Assembly (NCBI RefSeq): GCF_040784935.1
Contig: NZ_CP160680.1
Location: forward strand, 1,479,501 to 1,543,500
Source of the DNA: Lewinella sp. LCG006
GTDB taxonomy: Bacteria; Bacteroidota; Bacteroidia; Chitinophagales; Saprospiraceae
Length of the DNA stretch: 64,000 nt
Direction: 5' to 3'
Shown here: piece by piece, positions 1-64,000 of the stretch
Layout: every line of letters begins with the position of its first letter
Numbering within the stretch: the stretch's first letter is position 1
Position numbers and translations under genes: made by a program
Notes under the pieces: model-generated
What the model saw: the letters and a program-made list of their open reading frames with translations, nothing else
What the model was told of the DNA's origin: nothing
The model's database searches: none

Positions 1-3000
1 CGAAGAAGGCATCATACGGCATCAAATCGTTCGGAAGGTTAGAATCCGTTACGCTGATATTGCGCAACTGAATACCATCAATACCGCCAAGGATACGTAG
101 TGTGAGGCTGAAGTTTACTTCTTCGCCAGCACAAATCTCATCGCGATCTGCTTCCTTGTCAATGTTGATAAATACGCCGGTGTAATTCGACGGATCATTG
201 TCCGTGACATTAGGATCACCGTTTGGATTACCGTTTTCATCAACAGGGGTACCTACTACATCGGCAATATTGGTGTAGCGTCCACGCATTGCAGAACCCG
301 TGCGGGTAAAGGTTTGAGATGCACCAGCGGCAAGGAACGGAATCGTTCCGATAAAGCCTTCCTGGTCATCATTCACCTGAACGTTCACCAGGTCAAGGGT
401 GCCGGTATTGGTTACCACGTAAGTCCAGGTTACCGTTGGCGGAGTGTTAGGTACAAGGATAATTGCTCCAGGAGCATTATCTGCATCTTGTCCGTTGGTA
501 GCTTTCTCAATATCGATAGAAGCCGTTTGGCTAACAGGAACTTCTTCGTCGTCCTGATCATCTTCACCAGGAACTTCGTTATCTGGTGTAGAATCGGTAT
601 CATCACCATTATCCACCGTGATCTCAGCAACATTCACCAAGGAGGTACCTTGGAAGTTGTTGTCAATCGTAGTCTTCACAATGAAAGTTACCGTCTGGCC
701 AATCGCCAGGGAAGGAATGGTATAGGTACCGTTGCCGTTGTTGATTACGGAAGTGCCGTTGGCATCAAAACCAGTAATCGTCAGACCAGCAGGAACGCGA
801 TCCGTTACAACTACATTGGCAGCAGCCTGGCTTCCTTCGTTGGTTACGGTAATATTGAAATCAACGGGGCTGTTCTGAGCGTAAGGCCCAGGCGTACCGC
901 TATTGATGTCCTTGTTCAAGGCCAGGTCGTAAGTGGTCAGACCAGCATCAAGATCAGGATAGTTATCACCAGACATGAGGCTTACGACTTCCGTCATACC
1001 GTTCATGGCAGGATTGGCATCAGAATCAAGCGCTTCGTTTCCGCCTTGGTTGGCGGTCGTGAATTGGTAACCTGTAGGCAATACAAACTGTACGCTGTAA
1101 TCGCCTGGCTCCAGGTCGGTAAATTCGTAGAAACCAACACCATTGGTCGTGGTATTATCGATGATGTTACCATCAGCATCTTTCAGATTAACGGTAACGC
1201 CTTCAACAGCAGGTTCGCCAGCATCCTGGATACCGTTGCCATTGAGATCTTCCCAAACGAAATCACCGAGAGAAGCACAAGCTACTTCGTTGATAGTAAC
1301 CGTAGCAGTACTGTTTGGTCCGGTACAACCTTTGCTATCCGTTACCGTCACTGTGTACACACCAGGTGCGAGACCAGTAATCATTGCTGTCGCTCCGCCA
1401 TTGCTCCAAGCATAGGAGTAAGGAGGAGTACCGCCGCTAGCCGTAGCTGTAGCAGTTCCATTGTTTTGATCACAATTAGGATCAGTACCCACTGCTGTCA
1501 CAGCAGGATTAGGATTAACTACTACCTCTACAATATCAGAAGACTGACAATCATTGTCATCAACTACGGTTACTGTATAAGTTGTTGTTGCGGTTGGTGA
1601 AACAGTAATGGAAGCACCGGTGAGGTTACCAGGCATCCAAACAATGTTGAATGGTTGGGTACCATTGGTCACCGTAGCCGTAAGGGTTACGCTTTCGCCA
1701 AAACAGATTTCATCGTCGTTGCCAGCATCTACGGTTGGGCCGCCGATGTTGTCGATGGTTACACTACCTATACCGAAACAGCCTTTGCTGTCGGTGGCAG
1801 TAACCGTGTAAACACCTGGGGCAAGGCCAGTGATCGCTGCACCGCTTGCACCGTTGCTCCAAGCGTAGGTGTAAGCAGCCGTTCCGCCTGTGGCAGTAGC
1901 TGTTGCGGTACCATTGTTGTCGCCACAAGTAGCATCAACTCCTACTACGTCTACCGTAGGATTAGGATTGACGATTACTCGTACCACATCTGTAGCCGTA
2001 CAACCGTTGGCATCCGTAATGGTCACCGTGTAGTTGCGGGTAGCTGTTGGGGTAAAGGTCTTGCTAGCGCCGTTGCCCAAACCTTGGTTCCAGCTGTAGG
2101 TAATTGGTGCAGTTCCGCCAGTGGCAACTGCTGTGATGGTCACTTCCGTACCAGCACATACTTCCTGATCCATGCCGGCATTAACCGTTGGACCAGGGAT
2201 ATTTTCGATCGTTACGCTGCCTACGCCCGTACAGCCTTTGCTGTCGGTGGCCGTAACGGTGTACGTTCCGGGGGCAAGGCCAGTGATGGTCGCACCGGTA
2301 GCGCCGTTGCTCCACGCATAGGTGTAAGCAGCTGTTCCACCAGTGGCTGTAGCAGTGGCTGAGCCGTTGTTATCGCCACAAGTAGCATCAACACCTACTA
2401 CATCTACCGTAGGATTAGGATTGACGGTTACTACTACCTGGTCGGTAGCTACACAACCATTGGCATCTGTTGCCGTGGCCGTGTAAGTGGTCGTTGAAGT
2501 AGGGCTAACGATGATGCTTGCTCCGCTTAGGTTACCTGGCATCCAGGTAATGCTTACTGGGGAGGTGCCACCGCTTGTCGTAGCCGTAAGGGTTACGCTT
2601 TCGCCAAAACAGATTTCATCGTCGTTGCCAGCATCTACGGTTGGGCCGCCGATATTGTCGATGGTTACACTTCCTACACCGAAACAGCCTTTGCTGTCGG
2701 TGGCAGTAACGGTGTAAACACCTGGGGCAAGGCCAGTGATCGTTGCACCGGTAGCACCGTTGCTCCAAGCGTAGGTGTAAGCTGCCATACCGCCTGTGGC
2801 AGTAGCTGTTGCGGTACCATTGTTGTCGCCACAAGTAGCATCAACTCCTACTACGTCTACCGTAGGATTAGGATTGACGATTACTCGTACCACATCTGTA
2901 GCCGTACAACCGTTGGCATCCGTAATGGTCACCGTGTAGTTGCGGGTAGCTGTTGGGGTAAAGGTCTTGCTAGCGCCGTTGCCCAAACCTTGGTTCCAGC

Positions 3001-6000
3001 TGTAGGTAATTGGTGCAGTTCCGCCAGTGGCAACTGCTGTGATGGTCACTTCCGTACCAGCACATACTTCCTGATCCATGCCGGCATTAACCGTTGGGCC
3101 AGGGATATTTTCGATCGTTACACTGCCCACACCCGTACAGCCTTTGCTGTCGGTGGCCGTAACAGTGTACGTTCCAGGGGCAAGGCCAGTGATGGTCGCG
3201 CCGGTAGCGCCGTTGCTCCACGCATAGGTGTAAGCTGCTGTTCCACCAGTGGCTGTAGCAGTGGCTGAGCCGTTGTTATCGCCACAAGTAGCATCAACAC
3301 CTACTACATCTACCGTAGGATTAGGATTGACGGTTACTACTACCTGGTCGGTAGCTACACAACCATTGGCATCTGTTGCCGTGGCCGTGTAAGTGGTCGT
3401 TGAAGTAGGGCTAACGATGATGCTTGCTCCGCTTAGGTTACCTGGCATCCAGGTAATGCTTACTGGGGAGGTGCCACCGCTTGTCGTAGCCGTAAGGGTT
3501 ACGCTTTCGCCAAAACAGATTTCATCGTCGTTGCCAGCATCTACGGTTGGGCCGCCGATGTTGTCGATGGTTACACTACCTACACCGAAACAGCCTTTGC
3601 TGTCGGTGGCGGTAACGGTGTAAACACCTGGCGCAAGGCCACTGATCGTTGCACCGCTTGCACCGTTGCTCCAAGCGTAGGTGTAAGCAGCCGTTCCGCC
3701 AGTGGCAGTAGCTGTAGCGGTACCGTTGTTGTCGCCACAAGTAGCATCTACACCTACTACGTCTACCGTAGGGTTAGGATTGACGGTTACTCGTACCACA
3801 TCTGTAGCCGTACAACCGTTGGCATCCGTAATGGTCACCGTGTAGTTGAGGGTAGCCGTTGGCGTGAAGGTCTTGCTAGCGCCGTTGCCTAAGCCCTGGT
3901 TCCAGCTGTAAGTATATGGTGCAGTTCCTCCAGTGGCAACTGCTGTGATGGTCACTTCGGTACCTGCACACACCTCTTGGTCTGTACCAGCATTAACTGT
4001 TGGGCCACCGATATTTTCAATCGTTACACTACCTACGCCCGTACAGCCTTTGTTGTCGGTGGCCGTAACGGTGTACGTTCCTGGGGCAAGGCCAGTGATG
4101 GTCGCGCCTGTAGCGCCATTGCTCCACGCATAGGTGTAAGCTGCTGTTCCACCAGTGGCTGTAGCTGTGGCTGAGCCGTTGTTGTCGCCACAAGTAGCAT
4201 CAACTCCTACTACGTCTACCGTAGGATTTGGGTTGACAGTAATCGAAATTTGCTTACTATCCACACATCCTTCAGTACTTGTAAAGGTGTAGGAAACTTG
4301 GAAAGTACCAGCTGATGTTGGTGTAAACATTCCCGTAGTACTCACATTACCACCCCAAACACCACCGGCTGGGCTTGCGTAAATTTGTACTGGATCGCTA
4401 CCAACACAGAATGGACCGACTGCTTCAATTATTACCTCAGGAACTGGCACAACAACAACAGTAGTTGTCGCAGAAAGATCACATCCATTTCCAGTGTAAT
4501 TATAAGTAATGGTATATGATCCAGGACCGACGGCAGCCGGATTGAATACATTACCGCTCACCCCTGGTCCAGAGAACGATCCTCCCGCAGGTGTAGCAGA
4601 CAAGGAAGCAGTACCACCGTCGACACATAGTGGGGCAATGGGATCGATAGAAACCTCAGGGGCATCCGTTACAAATACGGTAACATCATCCACATCAGAA
4701 CAGCCTTCGCTATTGGTCACCGTAACGTAGTACGTCGTAGTTGTAAGCGGAGAAACCTGAATAGAAGCGGTTGTTTCACCTGTGCTCCAGGCATAAGATC
4801 CCCCTCCGGTAGCCGTTAGTGTGACGTTGCGACCTGCGTCATCGCATTCGCTGGTAGATATCCCTCCACTGAATGGACGGTTATGTAATTCTCCTGATAC
4901 GTGAGTATAGGCTGCAGCAATTAATTGTCCTTCAATATTAGCGGGAGTGTTTTTGGTTACATTGGCATTAGGAGCCAAAACCGTACCTAGTAACGTTTGT
5001 GCACCATTGAGATTCAAGGTAGCTACGTTACCAAAATTCCACAGGATATGAGTACCTGACTCATTTCCAACTCCTGAGAAATTAGGAACATTCCAGTTTA
5101 CAGAGCCGCTTATATCAACATTTATAATAAGTAAAGTACTACTGCTTGGAGGCGTATTAAACATGATTTGGTTAATACCACTCAGTTCAGCAGCAGATAA
5201 GGTTAGGTAGTTTGTCGTATTTGGAGTTAGGTTAATGGTAATCGTTCCACTTCCGCTATAAGTAGTGTTAGCTACTTGAGAGGCCAGGCTAGAAGAGAAA
5301 GAACGCAAAGCACTAAACGCACTACCGAAATTAATAACGCCACTTTGTAGGACGCTACTTTCAGATTGCATGGTAGCCAATGATACCGCTGGCGTTGTAT
5401 CATAGCCGCCAGGAGTTATTCTGGTGTTGACAATGCTAGATCCGATGTTATCAATAACATTTGACCCGGTACCATCTCCAAGTTTTACGTAGCCATTTTG
5501 CAATACATTAACGCCGCTGCCACTAGTGTAGATGACACGACCGCCAATAACCAGTGCCGTTGGGTTAGCATCTCCAGAAGCAACAAAATTACCCGCAGTG
5601 TGTAATGCTAAATTGTAAGCTCCCTGAAGGTTTAGGTTTCCACCCAATGCTACGGGGCCTTCTGAATCACCATTAACAAATACGGTATTACCTTCAACAA
5701 AAGCATTGAAAATACCTGTGATAGAGGAGAAGTCATTATTAATAGGCTCACCAACACACTCACAGATGGTCTCATCTGTACCAGCATTAGCAGTAGGTGC
5801 ATTTGGCTCCGTAATAGTGATATCCTCAGGCCAAATGGCTTCACAGCCAGTATGGACACCAATGATTGTGATATCAGAATAAGTACCCGCACAAAGACCA
5901 TTCAAATGGAAACCAGCCAATGAGGTAAAGGTACCTGGCACCTGAACCACCTGACCATTGTAGGTGTATTCGATGCGGTACTCTCCTGTAGTATTGAAGT

Positions 6001-9000
6001 TGGCATCCACAAAGATGACACCGTCACAGTTGCCTTCACAATTGGAGACGTTGCTCACCAGGCTTACTTCATCCCAAGCGGCTTTGTTCACGGTCACGGT
6101 TACGTGATCTTCATCGGTACAACCATTGCCATCAGTAACGGTCACCCCATAAGTGGTGGTTACAGCAGGACTTACGTTGATGGAAGAAGCAGTAGAACCG
6201 TTGCTCCACAAGTAGGAGATATTGTCACCATCTACGATGTTGGCCGTAAGGGTTGTTGATTCTCCAAGACAGATGGTCAAACACTCAGGATTGGTATTGA
6301 GTAGCGCAATTCCGGAAAGGTTGAAATTGAAGTCACCTGAAGTATCGTCATTCAACGTACCACCAGTGTTTGGGTGACTAAGCACATCAAAAGTTAACCA
6401 GCCTGAACCTCCGAATGCCGCTGCATCATTTAAGTTGGCTCCCGTACCCATCTGGAAAGAAGGTCCGGTGCGAACAAACTTAACGACTGCCCCGGTAAGA
6501 GCACCAGCACCAGTCATTGTAGCTTCTAATTCGGGATAGTAGTACCAGTCACTATTGTTTAGGTCACCAATACACTGCGCATTTTCCTTTGGACTACCTG
6601 CTGGAGCAACAAAAGTACGCCCACGGAATACGGTCTTGATATTAAAGACAAGGTTACCATTGCCATTATTTACCACCTGCATAGATGCTACTGCTGTACC
6701 ATTAGCAAATTCCTGGAAGGAACCCGAAACGACACTCCAGTGTGGCTGGCTGGTAAAGTTACTCACCAAAGACCCCGTATAGAACCCATAGACATTAGAC
6801 CCACAAGTTTGAGCACTATTGGAAATTGATCTCAGATAAATAGGATCATCCGCACAAGCGACATTGACCAATGGATTAGGATTAACCGCAACAATTACTT
6901 CGTCGGTATCGGTACAACCGTTGGCATCTGTCACCGTTACCACGTAAGTGGTCGTAGCGGTAGGACTTACCGTTTTGGTTGCGCCGTTGCCGAGGCCATT
7001 GTTCCAGCTAAAGGTGTAAGGAGCAGTTCCGCCATTTGCAACAGCGACCAGGCTTACGCTTTCGCCTGCACAGATGGTTTCATCTGAACCCGCATTAACC
7101 GTTACACCACCACTGCCAGAAATGGTCACTGAGCCAATATCAAAACAGCCATTCGCATCCAATACGGTGACACCATAAGTGCCTGGAGCGAGGTTGTTTT
7201 TAGTGGCACCAGTACCCAAGCTACTACTCCACATAAAGGTGTAAGGAGCAGTACCACTGGTAGCACTTGCGGTAGCTGAACCATTGTTCTGCCCACAAGA
7301 TGCATTGGTTTTGGAAATAGAAATATCAGGATTAGGGTTAACCGTGACAACAATCTGGTCAACACCCGTACAACCCGCCGCATCGGTTACCGTCACCCCA
7401 TAAGCGGTGGTAGCAACAGGAGATACTACGTGGCTGGCACCATTGCCCAGGTTATTGTCCCATGCATAAGTGTAAGGCGCAACACCATTAGAAGCCGAAG
7501 CCTGGATGGTCACATTGCTACCTGCACAAATGGCTACGTCGGGACCAGTAGTGACACTGATTCCGCCGAGGAGGTTAACTTGGTAATCTTCCACTTCACC
7601 ATCCTGATTCGCGTCAAGGGTGCTACAGAAGTTGCCCGTAGGGCCACCTTCGTTGACACTGCTTTGGATGGTAAAACGAGCGAAAGAAGTACCACAGCTT
7701 ACGTTATTAGGAACGTTGATGGTGAAGGTATGGGTGCCCGTTGAGCGGTTGTTATTAGAACCCACAACAAAGTTGTTAATAACACGCTCGGAAGGATTAT
7801 CGAAATCACCATCACGGTTCCAATCGATCCAGCCGTAAATGTGGCCTTCCATGTCATTAGAACTCCAGCTTAGGGTGATCTGCTTGGTCGTTCCTCCCTG
7901 GAGGTCGGCACCACCGACAAAAATTACACCATCCTCATCATCACCATTGGCATCATTGTCGTCACCCATGGCATCAGCAGAGTTTTGACTACTGTCATCA
8001 CTGTCGACCATGTCGCCCAATCGGGTTGGAGAGAAAGGATTGCCGTTGCTGTTATTAATGGTGTAGCAAATGCTGCCGTAAGAAGCTGGCGCATCTCCGT
8101 AGTCTGTTCCTAAGTTTGGACACTCGACATCGGCGTGTACCAAACCAGCAATAACCCATGATTGGCCACAACCACTACCATTAGGGTTAGAGGAAGAACG
8201 CGTATCTACTTCGATACTCACTTGGGTTGTACTTCCAGGTACATTCGCAAGCGTAAGATCAACAACTGCTAAACAACAACCATTGTCCGGACCATAAATG
8301 GTTTCGGTAGTTGTTACACCGCCAGCCGTAGCACGAACGGTAAGAAAACGTCCATCCGTCGTCAACTCTGAGATGGGTAGAGAAACGGTGATATTACGAG
8401 AAGTAACATCAGTAGGGATAGGAATAGTGAACGTTTGTAAATTACAATATCCGCTAATGGCCGTAAAGGTACCACTAGAGGATCTTTTTATTGTCGTATT
8501 ACGGAAAGGATAAACGACTAAAGACTGAAGGCCATTGTTACTGGCACAACTTCCAGTAGCTGAATTATGACCTATCCAAGAAGGGTTATTGGTTATCAAG
8601 CCACGATATACATAAACATTACTACTTGCTCCTGAAATATCGACCTGCTGAATCCAGTAGGTATTGCCCGCATTATCAAAAATCTGAACACTGGTTCCAG
8701 GGTATTGATTTTTGTAAACCACTTCTGCAACGACTTGGTATACATTGGACGGGTTGGTAATATTTACTTGTGCGTTGGGGGTAGCATTACAATTCACACC
8801 CACGCCTGAGACCCCTACTTCTACATAATCATCGCAAGTAAAAGCGTAATTGGTTGGGCCTGTAGGAAGGGTTGGGTTAGAACAGTTTCTATTTCCGAAA
8901 TTGAAATTACCATTACAGTTCAACCATTGGGTATCACCACAACCGGTTCTCGTTGCACTGCTTTCAGTTTGGTAGGTCGTTCCACCCACCGTAATGTAAT

Positions 9001-10189
9001 CGATGAAAGCATTTTTATCACAACCACTACCTGTAGTGCCATCATTGATAAAGGCCACTTTTATCTGCTGACCATTTGTAAAGCCCGTGTAGGTATAGTT
9101 AGCCAATGAGGTGGTCAATGTCCAAGTCTGTACCGCAGTACCATTTAGTTGCAGTTGGATTTGCTCACCTCCACAATTTCCTTTGGCGCGAACCACTACA
9201 CTACAATCACCTTGGGGTGCTGACAAACAAATGTAATCTACAAACGGTTGGATATGACTTAAGTTAGGTAAGAAGAACACCATTTGGCTAGCCACACCAG
9301 TAAGGTTGCTATTGGTCACCGCTGCTATTGCATTTGTGGCAAGCTGATTGCTCGTACTACTCGTATTGGTGACATACCAAATCGCCTGGTTCACTTGAGT
9401 GCGCGTATACCCACTAGATTCACCATGGCAAATGATCCAGTTGATGCGCTCAGCCGTAAGGTTAGAATAGCCGGCGTTTGAGGCGCCAACAACTCTGGTG
9501 AAAGTAACATCACCATAGTTATAACCATTACCTGGTGTAGGAGCTGTTTTGTTATAATCCAAACACATTACACGCTCTGACATCTCTACGTTACAACTAC
9601 TACTCACACGAGCGATACATCCCAGATAATCATTATCCGTGTAGATGTAAGTGCTCGGAGAAATGTTGTTTCTGTAGATGGTTACCGTTTCGCCATCACA
9701 GTTGGTGTGGCTAATGAAACCTGTCCCACAGAAGGTCCGACCTACCGTAAAGTCACAAGCATGCTCAATTAAATAAGCACGCTCGAAGGTAGCAGAGGTA
9801 CAATTATCCGACTCCCTGATAAGCTGAAAATCAGCATAACGCGAAGGATACAGCCCCGACAAGGTGAGTTGTCCATCGGTTGTAGTCAGGCCGGTAACGG
9901 TCTTAACTTTCGTCCCGAAGGCCATCTGTAGGGTGTACGTTTGCGCGGCAAAGCCTGCTTGATCCGCAACTGTAAAGTACAGTTGACCGTCAGCAGCCTC
10001 ACACTCGGATTCGTTGGCCCAGCTTACGTTAAGAATCTCCAAATCTTCACAAGCCCCTTGCAGCGTAGCGCTGTTGAGGGTAGAAGCCGGAGCATTTTGC
10101 GAGAAGCCCAAAAATGGGACAACCAAACAGAGGACCAGAAGGTACCAGTTTGGTGTTTTCGCAGCAGGCACAGTGTAATGATTAACCAT
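1..10189 (-). CDS. Giant T9SS-type surface adhesin, N-terminal 3,396 residues (C-terminus outside window)
   Basis: The frame is open from the ATG at 10189 to the window edge. Residues 1-30 are a signal peptide (hydrophobic run about 16-29, likely cleavage before QNAP). Residues about 150-320 resemble a Cys-Gln thioester domain: Cys209 in MCLDY, QAIW at 268-271, Gln314 in IQPFV. Residues about 325-412 resemble a CBM60 carbohydrate-binding module (GGEQIQLQLNG, then a Trp-Thr-Leu-Thr strand and an Asn-Asp-Gly turn). Next come a GEVED domain (about 695-873), PKD/SprB-like domains, a choice-of-anchor A domain (about 1480-1780), three copies of a 302-residue PKD/SprB block (about 1980-2880), an SdrD B-like domain (about 2969-3080) and DUF11-like domains. 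A T9SS sorting domain is expected beyond the edge but not seen. Its visible tail matches a segment of the adhesin at 37891-64000 closely, so the two are paralogues. The role as an exported adhesin is inferred. Confidence 0.93.
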   Translation of the reverse strand, partial: MVNHYTVPAAKTPNWYLLVLCLVVPFLGFSQNAPASTLNSATLQGACEDLEILNVSWANESECEAADGQLYFTVADQAGFAAQTYTLQMAFGTKVKTVTGLTTTDGQLTLSGLYPSRYADFQLIRESDNCTSATFERAYLIEHACDFTVGRTFCGTGFISHTNCDGETVTIYRNNISPSTYIYTDNDYLGCIARVSSSCNVEMSERVMCLDYNKTAPTPGNGYNYGDVTFTRVVGASNAGYSNLTAERINWIICHGESSGYTRTQVNQAIWYVTNTSSTSNQLATNAIAAVTNSNLTGVASQMVFFLPNLSHIQPFVDYICLSAPQGDCSVVVRAKGNCGGEQIQLQLNGTAVQTWTLTTSLANYTYTGFTNGQQIKVAFINDGTTGSGCDKNAFIDYITVGGTTYQTESSATRTGCGDTQWLNCNGNFNFGNRNCSNPTLPTGPTNYAFTCDDYVEVGVSGVGVNCNATPNAQVNITNPSNVYQVVAEVVYKNQYPGTSVQIFDNAGNTYWIQQVDISGASSNVYVYRGLITNNPSWIGHNSATGSCASNNGLQSLVVYPFRNTTIKRSSSGTFTAISGYCNLQTFTIPIPTDVTSRNITVSLPISELTTDGRFLTVRATAGGVTTTETIYGPDNGCCLAVVDLTLANVPGSTTQVSIEVDTRSSSNPNGSGCGQSWVIAGLVHADVECPNLGTDYGDAPASYGSICYTINNSNGNPFSPTRLGDMVDSDDSSQNSADAMGDDNDANGDDEDGVIFVGGADLQGGTTKQITLSWSSNDMEGHIYGWIDWNRDGDFDNPSERVINNFVVGSNNNRSTGTHTFTINVPNNVSCGTSFARFTIQSSVNEGGPTGNFCSTLDANQDGEVEDYQVNLLGGISVTTGPDVAICAGSNVTIQASASNGVAPYTYAWDNNLGNGASHVVSPVATTAYGVTVTDAAGCTGVDQIVVTVNPNPDISISKTNASCGQNNGSATASATSGTAPYTFMWSSSLGTGATKNNLAPGTYGVTVLDANGCFDIGSVTISGSGGVTVNAGSDETICAGESVSLVAVANGGTAPYTFSWNNGLGNGATKTVSPTATTTYVVTVTDANGCTDTDEVIVAVNPNPLVNVACADDPIYLRSISNSAQTCGSNVYGFYTGSLVSNFTSQPHWSVVSGSFQEFANGTAVASMQVVNNGNGNLVFNIKTVFRGRTFVAPAGSPKENAQCIGDLNNSDWYYYPELEATMTGAGALTGAVVKFVRTGPSFQMGTGANLNDAAAFGGSGWLTFDVLSHPNTGGTLNDDTSGDFNFNLSGIALLNTNPECLTICLGESTTLTANIVDGDNISYLWSNGSTASSINVSPAVTTTYGVTVTDGNGCTDEDHVTVTVNKAAWDEVSLVSNVSNCEGNCDGVIFVDANFNTTGEYRIEYTYNGQVVQVPGTFTSLAGFHLNGLCAGTYSDITIIGVHTGCEAIWPEDITITEPNAPTANAGTDETICECVGEPINNDFSSITGIFNAFVEGNTVFVNGDSEGPVALGGNLNLQGAYNLALHTAGNFVASGDANPTALVIGGRVIYTSGSGVNVLQNGYVKLGDGTGSNVIDNIGSSIVNTRITPGGYDTTPAVSLATMQSESSVLQSGVINFGSAFSALRSFSSSLASQVANTTYSGSGTITINLTPNTTNYLTLSAAELSGINQIMFNTPPSSSTLLIINVDISGSVNWNVPNFSGVGNESGTHILWNFGNVATLNLNGAQTLLGTVLAPNANVTKNTPANIEGQLIAAAYTHVSGELHNRPFSGGISTSECDDAGRNVTLTATGGGSYAWSTGETTASIQVSPLTTTTYYVTVTNSEGCSDVDDVTVFVTDAPEVSIDPIAPLCVDGGTASLSATPAGGSFSGPGVSGNVFNPAAVGPGSYTITYNYTGNGCDLSATTTVVVVPVPEVIIEAVGPFCVGSDPVQIYASPAGGVWGGNVSTTGMFTPTSAGTFQVSYTFTSTEGCVDSKQISITVNPNPTVDVVGVDATCGDNNGSATATATGGTAAYTYAWSNGATGATITGLAPGTYTVTATDNKGCTGVGSVTIENIGGPTVNAGTDQEVCAGTEVTITAVATGGTAPYTYSWNQGLGNGASKTFTPTATLNYTVTITDANGCTATDVVRVTVNPNPTVDVVGVDATCGDNNGTATATATGGTAAYTYAWSNGASGATISGLAPGVYTVTATDSKGCFGVGSVTIDNIGGPTVDAGNDDEICFGESVTLTATTSGGTSPVSITWMPGNLSGASIIVSPTSTTTYTATATDANGCVATDQVVVTVNPNPTVDVVGVDATCGDNNGSATATATGGTAAYTYAWSNGATGATITGLAPGTYTVTATDSKGCTGVGSVTIENIPGPTVNAGMDQEVCAGTEVTITAVATGGTAPITYSWNQGLGNGASKTFTPTATRNYTVTITDANGCTATDVVRVIVNPNPTVDVVGVDATCGDNNGTATATATGGMAAYTYAWSNGATGATITGLAPGVYTVTATDSKGCFGVGSVTIDNIGGPTVDAGNDDEICFGESVTLTATTSGGTSPVSITWMPGNLSGASIIVSPTSTTTYTATATDANGCVATDQVVVTVNPNPTVDVVGVDATCGDNNGSATATATGGTAAYTYAWSNGATGATITGLAPGTYTVTATDSKGCTGVGSVTIENIPGPTVNAGMDQEVCAGTEVTITAVATGGTAPITYSWNQGLGNGASKTFTPTATRNYTVTITDANGCTATDVVRVIVNPNPTVDVVGVDATCGDNNGTATATATGGTAAYTYAWSNGASGAAITGLAPGVYTVTATDSKGCFGIGSVTIDNIGGPTVDAGNDDEICFGESVTLTATVTNGTQPFNIVWMPGNLTGASITVSPTATTTYTVTVVDDNDCQSSDIVEVVVNPNPAVTAVGTDPNCDQNNGTATATASGGTPPYSYAWSNGGATAMITGLAPGVYTVTVTDSKGCTGPNSTATVTINEVACASLGDFVWEDLNGNGIQDAGEPAVEGVTVNLKDADGNIIDNTTTNGVGFYEFTDLEPGDYSVQFVLPTGYQFTTANQGGNEALDSDANPAMNGMTEVVSLMSGDNYPDLDAGLTTYDLALNKDINSGTPGPYAQNSPVDFNITVTNEGSQAAANVVVTDRVPAGLTITGFDANGTSVINNGNGTYTIPSLAIGQTVTFIVKTTIDNNFQGTSLVNVAEITVDNGDDTDSTPDNEVPGEDDQDDEEVPVSQTASIDIEKATNGQDADNAPGAIILVPNTPPTVTWTYVVTNTGTLDLVNVQVNDDQEGFIGTIPFLAAGASQTFTRTGSAMRGRYTNIADVVGTPVDENGNPNGDPNVTDNDPSNYTGVFINIDKEADRDEICAGEEVNFSLTLRILGGIDGIQLRNISVTDSNLPNDLMPYDAFF
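1535..4250 (-). repeat. Three tandem copies of a 906-bp (302-residue) PKD/SprB-like block
   Basis: Landmark sequences recur at exactly 906-bp steps: the segment starting TAAGGGTTACGC is at 1681, 2587 and 3493, and a second landmark at 2141 recurs at 3953 (two steps). Each block codes for alternating PKD-like (CxGESVTL...W...TTTYTVTVxDxNGC) and SprB-like (CGDNNGTATATATGG...AYTYAWSNGA...LAPGVYTVTATD) domains. Long stretches are identical at base level, so amplification is recent. Edges are approximate. Confidence 0.88.
8954..9742 (-). other. Candidate thioester domain plus CBM60-like module inside the adhesin at 1-10189
   Basis: Two adjacent head domains. The first shows the three landmarks I associate with Cys-Gln thioester domains of Gram-positive adhesins: a Cys after a hydrophobic residue and before Leu-Asp (Cys209), an aromatic-rich QAIWYVT strand (268-274), and a Gln in IQPFV (Gln314), with 105 residues between the putative bonding pair. 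The canonical TQxAIW is only partly kept (VNQAIW). The second has the order seen in Ca-dependent xylan-binding CBM60 modules: a VRAKG strand, GGEQIQLQLNG, TWTLTT, a VAFINDG turn and an aspartate-rich FIDYITVGG strand. Assignments rest on motif recall, not on a profile search. Confidence 0.5.
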
Positions 10190-10266
10190 GGTTTAGCTTT
10201 GTGTTGTTGTGTTCTTTCCTAAAACTTTTGGTGCCATTTATGAGATGTACACCTATATGCAGACAG

Positions 10267-10299
10267 GCTATCATGGAATCACGAAAATTCCTTGATAGC
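10267..10299 (-). promoter_or_regulatory. Imperfect 13-bp dyad in the probable leader of the adhesin gene
   Basis: Arms GCTATCA-T-GGAAT and ATTCC-T-TGATAGC pair over 12 of 13 positions around a 7-base loop, 78-110 bases upstream of the ATG at 10189. There is no T-run after it in the direction of transcription, so it is more likely an operator or a leader hairpin than a terminator. Function unknown. Confidence 0.45.
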
Positions 10300-10499
10300 A
10301 ACTGAAATGCCAAAATTGTAATCCTACTTTATCAGTAGAACCGTTTTTTAACACACCACCTTAGATAGTAATTACACTACACGAATTGGTAGCGTAAAAG
10401 AAAGGAAATGTGTTGTTCAAAGTGTTTGTGTATGTAGATTAATATGACTCCAGTGGCCATACCTATCACCTAATTTTGAAGAAAACTCAAGGGGGGGGA

Positions 10500-10864
10500 T
10501 GTGACAAAACAAGATATCCTCTTTTTCTGTCACAGAACAAATTTAAGGGCAATTCTCATATAAATAAAATCATAATTACATTTTTTTAATAATTTGTGAC
10601 ATTTAATATATAGCAAAATAACCAATAAGTAAACAACAAAATATCGCATATTGATGATTATCAATTACTTAAAATAATACAATTGACTACAAGTTGGGCC
10701 AAATCTACCAACATTAGTGACAAAAAAATACTCTAAATCATCTAGTTTCTTTGCTAGAAAGGTTCAGTTTTCTCTTCAGCCAGGAGTAAAAAAAATTAAG
10801 CTTTCATAAAACACACTAAAAACCGCATTAAAAACACGTGGATCGACAATAATTGTATTGTCAC
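10500..10864. promoter_or_regulatory. Cluster of five GTGACA motifs, including a TGTGACA-N21-TGTCACA inverted pair
   Basis: GTGACA occurs at 10501-10506, 10596-10601 and 10717-10722 on plus and, as TGTCAC, at 10528-10533 and 10859-10864. About 0.4 occurrences would be expected in 864 random bases on both strands. None is present in the other three intergenic gaps of the window. The first two form a perfect 7-bp inverted repeat. A binding site for an unknown regulator of the downstream adhesin is inferred. Confidence 0.4.
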
Positions 10865-11053
10865 TTTTAGCAAAAATATTATTCTGGGTAGTTCAATAAG
10901 ATCAAAACATTAGAGAAGGAAAAACACACTTGAATGTAATTCCTAGGCCAGACTGCCCTACACCCTATTATTTATAGTGCTCTGGTAAACATTACTACGC
11001 TATACTACACTGTGAGAGGCACTGAGCTAAATCCCTGATTTTTACTTTCTAAT

Positions 11054-12721
11054 TCAAGCGAAACCTTTCTTGATCGTAAAAGAAAACGAGGTTCCCTTAC
11101 CTAATTCTGACTCCAGCCAAATTTCACCTTCGTGCTGCTCTACCAACCGCTTACACAAAGCAAGTCCAATGCCTGTTCCTGCAAACTGTTCTTGGGTATG
11201 CAAGCGCTTGAAAATTAAAAAAATCTTTTCTTGAAACTCTTTAGCTATACCTATCCCATTATCTTTTACCAAAAACTCCCAGTGATGTTCTTGTTCTTTC
11301 AAGCTCACCAATACCTCTGGTTGATTATCCTTATTTTGAAACTTCAGACTATTACCGATCAAGTTCATTAAAATTTGTTTCAACTTGATATAGTCTGCAG
11401 CGATTACATCGCATCTAATGTCCCAGGAAAGTCGGCCCTTTTTTTCCTTAATAAGTTCTCTTAGTTCTTCGACCAATTCTTCGCTTAAGGTGCTAAATTT
11501 AAAGGTTTTCAATTTTATCTTTTCCGTATTGGCACGAGAAAAGCTCAAGAGGTCTCCTATTAGTGCCTGCATATTTTTAGCACTAGAAATGATAAAGGAC
11601 AAAAAATCCCGTTCACTATCACTAAGGTTTTGAGCTCGCTTTTGGAGTAAATTAGAAAAACTTACGATGGACCTGATGGGTGCTTGCAAGTCGTGAGAAG
11701 CGATGTAAGCAAAATTTTCCAACTGCATATTACTTTCAATGTAGCGCTGCAACACTTCGTTCTGTTCGTTAAGCTTTTCAAGCTGCTTATTGATCAGTTT
11801 TTCTTTATGTAGTGCTTCTGTAAAATCACGAAAGAAGCGAATCAATAACAACCGCCCATTGATTTCAATGACCCACTGCAAGGCATCAATATCAAAATAT
11901 TTGCCTCCGGATGCTTTTATTCTAAAGATCTCTTGGCTTTCTTTCCTAGTAGATAAATCAAAGACCATCCGCTCAAAGACAGTTTCCGAGGTTTCGTTAT
12001 TTTGCTGATCTGCGGTAAACAAAGGAGCTACTTCTTCACTTGTTGCCATCAACTTATCCTTGGATTGAAGATAAGTTTCCATATTTTTATTTCGAATAAA
12101 CAAGGTGGCTGTTGCCGGATTCTTCCCATCGAAATGTGTAATATCCAGGATATCTATTCCAGCCCGAGCATGATCAACAATCGTTTTGTAGATAAGCTCA
12201 CGTTCCTTTGCCGCTTGTCGCTGCTCGGAAAGTTCGGTGGTATCTCGAATAGCTGTAATGCAACCTATTATTTCTCCCGTTTCCAGCCGGTGAGGAGCAA
12301 CTACCAATTGGCTATTGTAATCACTGTCTTTTCCCCCTTTTTTTGAGTAATATTCCTCAATGACCGTTTCTCCCTTTAAGGCAGATTCCATCATCTCTTG
12401 CCATAAAACGGCAAGGTCTTCTCGATAAGGTCTCATCACCTCAATACAGTTATCACCCAATTTAAAGGTCAAACCCAGCTCTTTCAATATTTTTTTTTGA
12501 GCCAGCCCATTGATCGCCGATATTCTAAATTCTCGATCAACACCTAACGCATTTTCTGGCAGGCAATCCAATACCGCCTGTAATCGGAGATCAGGCTGCC
12601 ATCCCTCAGGTTTTTCAGCAGTTTTTACTACTTTTCCTAAAGTTTCAATATATGCAACCACCTTATTTTGCTGTTCTTCCGAAAACCCATGCAAGGCCTT
12701 CTTCAAAAGGTGAATATCCAT
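11054..12721 (-). CDS. Soluble PAS-domain sensor histidine kinase
   Basis: A 555-residue protein with no signal peptide or membrane segment. Numbering from the ATG at 12721: a PAS-like domain at about 45-163, a second at about 178-303 ending in a coiled coil (about 300-333), then HisKA with the H-box SHDLQAPIRS (phospho-acceptor His343), the N-box ILMNLIGNSLKF (Asn453/457), the G1 box DNGIGIA (487-493) and the G2 box GTGIGLAL (about 515-522). All catalytic motifs are intact, so it should autophosphorylate in response to a cytosolic signal. No response regulator lies beside it. An in-frame GTG at 12787 would add 22 residues; the ATG is preferred because MDIHLLKKALHGF begins a plausible amphipathic helix and the extra stretch looks like leader sequence. 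It lies between two giant adhesins on the same strand; control of them is possible but unproven. Confidence 0.94.
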   Translation of the reverse strand: MDIHLLKKALHGFSEEQQNKVVAYIETLGKVVKTAEKPEGWQPDLRLQAVLDCLPENALGVDREFRISAINGLAQKKILKELGLTFKLGDNCIEVMRPYREDLAVLWQEMMESALKGETVIEEYYSKKGGKDSDYNSQLVVAPHRLETGEIIGCITAIRDTTELSEQRQAAKERELIYKTIVDHARAGIDILDITHFDGKNPATATLFIRNKNMETYLQSKDKLMATSEEVAPLFTADQQNNETSETVFERMVFDLSTRKESQEIFRIKASGGKYFDIDALQWVIEINGRLLLIRFFRDFTEALHKEKLINKQLEKLNEQNEVLQRYIESNMQLENFAYIASHDLQAPIRSIVSFSNLLQKRAQNLSDSERDFLSFIISSAKNMQALIGDLLSFSRANTEKIKLKTFKFSTLSEELVEELRELIKEKKGRLSWDIRCDVIAADYIKLKQILMNLIGNSLKFQNKDNQPEVLVSLKEQEHHWEFLVKDNGIGIAKEFQEKIFLIFKRLHTQEQFAGTGIGLALCKRLVEQHEGEIWLESELGKGTSFSFTIKKGFA

Positions 12722-12820
12722 ATTATTACAGGGTACTTTTGGGTTTAGTGTTCTGCTTTCATTAATACACGGAAAGTATGATAACACTCCCTTTAAGAAC
12801 TAATCAATCAGTTTAGTTCA

Positions 12821-12839
12821 TATCTTTCTTTTAAAGATA
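12821..12839. promoter_or_regulatory. Perfect 7-bp inverted repeat upstream of the kinase gene
   Basis: TATCTTT, five bases, then AAAGATA, about 100 bases before the kinase ATG. On the minus strand the left arm reads TATCTTTA, one base away from the Bacteroidota -7 element TAnnTTTG, so this may be the promoter, an operator, or both. The upstream TTTG is at a poor spacing. Confidence 0.3.
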
Positions 12840-12927
12840 CGCCTTTCAGATCGGCAAACCTTTTTTTGGCACTAAAATTGGCTCATGTTCCCAAAAAATA
12901 TAGGTGTACTTCAGCCACTTACCCCAC

Positions 12928-12963
12928 AAAAAAAACGGCGGCACCCACAAAGGATACCGCCGT
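12928..12963 (-). terminator. Rho-independent terminator of the 4,826-residue adhesin gene
   Basis: On the minus strand a stem ACGGCGG / CCGCCGT (7 bp, perfect) with a 15-base loop is followed directly by a run of eight T. It begins 27 bases after the stop codon of the gene ending at 12990. It separates that gene from the kinase gene downstream, arguing that the kinase has its own promoter. Confidence 0.92.
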
Positions 12964-12989
12964 CTGTTGTCTAATTTATCGTGTGGGGA

Positions 12990-15900
12990 TTATTCCACCA
13001 CTATCATCCGTTTCGTTGCGCGATGCTCGCCAGCCTGTCCGGCTTCGCCATTGGCCAGACGGGCTTCTACCGTGTAAGTCAATACTCCGGTAGTTCCATT
13101 AATCATTTGCTTCGTCACGTTGATGCTATTGTAGCCAGCTGCGAAATCACCCTTGATGATTCTTAGCACCCGACCGCGAGCATCACTAATCGTTATCGTC
13201 ACCTCCCAATCCTGAGGCAGGCCTGCATGGCCGGCAGGCAGGTTGAACGCAATCAGGGTCGCTGCAGCGAAGGGGTTGGGCGTGTTCTGGTACAATTCAA
13301 ACTCCGCAGCAGCATTCCAACCACTGGTAAATTCAATCCCCAGGTCAAACACCTGTTCTCCCCTCTCAGGGGAGATGTCCGTAAGGACAGAGCGGTAGGC
13401 CTCCGCAGCCGTGTAACGGCTAGAGATGCTCAGCGCTTCGCGCAGGGGCTGGTCTTCACTTGCTCGCAATACCAGGCTGAATAGGACATCGGTTGTAGTA
13501 CCGCCGCCGTTGTGGTTCCAGCTCATGGTGATGGTGCCTTCGTCTACAAAACGCAGGCCGAAGTTTTCGGCTTGTGCCTGTCCGTATTCGATGTCTACCA
13601 ATTCCACACCGCTCAATTGCAGCGTGCCTTGGTAGCCTTCGATCTGGTTGAGGTTCTCAGCCGTCACGGCTACGGTGTAGGTATTGCCTGCCTTCAGGTC
13701 AATGTCTTCCGCTTGGAGGTGGAAGATGCCGTTGAGGGTGCGATCATCGCCGGCCAAAGCATTGGCTTGAGCGCTACCGTTCACATCACCGATCTTCACA
13801 CCCACGAAGTCCGCATCCAGCACATCTCCCGGGAGGTTGTTCTCATTGATCAACTCTGGGAAAGTCTCTGACCAGGGGTTCGTGCTCTCTGGGAACTCGT
13901 AGTTTGCATCCACAAAGCGCCAGCTCGTATTGTTCGGGAACGCCGTGATCACGTTGAGGATCAGCTTACGGATCTGGATCAAATCCAGCGTCGTAATCGT
14001 TCCACTACGGTTGGCATCCGCGGCAATGCGCTTGTAAGGCCCAACGAGTGGCTCCACGTTGAGGATGTGCTTGGAGATCTTCACGATATCGAAGGTGGTC
14101 ACTCCGTTCAGCGGGTTGGCATTCAGGTACGGTGTTACTGAGTAGTCACCTCCCAGTGTCAGGTTGCTGAAGCTGTAGGTGCCGTTTGTATTCGTGGTCA
14201 TCGTAGCGGTCATGCCGCCATTGATGCTCACTTCCACGCCTTCTACCGCTTCGTTACCTTCCGTCATGATGATACCTGCAATCGTGCCGGTTTCATCACC
14301 GCTACACGTAGCGTGCAGTTGTACCAGGACATAAGTCTCACAGTAGTCGTAGTTACCTTCTTCGTCGAAGGCGTACACGTAAACCACCGTGGTCTGCTCA
14401 TCCGCATCCGTCAATACCAATCCGATATCATCGGGACTTGGTACAAAGTCTGGATCAGCTTCTACATCCGCTGCGCGGTAGATCGCGTACTTCGTCACCC
14501 GTGGCAGACCGCCGAACAGTTCTGGTCCCTGACCCGTACAGTCACTGATTGGGGAACCTTCAAAGTCAGCCGCCCAGATTGCCATCGCACAACCTTCACC
14601 CTCAGGTGTTGGCATCAGCGTTACCGTCAGGCCGTTGATACAGACCGGAGCAGGGCCTTTGCAGTCGATCACATCGAAGACGATGGTCTCGCTGGTCTGG
14701 TTGCCACAGCCATCCTCAAACAGGATGCGTACCGCGTGGTAGATGTTATCACCCATCGCCGAGGTAATGATCGGGAACGTTCCTGTGAACAGGTAAGTGC
14801 CGTCACCATTGCTGGTGATATTGCTCAGTACGTTGGCATCAGCTACAAACTCGTTCGACTTGATGTCACCGTCGCCGTTAGCGTCTACTGCGAAGGCATC
14901 CAGCTGGGCAGATACGATGTTGACCACCAGCACACCGTCCAGGTCAAACAGTTCACACTCATCAGCTACGCTGAATGGAATGCTGACTGCTTCCTGACAA
15001 TCACCGTCGTCATCACCAAACTGACCAGGCAACAGGTTAGGACAGTTGGCCGTTGGGCCGCCGTATTCACCAACAGTTACCACTGGGGCTGTTGAGTCGT
15101 ATACTTTCACGTATTGTGTGTAGATGTAGCGACCGAAGTTGCGACGTCCAAACTGATCGGCTGGAATACAACCGATGTTGTTGCCGGGGATGTTGTCGTA
15201 AACAGTGTTCGGAATATCAGAGTCTCCATCGCGGTCGGTGTGGTCACGGTCGATCACTACGCTGTACTGAATGCCCGGCTGAGCATCGGCGATGTTGTCA
15301 CAGTTGTTGTCTACAGGGCCAAAGCCACTCACTACCCGTACTACTGGGCGTTCGTTGCCTTCCACGGCGCGGTCAATCGGCAGCGATTCGCCGTCGTCTT
15401 CCGTCATGCGGGGCAGTACCAGTCCTTCGTATTCGCCATCCCACACGCACCAGTTGATGACATCGTAGGTGATCGAGTACTTGTAGCATGCATCGCCGTT
15501 GGCGGTAAAGAAGACCGGATCGCCAATGTTCACACTCAGCACATCACAACCAGTGGTGGTGGTGATGATCGTCGGTACTTCCGGATCGCCACAGTCAGCG
15601 GCCACATCTTCGGGGAAGTCGATGGTAAAGTCGTGGACTTCCGTGATCGTGATCAGCTGGCTACAGCTGTTCGTCGAGCGGAACACTTCGTTGATGTCGA
15701 TCGCACCGTTGCCGTTGGCATCGCCCTCGGGGCGCAGCTGCCAGGCTTCGAAACGACGCGTGATGGTTCCCCAGCCACAGTCGTTCACCTGGATGTTAGG
15801 CGTGCGTTCTACGATGGTGTCCACCGCACAGTTGTCCGTACCCGTAGCACCGCCGAAGATCGAGCTCATCATGATCGAGGTCGCAGCGAAGTCTTCGTCG

Positions 15901-18900
15901 TAAGCCGTCTGGATGTCTCCAGGGAAGGCCAGCGGAAGGTCGTTGCAGCTCAGATTCACTGGTGCTGGTGCGTAGCAGTAAGGGTTCAGTTTATCTTCAG
16001 GTACGATGGTCATCCAGCAAATGTTCTGGTTGCCAGACTCGTCCGTTACCCGTAGTTCAATCGTAATTTCGTTGTTGATATCGCAGCAGTAGAAGTCGAT
16101 GTACTCTCCCCATGGGCTCCAGCGGTTTTCGCTAGGATCACAGGTTTCGTTGCGCCAGTAGTTACGGCGAACTTCCAGGCTTACTTCCCCACAGTTGTCC
16201 GAAGAACCTTCGTCGACCGCGGTGGCAAAGATGCGCGCGATACCTTCGATGCCGTTGAGGACATCACCACCACCGATGGAGACGTTGAGGTCGTCGTCAC
16301 AGCTAGCTGTAGGTTCGATCTCGTCGCGGATGATCAGCGTGTATTCCTCGCAGGTCTCGTTGCCACAAGCATCTTCCGCACAAAGGATCAGCGTGTGGGT
16401 ACCTACGGGTACACCTACCACATCGTTATCGGCGATGTTACCGCCAGCGAAGAAGCTCTCACCGTTGGCCAGGATGGTGTAGGTTGTCGTGTGTACATCT
16501 GAACAGCCATTGCCATCGGTGATCGTTGGCGTCGGGATCAGGACATTCGCTACACAGCTCAAGGGAGAGGTAGAGATCGTCAGCGTTGGCGCTACACCCG
16601 TCAGTACAGGGCCGGTAAAGTCACCGACTTTGATCAGCTGGTTCAGCGTACCAGAGCCTCCGGGGTTACACCAGTCGATGATGTTCCACTCGCGACGTAG
16701 CTTGTAAGTGCCTTCACACACCGTGATCCGGGGCTCATCGGAGTAAGACGCGCCGATGTTGCAGTAGATCTGATCCAGATCGTAGAAGCCAAAGGCTGTA
16801 CGTATCCACGGATAACCAGAGGTGGATGGGTGTGGGTTGCCATTGGCATCCGTGGCATAGTCTTCATCACATTCAATCGGCACCACAAACGGAGGGAATA
16901 CAATGTCTCCAATTGTAGGCTTGCGGAAGGTAATCACCTGGTTGCAGCTTACGGTGCGTGGTGCGCCGATACATACGCCGTCGTAGCGATCGGCTACCGT
17001 GAACGTACGCGTAATGCGCTCGTCGCCACAGTCACCATCACTGTCGGTAACATCCGACAAGGTCACCAGTACGGGGCCACAGTTGTCGCCAACTACCGGG
17101 AAACCAGTCAGGTTCACCTTGGCGATGAAGGCGTTCAAAGCAGCCGTGCTTCCACCGAAGAAGGTGTTGCGCGTAGCCGTGAAGTCAAGTGTACCATCTG
17201 CACTGGCAATCCAGCTTTGAGGCGTCTCAAAGTGGATGAAGTCGATGTCGTTACAGACCAGGTCACGAGTTTGCGTTAATGCTACTGGCGTGAAGTCTGC
17301 ACCCGTTACACCGGTGTTGTTGTCCGAATAGATCGTCACCGTCCAGTCGCCGAATTGAGTTGTCAACCAGTTCGTCAGCACCAGCGTATAGCTTGTGTTC
17401 GGCTGTAAAGGCAAGCTCAAACGAAGGGTAGGATCAAAGGGGTTGCCACCAGGGACGAAACCATCATCGGAGGAACCGAGGATATTCTCACAAGGTGACG
17501 CAGGATCGAAACCACCCTGGAACAGGAACAAGCTTCCATCGCCCCAATCCGTATCCACCAGGAAGGTATACACATCAACCGGTAGTGCAAAGTCTGGTGT
17601 CGTGAACGTAATCACATCGTAGTTGTGTACGCCGTCGGCCAGGAAGCCCTGGTTCAAACAGCTGTTGTCGTTGAAGTTCAAGGTAGCATCAGCTGCATTC
17701 AGATTACCGCTTGCCTGGTGAGCTTCGTAATCCATCGTCACACTGCTCGTATTGGCAGGGCAGGTAACAACAGGATCGGTCTTGTCTTCGGCGAAGATGC
17801 TGCCCCAGCAGGTGTAGACTTCTACGCCATCTTCGATCAGACGAATCATGTAAGTATGCTCGCCACAGCCTGTCACTTGATCTGTTTCAACACCATCGAT
17901 CGAGATGATGAACTCATCAATACAGTAGTGCAGACCCGTCAGGATCATATCCGGCGTGATCGTTGCTGAGCAGTTAGCACCCAACGTCACGTTCAGGTCA
18001 GCGATACAAGCAAAGTCGAATGGTGGTTCTACAAAACCAGCATCAACCGTTGGGATATCATCACCTGAGAACAGATCGTAGAAACCTGTGGTAAACGTAT
18101 TCTGATCAATGTCAGAATCCAGATCATCAGGCCCTACGTTCGGGATAACCGCCAGTAGGATCGGACCACACTCACCAAGAGCTGTACTTGGGTCAAAGAT
18201 CACTTTGTAAGTACCAGGAGCCAAGTCTTCAAACTTATAGTAACCGTTCTCATCCGTTACCAGTACCAGCATGACTGGCTGACCAATGTTATTGGTACCC
18301 ATCAGGGTAACCGTAACGCCTTCAATTGGTGAGTCAGGTACAATACCTGTACTTACCTGCGTATTGTCATTGATGTCAAAACTCTCGTCCAGCCATACAA
18401 AGTCGCCCAGCTCTGCGGGAATATAAGCTCCGAAGTCGAAGCTCAGGTCATCCTGCATATCAGGGAAGCCATTGATGCCACCGGGGTTGTCGCCCGTGCC
18501 ATTTTCGCCTTCCGGTAGACCCATTGGGTCGACAATCGTAAATTCTACTCCGGTGTGCTCATCACTGTCGATTTCGTCATCGCCAGGGATGTTCGACCAG
18601 GTAGGCACAAAGTCTCCAGGTAGTTCGGGAATGCTGATACTGTACGTACCAGGATTCAAGCCACAGAAGCTGTAGATACCGTCGGTGGTACCATCGTTCG
18701 CAGTAGTTACCGTATAAGTACGGTTATCGTCGGTGGTGTTTACATCACCATCAGGACCGTACCATAATAATTCTACGTCGACGCCATTGATACCTAGATC
18801 GCCAGCTTCGTCTTGTACACCGTTGCCGTTGTAGTCTTCCCAGACCAGGTTACCTACCTTGCTGAGTTTGATTTTGTAGTCTTCGATCTCACCGAAAGGT

Positions 18901-21900
18901 ACAGCTCCTGTTTGGCTATCTGGCGCAAGGCCACCATCAGGGCTCAAGCGAGCACGGATGAATAAGGCTCCTTCGCTGTAGCCCACAGTCGCAGGAACAG
19001 GGAAGCAGTATTCGGCAGCATCAACGCCACCAACAGGTACCGTAGCATCTGTGAACACCAGTTCTTCACCAGCACCAAACATGCCGTCGCCGTTCCAATC
19101 TATCCATACTTGCAGTACGGCATCTTCACCGGTCATGTTCATCGCCGTCACCGTGATGCAGGACTCGTTGCCTGGAATCATCGGGTGGCTGAAGACGATA
19201 CCATCTTCATCACCACCTCCTACACAATCCCCGAAGGTTACCAGACCGGGATCAGCATCATCACCGCCTTCCATCATACCCGCCATGGGTTCAGGAATAC
19301 CGTCTAGTTCTACATCTACACAAGCTCCTAATTTCAGGTTCTCACTAACAATGTGACGGGGAGCATCATCTCCTGTTGTCGTATATGTATCCGGCAAATC
19401 ACCGTAATCGAAACCGATGATTTGTATCATGTAATCTTCTACCTCTCCAGAGTTCGCTAAGCCAGTAGAAGACATTACTTCGTCCATATCATTGGCAAGA
19501 CGAATACGCAGACCTACATCCTGGCCAACTACCGCATCTGCAGGAATTGGGCCAACATTTACAGTCACTTCCGTATCACCATCAGCTACTGTAGCCGTAA
19601 ATTTCTCCGTGTTTGGATCAAGGAAACCATCCTTGTTGAAATCTACATAAACAGCAATGGTAGCGTCTTCGCCCGTCATATTCATGACTGGAATATTGAG
19701 GCTTGTCGTTTGCGTCAGGATAAAGAGTGGGAGGTTATCCAAGTCCAGTCCGTCTTCGTCGTCTACATCCATTGTTCCCGGAGCAGCATTGTTATCATCA
19801 CCATCAGTGGCACCTGCGTCAGCACTGGGCTGACCATCTACTTCATCATCTACGGCAGCACCGATTTTCAAGGTCACCATATCCTCTTCATTCGTGAGGA
19901 TTTTGTGTGCAGGGCCGCCATCAGCAGCAGTTGTCTGGTAATCAGCAGGCGTGAGCGGTGCATTAGCATCGCCATTGGTACCCGTAACGACGTCATTCAA
20001 GTCACCGTAGTCGAAGCCCATTACAGGAATCTCGTAATCTTCTACTTCACCATCAGGTGCTGGGCCATAAGGACTCATCACTGCATCCTGATCCGTACTA
20101 ATACGAATACGAATACCAATGTCGTCGTTCAAGGTAGCAGTCAATGGTGGCGTAACTCCTGTGAGCACAGCTTCCGTCTCATTGGGCATTACGATTGTCG
20201 AGTACATTTCGTCCACCTCAAACTCACCATTATTGTTCCAATCAATAAAGAATACCAATTTGGCATCCTCATTGGTCATATTCATCACAGGAATCGTAAT
20301 ATCTACACTCTGGTTGGTCATAAACATGATGCTAGTCGGATCGAACCCATCTTCATCATCTTCGTCCGTAACATCACCTGTAGCATTACTACTTTGCTGA
20401 CCGTCAGCTTCATCATCTAGTAGTAATCCGATCTTTAGTAAGACCATATCCTCTTCATTCGTGATGATCTTGTGGCTTGGACCACCATTCGCATTTTGTG
20501 TTTGGTAGTCTTGCTCGGAAGTACCGTCAGTACCGTCAATCAAATCACCGTAGTCAAAGCCCATCACCATGATCAGGTAGTCTTCAACTTCTCCATCAGG
20601 AGCAGGGCCAGTGGGGCTCATGCTCGCATCCATATCGGAGCTTAGACGAATACGGAAACCAAGTTCATCGTTAAGCGTCGTGGTAAACGGAGGAACAATA
20701 TCGGCTATAGTCACACTTGTGGCTTGATCTGGTACATCGACAAAATACATCTCGCCTATGTCGGTGAAGTCCCCGTTGTTGTTCCAGTCGATGAAGACCG
20801 TCAACTTCGCAGGGGCACCCGTCATGTTCATGACCGGAATGTCCAGATCAACAGACTGGCCAGTTACGAACATTACGCTCGTAGGGTCGAAACCGTCTTC
20901 GTCATCACCATCGCCGTCAGCATCAGTGCTTTGAGCGCCGTCTAATTCATCGTCAACGGTAGCGCCAATTTTCAGCGTAACCATGTCGTCTTCATTCGTG
21001 ATGATTTTGTGGACAGGGCCACCATCAGCAATGGTAGTCTCGTAGTCCTCCTCTGTTGTCCCCGTGCCTAAATCTGCAAGGTCACCATAATCAAAGGCCA
21101 TCACTACAATCTCGTAGTCTTCTACTTCACCGTCAGGGGCAGGGCCACCAGGACTCATCGCCATATCCGTTGTCAGACGGAAACGCATTCCGATTTCGTC
21201 GTTGATCGCAGCGTCGGCTGGGGGCGTAATGCCCGCCAAAATCGCAGAGGTTGATTGATCGGCTACCGTTGTGAAGTACATCTCGTCCGTACCATCAAAG
21301 GCACCGTCGTTGTTCCAGTCGATGTAGACCGTCAACTTCGCATCAACACCCGTCATGTTCATGACTGGGATTGTAAGATCTTGGGATTGACCACGCACGA
21401 ACATTACACTCGTAGGATCGAAACCGTCTTCATCTGCGCCGTCGCCGTCGGCATCAGCACTTGGTGTACCGTCGAGTTCGTCATCTACCGACGCGCCAAT
21501 CTTCAAGGTCACCATATCATTCTCATCCGTAACAATCTTGTGTACTGGGCCGCCGTTGGCAGAAGATGTTTCGTAATCTTCTTCACCGGTACCAGCAGCA
21601 CCATCTACAAGGTCACCATAGTCAAAGGCCATCACTACAATCTCGTAGTCTTCTACTTCACCGTCAGGGGCAGGACCCGTAGGGCTCATTGCCATGTCAG
21701 TCGTCAAACGGAAACGCATCCCGAGTTCGTCGTTGATCGCAGCGTCGGCTGGGGGCGTGATGCCCGCCAAAATCGCAGAGGTTGATTGATCGGCTACCGT
21801 TGTGAAGTACATCTCATCCGTACCATCAAAGGCACCGTCGTTGTTCCAGTCGATGTAGACCGTCAACTTCGCATCAACACCCGTCATGTTCATGACTGGG

Positions 21901-24900
21901 ATTGTAAGATCTTGGGATTGACCACGCACGAACATTACACTCGTAGGATCGAAACCGTCTTCATCTGCGCCGTCGCCGTCGGCATCAGCACTTGGTGTAC
22001 CGTCGAGTTCGTCATCTACCGACGCGCCAATCTTCAAGGTCACCATATCATTCTCATCCGTAACAATCTTGTGTACTGGGCCGCCGTTGGCAGAAGATGT
22101 TTCGTAATCTTCTTCACCGGTACCAGCAGCACCATCTACAAGGTCACCATAGTCAAAGGCCATCACTACAATCTCGTAGTCTTCTACTTCACCGTCAGGG
22201 GCAGGACCCGTAGGGCTCATTGCCATGTCAGTCGTCAAACGGAAACGCATCCCGAGTTCGTCGTTGATCGCAGCGTCGGCTGGGGGCGTGATGCCCGCCA
22301 AAATCGCAGAGGTTGATTGATCGGCTACCGTTGTGAAGTACATCTCATCCGTACCATCAAAGGCACCGTCGTTGTTCCAGTCGATGTAGACCGTCAACTT
22401 CGCATCAACACCCGTCATGTTCATGACTGGGATTGTAAGATCTTGGGATTGACCACGAACGAACATTGTGCTCGTAGGATCAAAGCCGTCTTCATCTGCG
22501 CCGTCGCCGTCGGCATCAGCACTTGGTGTACCGTCGAGTTCGTCATCTACCGACGCGCCAATCTTCAAGGTCACCATATCATTCTCATCCGTAACAATCT
22601 TGTGTACTGGGCCGCCGTTGGCAGAAGATGTTTCATAATCTTCTTCACCGGTACCAGCAGCACCATCAACAAGGTCACCATAGTCAAAGGCCATCACTAC
22701 AATCTCGTAGTCTTCTACCTCACCGTCAGGGGCAGGGCCACCTGGACTCATCGCCATATCCGTTGTCAGACGGAAACGCATTCCGATTTCGTCGTTGATC
22801 GCAGCGTCGGCTGGGGGCGTAATGCCCGCCAAAATCGCAGAGGTTGATTGATCGGCTACCGTTGTGAAGTACATCTCGTCCGTACCATCAAAGGCACCGT
22901 CGTTGTTCCAGTCGATGTAGACCGTCAACTTCGCATCAACACCCGTCATGTTCATGACTGGGATTGTAAGATCTTGGGATTGACCACGCACGAACATTGT
23001 GCTCGTAGGATCGAAACCGTCTTCATCTGCGCCATCGCCGTCGGCATCAGCACTTGGTGTACCGTCGAGTTCGTCATCTACCGACGCGCCAATCTTCAAG
23101 GTCACCATATCATTCTCATCCGTAACAATCTTGTGTACTGGGCCACCGTTGGCAGAAGATGTTTCATAATCTTCTTCACCGGTACCAGCAGCACCATCAA
23201 CAAGGTCACCGTAATCAAAGGCCATCACCATGATCAGGTAGTCTTCTACCTCACCATCAGAAGCGTTCCCGCCAGCCGACATAACCGCAGTTTGGTCCGT
23301 ACTGAAACGGAAACGAACCGCCAGATTGGTATTGATCACAGCTCCTGCTGGGGGCGTAACTCCGCTCAGCGTTGCGCTTGTCGCAGCGTCAGCCACCATG
23401 ACATCATACATCTCATTGGTACCGGTGAAATCTCCATTATTGTCCCAATCGATAAACATAACCAACTTGGCCATCTGCCCTGTCATGTTCATTAATGGAA
23501 TCGTAATATCCTGTGTCTGTGTACGTACGAACATGTAGTCACCGGGGATAAAGCTATCTTCGTCGGCTCCATCTCCATCAGCCAGAGTACTTGGAGCACC
23601 ATCTGCTTCGGTGTCCACAGTAGCCCCTAACTTAATCAGAGGGGTGGCAGGAACACAGTGACTCGCAGCAGTAGCAAGACCAGCTGTGGGGTAAGGAGCA
23701 GCTAAGTCGCCGAAGTCTAGACCGAATACTTCAACTTCAGTTGTTGCAATGGCAATACAACCGTTAATATCCGTATAAGTGTAAGTTATCTCGTAAGTAC
23801 CTGGACCAGCATCGCTCACATCCAGGCTCGCTGTACCATCACCATTGTCGGTGAAGCCGGCACCGGCGGTAGTTGTAAAAACACCATTCGCATCTGTGGG
23901 CACTCCAGTGAAGACCATGTCACTACCAGTGATACATTCATCAGCTGGATCGTTCAGACTGACAATAGGTAATGCATTAACCGTAACGCTGACCGTCTGG
24001 CTAGCATCACAGCCATTAACATTCGTATAGGTATAGGTTACATCGTAGGTACCAGCACCCGCTACGCTTACATCCAGGCTCGCTGTGCCATCACCGTTGT
24101 CGGTGAAGCCGGCTCCTGCGGTGGTCGTGAACACACCGTTCGCATCCGTGGGCATACCGGTGAAGCTCATGTCTGCGCCGTCGATACATACATCGGCGGG
24201 GTCGTTCAAGCTTACGATGGGCTCGGGGTTAACCGTAACGCTGACCGTCTGGCTAGCATCACAGCCATTAACATCCGTATAGGTATAAGTTACATCGTAG
24301 GTACCAGCACCCGCTACGCTTACATCCAGGATCGCTGTGCCATCACCGTTGTCGGTGAAGCCGGCACCGGCGGTGGACGTGAACACACCGTTGGCATCCG
24401 TAGGCATACCTGTGAAGGTCATGTCTGCGCCGTCGATACATACATCGGCGGGGTCGTTCAAGCTTACGATGGGCTCAGGGTTAACCGTGACGCTTACCGT
24501 TTGGCTTGCATCACAACCATTGCCATCTGTGTAGGTATACGTTACATCGTACGTGCCTGCGCCAGCTACGCTAACATCAAGGCTCGCGGTACCGTCTCCG
24601 TTGTCGGTGAAGCCCGCTCCTGCGGTCGTCGTGAAGACACCGTTGGCGTCCGTGGGCATGCCGGTGAAGGACATGTCCGCGCCGTCGATACATACATCGG
24701 CGGGGTCGTTCAGACTTACGATTGGTTCGGGGTTAACCGTGACGCTTACCGTTTGGCTCGCATCACAACCGTTGCCATCCGTGTAGGTATACGTTACATC
24801 GTATGTGCCTGCGCCAGCTACGCTAACATCAAGGCTCGCGGTACCGTCTCCGTTGTCGGTGAAGCCCGCTCCTGCGGTCGTCGTGAAGACACCGTTGGCG

Positions 24901-27470
24901 TCCGTGGGCATGCCGATGAAGGACATGTCCGCGCCGTCGATACATACATCGGCGGGGTCGTTCAGACTTACGATTGGTTCGGGGTTAACCGTGACGCTTA
25001 CCGTTTGGCTCGCATCACAGCCGTTGCCATCCGTGTAGGTATACGTTACATCGTATGTGCCTGCGCCAGCTACGCTAACATCAAGGCTCGCGGTACCGTC
25101 TCCGTTGTCGGTGAAGCCCGCTCCTGCGGTCGTCGTGAAGACACCATTGGCATCCGTGGGCATGCCGGTGAAGGACATGTCCGCGCCGTCAATACATACA
25201 TCAGCAGGGTCGTTTAAGCTGACGATTGGTTCGGGGTTAACCGTGACGCTTACTGTTTGGCCAGCATCACAACCGTTGCCATCCGTGTAGGTATACGTTA
25301 CATCGTACGTGCCTGCGCCAGCTACGCTAACATCAAGGCTCGCAGTACCGTCTCCGTTGTCGGTGAAGCCCGCTCCTGCGGTCGTCGTGAAGACACCGTT
25401 GGCGTCCGTGGGCATGCCCGTGAAGGACATGTCCGCGCCGTCGATACATACATCAGCGGGATCGTTTAGACTTACAATTGGCAAAGTAAGAGCAGGGGTA
25501 GTTACCTGATAATCGGTATAACAACCATTATCCAAATTAAACACCCGTACTACATAGTTTGTATTATGAGCTAAACCGCTAAACATTGTAGTACCTCCAG
25601 ATATCGTCATGTTCATGACATCACCATAAGCTGGGCCACCAGCTAAATCATAATCTACTCCAGCTATAATACCTGCTTCATCACCGTCCATGACCATTGT
25701 CACATCAATAGTGGCATTGTTAGTAACCGCTCCGCCGACACACATACCCGCTGCAGGAGTAACCGTGGCCGTCGGATTGATACAAATCAGCACACAACTT
25801 CCTGGATCAGTCACTATCAAATCTGTCATACAACCATTACCGTCAGTGATCGTTACGGTCACATCACCAGCGCCAGCTGAGTTATCATTCAGCGTGAAGA
25901 TTGTCGCAACATCATAAGTACCCATAGCAGGGCTAATATTAGTAGCTCCACCTCCGCTGACACTTACGGTATAAGTACCGCTAACACCGGTGCCTGAAGG
26001 GGTAAGACTAAAGCTGATCGCATCATTACCTGTACAAGTAACGCTAGCTAGGCCAGTGGCATCTATAGTACATACAGATGCACCACAGAAGCTACTCAAG
26101 TCTCCCGTGAAGGGATAATTGTGAATCTCTGTTCCTGAACCAGAATGGGTAAGATTTCCACCAATATAAGCCCTACCATTCAGATTTTGCACTATATCAA
26201 GATTACCATTAGGTACAAGTACTAAACCATTGAGGTTAGCCTGCGCAGAGACACTCGTGGCCTCATAAAAGTTATAGATGACGTTGTAGACGAGGGCATC
26301 GGGGTCCGATCCTGTCATAGCAAATGCAGGGTCATCCACCCTGCCAGCTATCGCGTTAAGTCGAGACGTGACTGTCATTCCCGAAATATTAAGAATGATG
26401 GTAGCACCAGGAGCAATATCTGAGAAAAGTAAATTATCCTGAAAACCTGGATCCAGATCAGCTCCGCTGATATTTATTATTTCAATTGCCGCATTGGTTC
26501 CTTCCACCGTACGAGTTCCTGTATTAAAAACTCCTGTAGAGGTAGCCATCTGCATTGCCATACTGATCTGATCTGCTTCGCTTAATAACGCAGTATGATC
26601 TACAATGCTGGAGCCATTGTTGGCAGACGCTGTGCCATTACCAATATTCAAAGTACTAGCTCCTCCTGAATAGGCGACGTATCCGACACCGCCACCGTTA
26701 TTAGTTCCCATATTCAGGGTTCCCGTGCCAGACATGGATCCTTCAACAGCCACGGCGTTTCCTACATCACTGATGACGTAAGTACCTCCGCCAGATTCTC
26801 CAATACCATAACCTTTATTTATGATTAAGTTACCTCCTACAGCCAAGCGCCCCTCTATTTCTGCTCCGCCAGTGGACGGAACGATAAAGTCACCACCAAC
26901 AACGACCTGGTAGGAAGCATCCAAACCCCTAAAAGAAGGAGGTGGTGCACCACAAGTTAAGCTAAAAGGTGCCCCAGACTGCTCTCCAGCTGTTATTGGA
27001 GAGGGGTATTCCCCAGCCGTGCCACAATACGGGTTAGTAGGATTTGAGAAAGGAGTGGTAGGATCTGGGGCAGTCCCATCAACATCAAGGTTATTGAAAA
27101 TATTGACACAACTTTGTGCAGCAGCTCCACAAGGCATCGCCGCATCCGTACAATCCACCGTGTACATACTCGGATCGTTACCTAAGTTGCTATCAAAATC
27201 ATTGCCAGCTGTATTCTCATCACAAATCGTCAAATTTGTTCCAACGTAAGAACCGGATAGCGTAATGGTAGAGCCCCTATTTGTTACAAATATTCCGCCA
27301 TTCATCCCTGCAACTGGGAGAAAGAAGACCGCATTACTGTTTATTGATACATTCTGAAAGTCAGTATTATTATCGACATCACAGGCTGCAGGGCATTTTG
27401 CTTGAAGGTTTAGTGTACTGAATAGTACAAAAATGAGGCCAAGTGGGTAACTCAGGTAATTATTATTCAT
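12990..27470 (-). CDS. Giant T9SS-exported protein with choice-of-anchor A, PKD-like and nine GEVED-type domains
   Basis: A complete 4,826-residue protein. Residues 1-24 are a signal peptide (cut after LQA). In order: a choice-of-anchor A domain (about 178-460); Ig-like Cys-rich domains; seven 84-residue PKD-like repeats (about 663-1249); nine GEVED-type domains (FDYGDL...DGEVEDY, about 1249-2866), four nearly identical; two SdrD B-like domains (VGNLVWEDYNGNGVQD; about 2867-3153); then the cassette also found in the proteins at 28654 and 37891: HYR-like domains, a carboxypeptidase-regulatory-like fold, dockerin-like loops (DANRSGTITTLD, about 4446-4513), a GDVNGSA linker, a cohesin-like domain and a T9SS sorting domain (LYQNTPNPF at about 4725 to the end). 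The ATG at 27470 is the only start that places the signal peptide correctly. A terminator follows. A secreted or surface adhesin or matrix protein is inferred; no enzyme domain was recognised. Confidence 0.97.
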   Translation of the reverse strand: MNNNYLSYPLGLIFVLFSTLNLQAKCPAACDVDNNTDFQNVSINSNAVFFLPVAGMNGGIFVTNRGSTITLSGSYVGTNLTICDENTAGNDFDSNLGNDPSMYTVDCTDAAMPCGAAAQSCVNIFNNLDVDGTAPDPTTPFSNPTNPYCGTAGEYPSPITAGEQSGAPFSLTCGAPPPSFRGLDASYQVVVGGDFIVPSTGGAEIEGRLAVGGNLIINKGYGIGESGGGTYVISDVGNAVAVEGSMSGTGTLNMGTNNGGGVGYVAYSGGASTLNIGNGTASANNGSSIVDHTALLSEADQISMAMQMATSTGVFNTGTRTVEGTNAAIEIINISGADLDPGFQDNLLFSDIAPGATIILNISGMTVTSRLNAIAGRVDDPAFAMTGSDPDALVYNVIYNFYEATSVSAQANLNGLVLVPNGNLDIVQNLNGRAYIGGNLTHSGSGTEIHNYPFTGDLSSFCGASVCTIDATGLASVTCTGNDAISFSLTPSGTGVSGTYTVSVSGGGATNISPAMGTYDVATIFTLNDNSAGAGDVTVTITDGNGCMTDLIVTDPGSCVLICINPTATVTPAAGMCVGGAVTNNATIDVTMVMDGDEAGIIAGVDYDLAGGPAYGDVMNMTISGGTTMFSGLAHNTNYVVRVFNLDNGCYTDYQVTTPALTLPIVSLNDPADVCIDGADMSFTGMPTDANGVFTTTAGAGFTDNGDGTASLDVSVAGAGTYDVTYTYTDGNGCDAGQTVSVTVNPEPIVSLNDPADVCIDGADMSFTGMPTDANGVFTTTAGAGFTDNGDGTASLDVSVAGAGTYDVTYTYTDGNGCDASQTVSVTVNPEPIVSLNDPADVCIDGADMSFIGMPTDANGVFTTTAGAGFTDNGDGTASLDVSVAGAGTYDVTYTYTDGNGCDASQTVSVTVNPEPIVSLNDPADVCIDGADMSFTGMPTDANGVFTTTAGAGFTDNGDGTASLDVSVAGAGTYDVTYTYTDGNGCDASQTVSVTVNPEPIVSLNDPADVCIDGADMTFTGMPTDANGVFTSTAGAGFTDNGDGTAILDVSVAGAGTYDVTYTYTDVNGCDASQTVSVTVNPEPIVSLNDPADVCIDGADMSFTGMPTDANGVFTTTAGAGFTDNGDGTASLDVSVAGAGTYDVTYTYTNVNGCDASQTVSVTVNALPIVSLNDPADECITGSDMVFTGVPTDANGVFTTTAGAGFTDNGDGTASLDVSDAGPGTYEITYTYTDINGCIAIATTEVEVFGLDFGDLAAPYPTAGLATAASHCVPATPLIKLGATVDTEADGAPSTLADGDGADEDSFIPGDYMFVRTQTQDITIPLMNMTGQMAKLVMFIDWDNNGDFTGTNEMYDVMVADAATSATLSGVTPPAGAVINTNLAVRFRFSTDQTAVMSAGGNASDGEVEDYLIMVMAFDYGDLVDGAAGTGEEDYETSSANGGPVHKIVTDENDMVTLKIGASVDDELDGTPSADADGDGADEDGFDPTSTMFVRGQSQDLTIPVMNMTGVDAKLTVYIDWNNDGAFDGTDEMYFTTVADQSTSAILAGITPPADAAINDEIGMRFRLTTDMAMSPGGPAPDGEVEDYEIVVMAFDYGDLVDGAAGTGEEDYETSSANGGPVHKIVTDENDMVTLKIGASVDDELDGTPSADADGDGADEDGFDPTSTMFVRGQSQDLTIPVMNMTGVDAKLTVYIDWNNDGAFDGTDEMYFTTVADQSTSAILAGITPPADAAINDELGMRFRLTTDMAMSPTGPAPDGEVEDYEIVVMAFDYGDLVDGAAGTGEEDYETSSANGGPVHKIVTDENDMVTLKIGASVDDELDGTPSADADGDGADEDGFDPTSVMFVRGQSQDLTIPVMNMTGVDAKLTVYIDWNNDGAFDGTDEMYFTTVADQSTSAILAGITPPADAAINDELGMRFRLTTDMAMSPTGPAPDGEVEDYEIVVMAFDYGDLVDGAAGTGEEDYETSSANGGPVHKIVTDENDMVTLKIGASVDDELDGTPSADADGDGADEDGFDPTSVMFVRGQSQDLTIPVMNMTGVDAKLTVYIDWNNDGAFDGTDEMYFTTVADQSTSAILAGITPPADAAINDEIGMRFRLTTDMAMSPGGPAPDGEVEDYEIVVMAFDYGDLADLGTGTTEEDYETTIADGGPVHKIITNEDDMVTLKIGATVDDELDGAQSTDADGDGDDEDGFDPTSVMFVTGQSVDLDIPVMNMTGAPAKLTVFIDWNNNGDFTDIGEMYFVDVPDQATSVTIADIVPPFTTTLNDELGFRIRLSSDMDASMSPTGPAPDGEVEDYLIMVMGFDYGDLIDGTDGTSEQDYQTQNANGGPSHKIITNEEDMVLLKIGLLLDDEADGQQSSNATGDVTDEDDEDGFDPTSIMFMTNQSVDITIPVMNMTNEDAKLVFFIDWNNNGEFEVDEMYSTIVMPNETEAVLTGVTPPLTATLNDDIGIRIRISTDQDAVMSPYGPAPDGEVEDYEIPVMGFDYGDLNDVVTGTNGDANAPLTPADYQTTAADGGPAHKILTNEEDMVTLKIGAAVDDEVDGQPSADAGATDGDDNNAAPGTMDVDDEDGLDLDNLPLFILTQTTSLNIPVMNMTGEDATIAVYVDFNKDGFLDPNTEKFTATVADGDTEVTVNVGPIPADAVVGQDVGLRIRLANDMDEVMSSTGLANSGEVEDYMIQIIGFDYGDLPDTYTTTGDDAPRHIVSENLKLGACVDVELDGIPEPMAGMMEGGDDADPGLVTFGDCVGGGDEDGIVFSHPMIPGNESCITVTAMNMTGEDAVLQVWIDWNGDGMFGAGEELVFTDATVPVGGVDAAEYCFPVPATVGYSEGALFIRARLSPDGGLAPDSQTGAVPFGEIEDYKIKLSKVGNLVWEDYNGNGVQDEAGDLGINGVDVELLWYGPDGDVNTTDDNRTYTVTTANDGTTDGIYSFCGLNPGTYSISIPELPGDFVPTWSNIPGDDEIDSDEHTGVEFTIVDPMGLPEGENGTGDNPGGINGFPDMQDDLSFDFGAYIPAELGDFVWLDESFDINDNTQVSTGIVPDSPIEGVTVTLMGTNNIGQPVMLVLVTDENGYYKFEDLAPGTYKVIFDPSTALGECGPILLAVIPNVGPDDLDSDIDQNTFTTGFYDLFSGDDIPTVDAGFVEPPFDFACIADLNVTLGANCSATITPDMILTGLHYCIDEFIISIDGVETDQVTGCGEHTYMIRLIEDGVEVYTCWGSIFAEDKTDPVVTCPANTSSVTMDYEAHQASGNLNAADATLNFNDNSCLNQGFLADGVHNYDVITFTTPDFALPVDVYTFLVDTDWGDGSLFLFQGGFDPASPCENILGSSDDGFVPGGNPFDPTLRLSLPLQPNTSYTLVLTNWLTTQFGDWTVTIYSDNNTGVTGADFTPVALTQTRDLVCNDIDFIHFETPQSWIASADGTLDFTATRNTFFGGSTAALNAFIAKVNLTGFPVVGDNCGPVLVTLSDVTDSDGDCGDERITRTFTVADRYDGVCIGAPRTVSCNQVITFRKPTIGDIVFPPFVVPIECDEDYATDANGNPHPSTSGYPWIRTAFGFYDLDQIYCNIGASYSDEPRITVCEGTYKLRREWNIIDWCNPGGSGTLNQLIKVGDFTGPVLTGVAPTLTISTSPLSCVANVLIPTPTITDGNGCSDVHTTTYTILANGESFFAGGNIADNDVVGVPVGTHTLILCAEDACGNETCEEYTLIIRDEIEPTASCDDDLNVSIGGGDVLNGIEGIARIFATAVDEGSSDNCGEVSLEVRRNYWRNETCDPSENRWSPWGEYIDFYCCDINNEITIELRVTDESGNQNICWMTIVPEDKLNPYCYAPAPVNLSCNDLPLAFPGDIQTAYDEDFAATSIMMSSIFGGATGTDNCAVDTIVERTPNIQVNDCGWGTITRRFEAWQLRPEGDANGNGAIDINEVFRSTNSCSQLITITEVHDFTIDFPEDVAADCGDPEVPTIITTTTGCDVLSVNIGDPVFFTANGDACYKYSITYDVINWCVWDGEYEGLVLPRMTEDDGESLPIDRAVEGNERPVVRVVSGFGPVDNNCDNIADAQPGIQYSVVIDRDHTDRDGDSDIPNTVYDNIPGNNIGCIPADQFGRRNFGRYIYTQYVKVYDSTAPVVTVGEYGGPTANCPNLLPGQFGDDDGDCQEAVSIPFSVADECELFDLDGVLVVNIVSAQLDAFAVDANGDGDIKSNEFVADANVLSNITSNGDGTYLFTGTFPIITSAMGDNIYHAVRILFEDGCGNQTSETIVFDVIDCKGPAPVCINGLTVTLMPTPEGEGCAMAIWAADFEGSPISDCTGQGPELFGGLPRVTKYAIYRAADVEADPDFVPSPDDIGLVLTDADEQTTVVYVYAFDEEGNYDYCETYVLVQLHATCSGDETGTIAGIIMTEGNEAVEGVEVSINGGMTATMTTNTNGTYSFSNLTLGGDYSVTPYLNANPLNGVTTFDIVKISKHILNVEPLVGPYKRIAADANRSGTITTLDLIQIRKLILNVITAFPNNTSWRFVDANYEFPESTNPWSETFPELINENNLPGDVLDADFVGVKIGDVNGSAQANALAGDDRTLNGIFHLQAEDIDLKAGNTYTVAVTAENLNQIEGYQGTLQLSGVELVDIEYGQAQAENFGLRFVDEGTITMSWNHNGGGTTTDVLFSLVLRASEDQPLREALSISSRYTAAEAYRSVLTDISPERGEQVFDLGIEFTSGWNAAAEFELYQNTPNPFAAATLIAFNLPAGHAGLPQDWEVTITISDARGRVLRIIKGDFAAGYNSINVTKQMINGTTGVLTYTVEARLANGEAGQAGEHRATKRMIVVE
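18870..23725 (-). repeat. Array of nine GEVED-type domains, four of them near-identical 531-bp units
   Basis: Each unit opens with FDYGDL and closes with DGEVEDY plus a short strand. Units 2-5 (21096-23219) are exactly 177 residues each, with unit starts at 23219, 22688, 22157 and 21626, and differ at only a few residues (for example STMF/SVMF, NDEIG/NDELG, SPGGP/SPTGP). Units 1 and 6-9 are diverged in sequence and length. The aspartate-rich core (DADGDGADEDGFD) suggests calcium binding, which is an inference. Confidence 0.93.
23725..25483 (-). repeat. Seven tandem 252-bp (84-residue) PKD-like repeats
   Basis: Units begin PIVSLNDPADVCIDGADM and end with a TVSVTVNPE strand, with TYDVTYTYTDGNGC near the C-terminal side. 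Six are almost identical; the seventh (closest to the GEVED array) is diverged (ADECITGSDMVFTG). Each has two Cys, probably one disulfide per domain. Confidence 0.93.
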
Positions 27471-27575
27471 TTGTTTAGTATTTGCTCCATTTTATTTCCA
27501 AAGGAAACTGCTTCCTAATGATTAAATACAGGCGTATTGTGCAAAAGCACCTAAAATTGTGCCAAAAAACGTTCC

Positions 27576-27592
27576 TCATCATCTAATGATGA
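27576..27592. promoter_or_regulatory. Perfect inverted repeat TCATCAT-CTA-ATGATGA
   Basis: Seven-base arms around a three-base centre, 106-122 bases upstream of the ATG at 27470. The size and symmetry suit a dimeric repressor site or a small leader hairpin. No known consensus was recognised. Confidence 0.35.
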
Positions 27593-27948
27593 CAATAGAA
27601 AGTCTTTACCAATTTAATTTTCTTAGAAAAAAATTACACAAATCAAGCTGAAGAATACAGCTGCCTAGATTAGATATATATTTTCTTCAGGTAATCACGG
27701 CATATTGTATCAAAAATGCTGACACCTTACTACAACAGACTACAAAAACATTTATAGAAACTTACATTATCATTCCACACGAGCACAAACTAGTGCCATT
27801 CAACTATAAAACATTTTCTGGTACAAAGATCATATTTTTTCAAAAATAAGCAAAAATATCCCTCATTTTTGTGTAAAAATAACACTTGTTCTTTAGAGGT
27901 CAAAAGCAGTACGCTCAAAGTGGCTTCACATGGTATTTTTACGACTAA

Positions 27949-27984
27949 AAGCTATAAAGCAGGAACGCTTAATGCAAATAGCTT
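27949..27984 (-). terminator. Possible weak hairpin terminator after the P-domain gene
   Basis: On the minus strand AAGCTAT and ATAGCTT enclose an inner AAGC/GCTT pair, beginning about nine bases after the stop of the gene at 27993. The following T-run is short (about four), so termination would be weak. It would mark the end of the proposed three-gene operon. Confidence 0.3.
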
Positions 27985-27992
27985 CATTGCTC

Positions 27993-28628
27993 CTACAACA
28001 TACCATAAGTATCATAACCACCTACGCTTATCCCCTGCTGCTCGGCATTGCAGGATACATAATGCCCAAATCCATAGTTGGGTAAATTCTTTTCTCCAAA
28101 AAACTGGCCCTGCCAAATACAAAGACTATCTGAATTATTGAAAACCCCTTTGTCAAACAAGCAATAACTCACATACCGTCTTTTGCTTATCATCTCCTTC
28201 CTCTTTAACCTGACGAAGATACTCCCTCTTGTTTCCCCTTCCCGCAAATCACTAATCCTCAACCACCAGGTCCCATTAGGGTTCTGGCCACTATTAAGAA
28301 AACCCATCCGCCCATCTGGTATATATTCTCCGTTTACGAAAGGAGGAGTAGCCTGATGTATATAACCGGAGAAGCTATTCCTACGAAAACATGCATCATA
28401 ATAGTCTCTTGCTGTTGCACCACCATTGCGGTTGGTCAGCCATATGCTACTCCCATCAGGGCTTTGCAATTCCACCTTAAGATCCGACACTCTAAGGTGA
28501 ATAATCGTAATACAAATTTTCCCCAACCCCAACTTTTCACCTAAGTGATCTGGCAATCCAGTCACCTGAATAGGGAAAGAATCATACACACTAAAAAAGG
28601 CGTCACCAGGTTTCCCCGATGACGCCAC
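27993..28628 (-). CDS. Small proprotein-convertase P-domain protein, possibly a remnant
   Basis: 211 residues from a GTG at 28628, 25 bp after the stop of the gene at 28654. Residues about 15-140 match the P/Homo B domain that follows subtilisin-like catalytic domains and also occurs alone in Bacteroidota exported proteins: LKVELQSPDGSSIWLTNRNG, a Cys and PPFVNGEYIPDG segment, and NPNGTWWLRISD. No protease domain, signal peptide or T9SS sorting domain is present, which is odd for a domain normally exported. The last about 65 residues are basic then Cys-containing and match nothing I recognise. No ATG lies upstream in frame before a stop, so the start is uncertain. It may be a truncated fragment of a larger exported protein, or a cotranscribed accessory to the adhesin upstream. 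Confidence 0.6.
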   Translation of the reverse strand: MASSGKPGDAFFSVYDSFPIQVTGLPDHLGEKLGLGKICITIIHLRVSDLKVELQSPDGSSIWLTNRNGGATARDYYDACFRRNSFSGYIHQATPPFVNGEYIPDGRMGFLNSGQNPNGTWWLRISDLREGETRGSIFVRLKRKEMISKRRYVSYCLFDKGVFNNSDSLCIWQGQFFGEKNLPNYGFGHYVSCNAEQQGISVGGYDTYGML

Positions 28629-28653
28629 GTCTAATTTACCTTTTAATTTTAGT

Positions 28654-31600
28654 TTACATCTTCACCATCCGTCGGCTGATCTGCCGCCCATCAAAGGTGA
28701 GGGTGTAGAACAGCACGCCAGCTGGCAGCCCCTCGCCACGAATGAGCTGTTGTTGTTTGCCAGCATTGGCGCGTTGCTGGTATTGTTGTACAACCTTGCC
28801 GGTGGCATCGGTTATTTCTAGCAGATAGTTCCCCGCTTGCGGCAGGTAGAAGCTAATCTGGGTGGTTTCCTGGAAAGGATCAGGGTAGTTTTTCAACAAC
28901 ACTGCTTCCTGGCCGTAATCACTGAATTGCAATTGCAGTTGGTACGCTTCCAAAGCATGGTCATAAGCGAAGGACGGTACCCGACCGCTGACCGCCAAAG
29001 CGGTAGCTAGCTTGGTGCTCGCTTTAGCTTCTACCACCAGGGTAAAGAGCGGCTCACTAGCCGTAGCTTTGGTGTTATTCGCTACCCAGATGCCTTTCAG
29101 TAAGCCACGCTGCAATGAGGTCGTGTTCATCTGTTCGGCCTTCATTTGCCCTTCTTCCACTTCTAATACTTCTAGGAAATCAGTATTCAGGGCCAGTTCT
29201 ACTTCCAATCCACTGAGTCGCTCCAAATCCTTGGCACGAATAGGGATACGGTAAATATCTCCGGTGCGTAAATCATAATCAGGAGCTTCTAGCAACCAAT
29301 TGGTATGGGTACGCTCTTCGGCTTGTGCCATCACGCCATCACTACTAGCAGAACCGTTCAGGTCACCGATTTTGATGCCGATAAAGTCCTGACCAAATTG
29401 GCACACCAGCAGGTTGAAATAACGGTACGAATCTGGAATCTCGGCCGCGATGTCCGTCAGAGGGAATTCTGAAGGCACAAAGCGCCAGCTCGTATTCGCC
29501 GGGAAGGTTTCAATTCTATCCAGCAGCAACTGCTGCATCCACAACAGGTCAAGCGTGGTTACCTCGCCATCGTTGGTGATATCGGCAGCTAGTAATACAT
29601 AAGGATCGGTAATGATTTGCTGCAACAACAGATGACGCTGAAGAATAATCAGGTCAAGGGTGGTTACGCCATTACGGGTATCGTCATTTTTGTAAGGTTT
29701 GACTTCGTAGTTGGTCGAGAAGGCCAGCTGTGGGAACTCAAACTTACCGTCATTGATGGTAAAGGAGTTTTCATCAAATACATCGTCGATCAATAGCTGT
29801 ACCTCTACCCCACTCATGGGTTGGTTGGTGCGGGTGCGGATGACACCTTCTATTTCCAGCTCGCTCTGTGCACAAGTGCTACACACCTCGTTGGGGTCTT
29901 GGACCGATACGACAATGGTACAATGTTGATAGTTGGGGCCTCCCATACTACCATCCGGCTGCATCGCGTAAGGGTTGTAAGCATTGTCACGCACCACAAT
30001 TTCACGTGCGGCCTGGTAACGATCTTCACAAGTGAGGACCATATTGGTGTTGCTAAAATCAACCGCAGCACCCGGTAAGTTCACCGAGTAGGCATAATCT
30101 CCAGAGCAATCCAAGCCTGCCATTTCTGCCAACAATGTAGCAGACAAGACGACGGCGGCTTCGTCTAGGATACCATCTCCGTTGAGGTCCGTTGCTGGAA
30201 TTACGGGAGCTAGCTGCACCTCCAATGCCGTAGCACAAACAGGCGTAGCGATGAAACAATCTGCTACCGTAAAGACGATGCGCTCGCTTGCCAGATTGCT
30301 ACAAGCATCTGTTGCCTCAAAGACAAAAGCGTGTTCTCCGATGGGGAAGCTGCCTTCTATCACAAAGCTGTTGTTCGTTCTATTCAGCACGCCGGTATCC
30401 GTCAGCTCCAGGTCGTTGGTACCATCATTGTCCTGATCAAGGAAGAGTTGTACCTCGGTGCGTTCAGGGAAACAGGCATCCACCAGTTCCACTGCCACAC
30501 TCACCAATGCCTCGCAAGATTCATCTGTGGTACAGAACGCTGCCGGAGGTGTGAAGGTCACTACCGGTGCGGTTTCGTCTTGAATGCTAATGACTTGGGT
30601 GTATTCCCAGGCACCTACATTGGGCAGATCGCGCCAGTAACCGGCAGGATTGGTCGCACAGTTTTGTCCAGCAGGAGGGAATTGGTTGAAGGCTTCAGCA
30701 TCGGCATCGGCAAAAGCATTGCCATTGTTGACCACCAGCCATACGTCTTCTGTGCCTTCCGCAACAGCGCAATTTTCATTACGGCTCAGTACGGTAGGAG
30801 CACTTACACCATCGTATTCACAATCGTTGACGATCAGGTAGGTTCTTTGCAGACGTAGGCACGCTTCTCCTTGCGGATCCAGTTCTACATCTGTATACGT
30901 AACCGTGAAGTTGCCACAACCACCATTGATGAATTCGAGGTTGTCCAAACCAGCTATACAATCCGTTGTTTCGTCTTTCGGGAAACGAATACGGTAGGTA
31001 TTGTTACGGTTCACCGTAATCATTTGTTCGTACACTTCGGCAGTGGTATTACCAGCAGCATCTGTGGCCACAAAGCGGCGGCGAATACTACCCAGGTCAC
31101 AATCATCCCAACTGAGCTCGGGCGTCATTTCCACAATTTCTGCCGTACAATTATCCAATACTTCCGGCATACCGAAGAGGTCTACCCGCTGGATAGAGTC
31201 CATGGGTTCAAAGCCTAGTGGCAGTGCGCTACAAGGTAAGTTGAGTGTTTCTAGCCCCGTAAGCTGCGGAGCGACTTCATCGATCACGCTCACCAGTACG
31301 TTACAGCCATTGACGTTGCTGTCAGCATCCATCACCTGAAGTTCTACCAGGAAGGTCTGCCCAGCATCACAGCACTCAAATGCTAGCTCAGAAGTCCACT
31401 CGCCAAAGCTACCAGCCAAGTCACCCGCACAAGCATCGGTTCCTTCGTTGTAGAACCTACGCATCAGTAGGTTTGGCGTGTCACAGTTGTCGTAGCTTCC
31501 CTGATCCAGGTTGTCGGCGTACAGGAAGTTGGGGGTATTGTCTCCGACCGTCACGGTTAGACTGCTCACACAAATCGCGGTTGGTACTTGCAAGTCAGCA

Positions 31601-34600
31601 ATACGCATTTGACAACTGCGTTCCACTACGTTTCCGTCAAGGTCAACAGCGATATAGTGCAGGATGTAATCCCCTCTATCCAGGTTCGACACCGAACGGG
31701 CGCCTTCAAATTCGATGGTTTCTATTAATTCATCATCTACCACTCTGATCACTTCCGTGGTGATGCTCCAGTCGTCAATGCGGCTTTCATCACAGAAGCC
31801 TACCAGTTCGGCCAACGGAATATCTACCGTAGCCGTACAATCCAATGGATCAACATCGTAGACCAACACATTATCGCTAGGACAATTACATCCGTCGCCG
31901 CCGATGGGGCACACCAAACGAGGTGGGCCAAATGGTCCTATCTTGATCTGCTGAGGAATCACGTAAAGGGTATCACCATTACAAGCATCCGTAATGGTCC
32001 ACTCACGGGTCAGGTTCAGGGTTAGATCAGTAGTGATTGGATTAGGGATATCCTTGTAGGAAACCGCCAGGTTAAAGATCGTCGTTTGGTTAAACAGCGT
32101 ATCGTAATCCGTACCACCACTGATAAGCGGATAGCCGGTATCCTGAGGATGAGGATAACCATTTTCATTGACTTCGTATTCATCACCACACTGGAAAGTC
32201 ACCGTAGCTGGTGGCAAAACAATATCATCGATGGATGGACGGCGGAAGGTCAATTGTTGATCGCAACTATCTGCCTGTCCGGCAGACTCCATGATGAAGG
32301 TTCGATAAATGTAGGCGTCTACACAGTTGTTCTCGAAATCCAGTTCATCCTGGAAATACAAGCTATCCAAGCCACAAAGCGGCTCAACGAATGGGTAGCC
32401 TACCGTTTCCTGGCTGGCTGGATTACCCTGCGTCCAAAGGATGTGGTTATACGTAAGGTCTTCTTGCAGTGTTTCGTAAGGTGTAAAAGTAGAGGTCACT
32501 TCTTCACTGTTCACCGTCATAGGTAAGTTGCGGTAAGAAACCACGACCCAGGCATAATTCCCGACTGCTTCAATACCATAAGTGGAAGCAACAAGGGTAT
32601 AATCCTGCCCTGGTTTCAGTGACTGCGTGAAGTGATTGACCAGGTGCATATCCTGAGCAAACATTCCAGTCGTATCAATCATCGGATTGATGGTCTCCAT
32701 GTCCTCGTCTTCATTCAGCTCATCGGGCTGGTTCATATTGAAGCAACAAGGATCGGTGTACCCCGTGTAGTCGCCACGGAACAGCATACCGGTACCGTCT
32801 GCATCGCCATAATCTTCCAATTCTGGCGACAATGGAATGTCAGAGAAGAAGAAGAATGCGTATACTCCATCTACGGTATCTACTGGTCCAGGCAGCGTTA
32901 CATCAACTGGCTCCATGAAACGATCGCCTAAGAGAATGGGCGTAGAGGTAAAAGCCAGGAAACAAGGTGCTTCTTCTACCCGAAAGTCAGCCGTATCCAA
33001 TTGTCCTTGAAGGACCTGGACACTTCCGATAAATCTTCTTTGGTTGGTATCTTCCGGACAGAACAATGCCGGTGTAGGTGGATTGATTTGGATGGTTTCT
33101 CCACAATCCGCAACACTGTCCGAGATGGTTACATTCAGAATACCCTCGCTGTAGCTATGCGGTACCGATTCTACCAACTCGCCGTAGTTACCAGTGGTAC
33201 CATCATTGGCCACCCAACTGCCACTGACATTCACACCATCCACCATGATGGTATAAACATAATAATCATCGCTAGCATCGTCGGGCGTTCCAGCATCATC
33301 ACAAGTTACCGTATTCACAGTTGTGATGATCATACACTGGTACGAACAGGAAGGAGGAGGTGTAATCGCTACCGACGCTGTACAAGTGGCATCATCTACA
33401 TCCTGGATAAGCATATTGAAGCCGCCATCGGCAATCAAGAAAGGCCCTTGGGTGCTTGCTACACCATAGGTGCCGCTGTTGCCAGAAGGCTGAATCCAGC
33501 CCGCGCCATTGTTGTTGACACCTTCGGCCAACAACTGGAACGTAAACAGATCATCATCGGGATCCGACGGTGTTCCATTGTCCAAACACTGATAATTAAA
33601 GACGGAAACAGCGATAGCGCATTGGTCGGAACAGCTCGTTGGTGCTGCTACTTCTAAGGCAAAATCACAATCGCTGTCAGCACCATCGTTAAAGGTAAGA
33701 TTGACATTTCCATCAGCCACCAGGTAAGGCCCAAAGCTAGCTGGCACATCGTAGGCACCTGTGCTACCGTCGTTGGCCATCCAGTTTTCGCCAAGATTAT
33801 TACCCGCCACTGTTACTGAGAAGGTGAACGTATCATCCGTAGGATCGGTAGGCGTGCCATTGTCGTTACAGGCTACATTGGTTGCCACGGCTTCTGTAAT
33901 TTCACAAGCTACCGAACAGGGTGCCGGAGCCACAAAAGAGGTGGTGAGTGAACAAGCCGCTACTTCGGTGTCCGTAAAAGTTAAACTTACATTACCGCCC
34001 GCAATCGGAAATGGCCCGAGGGTCACCCATTCTCCATAGAGGCCAGATTGGCCGTTGGAGCTGGTCCAGCCAGTGCCCGCATTGGCACCAGTCACCCGCA
34101 CGAGTACGGTATAGGTATCATCTGCTCCGTCAGACAATGTACCATTGTCATCACACTGAATAATGCTCTGTTGCAAAGTCAGCGCACAAACATCAGAACA
34201 GGTACCCGGAGGAATGATGAAGATGGGCAAATTACAATCCGGATTTCCCGGGTCAGTGACCAGAAAATCAAGGTTACCACCGCTGATCGGATAAGGCCCC
34301 ATCAGCATGGTTGTGCCGTAGGCTCCAGAGGTATTATTGGGGTCGTTGGCTAACCAGCTATTGGAAGTGGTATTGTAGCCCGTAATCTCTAGCGTGAAAG
34401 TAAAAGTATCGTCGCTGGAATCAGAAGGTGTACCATTGTTGTCGCAAATATTGGGACCAACATTACCGTCCAGGAAACAATCGGGAGAGCAGGTCTCCGC
34501 AGGTGCCGCAAAGGTATAAGTAACACTACAGGTATTGTCTTCGCTATCCGTGAAAGTGAGGGTAACGTCGCCTGCTGAGAGTGGATTATTTTCATAAGTG

Positions 34601-37600
34601 TAGCTCGTACCATAGCTACCGGTACTGCCATCCGAAGCGACCCAACTGCCGCTGGCATTGGCGCCATCCACCTCAAAAGTAAAGCCGAAAGTATCATCGG
34701 AAGGGTCATAGCTGGTGCCATTGTCGTCACAAACAGCAGCCGTCGCTACCACTGACAAGGAACAGTCATTGGAACAAGCCGGAGGTGGTACAATGAAGAT
34801 AGGCAGGTTACAGTCTGGATTGCCGGGATCGACGACCAGAAAATCAAGGCTTCCCTCACTGATCAAGTAAGGCCCCATTGTGACCGTTGTGCCATAAGCA
34901 CCAACCGTATTATTGGGATCATTGGCCGACCACATTCCAGCACTGGTATTGTAGCCCGTGATCTCCAGGGTGAACGTAAAGGTATCATCGCTGGGGTCTG
35001 AAGGCGTACCGTTGTTGTCACAAATATTAGGACCAACATTACCATCCAGGAAACAATCTGGAGAGCAAGTCTCCGTAGGTGCCGCAAAGGTGTAGCTGAT
35101 GCTACAGGTATTGTCTTCGCTATCTGTGAAGATCAAGGTTACGTCGCCTGCCGAAAGTGGGTTGTTTTCGTAAGTGTAGCTGGTACCATAGTCCCCAGTG
35201 CTACCATCCGAAGCAATCCAACCACCACTGGAATTGGCACCATCCACCTCGAAAGTAAAGGCAAAGGTATCATCCGCTGGATCGTAGCTGGTGCCATTGT
35301 CATTACAATCAGCGCTGGTAGCAGTAACGGTCAGGGCACACAAACTAGAACAGGTTGCTGGTGCAGGAACAGAAAGGGTTGTGCTACAAGCAGCTCCGAA
35401 AAATCCGTCGGTGATCGTTAATTCCAAATCACCAGCGGCAATAGCCAGCGGGCCAATCGTCACGGCTTGGTTGTAGCCCCCCGTGATGGTCTGCCCGTTG
35501 ACTTGGCTTCGCCAACCGTTGCTACTGTTGCTACCCGTGACTACCACCATAAAGGTAAAGAGGTCATCATCAGGATCGGAAGGTGTGCCATTGGCGTCAC
35601 AAGAAATACTGCTCACGGCGATGGTCGCATCTAGCATACAAGCAGGAGGAACGACAGTCACACAATCGCCATCGTCTTCGTCACCAGCGTCATCGGCACA
35701 TTGGTTATTGCCATTTGTATCGATACCGTTGCCGGGGGTAGAGTCGGGGTCAGCTTGCGCAGAATAGGTGATTTCTGCGTGTACGGTATAGTCAAAAGCA
35801 GGTGCTACGACGCCCATGAAGGTCAGCGTGAGGCTCTCCCCTATTTCCAAACTTAGGTTTTGCCAATCAATCGAGTTGCCACTAAGTACACCGCCTGGTG
35901 TAAGGGGCGTAACATTGATAATCCCCGCTGGCCAAAGTGCATTGACCGTAAAATCCCCTGCATTGAAGGGGCCTTGATTGGTGACCGTAATCGTAAAAGT
36001 AACGGCAGTGCCGATATCTGCGGTAGGACTATCTACCGTAATATCCAATTCCAAGTCGGTCGGACAAGTAAATTGGCTTAATTCGTGGGTAGCACTAAAG
36101 GTACAACCATTAACATCCGTCACCTCAAGGGTGTAAATACCAGGAGTATTTACTTCGATTTCTTCCGGAGCATCGGGGCCGGTGGCGATGATGCCATTTG
36201 GACCCGTCCAGGTTAAGGTTGCAATCGCTGAATTAGACAAGAAGTTGACGCCCAAAGTGGTAGTTTCTCCTTCGCAAATTTCTGTTGGGCCATCGATGAC
36301 TACATCAATCAAAGGCACGCCTACCAGATCAGCAGAAAACACATTGGCAAACCACCAGGTATTGAGGCTATTTTTATCACCATAGCCTGTTGTATTGTTG
36401 TCATTGATCATGGAACAATCATCCGTCTGAGGATCAAAGTTGTTCCAGGTACGGCAACCGGGAGTGGTACAGTCGCAACCGTCTCTTCCATCTTTAGGTT
36501 GACCGGTACCAGGTTCCTCAATGATATTGCGATCATCCCAGTAAAGAATATTGGTTTGGCCATTCGAAGTACAAAAAGGACGAACCGGTTCTACACAAAA
36601 GCCATTTTTGAGAAATTCGGTATCATAAACCGCCCAATGCTGCACCCCCTGGGTATAATTTACAGACAGGTTGAGGTTAGCACCCGGGTCAACGGGCGTA
36701 CCATCGCCAAGCAGCCCATCCCAAGCCATACAAGTTGTCAGAGGGTCGCCAGGAAGAAAACGATGCAATAAGCGTCGGTCAATATTAGCATCAAAAACAC
36801 CATTTTGGTTAATATCCAAAACCACCTCCACCTGACCAGGCTGGGTGACGCTGACGTCCAGACAATAAGTACCTGGTCCTGTACAATTGAAAAACGGAGC
36901 AACAGTAAGCTCTCCACATGCTCCATCTGGAAAGGCTACAGGATCTGGTGGTGCTAGAAAGATTAGATGCTCTGCAAAATCACCCGTAAGATTTTGTGAC
37001 GGAATAGACATCCGATCCAAGCCCAAATCACCACTTTGCCCAGGGCCTCTGCTATTGAAGGCAAAAGCAAAAGAAAGACCTTGAAAACCAGAGTCGGCAA
37101 AATCAATCTGCGTAACAAAACCATCCGTTGTATAAGAAAACAGGCGGCCATTGAAACGTCGGTCCCAGACACATTCGGGCTGTGAGTTGCCTACCGTTGG
37201 GGTACGAAAAGCCCAGTTTCTTGAGTATACCCGGCCGGGGATTTCTACTCCGTTATCAGCTACCGTAAAATCCCAAAAACCAATATGATCGACACTGATA
37301 AACTCAATGTAAAACAAACCTGCCTCTCCCGGAGCAAATACATAACGAGCCTCGTCCGTTGCGTAGCCTACCCCATTGTTTAGGACTGCAGGGCCGCTAG
37401 CTTCTTGCCAGTTGTGGACATTTTCCACAAAACTATTGACACTGTAGGGGCCGTGAACAATTTCATCATTAGACACCCGGCGAATCCGGAAAGAGTAGTT
37501 ACCTGTGCTTGCGGGAAAACCTGCCTCGTCGTACTCTCTGGAAAGCCCCAGGTACATCACCTCGGTCGGACTATTGATTTGTACATAAAGGCGGCTTGCA

Positions 37601-37821
37601 GCGGGGCTTCCCAAAGTGGCGAAATTCCCATAATTGTTATCCCCGATCAATAGCATGACCATGTCGGTAGGATTGGGAGCTACATCATGCGTGCCTTCTG
37701 CCCGGACGATCGTCAAGGACACCAAAAAAAGGCTCAAAAGCAACGACCATTGAAGGACTTGCTTTTGATAAAATGGTATGGTTCGGTAGTTGTCGTTCAT
37801 AACCTGGTAGGTGTTAATCAT
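28654..37821 (-). CDS. Large T9SS-exported surface protein with nine Cys/DNGTP repeats
   Basis: A complete 3,055-residue protein. The start is the ATG at 37821, or the ATG at 37800 (residue 8), which gives a more usual signal peptide; cleavage is likely after Ala41 (TIVRA). Residues about 45-500 are an unrecognised head. Then come an Ig-like domain (about 507-587), a DUF11-like domain (about 588-724) and nine repeats of about 95 residues (about 724-1577) each with a Cys, a CxDNGTPxDPxDDxF motif, a GW, a GxYG and a PxxC end. From about 1850 it shares a cassette with the other giant proteins: HYR-like domains, RFPKDE segment, carboxypeptidase-regulatory-like fold, dockerin-like loops (DITNDGEVTTLD), GDLNGSA, a cohesin-like domain and a T9SS sorting domain (about 2970-3055, KNYPDPF to RRMVKM). 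It starts 69 bp after the adhesin upstream and probably shares its transcript. A secreted structural or adhesive role is inferred. Confidence 0.96.
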   Translation of the reverse strand: MINTYQVMNDNYRTIPFYQKQVLQWSLLLSLFLVSLTIVRAEGTHDVAPNPTDMVMLLIGDNNYGNFATLGSPAASRLYVQINSPTEVMYLGLSREYDEAGFPASTGNYSFRIRRVSNDEIVHGPYSVNSFVENVHNWQEASGPAVLNNGVGYATDEARYVFAPGEAGLFYIEFISVDHIGFWDFTVADNGVEIPGRVYSRNWAFRTPTVGNSQPECVWDRRFNGRLFSYTTDGFVTQIDFADSGFQGLSFAFAFNSRGPGQSGDLGLDRMSIPSQNLTGDFAEHLIFLAPPDPVAFPDGACGELTVAPFFNCTGPGTYCLDVSVTQPGQVEVVLDINQNGVFDANIDRRLLHRFLPGDPLTTCMAWDGLLGDGTPVDPGANLNLSVNYTQGVQHWAVYDTEFLKNGFCVEPVRPFCTSNGQTNILYWDDRNIIEEPGTGQPKDGRDGCDCTTPGCRTWNNFDPQTDDCSMINDNNTTGYGDKNSLNTWWFANVFSADLVGVPLIDVVIDGPTEICEGETTTLGVNFLSNSAIATLTWTGPNGIIATGPDAPEEIEVNTPGIYTLEVTDVNGCTFSATHELSQFTCPTDLELDITVDSPTADIGTAVTFTITVTNQGPFNAGDFTVNALWPAGIINVTPLTPGGVLSGNSIDWQNLSLEIGESLTLTFMGVVAPAFDYTVHAEITYSAQADPDSTPGNGIDTNGNNQCADDAGDEDDGDCVTVVPPACMLDATIAVSSISCDANGTPSDPDDDLFTFMVVVTGSNSSNGWRSQVNGQTITGGYNQAVTIGPLAIAAGDLELTITDGFFGAACSTTLSVPAPATCSSLCALTVTATSADCNDNGTSYDPADDTFAFTFEVDGANSSGGWIASDGSTGDYGTSYTYENNPLSAGDVTLIFTDSEDNTCSISYTFAAPTETCSPDCFLDGNVGPNICDNNGTPSDPSDDTFTFTLEITGYNTSAGMWSANDPNNTVGAYGTTVTMGPYLISEGSLDFLVVDPGNPDCNLPIFIVPPPACSNDCSLSVVATAAVCDDNGTSYDPSDDTFGFTFEVDGANASGSWVASDGSTGSYGTSYTYENNPLSAGDVTLTFTDSEDNTCSVTYTFAAPAETCSPDCFLDGNVGPNICDNNGTPSDSSDDTFTFTLEITGYNTTSNSWLANDPNNTSGAYGTTMLMGPYPISGGNLDFLVTDPGNPDCNLPIFIIPPGTCSDVCALTLQQSIIQCDDNGTLSDGADDTYTVLVRVTGANAGTGWTSSNGQSGLYGEWVTLGPFPIAGGNVSLTFTDTEVAACSLTTSFVAPAPCSVACEITEAVATNVACNDNGTPTDPTDDTFTFSVTVAGNNLGENWMANDGSTGAYDVPASFGPYLVADGNVNLTFNDGADSDCDFALEVAAPTSCSDQCAIAVSVFNYQCLDNGTPSDPDDDLFTFQLLAEGVNNNGAGWIQPSGNSGTYGVASTQGPFLIADGGFNMLIQDVDDATCTASVAITPPPSCSYQCMIITTVNTVTCDDAGTPDDASDDYYVYTIMVDGVNVSGSWVANDGTTGNYGELVESVPHSYSEGILNVTISDSVADCGETIQINPPTPALFCPEDTNQRRFIGSVQVLQGQLDTADFRVEEAPCFLAFTSTPILLGDRFMEPVDVTLPGPVDTVDGVYAFFFFSDIPLSPELEDYGDADGTGMLFRGDYTGYTDPCCFNMNQPDELNEDEDMETINPMIDTTGMFAQDMHLVNHFTQSLKPGQDYTLVASTYGIEAVGNYAWVVVSYRNLPMTVNSEEVTSTFTPYETLQEDLTYNHILWTQGNPASQETVGYPFVEPLCGLDSLYFQDELDFENNCVDAYIYRTFIMESAGQADSCDQQLTFRRPSIDDIVLPPATVTFQCGDEYEVNENGYPHPQDTGYPLISGGTDYDTLFNQTTIFNLAVSYKDIPNPITTDLTLNLTREWTITDACNGDTLYVIPQQIKIGPFGPPRLVCPIGGDGCNCPSDNVLVYDVDPLDCTATVDIPLAELVGFCDESRIDDWSITTEVIRVVDDELIETIEFEGARSVSNLDRGDYILHYIAVDLDGNVVERSCQMRIADLQVPTAICVSSLTVTVGDNTPNFLYADNLDQGSYDNCDTPNLLMRRFYNEGTDACAGDLAGSFGEWTSELAFECCDAGQTFLVELQVMDADSNVNGCNVLVSVIDEVAPQLTGLETLNLPCSALPLGFEPMDSIQRVDLFGMPEVLDNCTAEIVEMTPELSWDDCDLGSIRRRFVATDAAGNTTAEVYEQMITVNRNNTYRIRFPKDETTDCIAGLDNLEFINGGCGNFTVTYTDVELDPQGEACLRLQRTYLIVNDCEYDGVSAPTVLSRNENCAVAEGTEDVWLVVNNGNAFADADAEAFNQFPPAGQNCATNPAGYWRDLPNVGAWEYTQVISIQDETAPVVTFTPPAAFCTTDESCEALVSVAVELVDACFPERTEVQLFLDQDNDGTNDLELTDTGVLNRTNNSFVIEGSFPIGEHAFVFEATDACSNLASERIVFTVADCFIATPVCATALEVQLAPVIPATDLNGDGILDEAAVVLSATLLAEMAGLDCSGDYAYSVNLPGAAVDFSNTNMVLTCEDRYQAAREIVVRDNAYNPYAMQPDGSMGGPNYQHCTIVVSVQDPNEVCSTCAQSELEIEGVIRTRTNQPMSGVEVQLLIDDVFDENSFTINDGKFEFPQLAFSTNYEVKPYKNDDTRNGVTTLDLIILQRHLLLQQIITDPYVLLAADITNDGEVTTLDLLWMQQLLLDRIETFPANTSWRFVPSEFPLTDIAAEIPDSYRYFNLLVCQFGQDFIGIKIGDLNGSASSDGVMAQAEERTHTNWLLEAPDYDLRTGDIYRIPIRAKDLERLSGLEVELALNTDFLEVLEVEEGQMKAEQMNTTSLQRGLLKGIWVANNTKATASEPLFTLVVEAKASTKLATALAVSGRVPSFAYDHALEAYQLQLQFSDYGQEAVLLKNYPDPFQETTQISFYLPQAGNYLLEITDATGKVVQQYQQRANAGKQQQLIRGEGLPAGVLFYTLTFDGRQISRRMVKM
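34190..35340 (-). repeat. Tandem duplication of a two-domain 576-bp unit in the Cys/DNGTP repeats
   Basis: Landmark GTC(G/A)CAAATATT recurs at 34441 and 35017, an offset of 576 bp (192 residues). Repeats 2-3 and 4-5 of the protein at 28654-37821 are therefore copies: each pair is one CDDNGTSYDP-type and one CDNNGTPSD-type domain with near-identical sequence. The single repeat is about 95 residues, so the duplicated unit was the pair. Confidence 0.85.
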
Positions 37822-37890
37822 AGTGTGGGGTACCTAAAACTTTAGCTAAATTAGCGTACCTGGCACATCGTACCAGGTACACTAATATAC
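37822..37890. other. 69-bp spacer between two giant genes, with a hairpin
   Basis: Contains GTACCTGG (37856-37863) and CCAGGTAC (37873-37880) around a 9-base loop, an 8-bp perfect stem soon after the stop at 37891. No T-run follows, so it is not a good terminator; it may be a processing or attenuation hairpin between cotranscribed genes. The string CCTAAAACTTT (37833-37843) also occurs before the adhesin at 10189 (10218-10228). Confidence 0.55.
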
Positions 37891-40800
37891 TTATTCTGTT
37901 ACAATCATTTTGCGAGTCAACTGCTGGCCTCCAAAACGAAGGGTGTAGGAATACAAGCCATTGGGCAATTGCCCAGCTTTGATTCTCACTTCGTTGGCGC
38001 CCGCTGTAAACTCATCACGGATAGTCAGTATTCTGCGTCCGCTGATATCATGAATTTCGATAATCGCTGGCCCATCTTCCGGCAAATCAAACGGAATCAA
38101 CGTTTGTGCAGTTACCGGATTAGGAATATTCTGATACAGTGCCATTCCGGTACTTGCTTGACCGAAGTAGCCTAATTCGATATTCATTACGCGGTTTTCA
38201 AGGCCACGTTCGTAAGCTTCCGCCACTGTGTAGCCTGGGCTTAATTGTATCCAATCAGCAATCTGCCCTGAAGCTTTTGGCCTAACAACCAGGGTAAGCA
38301 GGCGATCTTCCTTGGGCAATACGCCGTTGCGTTCCCAGCTTACCGTCAGTAATCCTCGTGCTTGAAGTGTTTTACCCCAGTTATCCTGGCGCAACAACCC
38401 TTCTTCCACCTCCAGAATTTCCAACTGCTCCTGGTTGCAATCTAAGGTAAACTGAAATCCTTCTACCTTATCAAGCTCGCTACTCATTAGCGCCAAGCGG
38501 TAAGTTTGTCCAGCTTTCACCTTAGTGTCTTCCAACATCAGGTTCCAGGCTGGAAGGCTGCTACGCTCATCACCGTTGTGCAAGCCGCCCAGGGCAGCAT
38601 TGGCAGAACCGTTGATGTCGCCAATCTTAATACCCATGAAGTTCTGAGCGTACAAACAACCATCCAGTGAATTCACAGTGATCCACTCAGGGAACGGTGA
38701 AGACCAAGGATTCGTTGGGTTCGGGAACACAAAGTCCGCAGGTACAAAGCGCCAGCTGGTGTTGTTAGCGAAAGTATTGATCTCCCCAAGGATCAAGCGC
38801 CGCAACTGGATGAGATCCAGGGTCGTCACTGAGCCCGAGTTGTTTACATCCGCCGCGATCAACAGGTACGGATTCGTAAGCATCTGCACTCCTAAGAGGT
38901 GGTTTTGAATACGAATCATATCCAGGGTACTAATGCCATTAGGCGTGTCATCATTTTTGTAAGGACGGATAACGTACGTTTCTCCGGCCGGCAAATCTTC
39001 AAATTCGTAACGGCCTTCGCTTTCCGTCATCATCTCCAGTAGAATGGTCGATTCCAACTTAACTTCCACCCCGGCAATGGCCTCCGAATTCATCGTGTAA
39101 ATATCACCACCCAAGGTCATATCACCATCCACACAGTCATTACAGTGACCTTCGGTATCCAGGACATTCACGTCAACGACACACATCGTGTAGTTTGGTC
39201 CGCCCAAGCTTCCATCAGGTTGTACCGAATAAGGATTATAAGCCCCATCCCATACGTATACTTCTAGACGCACTCCCGGACGATCGTCACAGGTCAGGCC
39301 GATACTTTCCTGGTTCATATTCGGCATTTCTCCTTCTCTGTTTACGGAGAAACGCAGAGGTAAGTTGCATTCGAGAATATTACAGCTTGCTAATTGATTA
39401 GCAAAGAGTTCCAGACCCGCTACATCCATCTCGCCATCGCCATTGATATCCGTACCTGCGGGCAGGTCTTGTAGAATAGCGTTGAGGCCCGTGAAACAGT
39501 TGGGTTCAGGAATATAGCAATCAACAACCTGGAACGGAATCACAATGTTGGTCGTGTTGCCACAGCCATCGGTAATTCCTACCTGCATCCGGTGAGAACC
39601 TAGAGGTAGTAATGCACGAATACTGAAGTCCATACCATTCCCGTAAAGGACATCTGCTGGTTGGAGCACCTGATCAATGGTACCATTGGCACTCAGATCC
39701 AAGCCAATCGTGAAGGTCATCGCGTCTGGCAAGCAGTATTCGATTACCGTAAACGGCAGGTCTACCATCACTTCACAAGCAGCTGTATCTGTACAAATAG
39801 GTGCTGGTGCGGTAAACTGAACGACAGGAGCGGCATTGTCAAAGATTTTGATCCGCTGCGTGTACTGCCATTTTCCGGTACTGGTGGTTTCGCGCCAGTA
39901 ACCCAGTGGGTTCAGCGTACCGGTACAGCTTTGTCCGCGTTCGCCAATCGTAGGACTGGTATTATTGAAGAAAGCATCACGATCTACGTAAGCCGCTGTT
40001 GGGCGACGAAGCACCCAGACGGCCTCTTCTCCTTCAACACCATCACAATCTTCATCGCGAGAGATGATCTGAGGAGGATCGATGCCATTCCATTCACACC
40101 AGTTGGTAACGGTATAGGTCCGAGCAATGTAGAAACATTCGTTGCCTTCTACCGTCAACTGGGTATCCACATAATCAACCGTAATTGAATCACAACCCAC
40201 ATTGAAGGCCTCCGCACCAGGAATCTCCTGGAAGCAGTTGGTGATTTCATCTTTCGGGAAGCGTATATTGTAATTAAGGATGTACTCGATGGTGATCAAC
40301 TGCTCGAAGATCGAAGCGGACTCATTGCCCGCCCGGTCGATCGCAGTAAAGCGACGAATAATCGTGCCTGCACCACAATCGCTGAGGTTCACTACCGGCG
40401 GCAACTCAACCGCTTCCGCCGAACAGTTGTCGACAACTTCAGGGCTACCAAAGCGCGCGGCCAGGTCAGCAGTACTGTAAGGATCGAAATCGGCAGGCAG
40501 TTCGTCACAAGTGACCGTCTCGTTGAATAAGCTGGTACAGAAAGGTAGGGTGTTGTCACGCACCAGTACTTCCGTCCAACAAGTATCAGCGTTGCCCGCA
40601 AGGTCTACTACCCGCAACTCTACGGTTACGTATAGGCCAGCATCACAACAGTTGAAATCAACGTAGTTGCCCCAATCGCTGTAGATGGGTGTCAGCAGCG
40701 TATCACAAGTAGCAGGATCACGGGTGAAGATTCGGCGAATTTCAATCCGATCCAAATCACAATCGTCATAGCTGCCATTGTCTACGGAAGCCGTATAGAT

Positions 40801-43800
40801 GCGAGCCAAACCAAAGGCACCCACCGAAACGTTGAGACCGCTCACACAGATCGCCGTTGGCGGATCCTGGTCCGTCACCCGGATGCGACACGATACAGGA
40901 GCAGCAGCATTGCCACAATCATCCGTAACGTAGTAGCGCAACAGGTAATCGCCAATCGCCAGATCAGGAATAAAGCGAAGCTCGTTGGCACCGATGGTTG
41001 TCAGTACTGTTCCGTTAAGGGTTGTAAGTTCTGTAACCACCGACCATCCAGAGCCACAAGCATCGGTAACGGTGGGGTAAGGAACTTCAATGGTGGCCGT
41101 ACATTCAAAGACATCAACCGGGAAGAGGATCAGCTCCTGCCCTAATTCTTCATCAAAGAAGTTGGTAGGCGCACAGCTCACTTCCGGTGCTGTATTATCG
41201 TTGAGCGAAATCAACTGTGTACAGGTATAAGGGTTACCAGGTCCATAATTTACCGTAAAGGTACGTAGGATAGTTACCCCGTTACAACCTTCCTCGCTGA
41301 TGACTTCGTCAACAAAGGTCGTTTCCACGATGAGGCAGTCATCACCAGCGATAGTAGGTTCACCCGTAAGGCTGAGGCTGGCAGGGTTGTTCAAGATCTG
41401 ATCCAGATCACCACAAGCCAGGCCTAAGCTTACCGCATCTACATTTTCAGGACATTCCACCACACAAGTCACTCCCACCGAACATGGTGCTGGTGCAATC
41501 AACACGAGCTGGGTCGTACAAATAGCCGAGTTGCAGTCTACGATATCAATCGTCACATCGCCCGCACTGATCAGGAATGGTCCGGTAAGCACTGGCTGGC
41601 CATAAGTACCTACGAAGGTTTCTCCATTGATCGTATAAGTGTAACAAGTACCAACATTAGCGCCCGACACCGTAAAGAGTCCTGAGAAAATATCATCATC
41701 AGGAGAAGGGGTATTAGCTCCTTCACAACCGAAGTTGAAAGAAGAAACCGTCAGGGCACAAGGATCTGAACAGCTGCTCGGTGGTACAATTGTTTCAGTT
41801 ATCGTGCAGCTTTGGTCATCACAATCGGTGATGATGATATCAAAGCTACCAGCAGCTACCAGCAGGTTCTGTAGTGTAATGGTTTCATCGTAGTTGCCGC
41901 TAAAGCTGGTGCCATTGACTTCGTAGTTGAAGCAAGCCGCCGTGCCGTTGCCAGTTACCACGAAAGTGGCAGCATAGGTATCGTCATTGTCATTAGGTGT
42001 ACCTTGATCGTCACAAGGCATGACCTCAACACTGGCACTGATCGTACAAGGATCAGGGATACAATCTTGAGGTACCTCAATGCTAATGTTCTGCAAGCAG
42101 CTTGGATCAGCAGCGTCGAAGAAGGTCAGCAACACGGAGTTGTTCAGTGAAACAGGGTACTGCGCCACGAAATCCACTCCATAAACACCGTTGTAGGTGT
42201 TGTTCATGTTGTCTATAGCTACCCAGCTCGTTCCTGCAATGGCTGTTACAGGTATACTTACCGTAAAGTTGTCTCCGGCACAAGTAGTGCTCACTGTTCC
42301 TAAAGAAATTTGGCATTCCTCTTGTGAACAAGGAGCTGGTGCTTGTAGGATCAATTGTACGGTACAGTCTGGTGAGTTACAGTCTACCACATCAATCACG
42401 ACATTGCCATTGGCAACCAGTAGGTCACTCAGGAATACAGGCAAGCCGTAAGTGCCCGTCAGCACCTCACCGTTGAGGGTATAGGTAAAGCAATCACCCG
42501 TATTGGTGCCCGTTGCCGCAAAGAACGCCGAGAAGGTATCGTCACCCGCTTCAGGTGTTCCAGCATCATTACATTCAAAAACTTGAGAAGTAATGGTAAT
42601 GGCACAAGGTGGCGGATCAACACAATCAGACGGTACTTCAATGCTCACGATGGTCAAACAATTTTCATCATCCGCATCGGCGAAAGTGATGAGAATCGGG
42701 CCAGAAATTTGCGTGCTGTAAACTTGCTCAAACGAAGTTGCGTAAGTGCCTGACTGCGACGCTCCAAGTACATTATCCGTGGCGGTCCAGCCAGTGGCGC
42801 CGGTGCCTTCCAGCTGAATGACGACCCGGAAGAAATCATTGTCGATACAGGTTACCGTTGCTTCTACAGCACTGATCACACAATCTGATACTGGCACAAA
42901 ACCAGCATCCAAATCCAGGTAAGCCATAGCACTAGACAGCGGCAGGCTGGCCGTCATACCATTCATGGCAGGATCAGCATCACTGTCCACAGCTTCTGTA
43001 CCCTGGTTAAGGAGGGTGTAGCTATAGCCATCAGGCAGAACGAAGGTTACCTGGTAAAGCCCCTGATTGAGGTCGGTGAACAAGTAGTATCCATCAGCAT
43101 TTGTAAACATTACTTCGTTTACAGGCAAACCAGTTTCCAGATCAAATCCACTCAGGATCACCTCAACACCTGCCAGTGGGTCTTCGCCTGGATCTTGGAT
43201 ACCATCACCATCAGCGTCAATCCAAGTATAATTTCCTACGACCGTCTGTCCGAAGAAGCGACCGATGGCAGTACAATCTTCGTCTTGAAGATCAGTAACT
43301 GTGAAACTCACATCTTCATTAGCGGTATAGTTCTCAAGTACCAGTGGCTCGCCAAAGGTTCCGATGAGGGTTGGCCCGTTGAAGATCACCAATCGATAAT
43401 CACCACCTTGTCCACCATTGGTAATCAGGAAGGTAATATCGTATTCATCGTCGGTATGGTCCAGTGGCGTATTCAAATCATCAAAATCTTGAATGATTTC
43501 AATATCGATGATACAAGTACGCTCATCTTCACAGGTTTCGGTCGTAGTTACCGTCAGGCTTTGATTACAATCTGCAGGGTATTGCAGATCAGTGACTGTA
43601 AAGGTCACATCTTGGCCAACCGGGAACGGCCCAATTTCTACTGCTTGTCCGTAAGCACCACCCGTCGTACCAGCGGAGGTCGTCGTGGTCCAACCCGAAG
43701 AGGTGTTTCCGTTTACCAGAAGGGTAAAGTAGAAGACATCATCACTTGGGTCAAAGGGTGTACCATTGTTGTCACAACGCTTGGCCACTTCCTGAGCATC

Positions 43801-46800
43801 CATGTTACAGCTCAACAAGCTACAAGGTGCTGGAGGTGTGATCGTGAACTCGTCTCTACAACTGATGTAGGCGTTGTCCGCAATCTGGAAGGTCGTGTCT
43901 GCTCCGTTGGCCGGAATCGGGAATGGCCCCAAGGTGATGATTTGGTTATAAGCACCACCTGGTGTAAAGTTACCATTGCCGTTTACGAAGCGCCAGCCCG
44001 TGCTAGACACATCAGGTCCAGCAGGAATGATTCTCACTCCGAAGGTGTAGGTATCGTCGGTAGGATCAAACGGTGTACCGTTATCATTACAAACCGGTGC
44101 GAAGGTATTGATGGTCAATTCACAACCATCTTCACAAGACCCCGTTGCAATAATCGGAATCGAAACTTCACACTCCGGATCAGAGGCATCGTATACCGTG
44201 ATGGTATGATTTTGGTTGGCCGGATAAGGACCAAACTCGAACACACCACCGTACTCACCTTCTCCTGCTGTCCATCCCTCGTCGTCCGTTTCCCAACCAG
44301 CGAAAGAACCATTAACACCATTGATCTGAACGAAGACGTAGTAAACGTCATCCGAAGGATCGATAGGCGTACCATTAGGATCACAGATCGGGCCAGGTTG
44401 TAAGACCGATATAGAGATGGCACAGGCATCGGAACAAGTTTCTGCCGGTGGTGTAACAGGTAGTAAGAACTGTCCACAAGTGGGGTTCTCCACATCCCGG
44501 ATCAAGACATTGAAGGTACTGGCACCAAAGTTGGTGTAAGGCCCAATAATTCTTGGCTGATTGTAATTACCCGTAAACAGGTTATTCTGTCCATCGACAG
44601 CAAACCAGCCGTCTCCACCAATATTCTGTCCAGCTACCGTTACCTCTAGGAAGTAGATATCATCGGAAGGATCACTAGGTGTGCCGTTGTCATCACAGTA
44701 TGGCAGCGTGCTGATTTCAGCTAAAATCAAACAGTCTTCGGAACAAGATTCCTCCGGCATGGTGATGGTCAGGCCATTGGTACAGCCATTGTCTCCATTA
44801 TCGGTAACGGTAATAAAGGCCGTTTCATCTTCCTGATTTAGAATCAGTAATGGAATCGTGATACTGGTACCGTAAGTGCCGTTGAATACTTGTCCACGGT
44901 TCGTGGTCATGGTCCAGCCCGCAGAAGTATTGATGCCTTCTACCAGGATCGTCACATTGATAAAATCATCGTTCGGATCAGTAGGGGTACCGTTGTCGTT
45001 ACACTCGGTTTGTTGTACCAGCGTCAGTATTACCTGGCAAGGTACTTCAATACAGGCGGCATCACCATCGTCTTCATCCTGTGGATCGTCTTCGATTTGA
45101 CCATCACCATCGGTGTCAACGCCGTTGCCGGGGGTAGAATCCACATCAAATTCATTGGCAGTGGCAACGAAAGCTTCGTTACAGTACTCGCCATTGGCAG
45201 CTACTGTCACATCAATGATCAGCGTAACGGTTTCACCAGCCGCGAGGCTATTGACCGTCCAAATGCCATTGGCAGGATCGTAAGAACCACCACTGGCCGT
45301 AGAGCCGTTGAAGATAAATCCTGAAGGAATTTGTTCGCTGATGGTGATCCCCGTAGCACTACTTGGCCCTGCGTTGTTCAGCGTCAAGGTGAAGGTCACA
45401 GGATCGCCTGCGGTAGCCATTGTAACAGAAGCCGTTTTCTCCAGCGACAAGTCTGTTACTGCTTGTGGGGTAATTGGAGCACAATCATTATCGTCTTCTT
45501 GCTGAGTAGCAGCATTACCAGGTGTAGAGTCAACATCCTGCTGACCTTGCGCCAGTACTTGTGCACAGTTGTTGTAATTACCCGTAGCTTCTACGGTTGC
45601 CGTAATTTGCAGGGTAACACTCTCTCCAGAAGCCAGCGAGGTAACGGTCCACCTGCCATTAGTACTGTTGTAGTTGCCTCCGCTATGACCGACGTAGGTT
45701 AAACCTGTTGGCAATACATCTTCTACCACAATATTGGTAGCGATGGCAGGCCCGTCATTGGTCAGCGTGAGGGTATAAACCACTTGATCATCCACAAATG
45801 GCGTCGTATTGTCCACAGTTTTGGTCAGACTAAGATCCACCAAAGCCGTTACTGTTATCAATGCGGGGTCATGGTCATCGGCATCACCCGCAGCGTTACC
45901 ACTGTTGATTGCACCGGTGCCGTTACCCAAGACGTAGTTGTCGGCAGGACTATTAGGCAAACCGCCTGGATCACTGTTGACCTGATCAAATTCAGAATCA
46001 GCATCATCTAAACCAAGCGCATTGTCAGCACTGCTGATTTCTGCATAATTGACCAAGTTGCCACCACCATAGTCAGGACTTATCTGTAGACTAATTGTCA
46101 GTGTAGTGGTTTGTCCTGCAGGCAGCAAAGCGATGGTGCTGGTTGCCAGGTTGCCACTTTGTGACCAGCCAGTACCTACCAAACTGAGTTCGTCAGGAAT
46201 ATAGTCGGTGATCTCCACCTGTGTCGCATCAATATTCCCTTGGTTGATTACCTGAACATTAAAGTCGACAATGGCACCAGGCACAAACGGACCAGCAGAT
46301 GCTACCGTTTTGATGAGTGCCAAGTCAAAGCAGTTCCGCTCAATCGTATAAGTTTGAATCAAGGTACAACCTTGGGCATCTTCAATGGTAGCGGTGTAGG
46401 TACCAGGCGTAAGATCGAAAATTGCAACTCCCGTCATACCATTGTCCCAGCTTACCGTATAGCTTGGTGTTCCCCCTTCGATAGAAAGCGTTATGCTACC
46501 ATCATTACTATCACAGCTGGTATTATTTACCTCTGCATTGCTCACCAATAGCGGAGCAGGTTGAGTGACTTCAAAGCTTGCAACATCCGTACAGCCATTG
46601 GCATCCGTTACTGTGACCACATAAGTACCCGCAGTAAGGCCCATAGCATTATTAGTATCTCCAATAGCTACAGGGCCTGTCCATGTGTAAGTATAATCAG
46701 GAGTTCCACCAATAACAGCCAGGAAGATGCTACCAGTAGAGAAGCCATTACAATTAACTGCCTGTACTACTGTACCCGCTGCATCAATCGCTACCGCATC

Positions 46801-49800
46801 TGGCTGGGTGATTGTGAACGTCGCTTCATCCGTACAACCTTGGGCATCCGTAACGGTAACCGTGTAGGTGCCAGCAGCCAGACCAGTGAGGTCTTCCGTT
46901 GTCGCACCCGTGTTCCACAGGTAAGTGTATGGTAAAGTACCACCCGTTACTACCAAGTCGATAGCTCCTGTCGCTGCTCCATTACAATCTGCGTCGGTGA
47001 GGACGGTTGCTGTAAGGTCGATCTCGAGCGTCGTTGGCTCTTCAATTGTGAACGTTGCTTCATCCGTACAGCCTTGCGCGTCCGTAACCGTAACCGTGTA
47101 GGTACCAGCCGTCAGACCAGTGAGGTCTTCCGTTGTCGCGCCCGTGTTCCACAAGTAAGTGTATGGCAAAGTACCACCCGTGACTACCAGATCGATAGCG
47201 CCTGTGGCGGAGCCGTTACAATCGGCGTCGGTCAAGACGGTAGCGTTAACATCGATTTCTAAAGTCGTAGGCTCTTCAATCGTGAACGTCGCTTCATCCG
47301 TACAGCCCTGCGCATCCGTAACCGTAACGGTGTAGGTGCCAGCAGTAAGACCAGTGAGGTCTTCCGTTGTCGCGCCCGTGTTCCACAGGTAAGTGTATGG
47401 TAAAGTACCGCCCGTTACTACCAGGTCGATAGCGCCTGTGGCGGAGCCGTTACAATCTGCGTCGGTCAAGACGGTCGCGTTAACATCAATTTCTAATGTC
47501 GTAGGCTCTTCAATCGTAAACGTTCCCTCATCCGTACAACCTTGCGCATCTGTAACCGTAACCGTGTAGGTGCCAGCAGTAAGACCACTCAGGTCTTCTG
47601 TTGTCGCACCAGTGTTCCACAGGTAAGTGTATGGTAAAGTACCGCCAGTGACTACCAAGTCAATGGAACCAGTCGCAGAACCGTTACAATCGGCGTCGGT
47701 AAGCACCGTAGCGTTAAGGTCGATCTCAAGCGTGGTAGGCTCTTCGATCGTGAACGTCGCTTGATCCGTACAACCTTGCGCATCCGTAACCGTGACGGTG
47801 TAGGTGCCAGCAGTCAGACCAATGAGGTCTTCCGTTGTCGCACCTGTGTTCCACAGGTAGGTGTATGGTAAAGTACCACCCGTGACTACCAAGTCGATAG
47901 CACCAGTGGCGGAGCCGTTACAATCTGCGTCGGTAAGTACCGTAGCGTTAAGGTCGATTTCTAAAGTCGTAGGTTCTTCAATCGTGAACGTTGCCTCATC
48001 CGTACAGCCTTGTGCATCCGTAACCGTAACCGTGTAAGTGCCAGCAGTCAGACCACTCAGGTCTTCCGTTGTCGCACCTGTGTTCCATAGGTAAGTGTAT
48101 GGTAAAGTGCCGCCAGTGACTACCAAGTCGATAGCGCCTGTGGCGGAGCCGTTACAATCGGCGTCGGTCAAGACGGTTGCGTTAACATCGATTTCTAATG
48201 TCGTAGGTTCTTCAATCGTGAACGTTGCCTCATCCGTACAACCTTGTGCATCCGTAACCGTGACGGTGTACGTACCAGCAGTAAGACCACTCAGGTCTTC
48301 GGTCGTCGCGCCCGTGTTCCACAGGTAGGTGTATGGTAAAGTACCACCCGTTACTACCAAGTCGATAGCTCCTGTCGCTGCTCCATTACAATCTGCGTCG
48401 GTAAGTACCGTAGCGTTAAGGTCGATTTCTAAAGTCGTTGGCTCTTCAATCGTGAACGTTGCCTCATCCGTACAACCTTGTGCATCCGTAACCGTGACGA
48501 TGTAGGTGCCAGCAGTAAGACCAGTGAGGTCTTCCGTTGTCGCACCCGTGTTCCACAAGTAAGTGTATGGCAAAGTACCGCCAGTTACTACCAGGTCGAT
48601 AGCGCCTGTGGCGGAGCCGTTACAATCGGCGTCGGTCAAGACGGTTGCGTTAACATCGATTTCGAGCGTGGTCGGCTCTTCGATCGTGAACGTCGCTTCA
48701 TCCGTACAACCTTGCGCATCTGTAACCGTAACCGTGTAGGTACCAGCAGTAAGACCACTCAGGTCTTCCGTTGTCGCACCAGTGTTCCACAGGTAAGTGT
48801 ATGGTAAAGTACCGCCCGTTACTACCAAGTCGATAGCACCTGTGGCAGCTCCATTACAATCGGCGTCGGTCAAAACGGTCGCGTTAACATCGATTTCGAG
48901 CGTGGTCGGCTCTTCAATCGTGAACGTCGCTTCATCCGTACAACCTTGCGCATCCGTAACCGTGACGGTGTAGGTGCCAGCAGTCAGACCAATGAGGTCT
49001 TCCGTTGTCGCACCTGTGTTCCACAGGTAGGTGTATGGTAAAGTACCACCCGTGACTACCAAGTCGATAGCTCCAGTGGCGGAGCCGTTACAATCTGCGT
49101 CGGTAAGTACCGTAGCATTAAGGTCGATTTCTAAAGTCGTTGGCTCTTCAATCGTGAACGTTGCCTCATCCGTACAACCTTGTGCATCAGTAACCGTGAC
49201 GGTGTAGGTGCCAGCAGTAAGACCAGTGAGGTCTTCGGTCGTCGCGCCCGTGTTCCACAGGTAAGTGTATGGTAAAGTGCCGCCAGTGACTACCAAGTCG
49301 ATAGCGCCTGTGGCGGAGCCGTTACAATCGGCGTCGGTCAAGACGGTAGCGTTAACATCGATTTCGAGCGTGGTCGGCTCTTCGATCGTGAACGTCGCTT
49401 CATCCGTACAACCTTGTGCATCAGTAACGGTGACCGTATAGGTGCCCGCAGTAAGATCACTCAGGTCTTCTGTTGTCGCGCCCGTGTTCCACAGGTAAGT
49501 GTATGGTAAAGTGCCGCCCGTTACTACCAGGTCGATAGCGCCTGTGGCGGAGCCGTTACAATCTGCGTCGGTAAGTACCGTAGCGGTCAGATCGATCTCA
49601 AGCGTGGTAGGCTCTTCAATCGTGAACGTCGCTTCGTCCGTACAACCTTGCGCATCCGTAACCGTAACGGTGTACGTGCCAGCCGTCAGACCACTCAGGT
49701 CTTCGGTCGTCGCACCCGTGTTCCACAGGTAAGTGTATGGTAAAGTACCGCCCGTTACTACCAGGTCGATAGCGCCTGTGGCAGCTCCATTACAATCGGC

Positions 49801-52800
49801 GTCGGTCAAAACGGTCGCGTTAACATCGATTTCGAGCGTGGTCGGCTCTTCAATCGTGAACGTTGCCTCATCCGTACAACCTTGTGCATCCGTAACCGTG
49901 ACAGTGTACGTACCAGCCGTCAGACCACTCAGGTCTTCGGTTGTCGCGCCCGTGTTCCATAGGTAAGTGTATGGTAAAGTACCGCCAGTGACTACCAGGT
50001 CGATAGCGCCTGTGGCGGAGCCGTTACAATCGGCGTCGGTCAAGACGGTAGCGTTAACATCGATTTCGAGCGTGGTCGGCTCTTCGATCGTGAACGTCGC
50101 TTCATCCGTACAACCTTGTGCATCAGTAACGGTGACCGTATAGGTGCCCGCAGTAAGATCACTCAGGTCTTCTGTTGTCGCGCCCGTGTTCCACAGGTAA
50201 GTGTATGGTAAAGTGCCGCCCGTTACTACCAAGTCGATAGCGCCTGTGGCAGATCCGTTACAATCTGCATCGGTAAGTACCGTAGCGTTAAGGTCGATCT
50301 CAAGCGTCGTAGGTTCTTCAATCGTGAACGTTGCCTCATCCGTACAGCCTTGTGCATCCGTAACCGTAACCGTGTAAGTGCCAGCAGTCAGACCACTCAG
50401 GTCTTCCGTTGTCGCACCTGTGTTCCATAGGTAAGTGTATGGTAAAGTGCCGCCAGTGACTACCAAGTCGATAGCGCCTGTGGCGGAGCCGTTACAATCG
50501 GCGTCGGTCAAGACGGTTGCGTTAACATCGATTTCTAAAGTCGTAGGCTCTTCAATCGTGAACGTCGCTTCATCCGTACAGCCTTGCGCATCCGTAACGG
50601 TGATCGTATAGGTGCCAGCAGTAAGACCACTCAGGTCTTCCGTTGTCGCGCCCGTGTTCCACAGGTAAGTGTATGGTAAAGTACCACCAGTGACTACCAA
50701 GTCGATAGCGCCTGTGGCAGAGCCATTACAATCGGCATCGGTCAAGACGGTCGCGTTAACATCAATTTCTAAAGTCGTTGGCTCTTCAATCGTGAACGTT
50801 GCCTCATCCGTACAACCTTGCGCGTCCGTAACCGTGACGGTATAGGTGCCAGCTGTAAGACCAATGAGGTCTTCGGTCGTAGCGCCCGTGTTCCACAAGT
50901 AAGTGTATGGTAAAGTACCACCAGTGACTACCAGATCGATAGCACCCGTGGCGGAGCCATTACAATCGGCGTCGGTGAGGACGGTTGCTGTAAGGTCGAT
51001 CTCAAGCGTAGTCGGCTCTTCGATCGTGAACGTCGCTTCATCTGTACAACCTTGCGCATCTGTAACCGTGACGGTGTAGGTACCAGCAGTAAGACCACTT
51101 AGGTCTTCGGTCGTGGCACCCGTGTTCCACAAGTAAGTGTATGGTAAAGTACCACCCGTGACTACCAGATCGATAGCACCCGTGGCGGAGCCATTACAAT
51201 CGGCGTCGGTGAGGACGGTTGCTGTAAGGTCGATCTCAAGCGTAGTCGGCTCTTCGATCGTGAACGTCGCTTCATCTGTACAACCTTGCGCATCTGTAAC
51301 GGTGACGGTGTACGTACCAGCAGTAAGACCACTCAGGTCTTCGGTCGTGGCACCCGTGTTCCACAGGTAAGTGTATGGTAAAGTACCACCCGTGACTACC
51401 AAGTCGATAGCACCCGTGGCGGAGCCATTACAATCAGCATCGGTAAGCACCGTTGCATTAAGGTCGATTTCTAAAGTCGTAGGCTCTTCGATAGTGAAGG
51501 TCGCTTCATCCGTACAACCCTGCGCGTCCGTAACCGTGACCGTATAGGTGCCGGCAGCCAGACCAGTGAGGTCTTCGGTCGTTGCGCCCGTGTTCCAAAG
51601 GTAGGTGTATGGTAAAGTACCACCAGTTACTACCAAGTCGATAGCGCCTGTGGCAGAGCCATTACAATCGGCATCGGTAAGCACCGTTGCGTTAAGGTCG
51701 ATCTCAAGCGTCGTTGGCTCTTCAATCGTGAACGTTGCTTCGTCCGTACAACCTTGTGCATCCGTAACCGTAACCGTGTACGTGCCGGCAGCCAGACCAG
51801 TGAGGTCTTCGGTCGTCGCACCCGTGTTCCACAGGTAAGTGTATGGTAAAGTACCACCTGTTACTACCAAGTCGATAGCGCCTGTGGCAGATCCATTACA
51901 ATCGGCGTCGGTCAAGACGGTCGCTGTAAGGTCGATCTCAATCGTGGTCGGCTCTTCGATCGTGAACGTCGCTTCGTCCGTACAGTCTTGTGCATCTGTA
52001 ACCGTAACCGTGTAAGTGCCAGCAGTCAGACCACTCAGGTCTTCGGTCGTTGCACCCGTGTTCCAAAGGTAAGTGTATGGTAAAGTACCGCCTGTCACTA
52101 CCAAGTCGATAGATCCTGTGGCGGAGCCGTTACAATCTGCGTCCGTGAGAACGGTGGCAGTCAGGTCAATTTCTAAAGTCGTAGGCTCTTCGATCGTGAA
52201 CGTCGCTTCGTCCGTACAACCTTGCGCATCCGTAACAGTGACGGTGTACGTGCCAGCGGTAAGACCAGTGAGGTCTTCGGTCGTCGCACCCGTGTTCCAC
52301 AGATAAGTGTATGGTAAAGTACCACCAGTTACTACCAGGTCGATAGCGCCTGTGGCGGAGCCATTACAATCGGCGTCGGTCAAGACGGTAGCGTTAACAT
52401 CGATTTCGAGCGTCGTCGGCTCTTCAATCGTGAACGTCGCTTCATCCGTACAGCCTTGCGCATCCGTAACCGTGACCGTGTAGGTGCCAGCAGTAAGACC
52501 AGTGAGGTCGTCGGTCGTCGCACCCGTGTTCCACAGGTAAGTGTATGGTGAAGTACCGCCAGTGACTACCAGATCGATAGCTCCTGTGGCAGAACCATTA
52601 CAATCGGCATCGGTCAAGACGGTCGCGTTAACATCGATTTCTAAAGTCGTAGGTTCTTCAATCGTAAACGTTGCTTCATCCGTACAACCTTGCGCATCTG
52701 TAACCGTAACCGTGTAGGTACCAGCAGTAAGACCAGTGAGGTCTTCCGTTGTCGCGCCCGTGTTCCACAAGTAAGTGTATGGCAAAGTACCACCCGTGAC

Positions 52801-55800
52801 TACCAGATCGATAGCGCCTGTCGCAGATCCATTACAATCGGCATCGGTCAAGACGGTTGCGTTAAGATCGATTTCGAGCGTGGTCGGCTCTTCAATCGTG
52901 AACGTCGCTTCATCCGTACAACCCTGCGCATCTGTAACGGTAACCGTGTAAGTGCCAGCGGTAAGACCAGTGAGGTCTTCCGTTGTCGCACCTGTGTTCC
53001 ACAAGTAAGTGTATGGGGTCGTGCCACCTGTGACTACCAAGTCGATAGCTCCTGTCGCAGAACCATTACAATCGGCATCCGTCAAGACGGTCGCGTTAAC
53101 ATCGATTTCTAAAGTCGTTGGCTCTTCAATCGTGAACGTTGCTTCATCCGTACAACCTTGCGCATCTGTAACCATAACCGTATAGGTATCAGCCGTCAGA
53201 CCACTCAGGTCTTCGGTCGTCGCACCCGTGTTCCACAGGTAAGTGTATGGTAAAGTACCACCCGTGACTACCAAGTCAATAGCGCCTGTGGCAGATCCAT
53301 TACAATCGGCGTCGGTAAGTACCGTAGCGTTAAGGTCAATTTCTAAAGTCGTAGGCTCTTCAATCGTGAACGTCGCTTCATCCGTACAACCTTGCGCGTC
53401 CGTAACCGTGACGGTGTAGGTGCCAGCAGTAAGACCACTTAGGTCTTCGGTCGTCGCACCTGTGTTCCACAGGTAAGTGTATGGTAAAGTACCGCCAGTG
53501 ACTACCAAGTCGATAGCTCCTGTGGCGGAGCCGTTACAATCTGCGTCGGTCAAGACGGTAGCGTTAACATCGATTTCGAGCGTCGTCGGCTCTTCAATCG
53601 TGAACGTTGCTTCATCCGTACAGCCTTGCGCATCCGTAACCGTGACCGTGTAGGTGCCAGCAGTAAGACCAGTGAGGTCGTCGGTCGTCGCACCCGTGTT
53701 CCACAGGTAAGTGTATGGTAAAGTACCGCCAGTGACTACCAAGTCGATAGCTCCTGTCGCTGCTCCATTACAATCTGCGTCGGTAAGTACCGTTGCGTTA
53801 AGGTCGATCTCAAGCGTAGTAGGCTCTTCGATCGTGAACGTTGCCTCATCCGTACAACCTTGCGCATCTGTAACCGTGACGGTGTAGGTGCCAGCAGTAA
53901 GACCACTTAGGTCGTCGGTCGTCGCACCTGTGTTCCACAGGTAAGTGTATGGTAAAGTACCGCCAGTGACTACCAAGTCGATAGCGCCTGTGGCAGATCC
54001 GTTACAATCGGCGTCCGTGAGGACGGTGCCAGTCAGATCGATTTCGAGCGTCGTTGGCTCTTCGATCGTGAACGTCGCTTCATCCGTACAACCTTGCGCA
54101 TCCGTAACCGTGACGGTGTAGGTGCCAGCAGTAAGACCGATCAGGTCTTCGGTTGTCGCACCCGTGTTCCACAGGTAAGTGTATGGTAAAGTACCGCCAG
54201 TGACTACCAAGTCGATAGCACCTGTCGCTGATCCGTTACAATCGGCGTCGGTCAAGACGGTCGCGTTAACATCAATTTCTAAAGTCGTAGGCTCTTCAAT
54301 CGTGAACGTCGCCTCATCCGTACAACCTTGCGCATCCGTAACCGTGACCGTGTACGTGCCAACAGCCAGACCACTCAGGTCTTCCGTTGTCGCACCTGTG
54401 TTCCACAGGTAAGTGTATGGTAAAGTACCGCCAGTGACTACCAGGTCGATGGAACCAGTCGCAGAACCGTTACAATCCGCATCGGTAAGCACAGTTGCAG
54501 TCAGGTCAATTTCCAGCGTGGTCGGCTCTTCAATCGTGAACGTTGCTTCATCCGTACAACCTTGCGCATCCGTAACCGTGACCGTGTAGGTACCAGCAGT
54601 AAGACCGATCAGGTCTTCGGTCGTGGCACCCGTGTTCCACAGGTAAGTGTATGGTAAAGTACCACCAGTGACTACCAAGTCGATAGCGCCTGTGGCAGCT
54701 CCATTACAATCGGCGTCGGTAAGTACCGTTGCGTTAAGGTCGATCTCAAGCGTGGTCGGCTCTTCGATCGTGAACGTCGCTTCGTCAGTACAACCTTGCG
54801 CATCCGTAACGGTGACCGTGTAGGTACCAGCCGTCAGACCACTAAGGTCTTCGGTCGTCGCACCCGTGTTCCATAGGTAAGTGTATGGTGAAGTACCACC
54901 CGTTACTACCAAGTCGATAGCGCCTGTGGCGGAGCCATTACAATCGGCGTCGGTAAGCACCGTTGCGTTAAGGTCGATCTCGAGCGTCGTCGGCTCTTCA
55001 ATCGTGAACGTCGCTTCATCCGTACAGCCTTGCGCATCCGTAACCGTGACCGTGTAGGTACCAGCAGCCAGACCACTCAGGTCTTCCGTTGTCGCACCCG
55101 TGTTCCACAGGTAAGTGTATGGTAAAGTACCACCCGTTACTACCAAGTCGATAGCGCCTGTCGCTGCTCCATTACAATCGGCGTCCGTAAGCACCGTAGC
55201 GTTAAGGTCGATTTCTAATGTCGTAGGCTCTTCAATTGTGAATGTTGCTTCATCCGTACAACCTTGCGCATCCGTAACCGTGACCGTGTAGGTGCCAGCA
55301 TTAAGACCACTCAGGTCTTCTGTTGTCGCACCCGTGTTCCACAAGTAAGTGTATGGCAAAGTACCGCCAGTTACTACCAGGTCGATAGCGCCTGTGGCTG
55401 ATCCGTTACAATCGGCGTCGGTAAGTACCGTTGCGTTAAGGTCGATTTCTAATGTTGTAGGTTCTTCAATGGTGAAGCTCGCTGTATCGCTACAGCCTTG
55501 CGCGTCCGTCACCACTACCGTGTAAGTACCCGCAACCAGGTTGCTGATATCTTCCGTTGAGGCGGTGAAGCCGTTGGGGCCAGTCCAGGCGTAGGTGTAA
55601 TCTGGGGTACCACCGCTAACGCTTAGGTCTATCGATCCCGTCGCTGATCCGTTACAATCAGCATCTTCTGTCGTCGTGCCTGCTACATCGATTACCAAAG
55701 TCGTTGGTTCATCGATCGTGAAGCTGGCCGTATCGCTACAGCCATTGGCGTCGGTTACGATTACGGTGTAGGTACCAGCCTGCAGGCCAGTTAGGTCTTC

Positions 55801-58800
55801 CGTAGAAGCCGTAAAGCTGTTCGGGCCGGTCCAAGCGTAAGTGAGGGGTGCAGTACCATCATTTACGGTCAAGTCAATCTCACCGGTTGAGGCACCATTA
55901 CAATCGGCTGGGGTTACCGTTGTACCAGCGGTTATTACGGGGCCAGGCTCGTCCTGGATGGTCGCGTCTGGCAGGTCAACTGGACAGTCGCCGCCATTGC
56001 CATCCCAGTTGCTCCAAAGATCGTAAGTGCCTGGTGCAAGTCCTGTGATAGTAAAGCTACCTGCATCATCAGGGCTACTGTAGGGATAAGTAAGGCCGCC
56101 ATCAATGCTAAAACGGATTATCGTGCGTACAGGTGTATCAGGGAAATTGAAGGTTATAGTCCCATTAATATCACCACAAGTTGCGTTTCCTTCAACAATA
56201 CTAGTGATGACAGGTATTGCCTCTACATTTACGGTAGCTGTCGTTTCACCCGTACAGGTGGTAACGCCTCCATCAGCGCTGGTATAGGTGCTTGTTACGG
56301 TCACGTTATAATTAGTAGTTACTACTGGTGATACCGCAATAGATGCTGTCGTTTGGCCAGTGTTCCACAAGTAGGTATAACTGCCATTTCCTGCACCAGG
56401 AACAGCAACAAGCGTAGCCGTTTCACCGGCACAGATCGTTTGATCCTCAACTGTCACCGTTGGGTTTGGAGCGACCTCGACCATTACAACGTCACGTTCT
56501 CTACAACCGTTGACATCCGTTACTCTAACGAAGAAATTGTTAACCTGACCACTAATAAGTTCTCCAGGTCCTACCGTCAATGATGTTGTCGTTGACAAAA
56601 TTGTTCCTGGAGCCGTCGCATTCCACCATTGGTAAGTAAACGGAGGCGTACCAAAGAAGACATTTTCAACAATCAGGGTCGTTGATTCGCCTTCACAAAT
56701 CGTAAGGTCATCGCTCACATCCGGTACGGGTAATGGATTAACGGTAACAGTTCCTGTCGCAGTCCCTGTACATCCATCTGCATCGGTCACCGTCACCGTG
56801 TAGGTGTTGGTAGCAAATACCTCTTCGATCACAATCGAAGACGAGGTTTCTCCAGTACTCCACAAATAGGTGTAAGGTGGTGTACCACTGCTGACGACTG
56901 CTACCAATGTTGCATCTTCATCTGCACAAAGCGTTACATCATTAACCGTTACCACTGGGACTGGGTCTGCAATAATAGTGATGGTAGTAGTCGCTGTACA
57001 GTTATTCGCATCGGTAACTGTTACGGTATAGGTCCCTGGTGCTAAATTGGTACGATCTTCTGTCGTTCCTCCATCGTTCCAGGCATAAGTATAAGGATTT
57101 GTACCACCGCTGGCCGTCACGTCAATCGTACCGTTGGCCATAGCACAAGTTTCATCCGTTTTCGTAGCACTCACCTCAAGGTTGGTTGGCTCCGTAACCT
57201 CAAAGCTAGCGGTGTCTTCACAATCGTTCGCATCCGTTACGATTACCGTATAGCTGCCAGCTGCCAGGCCAGAAATATCTTCCGTACTAGCGGTGAAGCC
57301 ATTAGGTCCCGTCCAAGCATAAGTGTAAGCGGGCGTACCACCGCCAACACTCAAGTCGACAGCACCTACGGCTGTGCCAATACAGGTAGTATTTGTAACC
57401 GTGCTACCATCAAGGTCAATCACCAGCGGAGTAGGTTCATTTATGGTAAAGGATTGTGTAGCAGAACAACCACCATCATCACTTACGGTTACGGTATAAG
57501 TTCCAGCAGAAAGCCCGGATCGATCAGCAGGGTCGTTGGTACCCGCAAGGTCACTCCAGTTGTAGATATAATTACCGGTGCCTCCGTCTACCATCAACTT
57601 AATGCTTCCGGTGGCGGCTCCATTACAATCAGCATCTGCTGACGTAGAACCTGTCAATACGATAGGATCAGCAATCTCAATATTAACGTAAGCCGTATCG
57701 GTACAACCAGAATTGGCAAAGACAATTACTTGATAATTACCGGCAGTATTCGCTGTAAAAGTCGCTGATTCCGTAAAGGAAAACGCATTGTTTACATCGT
57801 TCAATGGCGACCAGATGTACCCTGCAATGCCGTCTCCGGGATTGGCAGGAGCTACGGTTCCGGTTGGGTTACCCATCAGCGTCACTTGGGTGCCTGCACA
57901 AACTAACAGGTCATCCCCTGCATCAGCAATGGGGTTCAAATCAGGATCAACAACTACCGTCATTTCATCGCTACGGGTACAGTTATTGAGTGTAACCGTC
58001 ATGGTGTAGGTCGTCGTTACCAGCGGGCTGGCAACTGGCTGCGCGGCAGTGGTGCTCGTCAGTGTTCCATTATTAGGACTCCAAGAATAGGTAGCACCAA
58101 TAGGAGCTGATTGCCCCTGAGGAAGGCCAATCTGGATACTTCCACCCTGACAGATCACTTTATCAACACCAGCATCGGCAAAAACTGCTCCGGAGATATT
58201 GACATCTTTGGTATAAACACGGGTACAAGCTCCACGGGTTACCGTCAAGGTGACGGTGTACACACCAGGCGTATTCCCCCAGCTCGTAGTGAAGGTTTCT
58301 CCTGTGCCAGTGGCTGGCGTTGCGGGTCCAGTAGCTGTCCAGCTGTAAGTGGCTCCCGCTACGGGGGTTGCTGTGTACGTTGTAGGTTCTTCAGCGCAGA
58401 GGTTACCCAAGCCTGTGATCCCTGAAGTAAAGGCTGGATCTACAGTAATGGTTACTTCATCAGTAGCTGTACAATTTCTCGTATCCGTTACCGTCGCAGT
58501 GTAAGTCTGAGTAGTGTTAGCGGTCACGGTTACGTTATTCCCCGTAAGGTTGCCGGGCATCCAAACGACGGACAAAGTTCCTGTTCCTCCGCTAGTAACA
58601 GCGGTAAGCGTAACCATGTCCCCTTCACAAACCGTAGCATCAGCATTGACACTAATCGTAGGTGCGGACAATTCATTGACAGTAACTACGGTTTCTTCCG
58701 AACAGCCATTAGCGTCTTCCACCATCACAGTGTAATCGCCAGCGGCCAAGCCCGTAACAGTACCGGTATTTCCTACATCAGGCAACCAAGTAAAGGTTAG

Positions 58801-61800
58801 CGGTGCCGTTGCCTGCGTAACATTGACCGTGATTGCACCATTGTTTTGCCCACAGGCAGCATCGGTTACTACTGCGTTTAATTCTGGTACTGAATTTACT
58901 GTCACAACTACTTCATCGGTATTGCTACAGCCCAATTCATCGGTACCCGTAACGGTGTAAGTGGTGGTAGTAATTGGAGCAACCACCACGTTATCGCCCG
59001 TCAGTGGCCCTGGCGTCCAAACGTAGGAGATAGCACCAGTGCCTCCGGTAGAGGAAACCGTAAGTGTTGCGTTATCACCAATGCAAATCGCCTGATCGGC
59101 ACTGGCCGTAATGGTAGGTGGCACAGCTGCGTTCAACACCGTAGGTGCGCTATCCGTAACCATACAGCGGTTACCTTCGTAGCTTACTTCAAGATTGTAG
59201 CTGCCGGCACCAAGTCCAGTGAAGACATTGCTGGTTTGCCAAATACCTCCATTGATGCGGTACTGCAAATTATAAGTATCGCTATTATCGGCAGCAATAA
59301 TCGTAATGCTACCATTATCATTGCCATCACAAGCCGTAGGATCTACGGTAATGACGTCGGTAATTTCGGGATCTTCTACAACATTGATGGTCACACTGGC
59401 AACGCCTGAACAACCACCTGCACTGGTAACAGTTACGTTGTAGATGGTTGTTACGATTGGCAATACATCAACTTCAGCAGTGGTAGCATTGCCTGCGTTG
59501 GCGTCCCACTGATAGGTTCCGCCACCAGAAGCAACGAGGGTAATCAACTCTCCTGCTCCTGAGCAAATCTCCGTAGAAGCAGCAATCACAATGGGCTCGG
59601 GTGCTTCCGTTACCGTAACCGAAACATCATCCGTACAGCCATTCACATCCGTTACTGTCACGGAGAACGTTTGTACCGTTTGCGGGTTCACGGTGATGCT
59701 TTGTGTAGTCTCCGTTGTGCTCCACAGATAAGATCCGCCAGCACCAGCGCCAGCAGCGGTAAGTACAGTTACTTCTTTTTCACAAACCAGCGGATTGCCC
59801 ACTAAACTGGCAACAGGATTGTTGTGTACGATTACTTGTACACTACTTACCGACGTACAGCCATTGCCATCGGTTACCGTCACATCGTAGGTAGAAGTTC
59901 CGGTTGGTGCAACGGTAATTGAAGGTGTGGTTTCGGTTGTGCTCCATACGTAGGAGGTACCTCCGCTAGCGGTAATGGTTGTAGATTCTCCTCGACAGAT
60001 TTCCGTATCACCAGAGAAGGTAACAACAGGTAATGGATTGACATTGACGGTGACCTGATCGGAGTTCATCACATCAAATTGGTACGTTTCCGCACCGTTG
60101 GTTGGATCAACATACCAGAGTTCCGCCTCATCCATGGCGATATTCGTCGTAGTCGTATTGTAAATCACAGAATACTCCCAAACAAACTCTTCATCGGAGA
60201 TGCCGTCGTTGTTATTGTCGATAAAGTCGATGTAGCCGTTGCCGTTGAGGTCACTGGCAGCGACGAAGTAGGCATCACCAGGCATCAACATACCAGGGAG
60301 GTTGGTGTCCTCCACACTGATTTGACGTAACTGGAAGCCATCGGTCGCACCCAATAGACGAACGGTAAGGGTAAAGTTGACCTCCTCTCCTGCACAAATT
60401 TCGGTGCGGTCGGCTACTTTCTCTACATTGATAAACGCCCCAGTGTAATTGGATGGATCCGTGTCTGTAATTGTGCCACCCAAAGGATTATCCGCCGTAA
60501 CAGTAGCCAGGTTCGAGTAAGTACCCAAGCCCGCAATACCCGTTTGGGTAAACGTTTGAGAAGCACCAGCAGCCAGTGTACCAATGGTAGCAATTAGCCC
60601 TTCCTGGTCGTCATTGACCACTACATTCGTAAGGTCTACCGATCCGGTATTGGTGACCACATAGGTCCAAGTGACGCTTGGAGGTGCTGTTGGGTTAACC
60701 AACATGACTACACCCGGTAGTGCGTCCGCATCAACACCATTGGTTGCTTTTTCGACCAGGATACCCGCCGTCTGATTGATAAGAAGGATGACTTCATCTT
60801 GATCGTCTTCTGAGAGGATATCATTGCCCGGTGTAGAATCAATATCACCACCATTATCTGTGGTAATTTCAGCACCATTAGTAAGGCTAGTCCCTTGGAA
60901 GTTATTGTTAATTGTCGTTTGTACAATAAAGGTCACCGAAGCCAGAGGATCTAAGCTTGGGATCGTGTAGGTACCATTGCCATTACTGACAACATTGGTA
61001 CCATTTGCATCAAAACCAACAATGGTTAACCCAGCAGGCAGGTAGTCGGTGATTTCCGTCCCCTGAGCCGTGATGCTTCCTTCGTTGGTGACGGTGATAG
61101 CGAAATCTACCTGGCTGCCCTGGCTATATGGGCCAGGTGTGCTACCGTTGATAGCGATGTCCAAGGCCAAGTCAAACTGGGTAAGTCCGGCATCAATGGT
61201 GATGTCTCCTTTACCACTGTCTAAAGTTAAGGTGCCTGTTTTACCAGTTACAGGGTCAGCATTGCTGTCCGTGATGTTGTCTCCGCCAGTGAACTGAGAA
61301 GTGAAGGAATAGCCTGTTGGCAAAATGAATTCTACTTCGTAGTCACCAGGTTCTAGATCATAGAATCCGTAGTTGCCGTTTCCATCGGTAGTGGTAGTAC
61401 CGACAAGCTCTGGAACATTGTTGTAAAGATTCACCGTTACACCTTGTACGCCTGGTTCACCTGCATCCAATTGACCGTTTCCGTTAAGGTCTTTGAAGAC
61501 CAGGTCGCCCAGGTGAGTAAACAAGCGGTAAAGACCTGCGTCAATGTTGTTGTTGGTTTCACCTGGTGCTAAGGTAAATGGATCGGTGATGCCGGTAAAG
61601 AGATTGGCATCACTGTCTACGGTATCGTCATTACCAAGATTAGGCAATACCCGGATGTAACCCAATGGCCGATCGAAGGCAACTTTATAGATTGCACTTG
61701 GCAGGTTGGTAAACTCATAATAACCGCTCGCATTGGTGCTGGTCGTTGCCAGAACGTTATTGTTCTCGTCTAACAATTCTACGCTGATTCCTTCAATCCC

Positions 61801-64000
61801 TAATTCGCCGCTATTCTGAATACCATTGGCATTGTCATCTTCCCAAACAAAATTTCCGATGACACCACAGTCTAAAATCGACACACTAACCGTAGCAGTA
61901 TCCGTACAGCCCGTCGTAGCAGTAACGATCAGTTCAAAGGTTTCATCCACGTTTGCGGTAAGCGTTGGATTCGCCAAAGTAGCATCATCCAAACCAGTAG
62001 CTGGCGACCAACTGTAGCTCGCAATACCCGTGCCTGGCTCGGCTGGCGGAGGGGTGCCCGAAGGAGAACCACCCAGCACCACTTGCTCACCTGGACAAGT
62101 CGATATATCTGCCCCGGCATTGGCAATAGGATTTTTATTTACATCAACAAATACGCGTACTTGCTGCGTACGTACACAGCCATTCTGTTCCACCGTAAGG
62201 GTGTAAGTAAAATCAAAAGGAGGGTTGGCGGTTGTCTGTGGATCACGGTTGTTTTCCAGGAACAGGTTAGGCGACCAGATGTACTGAGCACCCACTGGGC
62301 CCGCTTCGCCTTCTGGCAAACCAATGGTGGCCTCACCGCCCTGGCACATGGTCTGGTCGGCACCACCAGCAGCAAATACAGCTTGGGTGATTTCAATATT
62401 GTGTACATAAGTTTCTGTACACAAACCACGGCTTACGACCAAGGTTGCGGTATAGCTTCCAGGAGTAGCGTATGAGACCGTTACATTGCTTTCGGTTGAA
62501 GAAGTAGGTGTAGCCGAACCGCTAAAGGTCCAGCTGTAAGTAGCACCTGCGATGGCCGGAGCTGCACTAAACAGTACGCCTTCTTCTGCACAAATGCTAG
62601 CAGGTGCATTGATACCGGAAACAAATGCTGGATCAACATTGATCGTCATTTGATCGGTAGCAGTACAGCCGTTGGCATCGGTAGCCGTGACGGTGTAAGT
62701 CGTCGTACTCGTAGGAGATACTGTAAGGTTATTTCCTGACAAGTTACCGGGCATCCAGGTCAAGGTAACAGGAGCGGTACCACCCGTAGTCGTTGCGCTA
62801 AGCGTAGCACTACTGCCTTCACAAATCGTCTGGTCAGCTGCTGCTACAACCGTAGGAGCGGCCTGGTTTTCAATGGCTATACTGGCCGTACCAAAACAGC
62901 CATTGGCATCCGTGACGGTCACATGGTAGGTTCCTACTGCGAGGTTAGTCGCGGTAGCTGTTGTGCTCACGTTGGGTGACCAGGTGTATTGGTAAGTTGC
63001 TTGACCGCCGCTTACGCTTACGTTGATGGTACCATTGTTTTGTCCACAAGTAGCATCCGTTTTGCTGAGGCTGGCTACCGGGTTTTCGTTGACCGTAACC
63101 GTAACCGAAGCGGTGGAGGTACAACCCAATTCGTCTTCTACCGTAGCGACAAAAGTAGTTGTCACCGCAGGCATTACCGTAATGCTGGCTCCCGTTTGGT
63201 TACCAGGCATCCAGCTGTAAATAAGGTTACCAGTACCACCGCTGCCAGTAGCAGTAAGGGTGGTGCTGTTGCCAACACAGATAGCTACATCAGGACTAAC
63301 ATTGATCGCGGGAGGAACAACGGGGTTAAGGGTAACGGTAGTTGGGCCCACCATACAACGTGCACCAGTGTAGCTTACTTCTACATTGTAAGTACCTGCT
63401 CCCAAACCGGAGAAAATATTACTTGCTTGCCAAGTACCTCCGTTGATGCGGTATTCAAGGCTGGCACTTGCGCCACTTGCGTTGACGGTGAGGCTGCCGT
63501 TTTCGGTACCGTTACAAGAGGTAGGTTGTACGAGGTCAACACTGGTAATGGCAGGTAATTCCAAAACAGTGATCGTCACATTTGCTACGGCCGTACAGCC
63601 CAGGCTGTTGGTTACCGTAACAAAATATTGAGTTGTCGTAGCAGGCGTTACGTCTACGCTAGCGGTAGTTGCGTTTCCTGCACTGGCGTCCCACTGGTAA
63701 CTCACTCCGCCGCTGGCGGTAAGAGTGGTGGTTTGGCCTTCACATAATTCTAGCGAGGCAGCAATCGCGGTAGGCGTTGGTGCAGCATTTACGGTGACGG
63801 CAGTTTGATCGGTACAGCCATTGACATCGGTGATACTTACCGTAAACGTTTCAATGGAAGTGGGCGTCACTGTGATCGCAGCGGTACTAGCGCCTGTGCT
63901 CCAGGCGTAAGTTCCGCCAGCACCCGCGCCATCCGCCGTAAGGGTAGTCGTGGTATTCTGACAAACGATGGGGTCGCCAATGATGCTGGCAACAGGATTG
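37891..64000 (-). CDS. Giant SprB-repeat adhesin, C-terminal 8,702 residues (N-terminus outside window)
   Basis: The frame is open at 64000 and ends with TAA at 37891. From the N-terminal side: PKD/SprB-like set A (to about 61860), two SdrD B-like domains (61860-61190), DUF11-like domains (61190-60040), PKD/SprB-like set B (60040-57650, a diverged copy of set A), diverged SprB units, 37 near-identical 78-residue SprB repeats (55455-46798), two diverged SprB units, three DUF11-like domains (46340-45075), eleven Cys/DNGTP repeats with one SdrD B-like domain (VVGNYTWIDADGDGIQD) between them (45075-41480), then the shared cassette: HYR-like domains, RFPKDE segment, carboxypeptidase-regulatory-like fold, dockerin-like loops (DVNNSGSVTTLD), GDINGSA, cohesin-like domain and T9SS sorting domain (LYQNIPNP to MIVTE). 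SprB repeats are named for the Flavobacterium gliding adhesin. An exported, very long fibrous adhesin is inferred; a role in gliding is possible. Confidence 0.97.
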   Translation of the reverse strand, partial: NPVASIIGDPIVCQNTTTTLTADGAGAGGTYAWSTGASTAAITVTPTSIETFTVSITDVNGCTDQTAVTVNAAPTPTAIAASLELCEGQTTTLTASGGVSYQWDASAGNATTASVDVTPATTTQYFVTVTNSLGCTAVANVTITVLELPAITSVDLVQPTSCNGTENGSLTVNASGASASLEYRINGGTWQASNIFSGLGAGTYNVEVSYTGARCMVGPTTVTLNPVVPPAINVSPDVAICVGNSTTLTATGSGGTGNLIYSWMPGNQTGASITVMPAVTTTFVATVEDELGCTSTASVTVTVNENPVASLSKTDATCGQNNGTINVSVSGGQATYQYTWSPNVSTTATATNLAVGTYHVTVTDANGCFGTASIAIENQAAPTVVAAADQTICEGSSATLSATTTGGTAPVTLTWMPGNLSGNNLTVSPTSTTTYTVTATDANGCTATDQMTINVDPAFVSGINAPASICAEEGVLFSAAPAIAGATYSWTFSGSATPTSSTESNVTVSYATPGSYTATLVVSRGLCTETYVHNIEITQAVFAAGGADQTMCQGGEATIGLPEGEAGPVGAQYIWSPNLFLENNRDPQTTANPPFDFTYTLTVEQNGCVRTQQVRVFVDVNKNPIANAGADISTCPGEQVVLGGSPSGTPPPAEPGTGIASYSWSPATGLDDATLANPTLTANVDETFELIVTATTGCTDTATVSVSILDCGVIGNFVWEDDNANGIQNSGELGIEGISVELLDENNNVLATTSTNASGYYEFTNLPSAIYKVAFDRPLGYIRVLPNLGNDDTVDSDANLFTGITDPFTLAPGETNNNIDAGLYRLFTHLGDLVFKDLNGNGQLDAGEPGVQGVTVNLYNNVPELVGTTTTDGNGNYGFYDLEPGDYEVEFILPTGYSFTSQFTGGDNITDSNADPVTGKTGTLTLDSGKGDITIDAGLTQFDLALDIAINGSTPGPYSQGSQVDFAITVTNEGSITAQGTEITDYLPAGLTIVGFDANGTNVVSNGNGTYTIPSLDPLASVTFIVQTTINNNFQGTSLTNGAEITTDNGGDIDSTPGNDILSEDDQDEVILLINQTAGILVEKATNGVDADALPGVVMLVNPTAPPSVTWTYVVTNTGSVDLTNVVVNDDQEGLIATIGTLAAGASQTFTQTGIAGLGTYSNLATVTADNPLGGTITDTDPSNYTGAFINVEKVADRTEICAGEEVNFTLTVRLLGATDGFQLRQISVEDTNLPGMLMPGDAYFVAASDLNGNGYIDFIDNNNDGISDEEFVWEYSVIYNTTTTNIAMDEAELWYVDPTNGAETYQFDVMNSDQVTVNVNPLPVVTFSGDTEICRGESTTITASGGTSYVWSTTETTPSITVAPTGTSTYDVTVTDGNGCTSVSSVQVIVHNNPVASLVGNPLVCEKEVTVLTAAGAGAGGSYLWSTTETTQSITVNPQTVQTFSVTVTDVNGCTDDVSVTVTEAPEPIVIAASTEICSGAGELITLVASGGGTYQWDANAGNATTAEVDVLPIVTTIYNVTVTSAGGCSGVASVTINVVEDPEITDVITVDPTACDGNDNGSITIIAADNSDTYNLQYRINGGIWQTSNVFTGLGAGSYNLEVSYEGNRCMVTDSAPTVLNAAVPPTITASADQAICIGDNATLTVSSTGGTGAISYVWTPGPLTGDNVVVAPITTTTYTVTGTDELGCSNTDEVVVTVNSVPELNAVVTDAACGQNNGAITVNVTQATAPLTFTWLPDVGNTGTVTGLAAGDYTVMVEDANGCSEETVVTVNELSAPTISVNADATVCEGDMVTLTAVTSGGTGTLSVVWMPGNLTGNNVTVTANTTQTYTATVTDTRNCTATDEVTITVDPAFTSGITGLGNLCAEEPTTYTATPVAGATYSWTATGPATPATGTGETFTTSWGNTPGVYTVTLTVTRGACTRVYTKDVNISGAVFADAGVDKVICQGGSIQIGLPQGQSAPIGATYSWSPNNGTLTSTTAAQPVASPLVTTTYTMTVTLNNCTRSDEMTVVVDPDLNPIADAGDDLLVCAGTQVTLMGNPTGTVAPANPGDGIAGYIWSPLNDVNNAFSFTESATFTANTAGNYQVIVFANSGCTDTAYVNIEIADPIVLTGSTSADADCNGAATGSIKLMVDGGTGNYIYNWSDLAGTNDPADRSGLSAGTYTVTVSDDGGCSATQSFTINEPTPLVIDLDGSTVTNTTCIGTAVGAVDLSVGGGTPAYTYAWTGPNGFTASTEDISGLAAGSYTVIVTDANDCEDTASFEVTEPTNLEVSATKTDETCAMANGTIDVTASGGTNPYTYAWNDGGTTEDRTNLAPGTYTVTVTDANNCTATTTITIIADPVPVVTVNDVTLCADEDATLVAVVSSGTPPYTYLWSTGETSSSIVIEEVFATNTYTVTVTDADGCTGTATGTVTVNPLPVPDVSDDLTICEGESTTLIVENVFFGTPPFTYQWWNATAPGTILSTTTSLTVGPGELISGQVNNFFVRVTDVNGCRERDVVMVEVAPNPTVTVEDQTICAGETATLVAVPGAGNGSYTYLWNTGQTTASIAVSPVVTTNYNVTVTSTYTSADGGVTTCTGETTATVNVEAIPVITSIVEGNATCGDINGTITFNFPDTPVRTIIRFSIDGGLTYPYSSPDDAGSFTITGLAPGTYDLWSNWDGNGGDCPVDLPDATIQDEPGPVITAGTTVTPADCNGASTGEIDLTVNDGTAPLTYAWTGPNSFTASTEDLTGLQAGTYTVIVTDANGCSDTASFTIDEPTTLVIDVAGTTTEDADCNGSATGSIDLSVSGGTPDYTYAWTGPNGFTASTEDISNLVAGTYTVVVTDAQGCSDTASFTIEEPTTLEIDLNATVLTDADCNGSATGAIDLVVTGGTLPYTYLWNTGATTEDLSGLNAGTYTVTVTDAQGCTDEATFTIEEPTTLEIDLNATVLTDADCNGAATGAIDLVVTGGTLPYTYLWNTGATTEDLSGLAAGTYTVTVTDAQGCTDEATFTIEEPTTLEIDLNATVLTDADCNGSATGAIDLVVTGGTSPYTYLWNTGATTEDLSGLTAGTYTVTVTDAQGCTDEATFTIEEPTTLEIDLNATVLTDADCNGAATGAIDLVVTGGTLPYTYLWNTGATTEDLIGLTAGTYTVTVTDAQGCTDEATFTIEEPTTLEIDLTATVLTDADCNGSATGSIDLVVTGGTLPYTYLWNTGATTEDLSGLAVGTYTVTVTDAQGCTDEATFTIEEPTTLEIDVNATVLTDADCNGSATGAIDLVVTGGTLPYTYLWNTGATTEDLIGLTAGTYTVTVTDAQGCTDEATFTIEEPTTLEIDLTGTVLTDADCNGSATGAIDLVVTGGTLPYTYLWNTGATTDDLSGLTAGTYTVTVTDAQGCTDEATFTIEEPTTLEIDLNATVLTDADCNGAATGAIDLVVTGGTLPYTYLWNTGATTDDLTGLTAGTYTVTVTDAQGCTDEATFTIEEPTTLEIDVNATVLTDADCNGSATGAIDLVVTGGTLPYTYLWNTGATTEDLSGLTAGTYTVTVTDAQGCTDEATFTIEEPTTLEIDLNATVLTDADCNGSATGAIDLVVTGGTLPYTYLWNTGATTEDLSGLTADTYTVMVTDAQGCTDEATFTIEEPTTLEIDVNATVLTDADCNGSATGAIDLVVTGGTTPYTYLWNTGATTEDLTGLTAGTYTVTVTDAQGCTDEATFTIEEPTTLEIDLNATVLTDADCNGSATGAIDLVVTGGTLPYTYLWNTGATTEDLTGLTAGTYTVTVTDAQGCTDEATFTIEEPTTLEIDVNATVLTDADCNGSATGAIDLVVTGGTSPYTYLWNTGATTDDLTGLTAGTYTVTVTDAQGCTDEATFTIEEPTTLEIDVNATVLTDADCNGSATGAIDLVVTGGTLPYTYLWNTGATTEDLTGLTAGTYTVTVTDAQGCTDEATFTIEEPTTLEIDLTATVLTDADCNGSATGSIDLVVTGGTLPYTYLWNTGATTEDLSGLTAGTYTVTVTDAQDCTDEATFTIEEPTTIEIDLTATVLTDADCNGSATGAIDLVVTGGTLPYTYLWNTGATTEDLTGLAAGTYTVTVTDAQGCTDEATFTIEEPTTLEIDLNATVLTDADCNGSATGAIDLVVTGGTLPYTYLWNTGATTEDLTGLAAGTYTVTVTDAQGCTDEATFTIEEPTTLEIDLNATVLTDADCNGSATGAIDLVVTGGTLPYTYLWNTGATTEDLSGLTAGTYTVTVTDAQGCTDEATFTIEEPTTLEIDLTATVLTDADCNGSATGAIDLVVTGGTLPYTYLWNTGATTEDLSGLTAGTYTVTVTDAQGCTDEATFTIEEPTTLEIDLTATVLTDADCNGSATGAIDLVVTGGTLPYTYLWNTGATTEDLIGLTAGTYTVTVTDAQGCTDEATFTIEEPTTLEIDVNATVLTDADCNGSATGAIDLVVTGGTLPYTYLWNTGATTEDLSGLTAGTYTITVTDAQGCTDEATFTIEEPTTLEIDVNATVLTDADCNGSATGAIDLVVTGGTLPYTYLWNTGATTEDLSGLTAGTYTVTVTDAQGCTDEATFTIEEPTTLEIDLNATVLTDADCNGSATGAIDLVVTGGTLPYTYLWNTGATTEDLSDLTAGTYTVTVTDAQGCTDEATFTIEEPTTLEIDVNATVLTDADCNGSATGAIDLVVTGGTLPYTYLWNTGATTEDLSGLTAGTYTVTVTDAQGCTDEATFTIEEPTTLEIDVNATVLTDADCNGAATGAIDLVVTGGTLPYTYLWNTGATTEDLSGLTAGTYTVTVTDAQGCTDEATFTIEEPTTLEIDLTATVLTDADCNGSATGAIDLVVTGGTLPYTYLWNTGATTEDLSDLTAGTYTVTVTDAQGCTDEATFTIEEPTTLEIDVNATVLTDADCNGSATGAIDLVVTGGTLPYTYLWNTGATTEDLTGLTAGTYTVTVTDAQGCTDEATFTIEEPTTLEIDLNATVLTDADCNGSATGAIDLVVTGGTLPYTYLWNTGATTEDLIGLTAGTYTVTVTDAQGCTDEATFTIEEPTTLEIDVNATVLTDADCNGAATGAIDLVVTGGTLPYTYLWNTGATTEDLSGLTAGTYTVTVTDAQGCTDEATFTIEEPTTLEIDVNATVLTDADCNGSATGAIDLVVTGGTLPYTYLWNTGATTEDLTGLTAGTYIVTVTDAQGCTDEATFTIEEPTTLEIDLNATVLTDADCNGAATGAIDLVVTGGTLPYTYLWNTGATTEDLSGLTAGTYTVTVTDAQGCTDEATFTIEEPTTLEIDVNATVLTDADCNGSATGAIDLVVTGGTLPYTYLWNTGATTEDLSGLTAGTYTVTVTDAQGCTDEATFTIEEPTTLEIDLNATVLTDADCNGSATGAIDLVVTGGTLPYTYLWNTGATTEDLIGLTAGTYTVTVTDAQGCTDQATFTIEEPTTLEIDLNATVLTDADCNGSATGSIDLVVTGGTLPYTYLWNTGATTEDLSGLTAGTYTVTVTDAQGCTDEGTFTIEEPTTLEIDVNATVLTDADCNGSATGAIDLVVTGGTLPYTYLWNTGATTEDLTGLTAGTYTVTVTDAQGCTDEATFTIEEPTTLEIDVNATVLTDADCNGSATGAIDLVVTGGTLPYTYLWNTGATTEDLTGLTAGTYTVTVTDAQGCTDEATFTIEEPTTLEIDLTATVLTDADCNGAATGAIDLVVTGGTLPYTYLWNTGATTEDLTGLAAGTYTVTVTDAQGCTDEATFTITQPDAVAIDAAGTVVQAVNCNGFSTGSIFLAVIGGTPDYTYTWTGPVAIGDTNNAMGLTAGTYVVTVTDANGCTDVASFEVTQPAPLLVSNAEVNNTSCDSNDGSITLSIEGGTPSYTVSWDNGMTGVAIFDLTPGTYTATIEDAQGCTLIQTYTIERNCFDLALIKTVASAGPFVPGAIVDFNVQVINQGNIDATQVEITDYIPDELSLVGTGWSQSGNLATSTIALLPAGQTTTLTISLQISPDYGGGNLVNYAEISSADNALGLDDADSEFDQVNSDPGGLPNSPADNYVLGNGTGAINSGNAAGDADDHDPALITVTALVDLSLTKTVDNTTPFVDDQVVYTLTLTNDGPAIATNIVVEDVLPTGLTYVGHSGGNYNSTNGRWTVTSLASGESVTLQITATVEATGNYNNCAQVLAQGQQDVDSTPGNAATQQEDDNDCAPITPQAVTDLSLEKTASVTMATAGDPVTFTLTLNNAGPSSATGITISEQIPSGFIFNGSTASGGSYDPANGIWTVNSLAAGETVTLIIDVTVAANGEYCNEAFVATANEFDVDSTPGNGVDTDGDGQIEDDPQDEDDGDAACIEVPCQVILTLVQQTECNDNGTPTDPNDDFINVTILVEGINTSAGWTMTTNRGQVFNGTYGTSITIPLLILNQEDETAFITVTDNGDNGCTNGLTITMPEESCSEDCLILAEISTLPYCDDNGTPSDPSDDIYFLEVTVAGQNIGGDGWFAVDGQNNLFTGNYNQPRIIGPYTNFGASTFNVLIRDVENPTCGQFLLPVTPPAETCSDACAISISVLQPGPICDPNGTPIDPSDDVYYVFVQINGVNGSFAGWETDDEGWTAGEGEYGGVFEFGPYPANQNHTITVYDASDPECEVSIPIIATGSCEDGCELTINTFAPVCNDNGTPFDPTDDTYTFGVRIIPAGPDVSSTGWRFVNGNGNFTPGGAYNQIITLGPFPIPANGADTTFQIADNAYISCRDEFTITPPAPCSLLSCNMDAQEVAKRCDNNGTPFDPSDDVFYFTLLVNGNTSSGWTTTTSAGTTGGAYGQAVEIGPFPVGQDVTFTVTDLQYPADCNQSLTVTTTETCEDERTCIIDIEIIQDFDDLNTPLDHTDDEYDITFLITNGGQGGDYRLVIFNGPTLIGTFGEPLVLENYTANEDVSFTVTDLQDEDCTAIGRFFGQTVVGNYTWIDADGDGIQDPGEDPLAGVEVILSGFDLETGLPVNEVMFTNADGYYLFTDLNQGLYQVTFVLPDGYSYTLLNQGTEAVDSDADPAMNGMTASLPLSSAMAYLDLDAGFVPVSDCVISAVEATVTCIDNDFFRVVIQLEGTGATGWTATDNVLGASQSGTYATSFEQVYSTQISGPILITFADADDENCLTIVSIEVPSDCVDPPPCAITITSQVFECNDAGTPEAGDDTFSAFFAATGTNTGDCFTYTLNGEVLTGTYGLPVFLSDLLVANGNVVIDVVDCNSPDCTVQLILQAPAPCSQEECQISLGTVSTTCAGDNFTVSIPVTAIAGTSWVAIDNMNNTYNGVYGVDFVAQYPVSLNNSVLLTFFDAADPSCLQNISIEVPQDCIPDPCTISASVEVMPCDDQGTPNDNDDTYAATFVVTGNGTAACFNYEVNGTSFSGNYDETITLQNLLVAAGSFDIIITDCDDQSCTITETIVPPSSCSDPCALTVSSFNFGCEGANTPSPDDDIFSGLFTVSGANVGTCYTYTINGETFVGTYGQPVLTGPFLISAGDVTIDIVDCNSAICTTQLVLIAPAPCSVGVTCVVECPENVDAVSLGLACGDLDQILNNPASLSLTGEPTIAGDDCLIVETTFVDEVISEEGCNGVTILRTFTVNYGPGNPYTCTQLISLNDNTAPEVSCAPTNFFDEELGQELILFPVDVFECTATIEVPYPTVTDACGSGWSVVTELTTLNGTVLTTIGANELRFIPDLAIGDYLLRYYVTDDCGNAAAPVSCRIRVTDQDPPTAICVSGLNVSVGAFGLARIYTASVDNGSYDDCDLDRIEIRRIFTRDPATCDTLLTPIYSDWGNYVDFNCCDAGLYVTVELRVVDLAGNADTCWTEVLVRDNTLPFCTSLFNETVTCDELPADFDPYSTADLAARFGSPEVVDNCSAEAVELPPVVNLSDCGAGTIIRRFTAIDRAGNESASIFEQLITIEYILNYNIRFPKDEITNCFQEIPGAEAFNVGCDSITVDYVDTQLTVEGNECFYIARTYTVTNWCEWNGIDPPQIISRDEDCDGVEGEEAVWVLRRPTAAYVDRDAFFNNTSPTIGERGQSCTGTLNPLGYWRETTSTGKWQYTQRIKIFDNAAPVVQFTAPAPICTDTAACEVMVDLPFTVIEYCLPDAMTFTIGLDLSANGTIDQVLQPADVLYGNGMDFSIRALLPLGSHRMQVGITDGCGNTTNIVIPFQVVDCYIPEPNCFTGLNAILQDLPAGTDINGDGEMDVAGLELFANQLASCNILECNLPLRFSVNREGEMPNMNQESIGLTCDDRPGVRLEVYVWDGAYNPYSVQPDGSLGGPNYTMCVVDVNVLDTEGHCNDCVDGDMTLGGDIYTMNSEAIAGVEVKLESTILLEMMTESEGRYEFEDLPAGETYVIRPYKNDDTPNGISTLDMIRIQNHLLGVQMLTNPYLLIAADVNNSGSVTTLDLIQLRRLILGEINTFANNTSWRFVPADFVFPNPTNPWSSPFPEWITVNSLDGCLYAQNFMGIKIGDINGSANAALGGLHNGDERSSLPAWNLMLEDTKVKAGQTYRLALMSSELDKVEGFQFTLDCNQEQLEILEVEEGLLRQDNWGKTLQARGLLTVSWERNGVLPKEDRLLTLVVRPKASGQIADWIQLSPGYTVAEAYERGLENRVMNIELGYFGQASTGMALYQNIPNPVTAQTLIPFDLPEDGPAIIEIHDISGRRILTIRDEFTAGANEVRIKAGQLPNGLYSYTLRFGGQQLTRKMIVTE
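46798..55455 (-). repeat. 37 tandem 234-bp SprB repeats
   Basis: The unit is 78 residues, from TLEIDLNATVLTDADCNG to FTIEEPT, with PYTYLWNTGATTEDL and TYTVTVTDAQGC inside. The landmark GTGTATGG lies at 46925 and at 55349; the difference is exactly 36 x 234, so there are 37 units and no net indel. Variation is limited to a few sites (N/T at residue 7, S/A in CNGSA, L/S/T before PYTY, S/T/I/D near the central loop). Each unit has two Cys. The last unit ends TQPD instead of EEPT. Confidence 0.96.
57650..60040 (-). repeat. Set B: diverged internal copy of the domain series at about 61850-64000
   Basis: The same series of unusual segments appears twice in the protein at 37891-64000: YQWDA.AGNATTA.V, then LQYRINGG.WQ.SN.F.GLGAG, then ACGQNNG, then VWMPGNLTGNN, then TVDPAF.SGI, then NPIA.AG.D. 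The offset is about 4.2 kb. The copies differ at many residues, so this duplication is much older than the 234-bp array. Confidence 0.8.

Follow-up and report, generated by a model that had tools for sequence, protein, structure and literature searches.

We analyzed a 64,000-base stretch of Lewinella sp. LCG006 (the window), positions 1,479,501-1,543,500 of its single 7,507,556-base contig NZ_CP160680.1. A first-pass annotation made from these letters alone had described four giant genes on one strand, filling about 60 of the 64 kb, with both outer genes running past the ends. The frames and their sizes were confirmed, occupying 59,948 of 64,000 bases, and the flanking sequence closes the two outer genes. 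At full length, gene A encodes 9,740 aa (genome positions 1,460,467-1,489,689), gene B 4,826 aa, gene C 3,055 aa and gene D 13,314 aa (1,517,391-1,557,335), and together the complete genes occupy 92.8 of 96.9 kb. The frames flanking the four-gene locus on either side are of ordinary size. Since the giant frames run uninterrupted for up to 40 kb and have domain matches throughout, chance origin is not at issue. The complete ones start with signal-like stretches at the N-terminus. For D, the true start is more likely Met25, because the copy in a Lewinella relative begins there. The features of the window are collected in Table 1.

Table 1. Genes, domains, repeats and transcription signals of the locus, in window coordinates.
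Feature	Position	Strand	Details
Gene A, N-terminal 3,396 of 9,740 aa	1..10189	-	Frame of at least 3,396 aa within the window (2-10189); remainder reaches genome 1,460,467, 19 kb left of window
Tandem array in A stalk	1676..4237	-	453-bp unit, 5.7 copies
Ice-binding-like adhesive domain of A (pAdhesive_15)	4880..5722	-	PF20597, E 1.6e-51
Stretch holding the head domain common to A and D	8090..8929	-	48% identical between the two
CBM60 carbohydrate-binding module of A	8954..9199	-	Pfam PF16841, E 2.8e-16
Predicted TED of A, residues 145-340	9170..9757	-	AF2, Foldseek and conservation
Presumed bond residues of A	9563-9565 (Cys209 codon); 9248-9250 (Gln314 codon)	-	
HisKA-HATPase sensor kinase	11054..12787	-	577 aa; PAS match stays below cut-off
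Terminator-like hairpin directly after B	12933..12965	-	14 pairs, 8 G-C, then T-run
Gene B	12990..27470	-	4,826 aa; ice-binding-like head, GEVED repeats, SdrD_B, shared tail, diverged T9SS-type C-terminus
Tandem array in B	23757..25481	-	252-bp unit, 6.8 copies
Decayed P-domain and lysyl oxidase gene	27993..28628	-	Matches residues 18-161 and 327-398 of a 446-aa L. cohaerens protein
Terminator-like hairpin directly after C	28599..28626	-	12 pairs, 8 G-C, then TTTTTT
Gene C	28654..37821	-	3,055 aa; head of no named family, DUF11-type stalk, shared tail, T9SS C-terminus
Tail module of C	28657..29904	-	Prealbumin/carboxypeptidase-regulatory-like domain (below cut-off), dockerin, cohesin-like region, T9SS sorting domain
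Gene D, C-terminal 8,702 of 13,314 aa	37891..64000	-	Frame of at least 8,702 aa within the window (37891-63999); start at genome 1,557,335, 13.8 kb right of window
Tail module of D	37894..39135	-	
D run without lysine or histidine	46312..57159	-	3,616 successive residues, 23.6% Thr
SprB-repeat array of D	46814..55524	-	234-bp (78-aa) unit, 37.2 copies, 87% match; PF13573

The N-terminal part of A comprises a signal peptide (judged by eye), a thioester-like head, CBM60, GEVED, the ice-binding-like adhesive domain and SprB repeats. Left of the window, SdrD_B and DUF11/CLIPPER arrays lead to a T9SS type A C-terminal domain. The putative thioester domain (TED) of D lies in the flank to the right of the window, at L006:12956-13483. 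Both TEDs are adjoined by carbohydrate-binding modules, CBM60 in A and, near the TED of D, a match to module 2zex (E 3.1e-7), which we take to be CBM16. The further head domain that A and D have in common is of no named family and gave no match in a PDB sequence search up to E 1.

The idea that a lysine-free stalk would shield the fibre from its own thioester was rejected, since two nearby frames are equally lysine-poor (0.38% in ORF 51, which has a T9SS-type end, and 0.73% in ORF 2) and the 3,616-aa lysine-free run of D consists largely of one copied 78-aa repeat. Sequons of the form D-[ST]-[AILVMT] were rarer than in shuffles, a statistic that the repeats inflate.

A tail of about 1,000 aa is common to B, C and D, with variable heads and stalks. 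The tail of C is 37% and that of B 42% identical to that of D, and the D orthologue in one relative (genome G003) has 4,836 aa against 13,314 here, with related ends. The proposal that related genes of the locus differ mainly in head and stalk is borne out by these comparisons. Against the type IX sorting-domain model TIGR04183 (cut-off 23 bits), A scored 48.1, C 35.0 and D 35.2. This model found no match in the C-terminal 457 aa of B, yet these align with the other ends, with insertions. The description of the four as giant T9SS cargo is thus correct in the formal sense for three (A, C and D), the end of B having diverged.

Several lines of evidence suggest that A and D carry a TED fold near the N-terminus in which a thioester may form. 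AF2 modeled the head of A with a pLDDT of 87.3 and a pTM of 0.83. When this model was compared with the PDB by Foldseek, ranks 1-23 of 245 were all thioester-domain proteins (CpTIE 5a0g/5a0d, Cpa and SfbI; E 4.5e-5 to 1.5e-3), and rank 24 was unrelated (E 0.1). The TM-scores, at 0.41-0.52 by query length and 0.24-0.57 by target, are moderate. A 17-row TED profile searched against PDB sequences gave four matches, the best to 5a0g (E 0.0012) and two of them unrelated; a two-row profile gave no match up to E 10. The conserved Cys aligns with Cys138 of CpTIE, the residue replaced by Ala in entry 5a0d (Cys138Ala), and the conserved Gln with Gln267, 129 residues past the Cys, the same spacing as 267-138, in an alignment that is weak per segment (Cys 7.0 bits, i-E 41; Gln 12.9 bits, i-E 0.65). 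Pfam's TED model (PF08341) scored A at 18.8 bits (E 0.0022), below its cut-off of 22, and did not match D. In our view this sub-threshold score reflects how far the Pfam model can detect such domains and does not bear on what defines them, and we regard the thioester-domain fold as supported by structure prediction.

All 23 distinct homologues retain both presumed bond residues. They come from two overlapping row sets, which share the window row and in which nine of the 16 loci of one repeat rows of the other. A central A-I-W is present in 15 of 16 rows. The residue before the bond Cys is Y, F or L in 13 of the 16 ([YFL]C motif) and Met in three, A included. I, L, V or F precedes the bond Gln in all 16 (Phi-Q-zeta-Phi-Phi), and the zeta place after it is Pro, not hydrophilic, in 14. 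The Gln within the AIW helix was considered as the bond Gln and rejected, being conserved in only 7 of 16 rows. The bond Gln of TEDs is located in a later strand, according to one study (PMC4450167).

The stalks were searched for Lys-Asp-Asn triads with a tolerant pattern (Asp at +28..41 and Asn at +78..103, around the expected Lys, catalytic Asp at ~+33 and Asn at ~+91). Of the 20 candidate Lys motifs in A, 13 belong to a triad fitting CLIPPER/DUF11, as do 2 of 3 in D; the same pattern found no candidate Lys motifs in B or C. This is fitting for a stalk of A that consists partly of CLIPPER domains, which may be locked by isopeptide bonds.

The kinase that the first-pass annotation had noted is a sensor kinase between A and B, but it does not appear to be a conserved part of the locus. 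The corresponding 1.2-kb gap of L. cohaerens, from a B-like tail to A, holds no ORF of at least 120 aa, although this tail shares 75% identity with B and may be a paralogue (other contigs hold B-like tails at 80-81%). A role for the kinase as part of the system is therefore not supported. A decayed fifth frame, the lysyl-oxidase remnant, had gone unmentioned in that annotation, as had the thioester heads and the isopeptide-type stalk domains.

A single operon is held unlikely because terminator-like hairpins follow C and B. In the search that yielded the hairpin after C, the region had five such sites where shuffles had a mean of 1.0, hence more than shuffles; in the search that yielded the one after B, it had one where shuffles had a mean of 2.9, hence fewer. 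D and C may form one transcription unit, since C lies 69 bp behind D with no minus-strand terminator-like site. A Bacteroidetes-type promoter pattern had no matches in the window or in L006.

Parts of the locus recur in relatives. In L. cohaerens (on two contigs) and in G003, D and C stand in the same order, and a LytTR-type gene lies on the outer side of D. In a genome of another genus (G017), the LytTR-type gene comes first, and after it a 1,696-aa paralogue, a giant with a TED head and a C-like head. Our own TED profile matched in 13 of 100 relatives' genomes, and in 7 of these 13 the TED-head gene adjoins another giant T9SS-type gene. Of seven TED-headed frames seen whole, six have a C-terminus of T9SS type, which for two of those six was judged by eye only. 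The dedicated surface-fibre locus that had been proposed is thus supported as far as recurrence goes. It is not self-contained: the tail module is found at full length at 27 places on this chromosome, the B orthologue of G003 lies on another contig, terminator-like hairpins interrupt the series and the kinase is not conserved. T9SS components, which it had been suggested to look for nearby, are encoded in the genome (sprA, 2339.5 bits; gldM, 251.7 bits) but lie 106 kb and 2.9 Mb, respectively, from the cluster.

The Pfam TED model matched none of 60 genomes, nine of which were positive by our own profile; this says little alone, because it also matched none of 14 controls. In a draw across the phylum, the TED head was found in 1 of 395 genomes, namely Lewinella sp. 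LCG006 itself, with at most 8 candidates scored per listed genome and six listed genomes, our own included, belonging to the family. Given 13 of 100 relatives and 1 of 395 genomes of the phylum draw, the thioester-head function is not general.

We consider it probable that the locus encodes four T9SS fibrillar adhesins of a common plan, two of which, A and D, are armed for covalent capture; the bonds, the surface location, the target and adhesion itself are what we infer from the domain content. Each chain would leave the cell through the type IX secretion system by means of its C-terminal signal, and the same end would fix it to the outer membrane. The N-terminal head would then be exposed at the tip of a long stalk built from repeated modules. 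Sugar-binding modules would draw the tip to a glycan-coated surface. In the folded head, a strained Cys-Gln thioester would arise spontaneously, and attack on it by a target amine or hydroxyl would leave the Gln covalently joined to the target. The stalk, with its partly isopeptide-locked CLIPPER (DUF11) domains, would then bear the load. B and C would be fibres of the same type with other tips, respectively the ice-binding-like adhesive domain and a head of no named family.

It is possible that the TED fold is present with no thioester, the Cys sitting in a disulfide and the head acting as an ordinary non-covalent adhesin, probably glycan- or protein-binding. The domains have at least five conserved cysteines each, and since four besides the bond Cys are well conserved (C20 and C47 in 16 of 16 rows, C55 and C110 in 15 of 16), the bond Cys could be paired with one of them. 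The secreted, oxidising location, the weak Pfam score and the moderate TM-scores point the same way. However, a Gln is useless for a disulfide, and this one is invariant and lies on the bond Gln of CpTIE; the [YFL]C motif also fits in most rows. We think this reading unlikely.

A similarly low probability attaches to a role in motility, in which the giants would be SprB-like gliding adhesins moved by the gliding motor and would not serve attachment to prey or glycans. SprB repeats (PF13573) are many in both A and D, and the genome has sprA and gldM. These repeats are a stalk module, however, and to our knowledge the shared tail, the TED and the carbohydrate-binding modules are not among the features of SprB, whose head and tail appear unlike those of A-D.

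The tail offers another alternative, that the chains are matrix or sheath proteins assembling into a cell coat via its dockerin and cohesin-like modules. Dockerin (PF00404, cut-off 22.9) is above the Pfam cut-off in the tails of C (30.2 bits) and D (23.5 bits), the cohesin-like region lies in the same tail, and the many tail copies in the genome and the lysyl oxidase in the L. cohaerens locus would suit such a coat. In B, a whole-protein Pfam scan gave no dockerin match at E 0.001. The cohesin assignment is weak (4dh2_A at E 0.0029, further cohesins weaker, no Pfam cohesin match), and AF2 modeled the tail poorly from three rows (pLDDT 51.2, pTM 0.30). Moreover, the match of A to the module is confined to the sorting domain, and the LCG006 genome itself has no lysyl oxidase match. 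A coat is no more probable to us than motility.

Extending the preferred reading of A and D as covalent adhesins to a Gram-negative covalent harpoon would be decidedly speculative; here chains of 10,000-13,000 residues would couple to prey, algae or matrix, with the shared dockerin/cohesin-like tails bundling different giants on the cell surface and, in relatives such as L. cohaerens, a lysyl oxidase encoded in the locus cross-linking them. Grappling hooks used in ixotrophy have reportedly been described for another member of the Saprospiraceae. That the fibres are such hooks of a predatory lifestyle, with covalent prey capture as an extra, is the most doubtful reading, even with the same secretion system and with T9SS-secreted hooks attaching to prey flagella described in a review (PMC11205867).

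If A and D are covalent adhesins, thioester chemistry would reach Gram-negative Bacteroidota and a further secretion system. Bacteroidota have a large set of giant proteins whose function is unexplained, and two of these would gain a concrete mechanism; the locus would show how such loci diversify, by a fixed tail, a changing stalk length and an exchanged tip. Covalent adhesion by thioester domains has been described as exclusive to Gram-positive bacteria (PMC4450167). Among the matches listed in our literature search, which covered titles and the starts of abstracts and few subscription papers, there was no report of thioester domains in adhesins of Bacteroidota or other Gram-negatives, and a search of the same kind for giant proteins of Saprospiraceae or Lewinella gave nothing of the kind.

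The closest counterparts are the TIE adhesins of Gram-positive bacteria (SfbI, FbaB, Cpa and CpTIE). As described in two papers (PMC4450167, PMC6194298), these share with A and D an N-terminal TED of the same predicted fold with the same two bond residues, a repeated Ig-like stalk, some of it of isopeptide type, and a C-terminal anchoring signal. The proteins here differ in belonging to Gram-negative Bacteroidota, in having a T9SS sorting domain and not LPXTG, in reaching 13,314 aa and in having carbohydrate-binding modules beside the TED, and their bond is predicted only. The CLIPPER (DUF11) fibrillar adhesins, as outlined in PMC12617251, likewise have DUF11 repeats, the Lys-Asp-Asn triad and a long protein with Por_secre_tail; here the DUF11 domains, with predicted isopeptides, occur together with thioester heads and stalks of SprB, SdrD_B and GEVED type. 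SprB of Flavobacterium johnsoniae, as described in PMC11205867, is also a very large T9SS-exported adhesin with SprB repeats. The Giant1-5 cluster of Apilactobacillus kunkeei (PMC12863079) resembles the locus in its consecutive surface-protein genes of 3,000-8,000 aa, but it belongs to a lactic acid bacterium and has beta-solenoid N-terminal domains in Giant1-4, and its abstract mentions neither T9SS nor TED. By their description, the ixotrophy hooks (PMC11205867) are, like the fibres proposed here, T9SS-secreted surface structures; theirs is a heptameric hook, whereas A-D are long single chains.

The four giant genes A to D on the minus strand are probably best explained as an array of giant T9SS fibrillar adhesins with thioester heads in A and D. 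The four frames described in the first-pass annotation are present as stated and cover 59,948 of the 64,000 bases. With the flanks added, their complete lengths are 9,740 (A), 4,826 (B), 3,055 (C) and 13,314 aa (D), which together make up 92,817 of 96,869 bases. The gap separating A from B holds a sensor kinase gene, and that separating B from C a decayed 211-aa frame.

A T9SS type A sorting domain above the NCBIfam cut-off ends A, C and D; the C-terminus of B can be aligned with sorting domains but is too diverged to call. Type A proteins are described as anchored via linkage to anionic lipopolysaccharide (PMC9143113). Together with established T9SS knowledge, the sorting domain argues for T9SS export and C-terminal anchoring of the giants. 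In an all-against-all comparison, the last ~1,000 aa (the tail) were common to B, C and D, with only part in A, and an N-terminal head region was common to A and D. The head of A carries a thioester domain (TED), CBM60, GEVED and an ice-binding-like domain. That of D has a TED and a match to carbohydrate-binding module 2zex, which we take to be CBM16; a Pfam scan of the N-terminal 288 aa of D did not call this stretch. B has an ice-binding-like domain at its head. The head of C gave no Pfam match above cut-off, and its type is present in 22 of 100 genomes, our own included.

The Pfam TED profile fell below cut-off on the A head (E 0.0022, 18.8 vs 22 bits) and did not match the D head. A two-row profile built from A and D gave 16 matches, both proteins included, in 13 of 100 genomes, all belonging to Lewinella's own family. 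A scan of named genomes found 16 TED loci, nine identical to those matches, so that merging the sets gave 23 distinct sequences; carriers by name include L. cohaerens, Phaeodactylibacter xiamenensis, Phaeodactylibacter luteus and Flavilitoribacter nigricans.

AlphaFold2 modeled the A head from 17 rows with pLDDT 87.3 and pTM 0.83. Foldseek returned 245 PDB matches at E up to 10; among the best 50 of these, ranks 1–23 were all Gram-positive thioester-domain protein entries (E 4.5e-5 to 1.5e-3; TM 0.41–0.52 by query, 0.24–0.57 by target), and the following match had E 0.1. Structure prediction thus shows a thioester-domain fold in these heads. Searched against PDB sequences at E up to 10, the 17-row profile gave four hits: 5a0g, the thioester domain of the Clostridium protein CpTIE (E 0.0012), its Cys138Ala entry 5a0d (E 0.061), and two unrelated proteins (E 0.2 and 0.77). 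The 5a0g alignment pairs the conserved TED Cys with position 49 of the chain, replaced by Ala in the Cys138Ala mutant, and the conserved Gln with position 178; their spacing of 129 equals that of residues 138 and 267, given as the CpTIE bond pair in PMC4450167. The Cys and Gln segments of this alignment are individually weak (7.0 and 12.9 bits), and we hold the main explanation slightly less firmly because of this. Both presumed bond residues are conserved in 23/23 distinct TEDs and are among the 10 invariant positions of 196 in a 16-row alignment; four further cysteines are almost equally conserved. A Cys–Gln thioester bond in these heads is likely.

Pfam matches in the stalks include SprB, SdrD_B, DUF11, DUF7507, Ig_7, PKD-like and GEVED. 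Tandem arrays have periods of 453, 252 and 234 bp, and a 78-aa repeat of D occurs in 37 copies. PMC12617251 gives DUF11 the new name CLIPPER and describes it as an isopeptide domain based on Lys-715, with Asp-748 at +33 and Asn-806 at +91. In A, 20 lysines lie in a CLIPPER-matching motif, and 13 of them have suitably spaced Asp and Asn partners. An array of 133-aa repeats contains ten of these triads, at exactly +35/+90. Two of three candidate lysines in D have fitting partners, and a motif search of B and C gave no candidate. Repeat copying accounts for most of the lysine- and histidine-free run of D, and other frames near the locus are also poor in lysine. Shuffled sequences contain more D-[S/T]-[AILVMT] sequons than the proteins themselves (25 observed against 75 in A, 2 against 35 in B, 9 against 17 in C and 15 against 102 in D), a difference inflated by repeats.

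Coordinates of features in the window, the genome and relatives
Feature	Location	Observation
Window	genome 1,479,501-1,543,500	single 7,507,556-base contig
Part of A	residues 5331-6690 of A	10/11 lysines at CLIPPER triad position
Lysine/histidine-free run of D	window 46312-57159	3,616 consecutive residues; 23.6% Thr
P-domain and lysyl oxidase remnant between C and B	window 27993-28628	matches residues 18-161 (73%) and 327-398 (76%) of L. cohaerens protein
Intact L. cohaerens counterpart	L074:10607-11947	same place; P-domain 48.8 bits, lysyl oxidase domain 43.6 bits
L. cohaerens C orthologue (L074)	G002:C36:12162-21350	split by one in-frame TAA
2zex-like stretch near D N-terminus	L006:13466-13945 (right flank)	E 3.1e-7
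LytTR-type regulator	G000:C1:1557903-1558661 (own genome)	divergent from D; labeled by reading the sequence
Closely paired tail copies (examples)	833268/844208, 924748/937387	
Tail copies with in-frame stop	near 5,022,349, 7,301,508, 4,606,649	
Three consecutive same-strand giant frames	L095 (G071:C615)	at least 2,045, 1,943 (diverged TED) and at least 2,301 aa; T9SS-type C-terminus visible by eye in two

No lysyl oxidase match was found in our own genome; 20 of 60 genomes searched had one. Bacterial lysyl oxidases have been reported, with more study of function called for (PMC4448552). Cross-linking of the fibres by lysyl oxidase is only a guess.

The tail of B, C and D comprises a prealbumin/carboxypeptidase-regulatory-like domain, a dockerin (above the Pfam cut-off in C and D), a cohesin-like region with weak profile hits (best E 0.0029) and the sorting domain. 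Our genome holds 27 full-length copies among 74 matches, in frames of 961 to 13,315 aa. At E <1e-50 the tail was found in 32 of the 37 family genomes searched, counting our own, and in 0/23 other genomes of the order. Copy number and distribution thus mark it as a family-wide tail of large proteins and not as a mark of this locus.

One L. cohaerens contig preserves the gene order of our genome, with seven flanking genes, then the LytTR-type gene, then the D head. A separate contig of that species has the D tail, C, an intact 446-aa P-domain and lysyl oxidase protein, and B; on another, a B-like tail is followed by A, with the kinase absent. The earlier proposal of surface fibres was right in kind, while that of a dedicated locus with a kinase inside holds only in part, given this arrangement and the family-wide tail. 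G003 has a C of 1,832 aa, a D of 4,836 aa and the LytTR-type gene in a row, with a B orthologue on another contig. In G017, of another genus, three flanking genes and the LytTR-type gene are followed by a paralogue of 1,696 aa, a giant of 7,485 aa with a TED head, and a C-like head. In L. cohaerens and G003, too, the LytTR-type gene adjoins D, and in G017 it adjoins the giant array; it is a candidate regulator of the D-C unit.

A giant T9SS-type gene adjoins the TED gene in 7 of the 13 genomes (G000, G002, G003, G017, G033, G071 and G081); for G001, G004, G026, G029, G063 and G077, the sequence examined held no adjacent giant or the contig was too limited to judge. Seven TED-headed frames could be followed from end to end (A and D, plus one each in G003, G017, G071, G029 and G001), and six have a T9SS-type C-terminus, judged by eye only in G071 and G029. 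The 954-aa frame of G001 has none and may be truncated.

The giants would be displayed tip first, with carbohydrate-binding modules docking the tip on glycans and the thioester then capturing its target covalently. A literature search, with most subscription papers outside its reach, found no report of a thioester head on a T9SS giant among the papers listed. What is new here is the pairing, in a Gram-negative lineage, of a thioester head and a T9SS giant.
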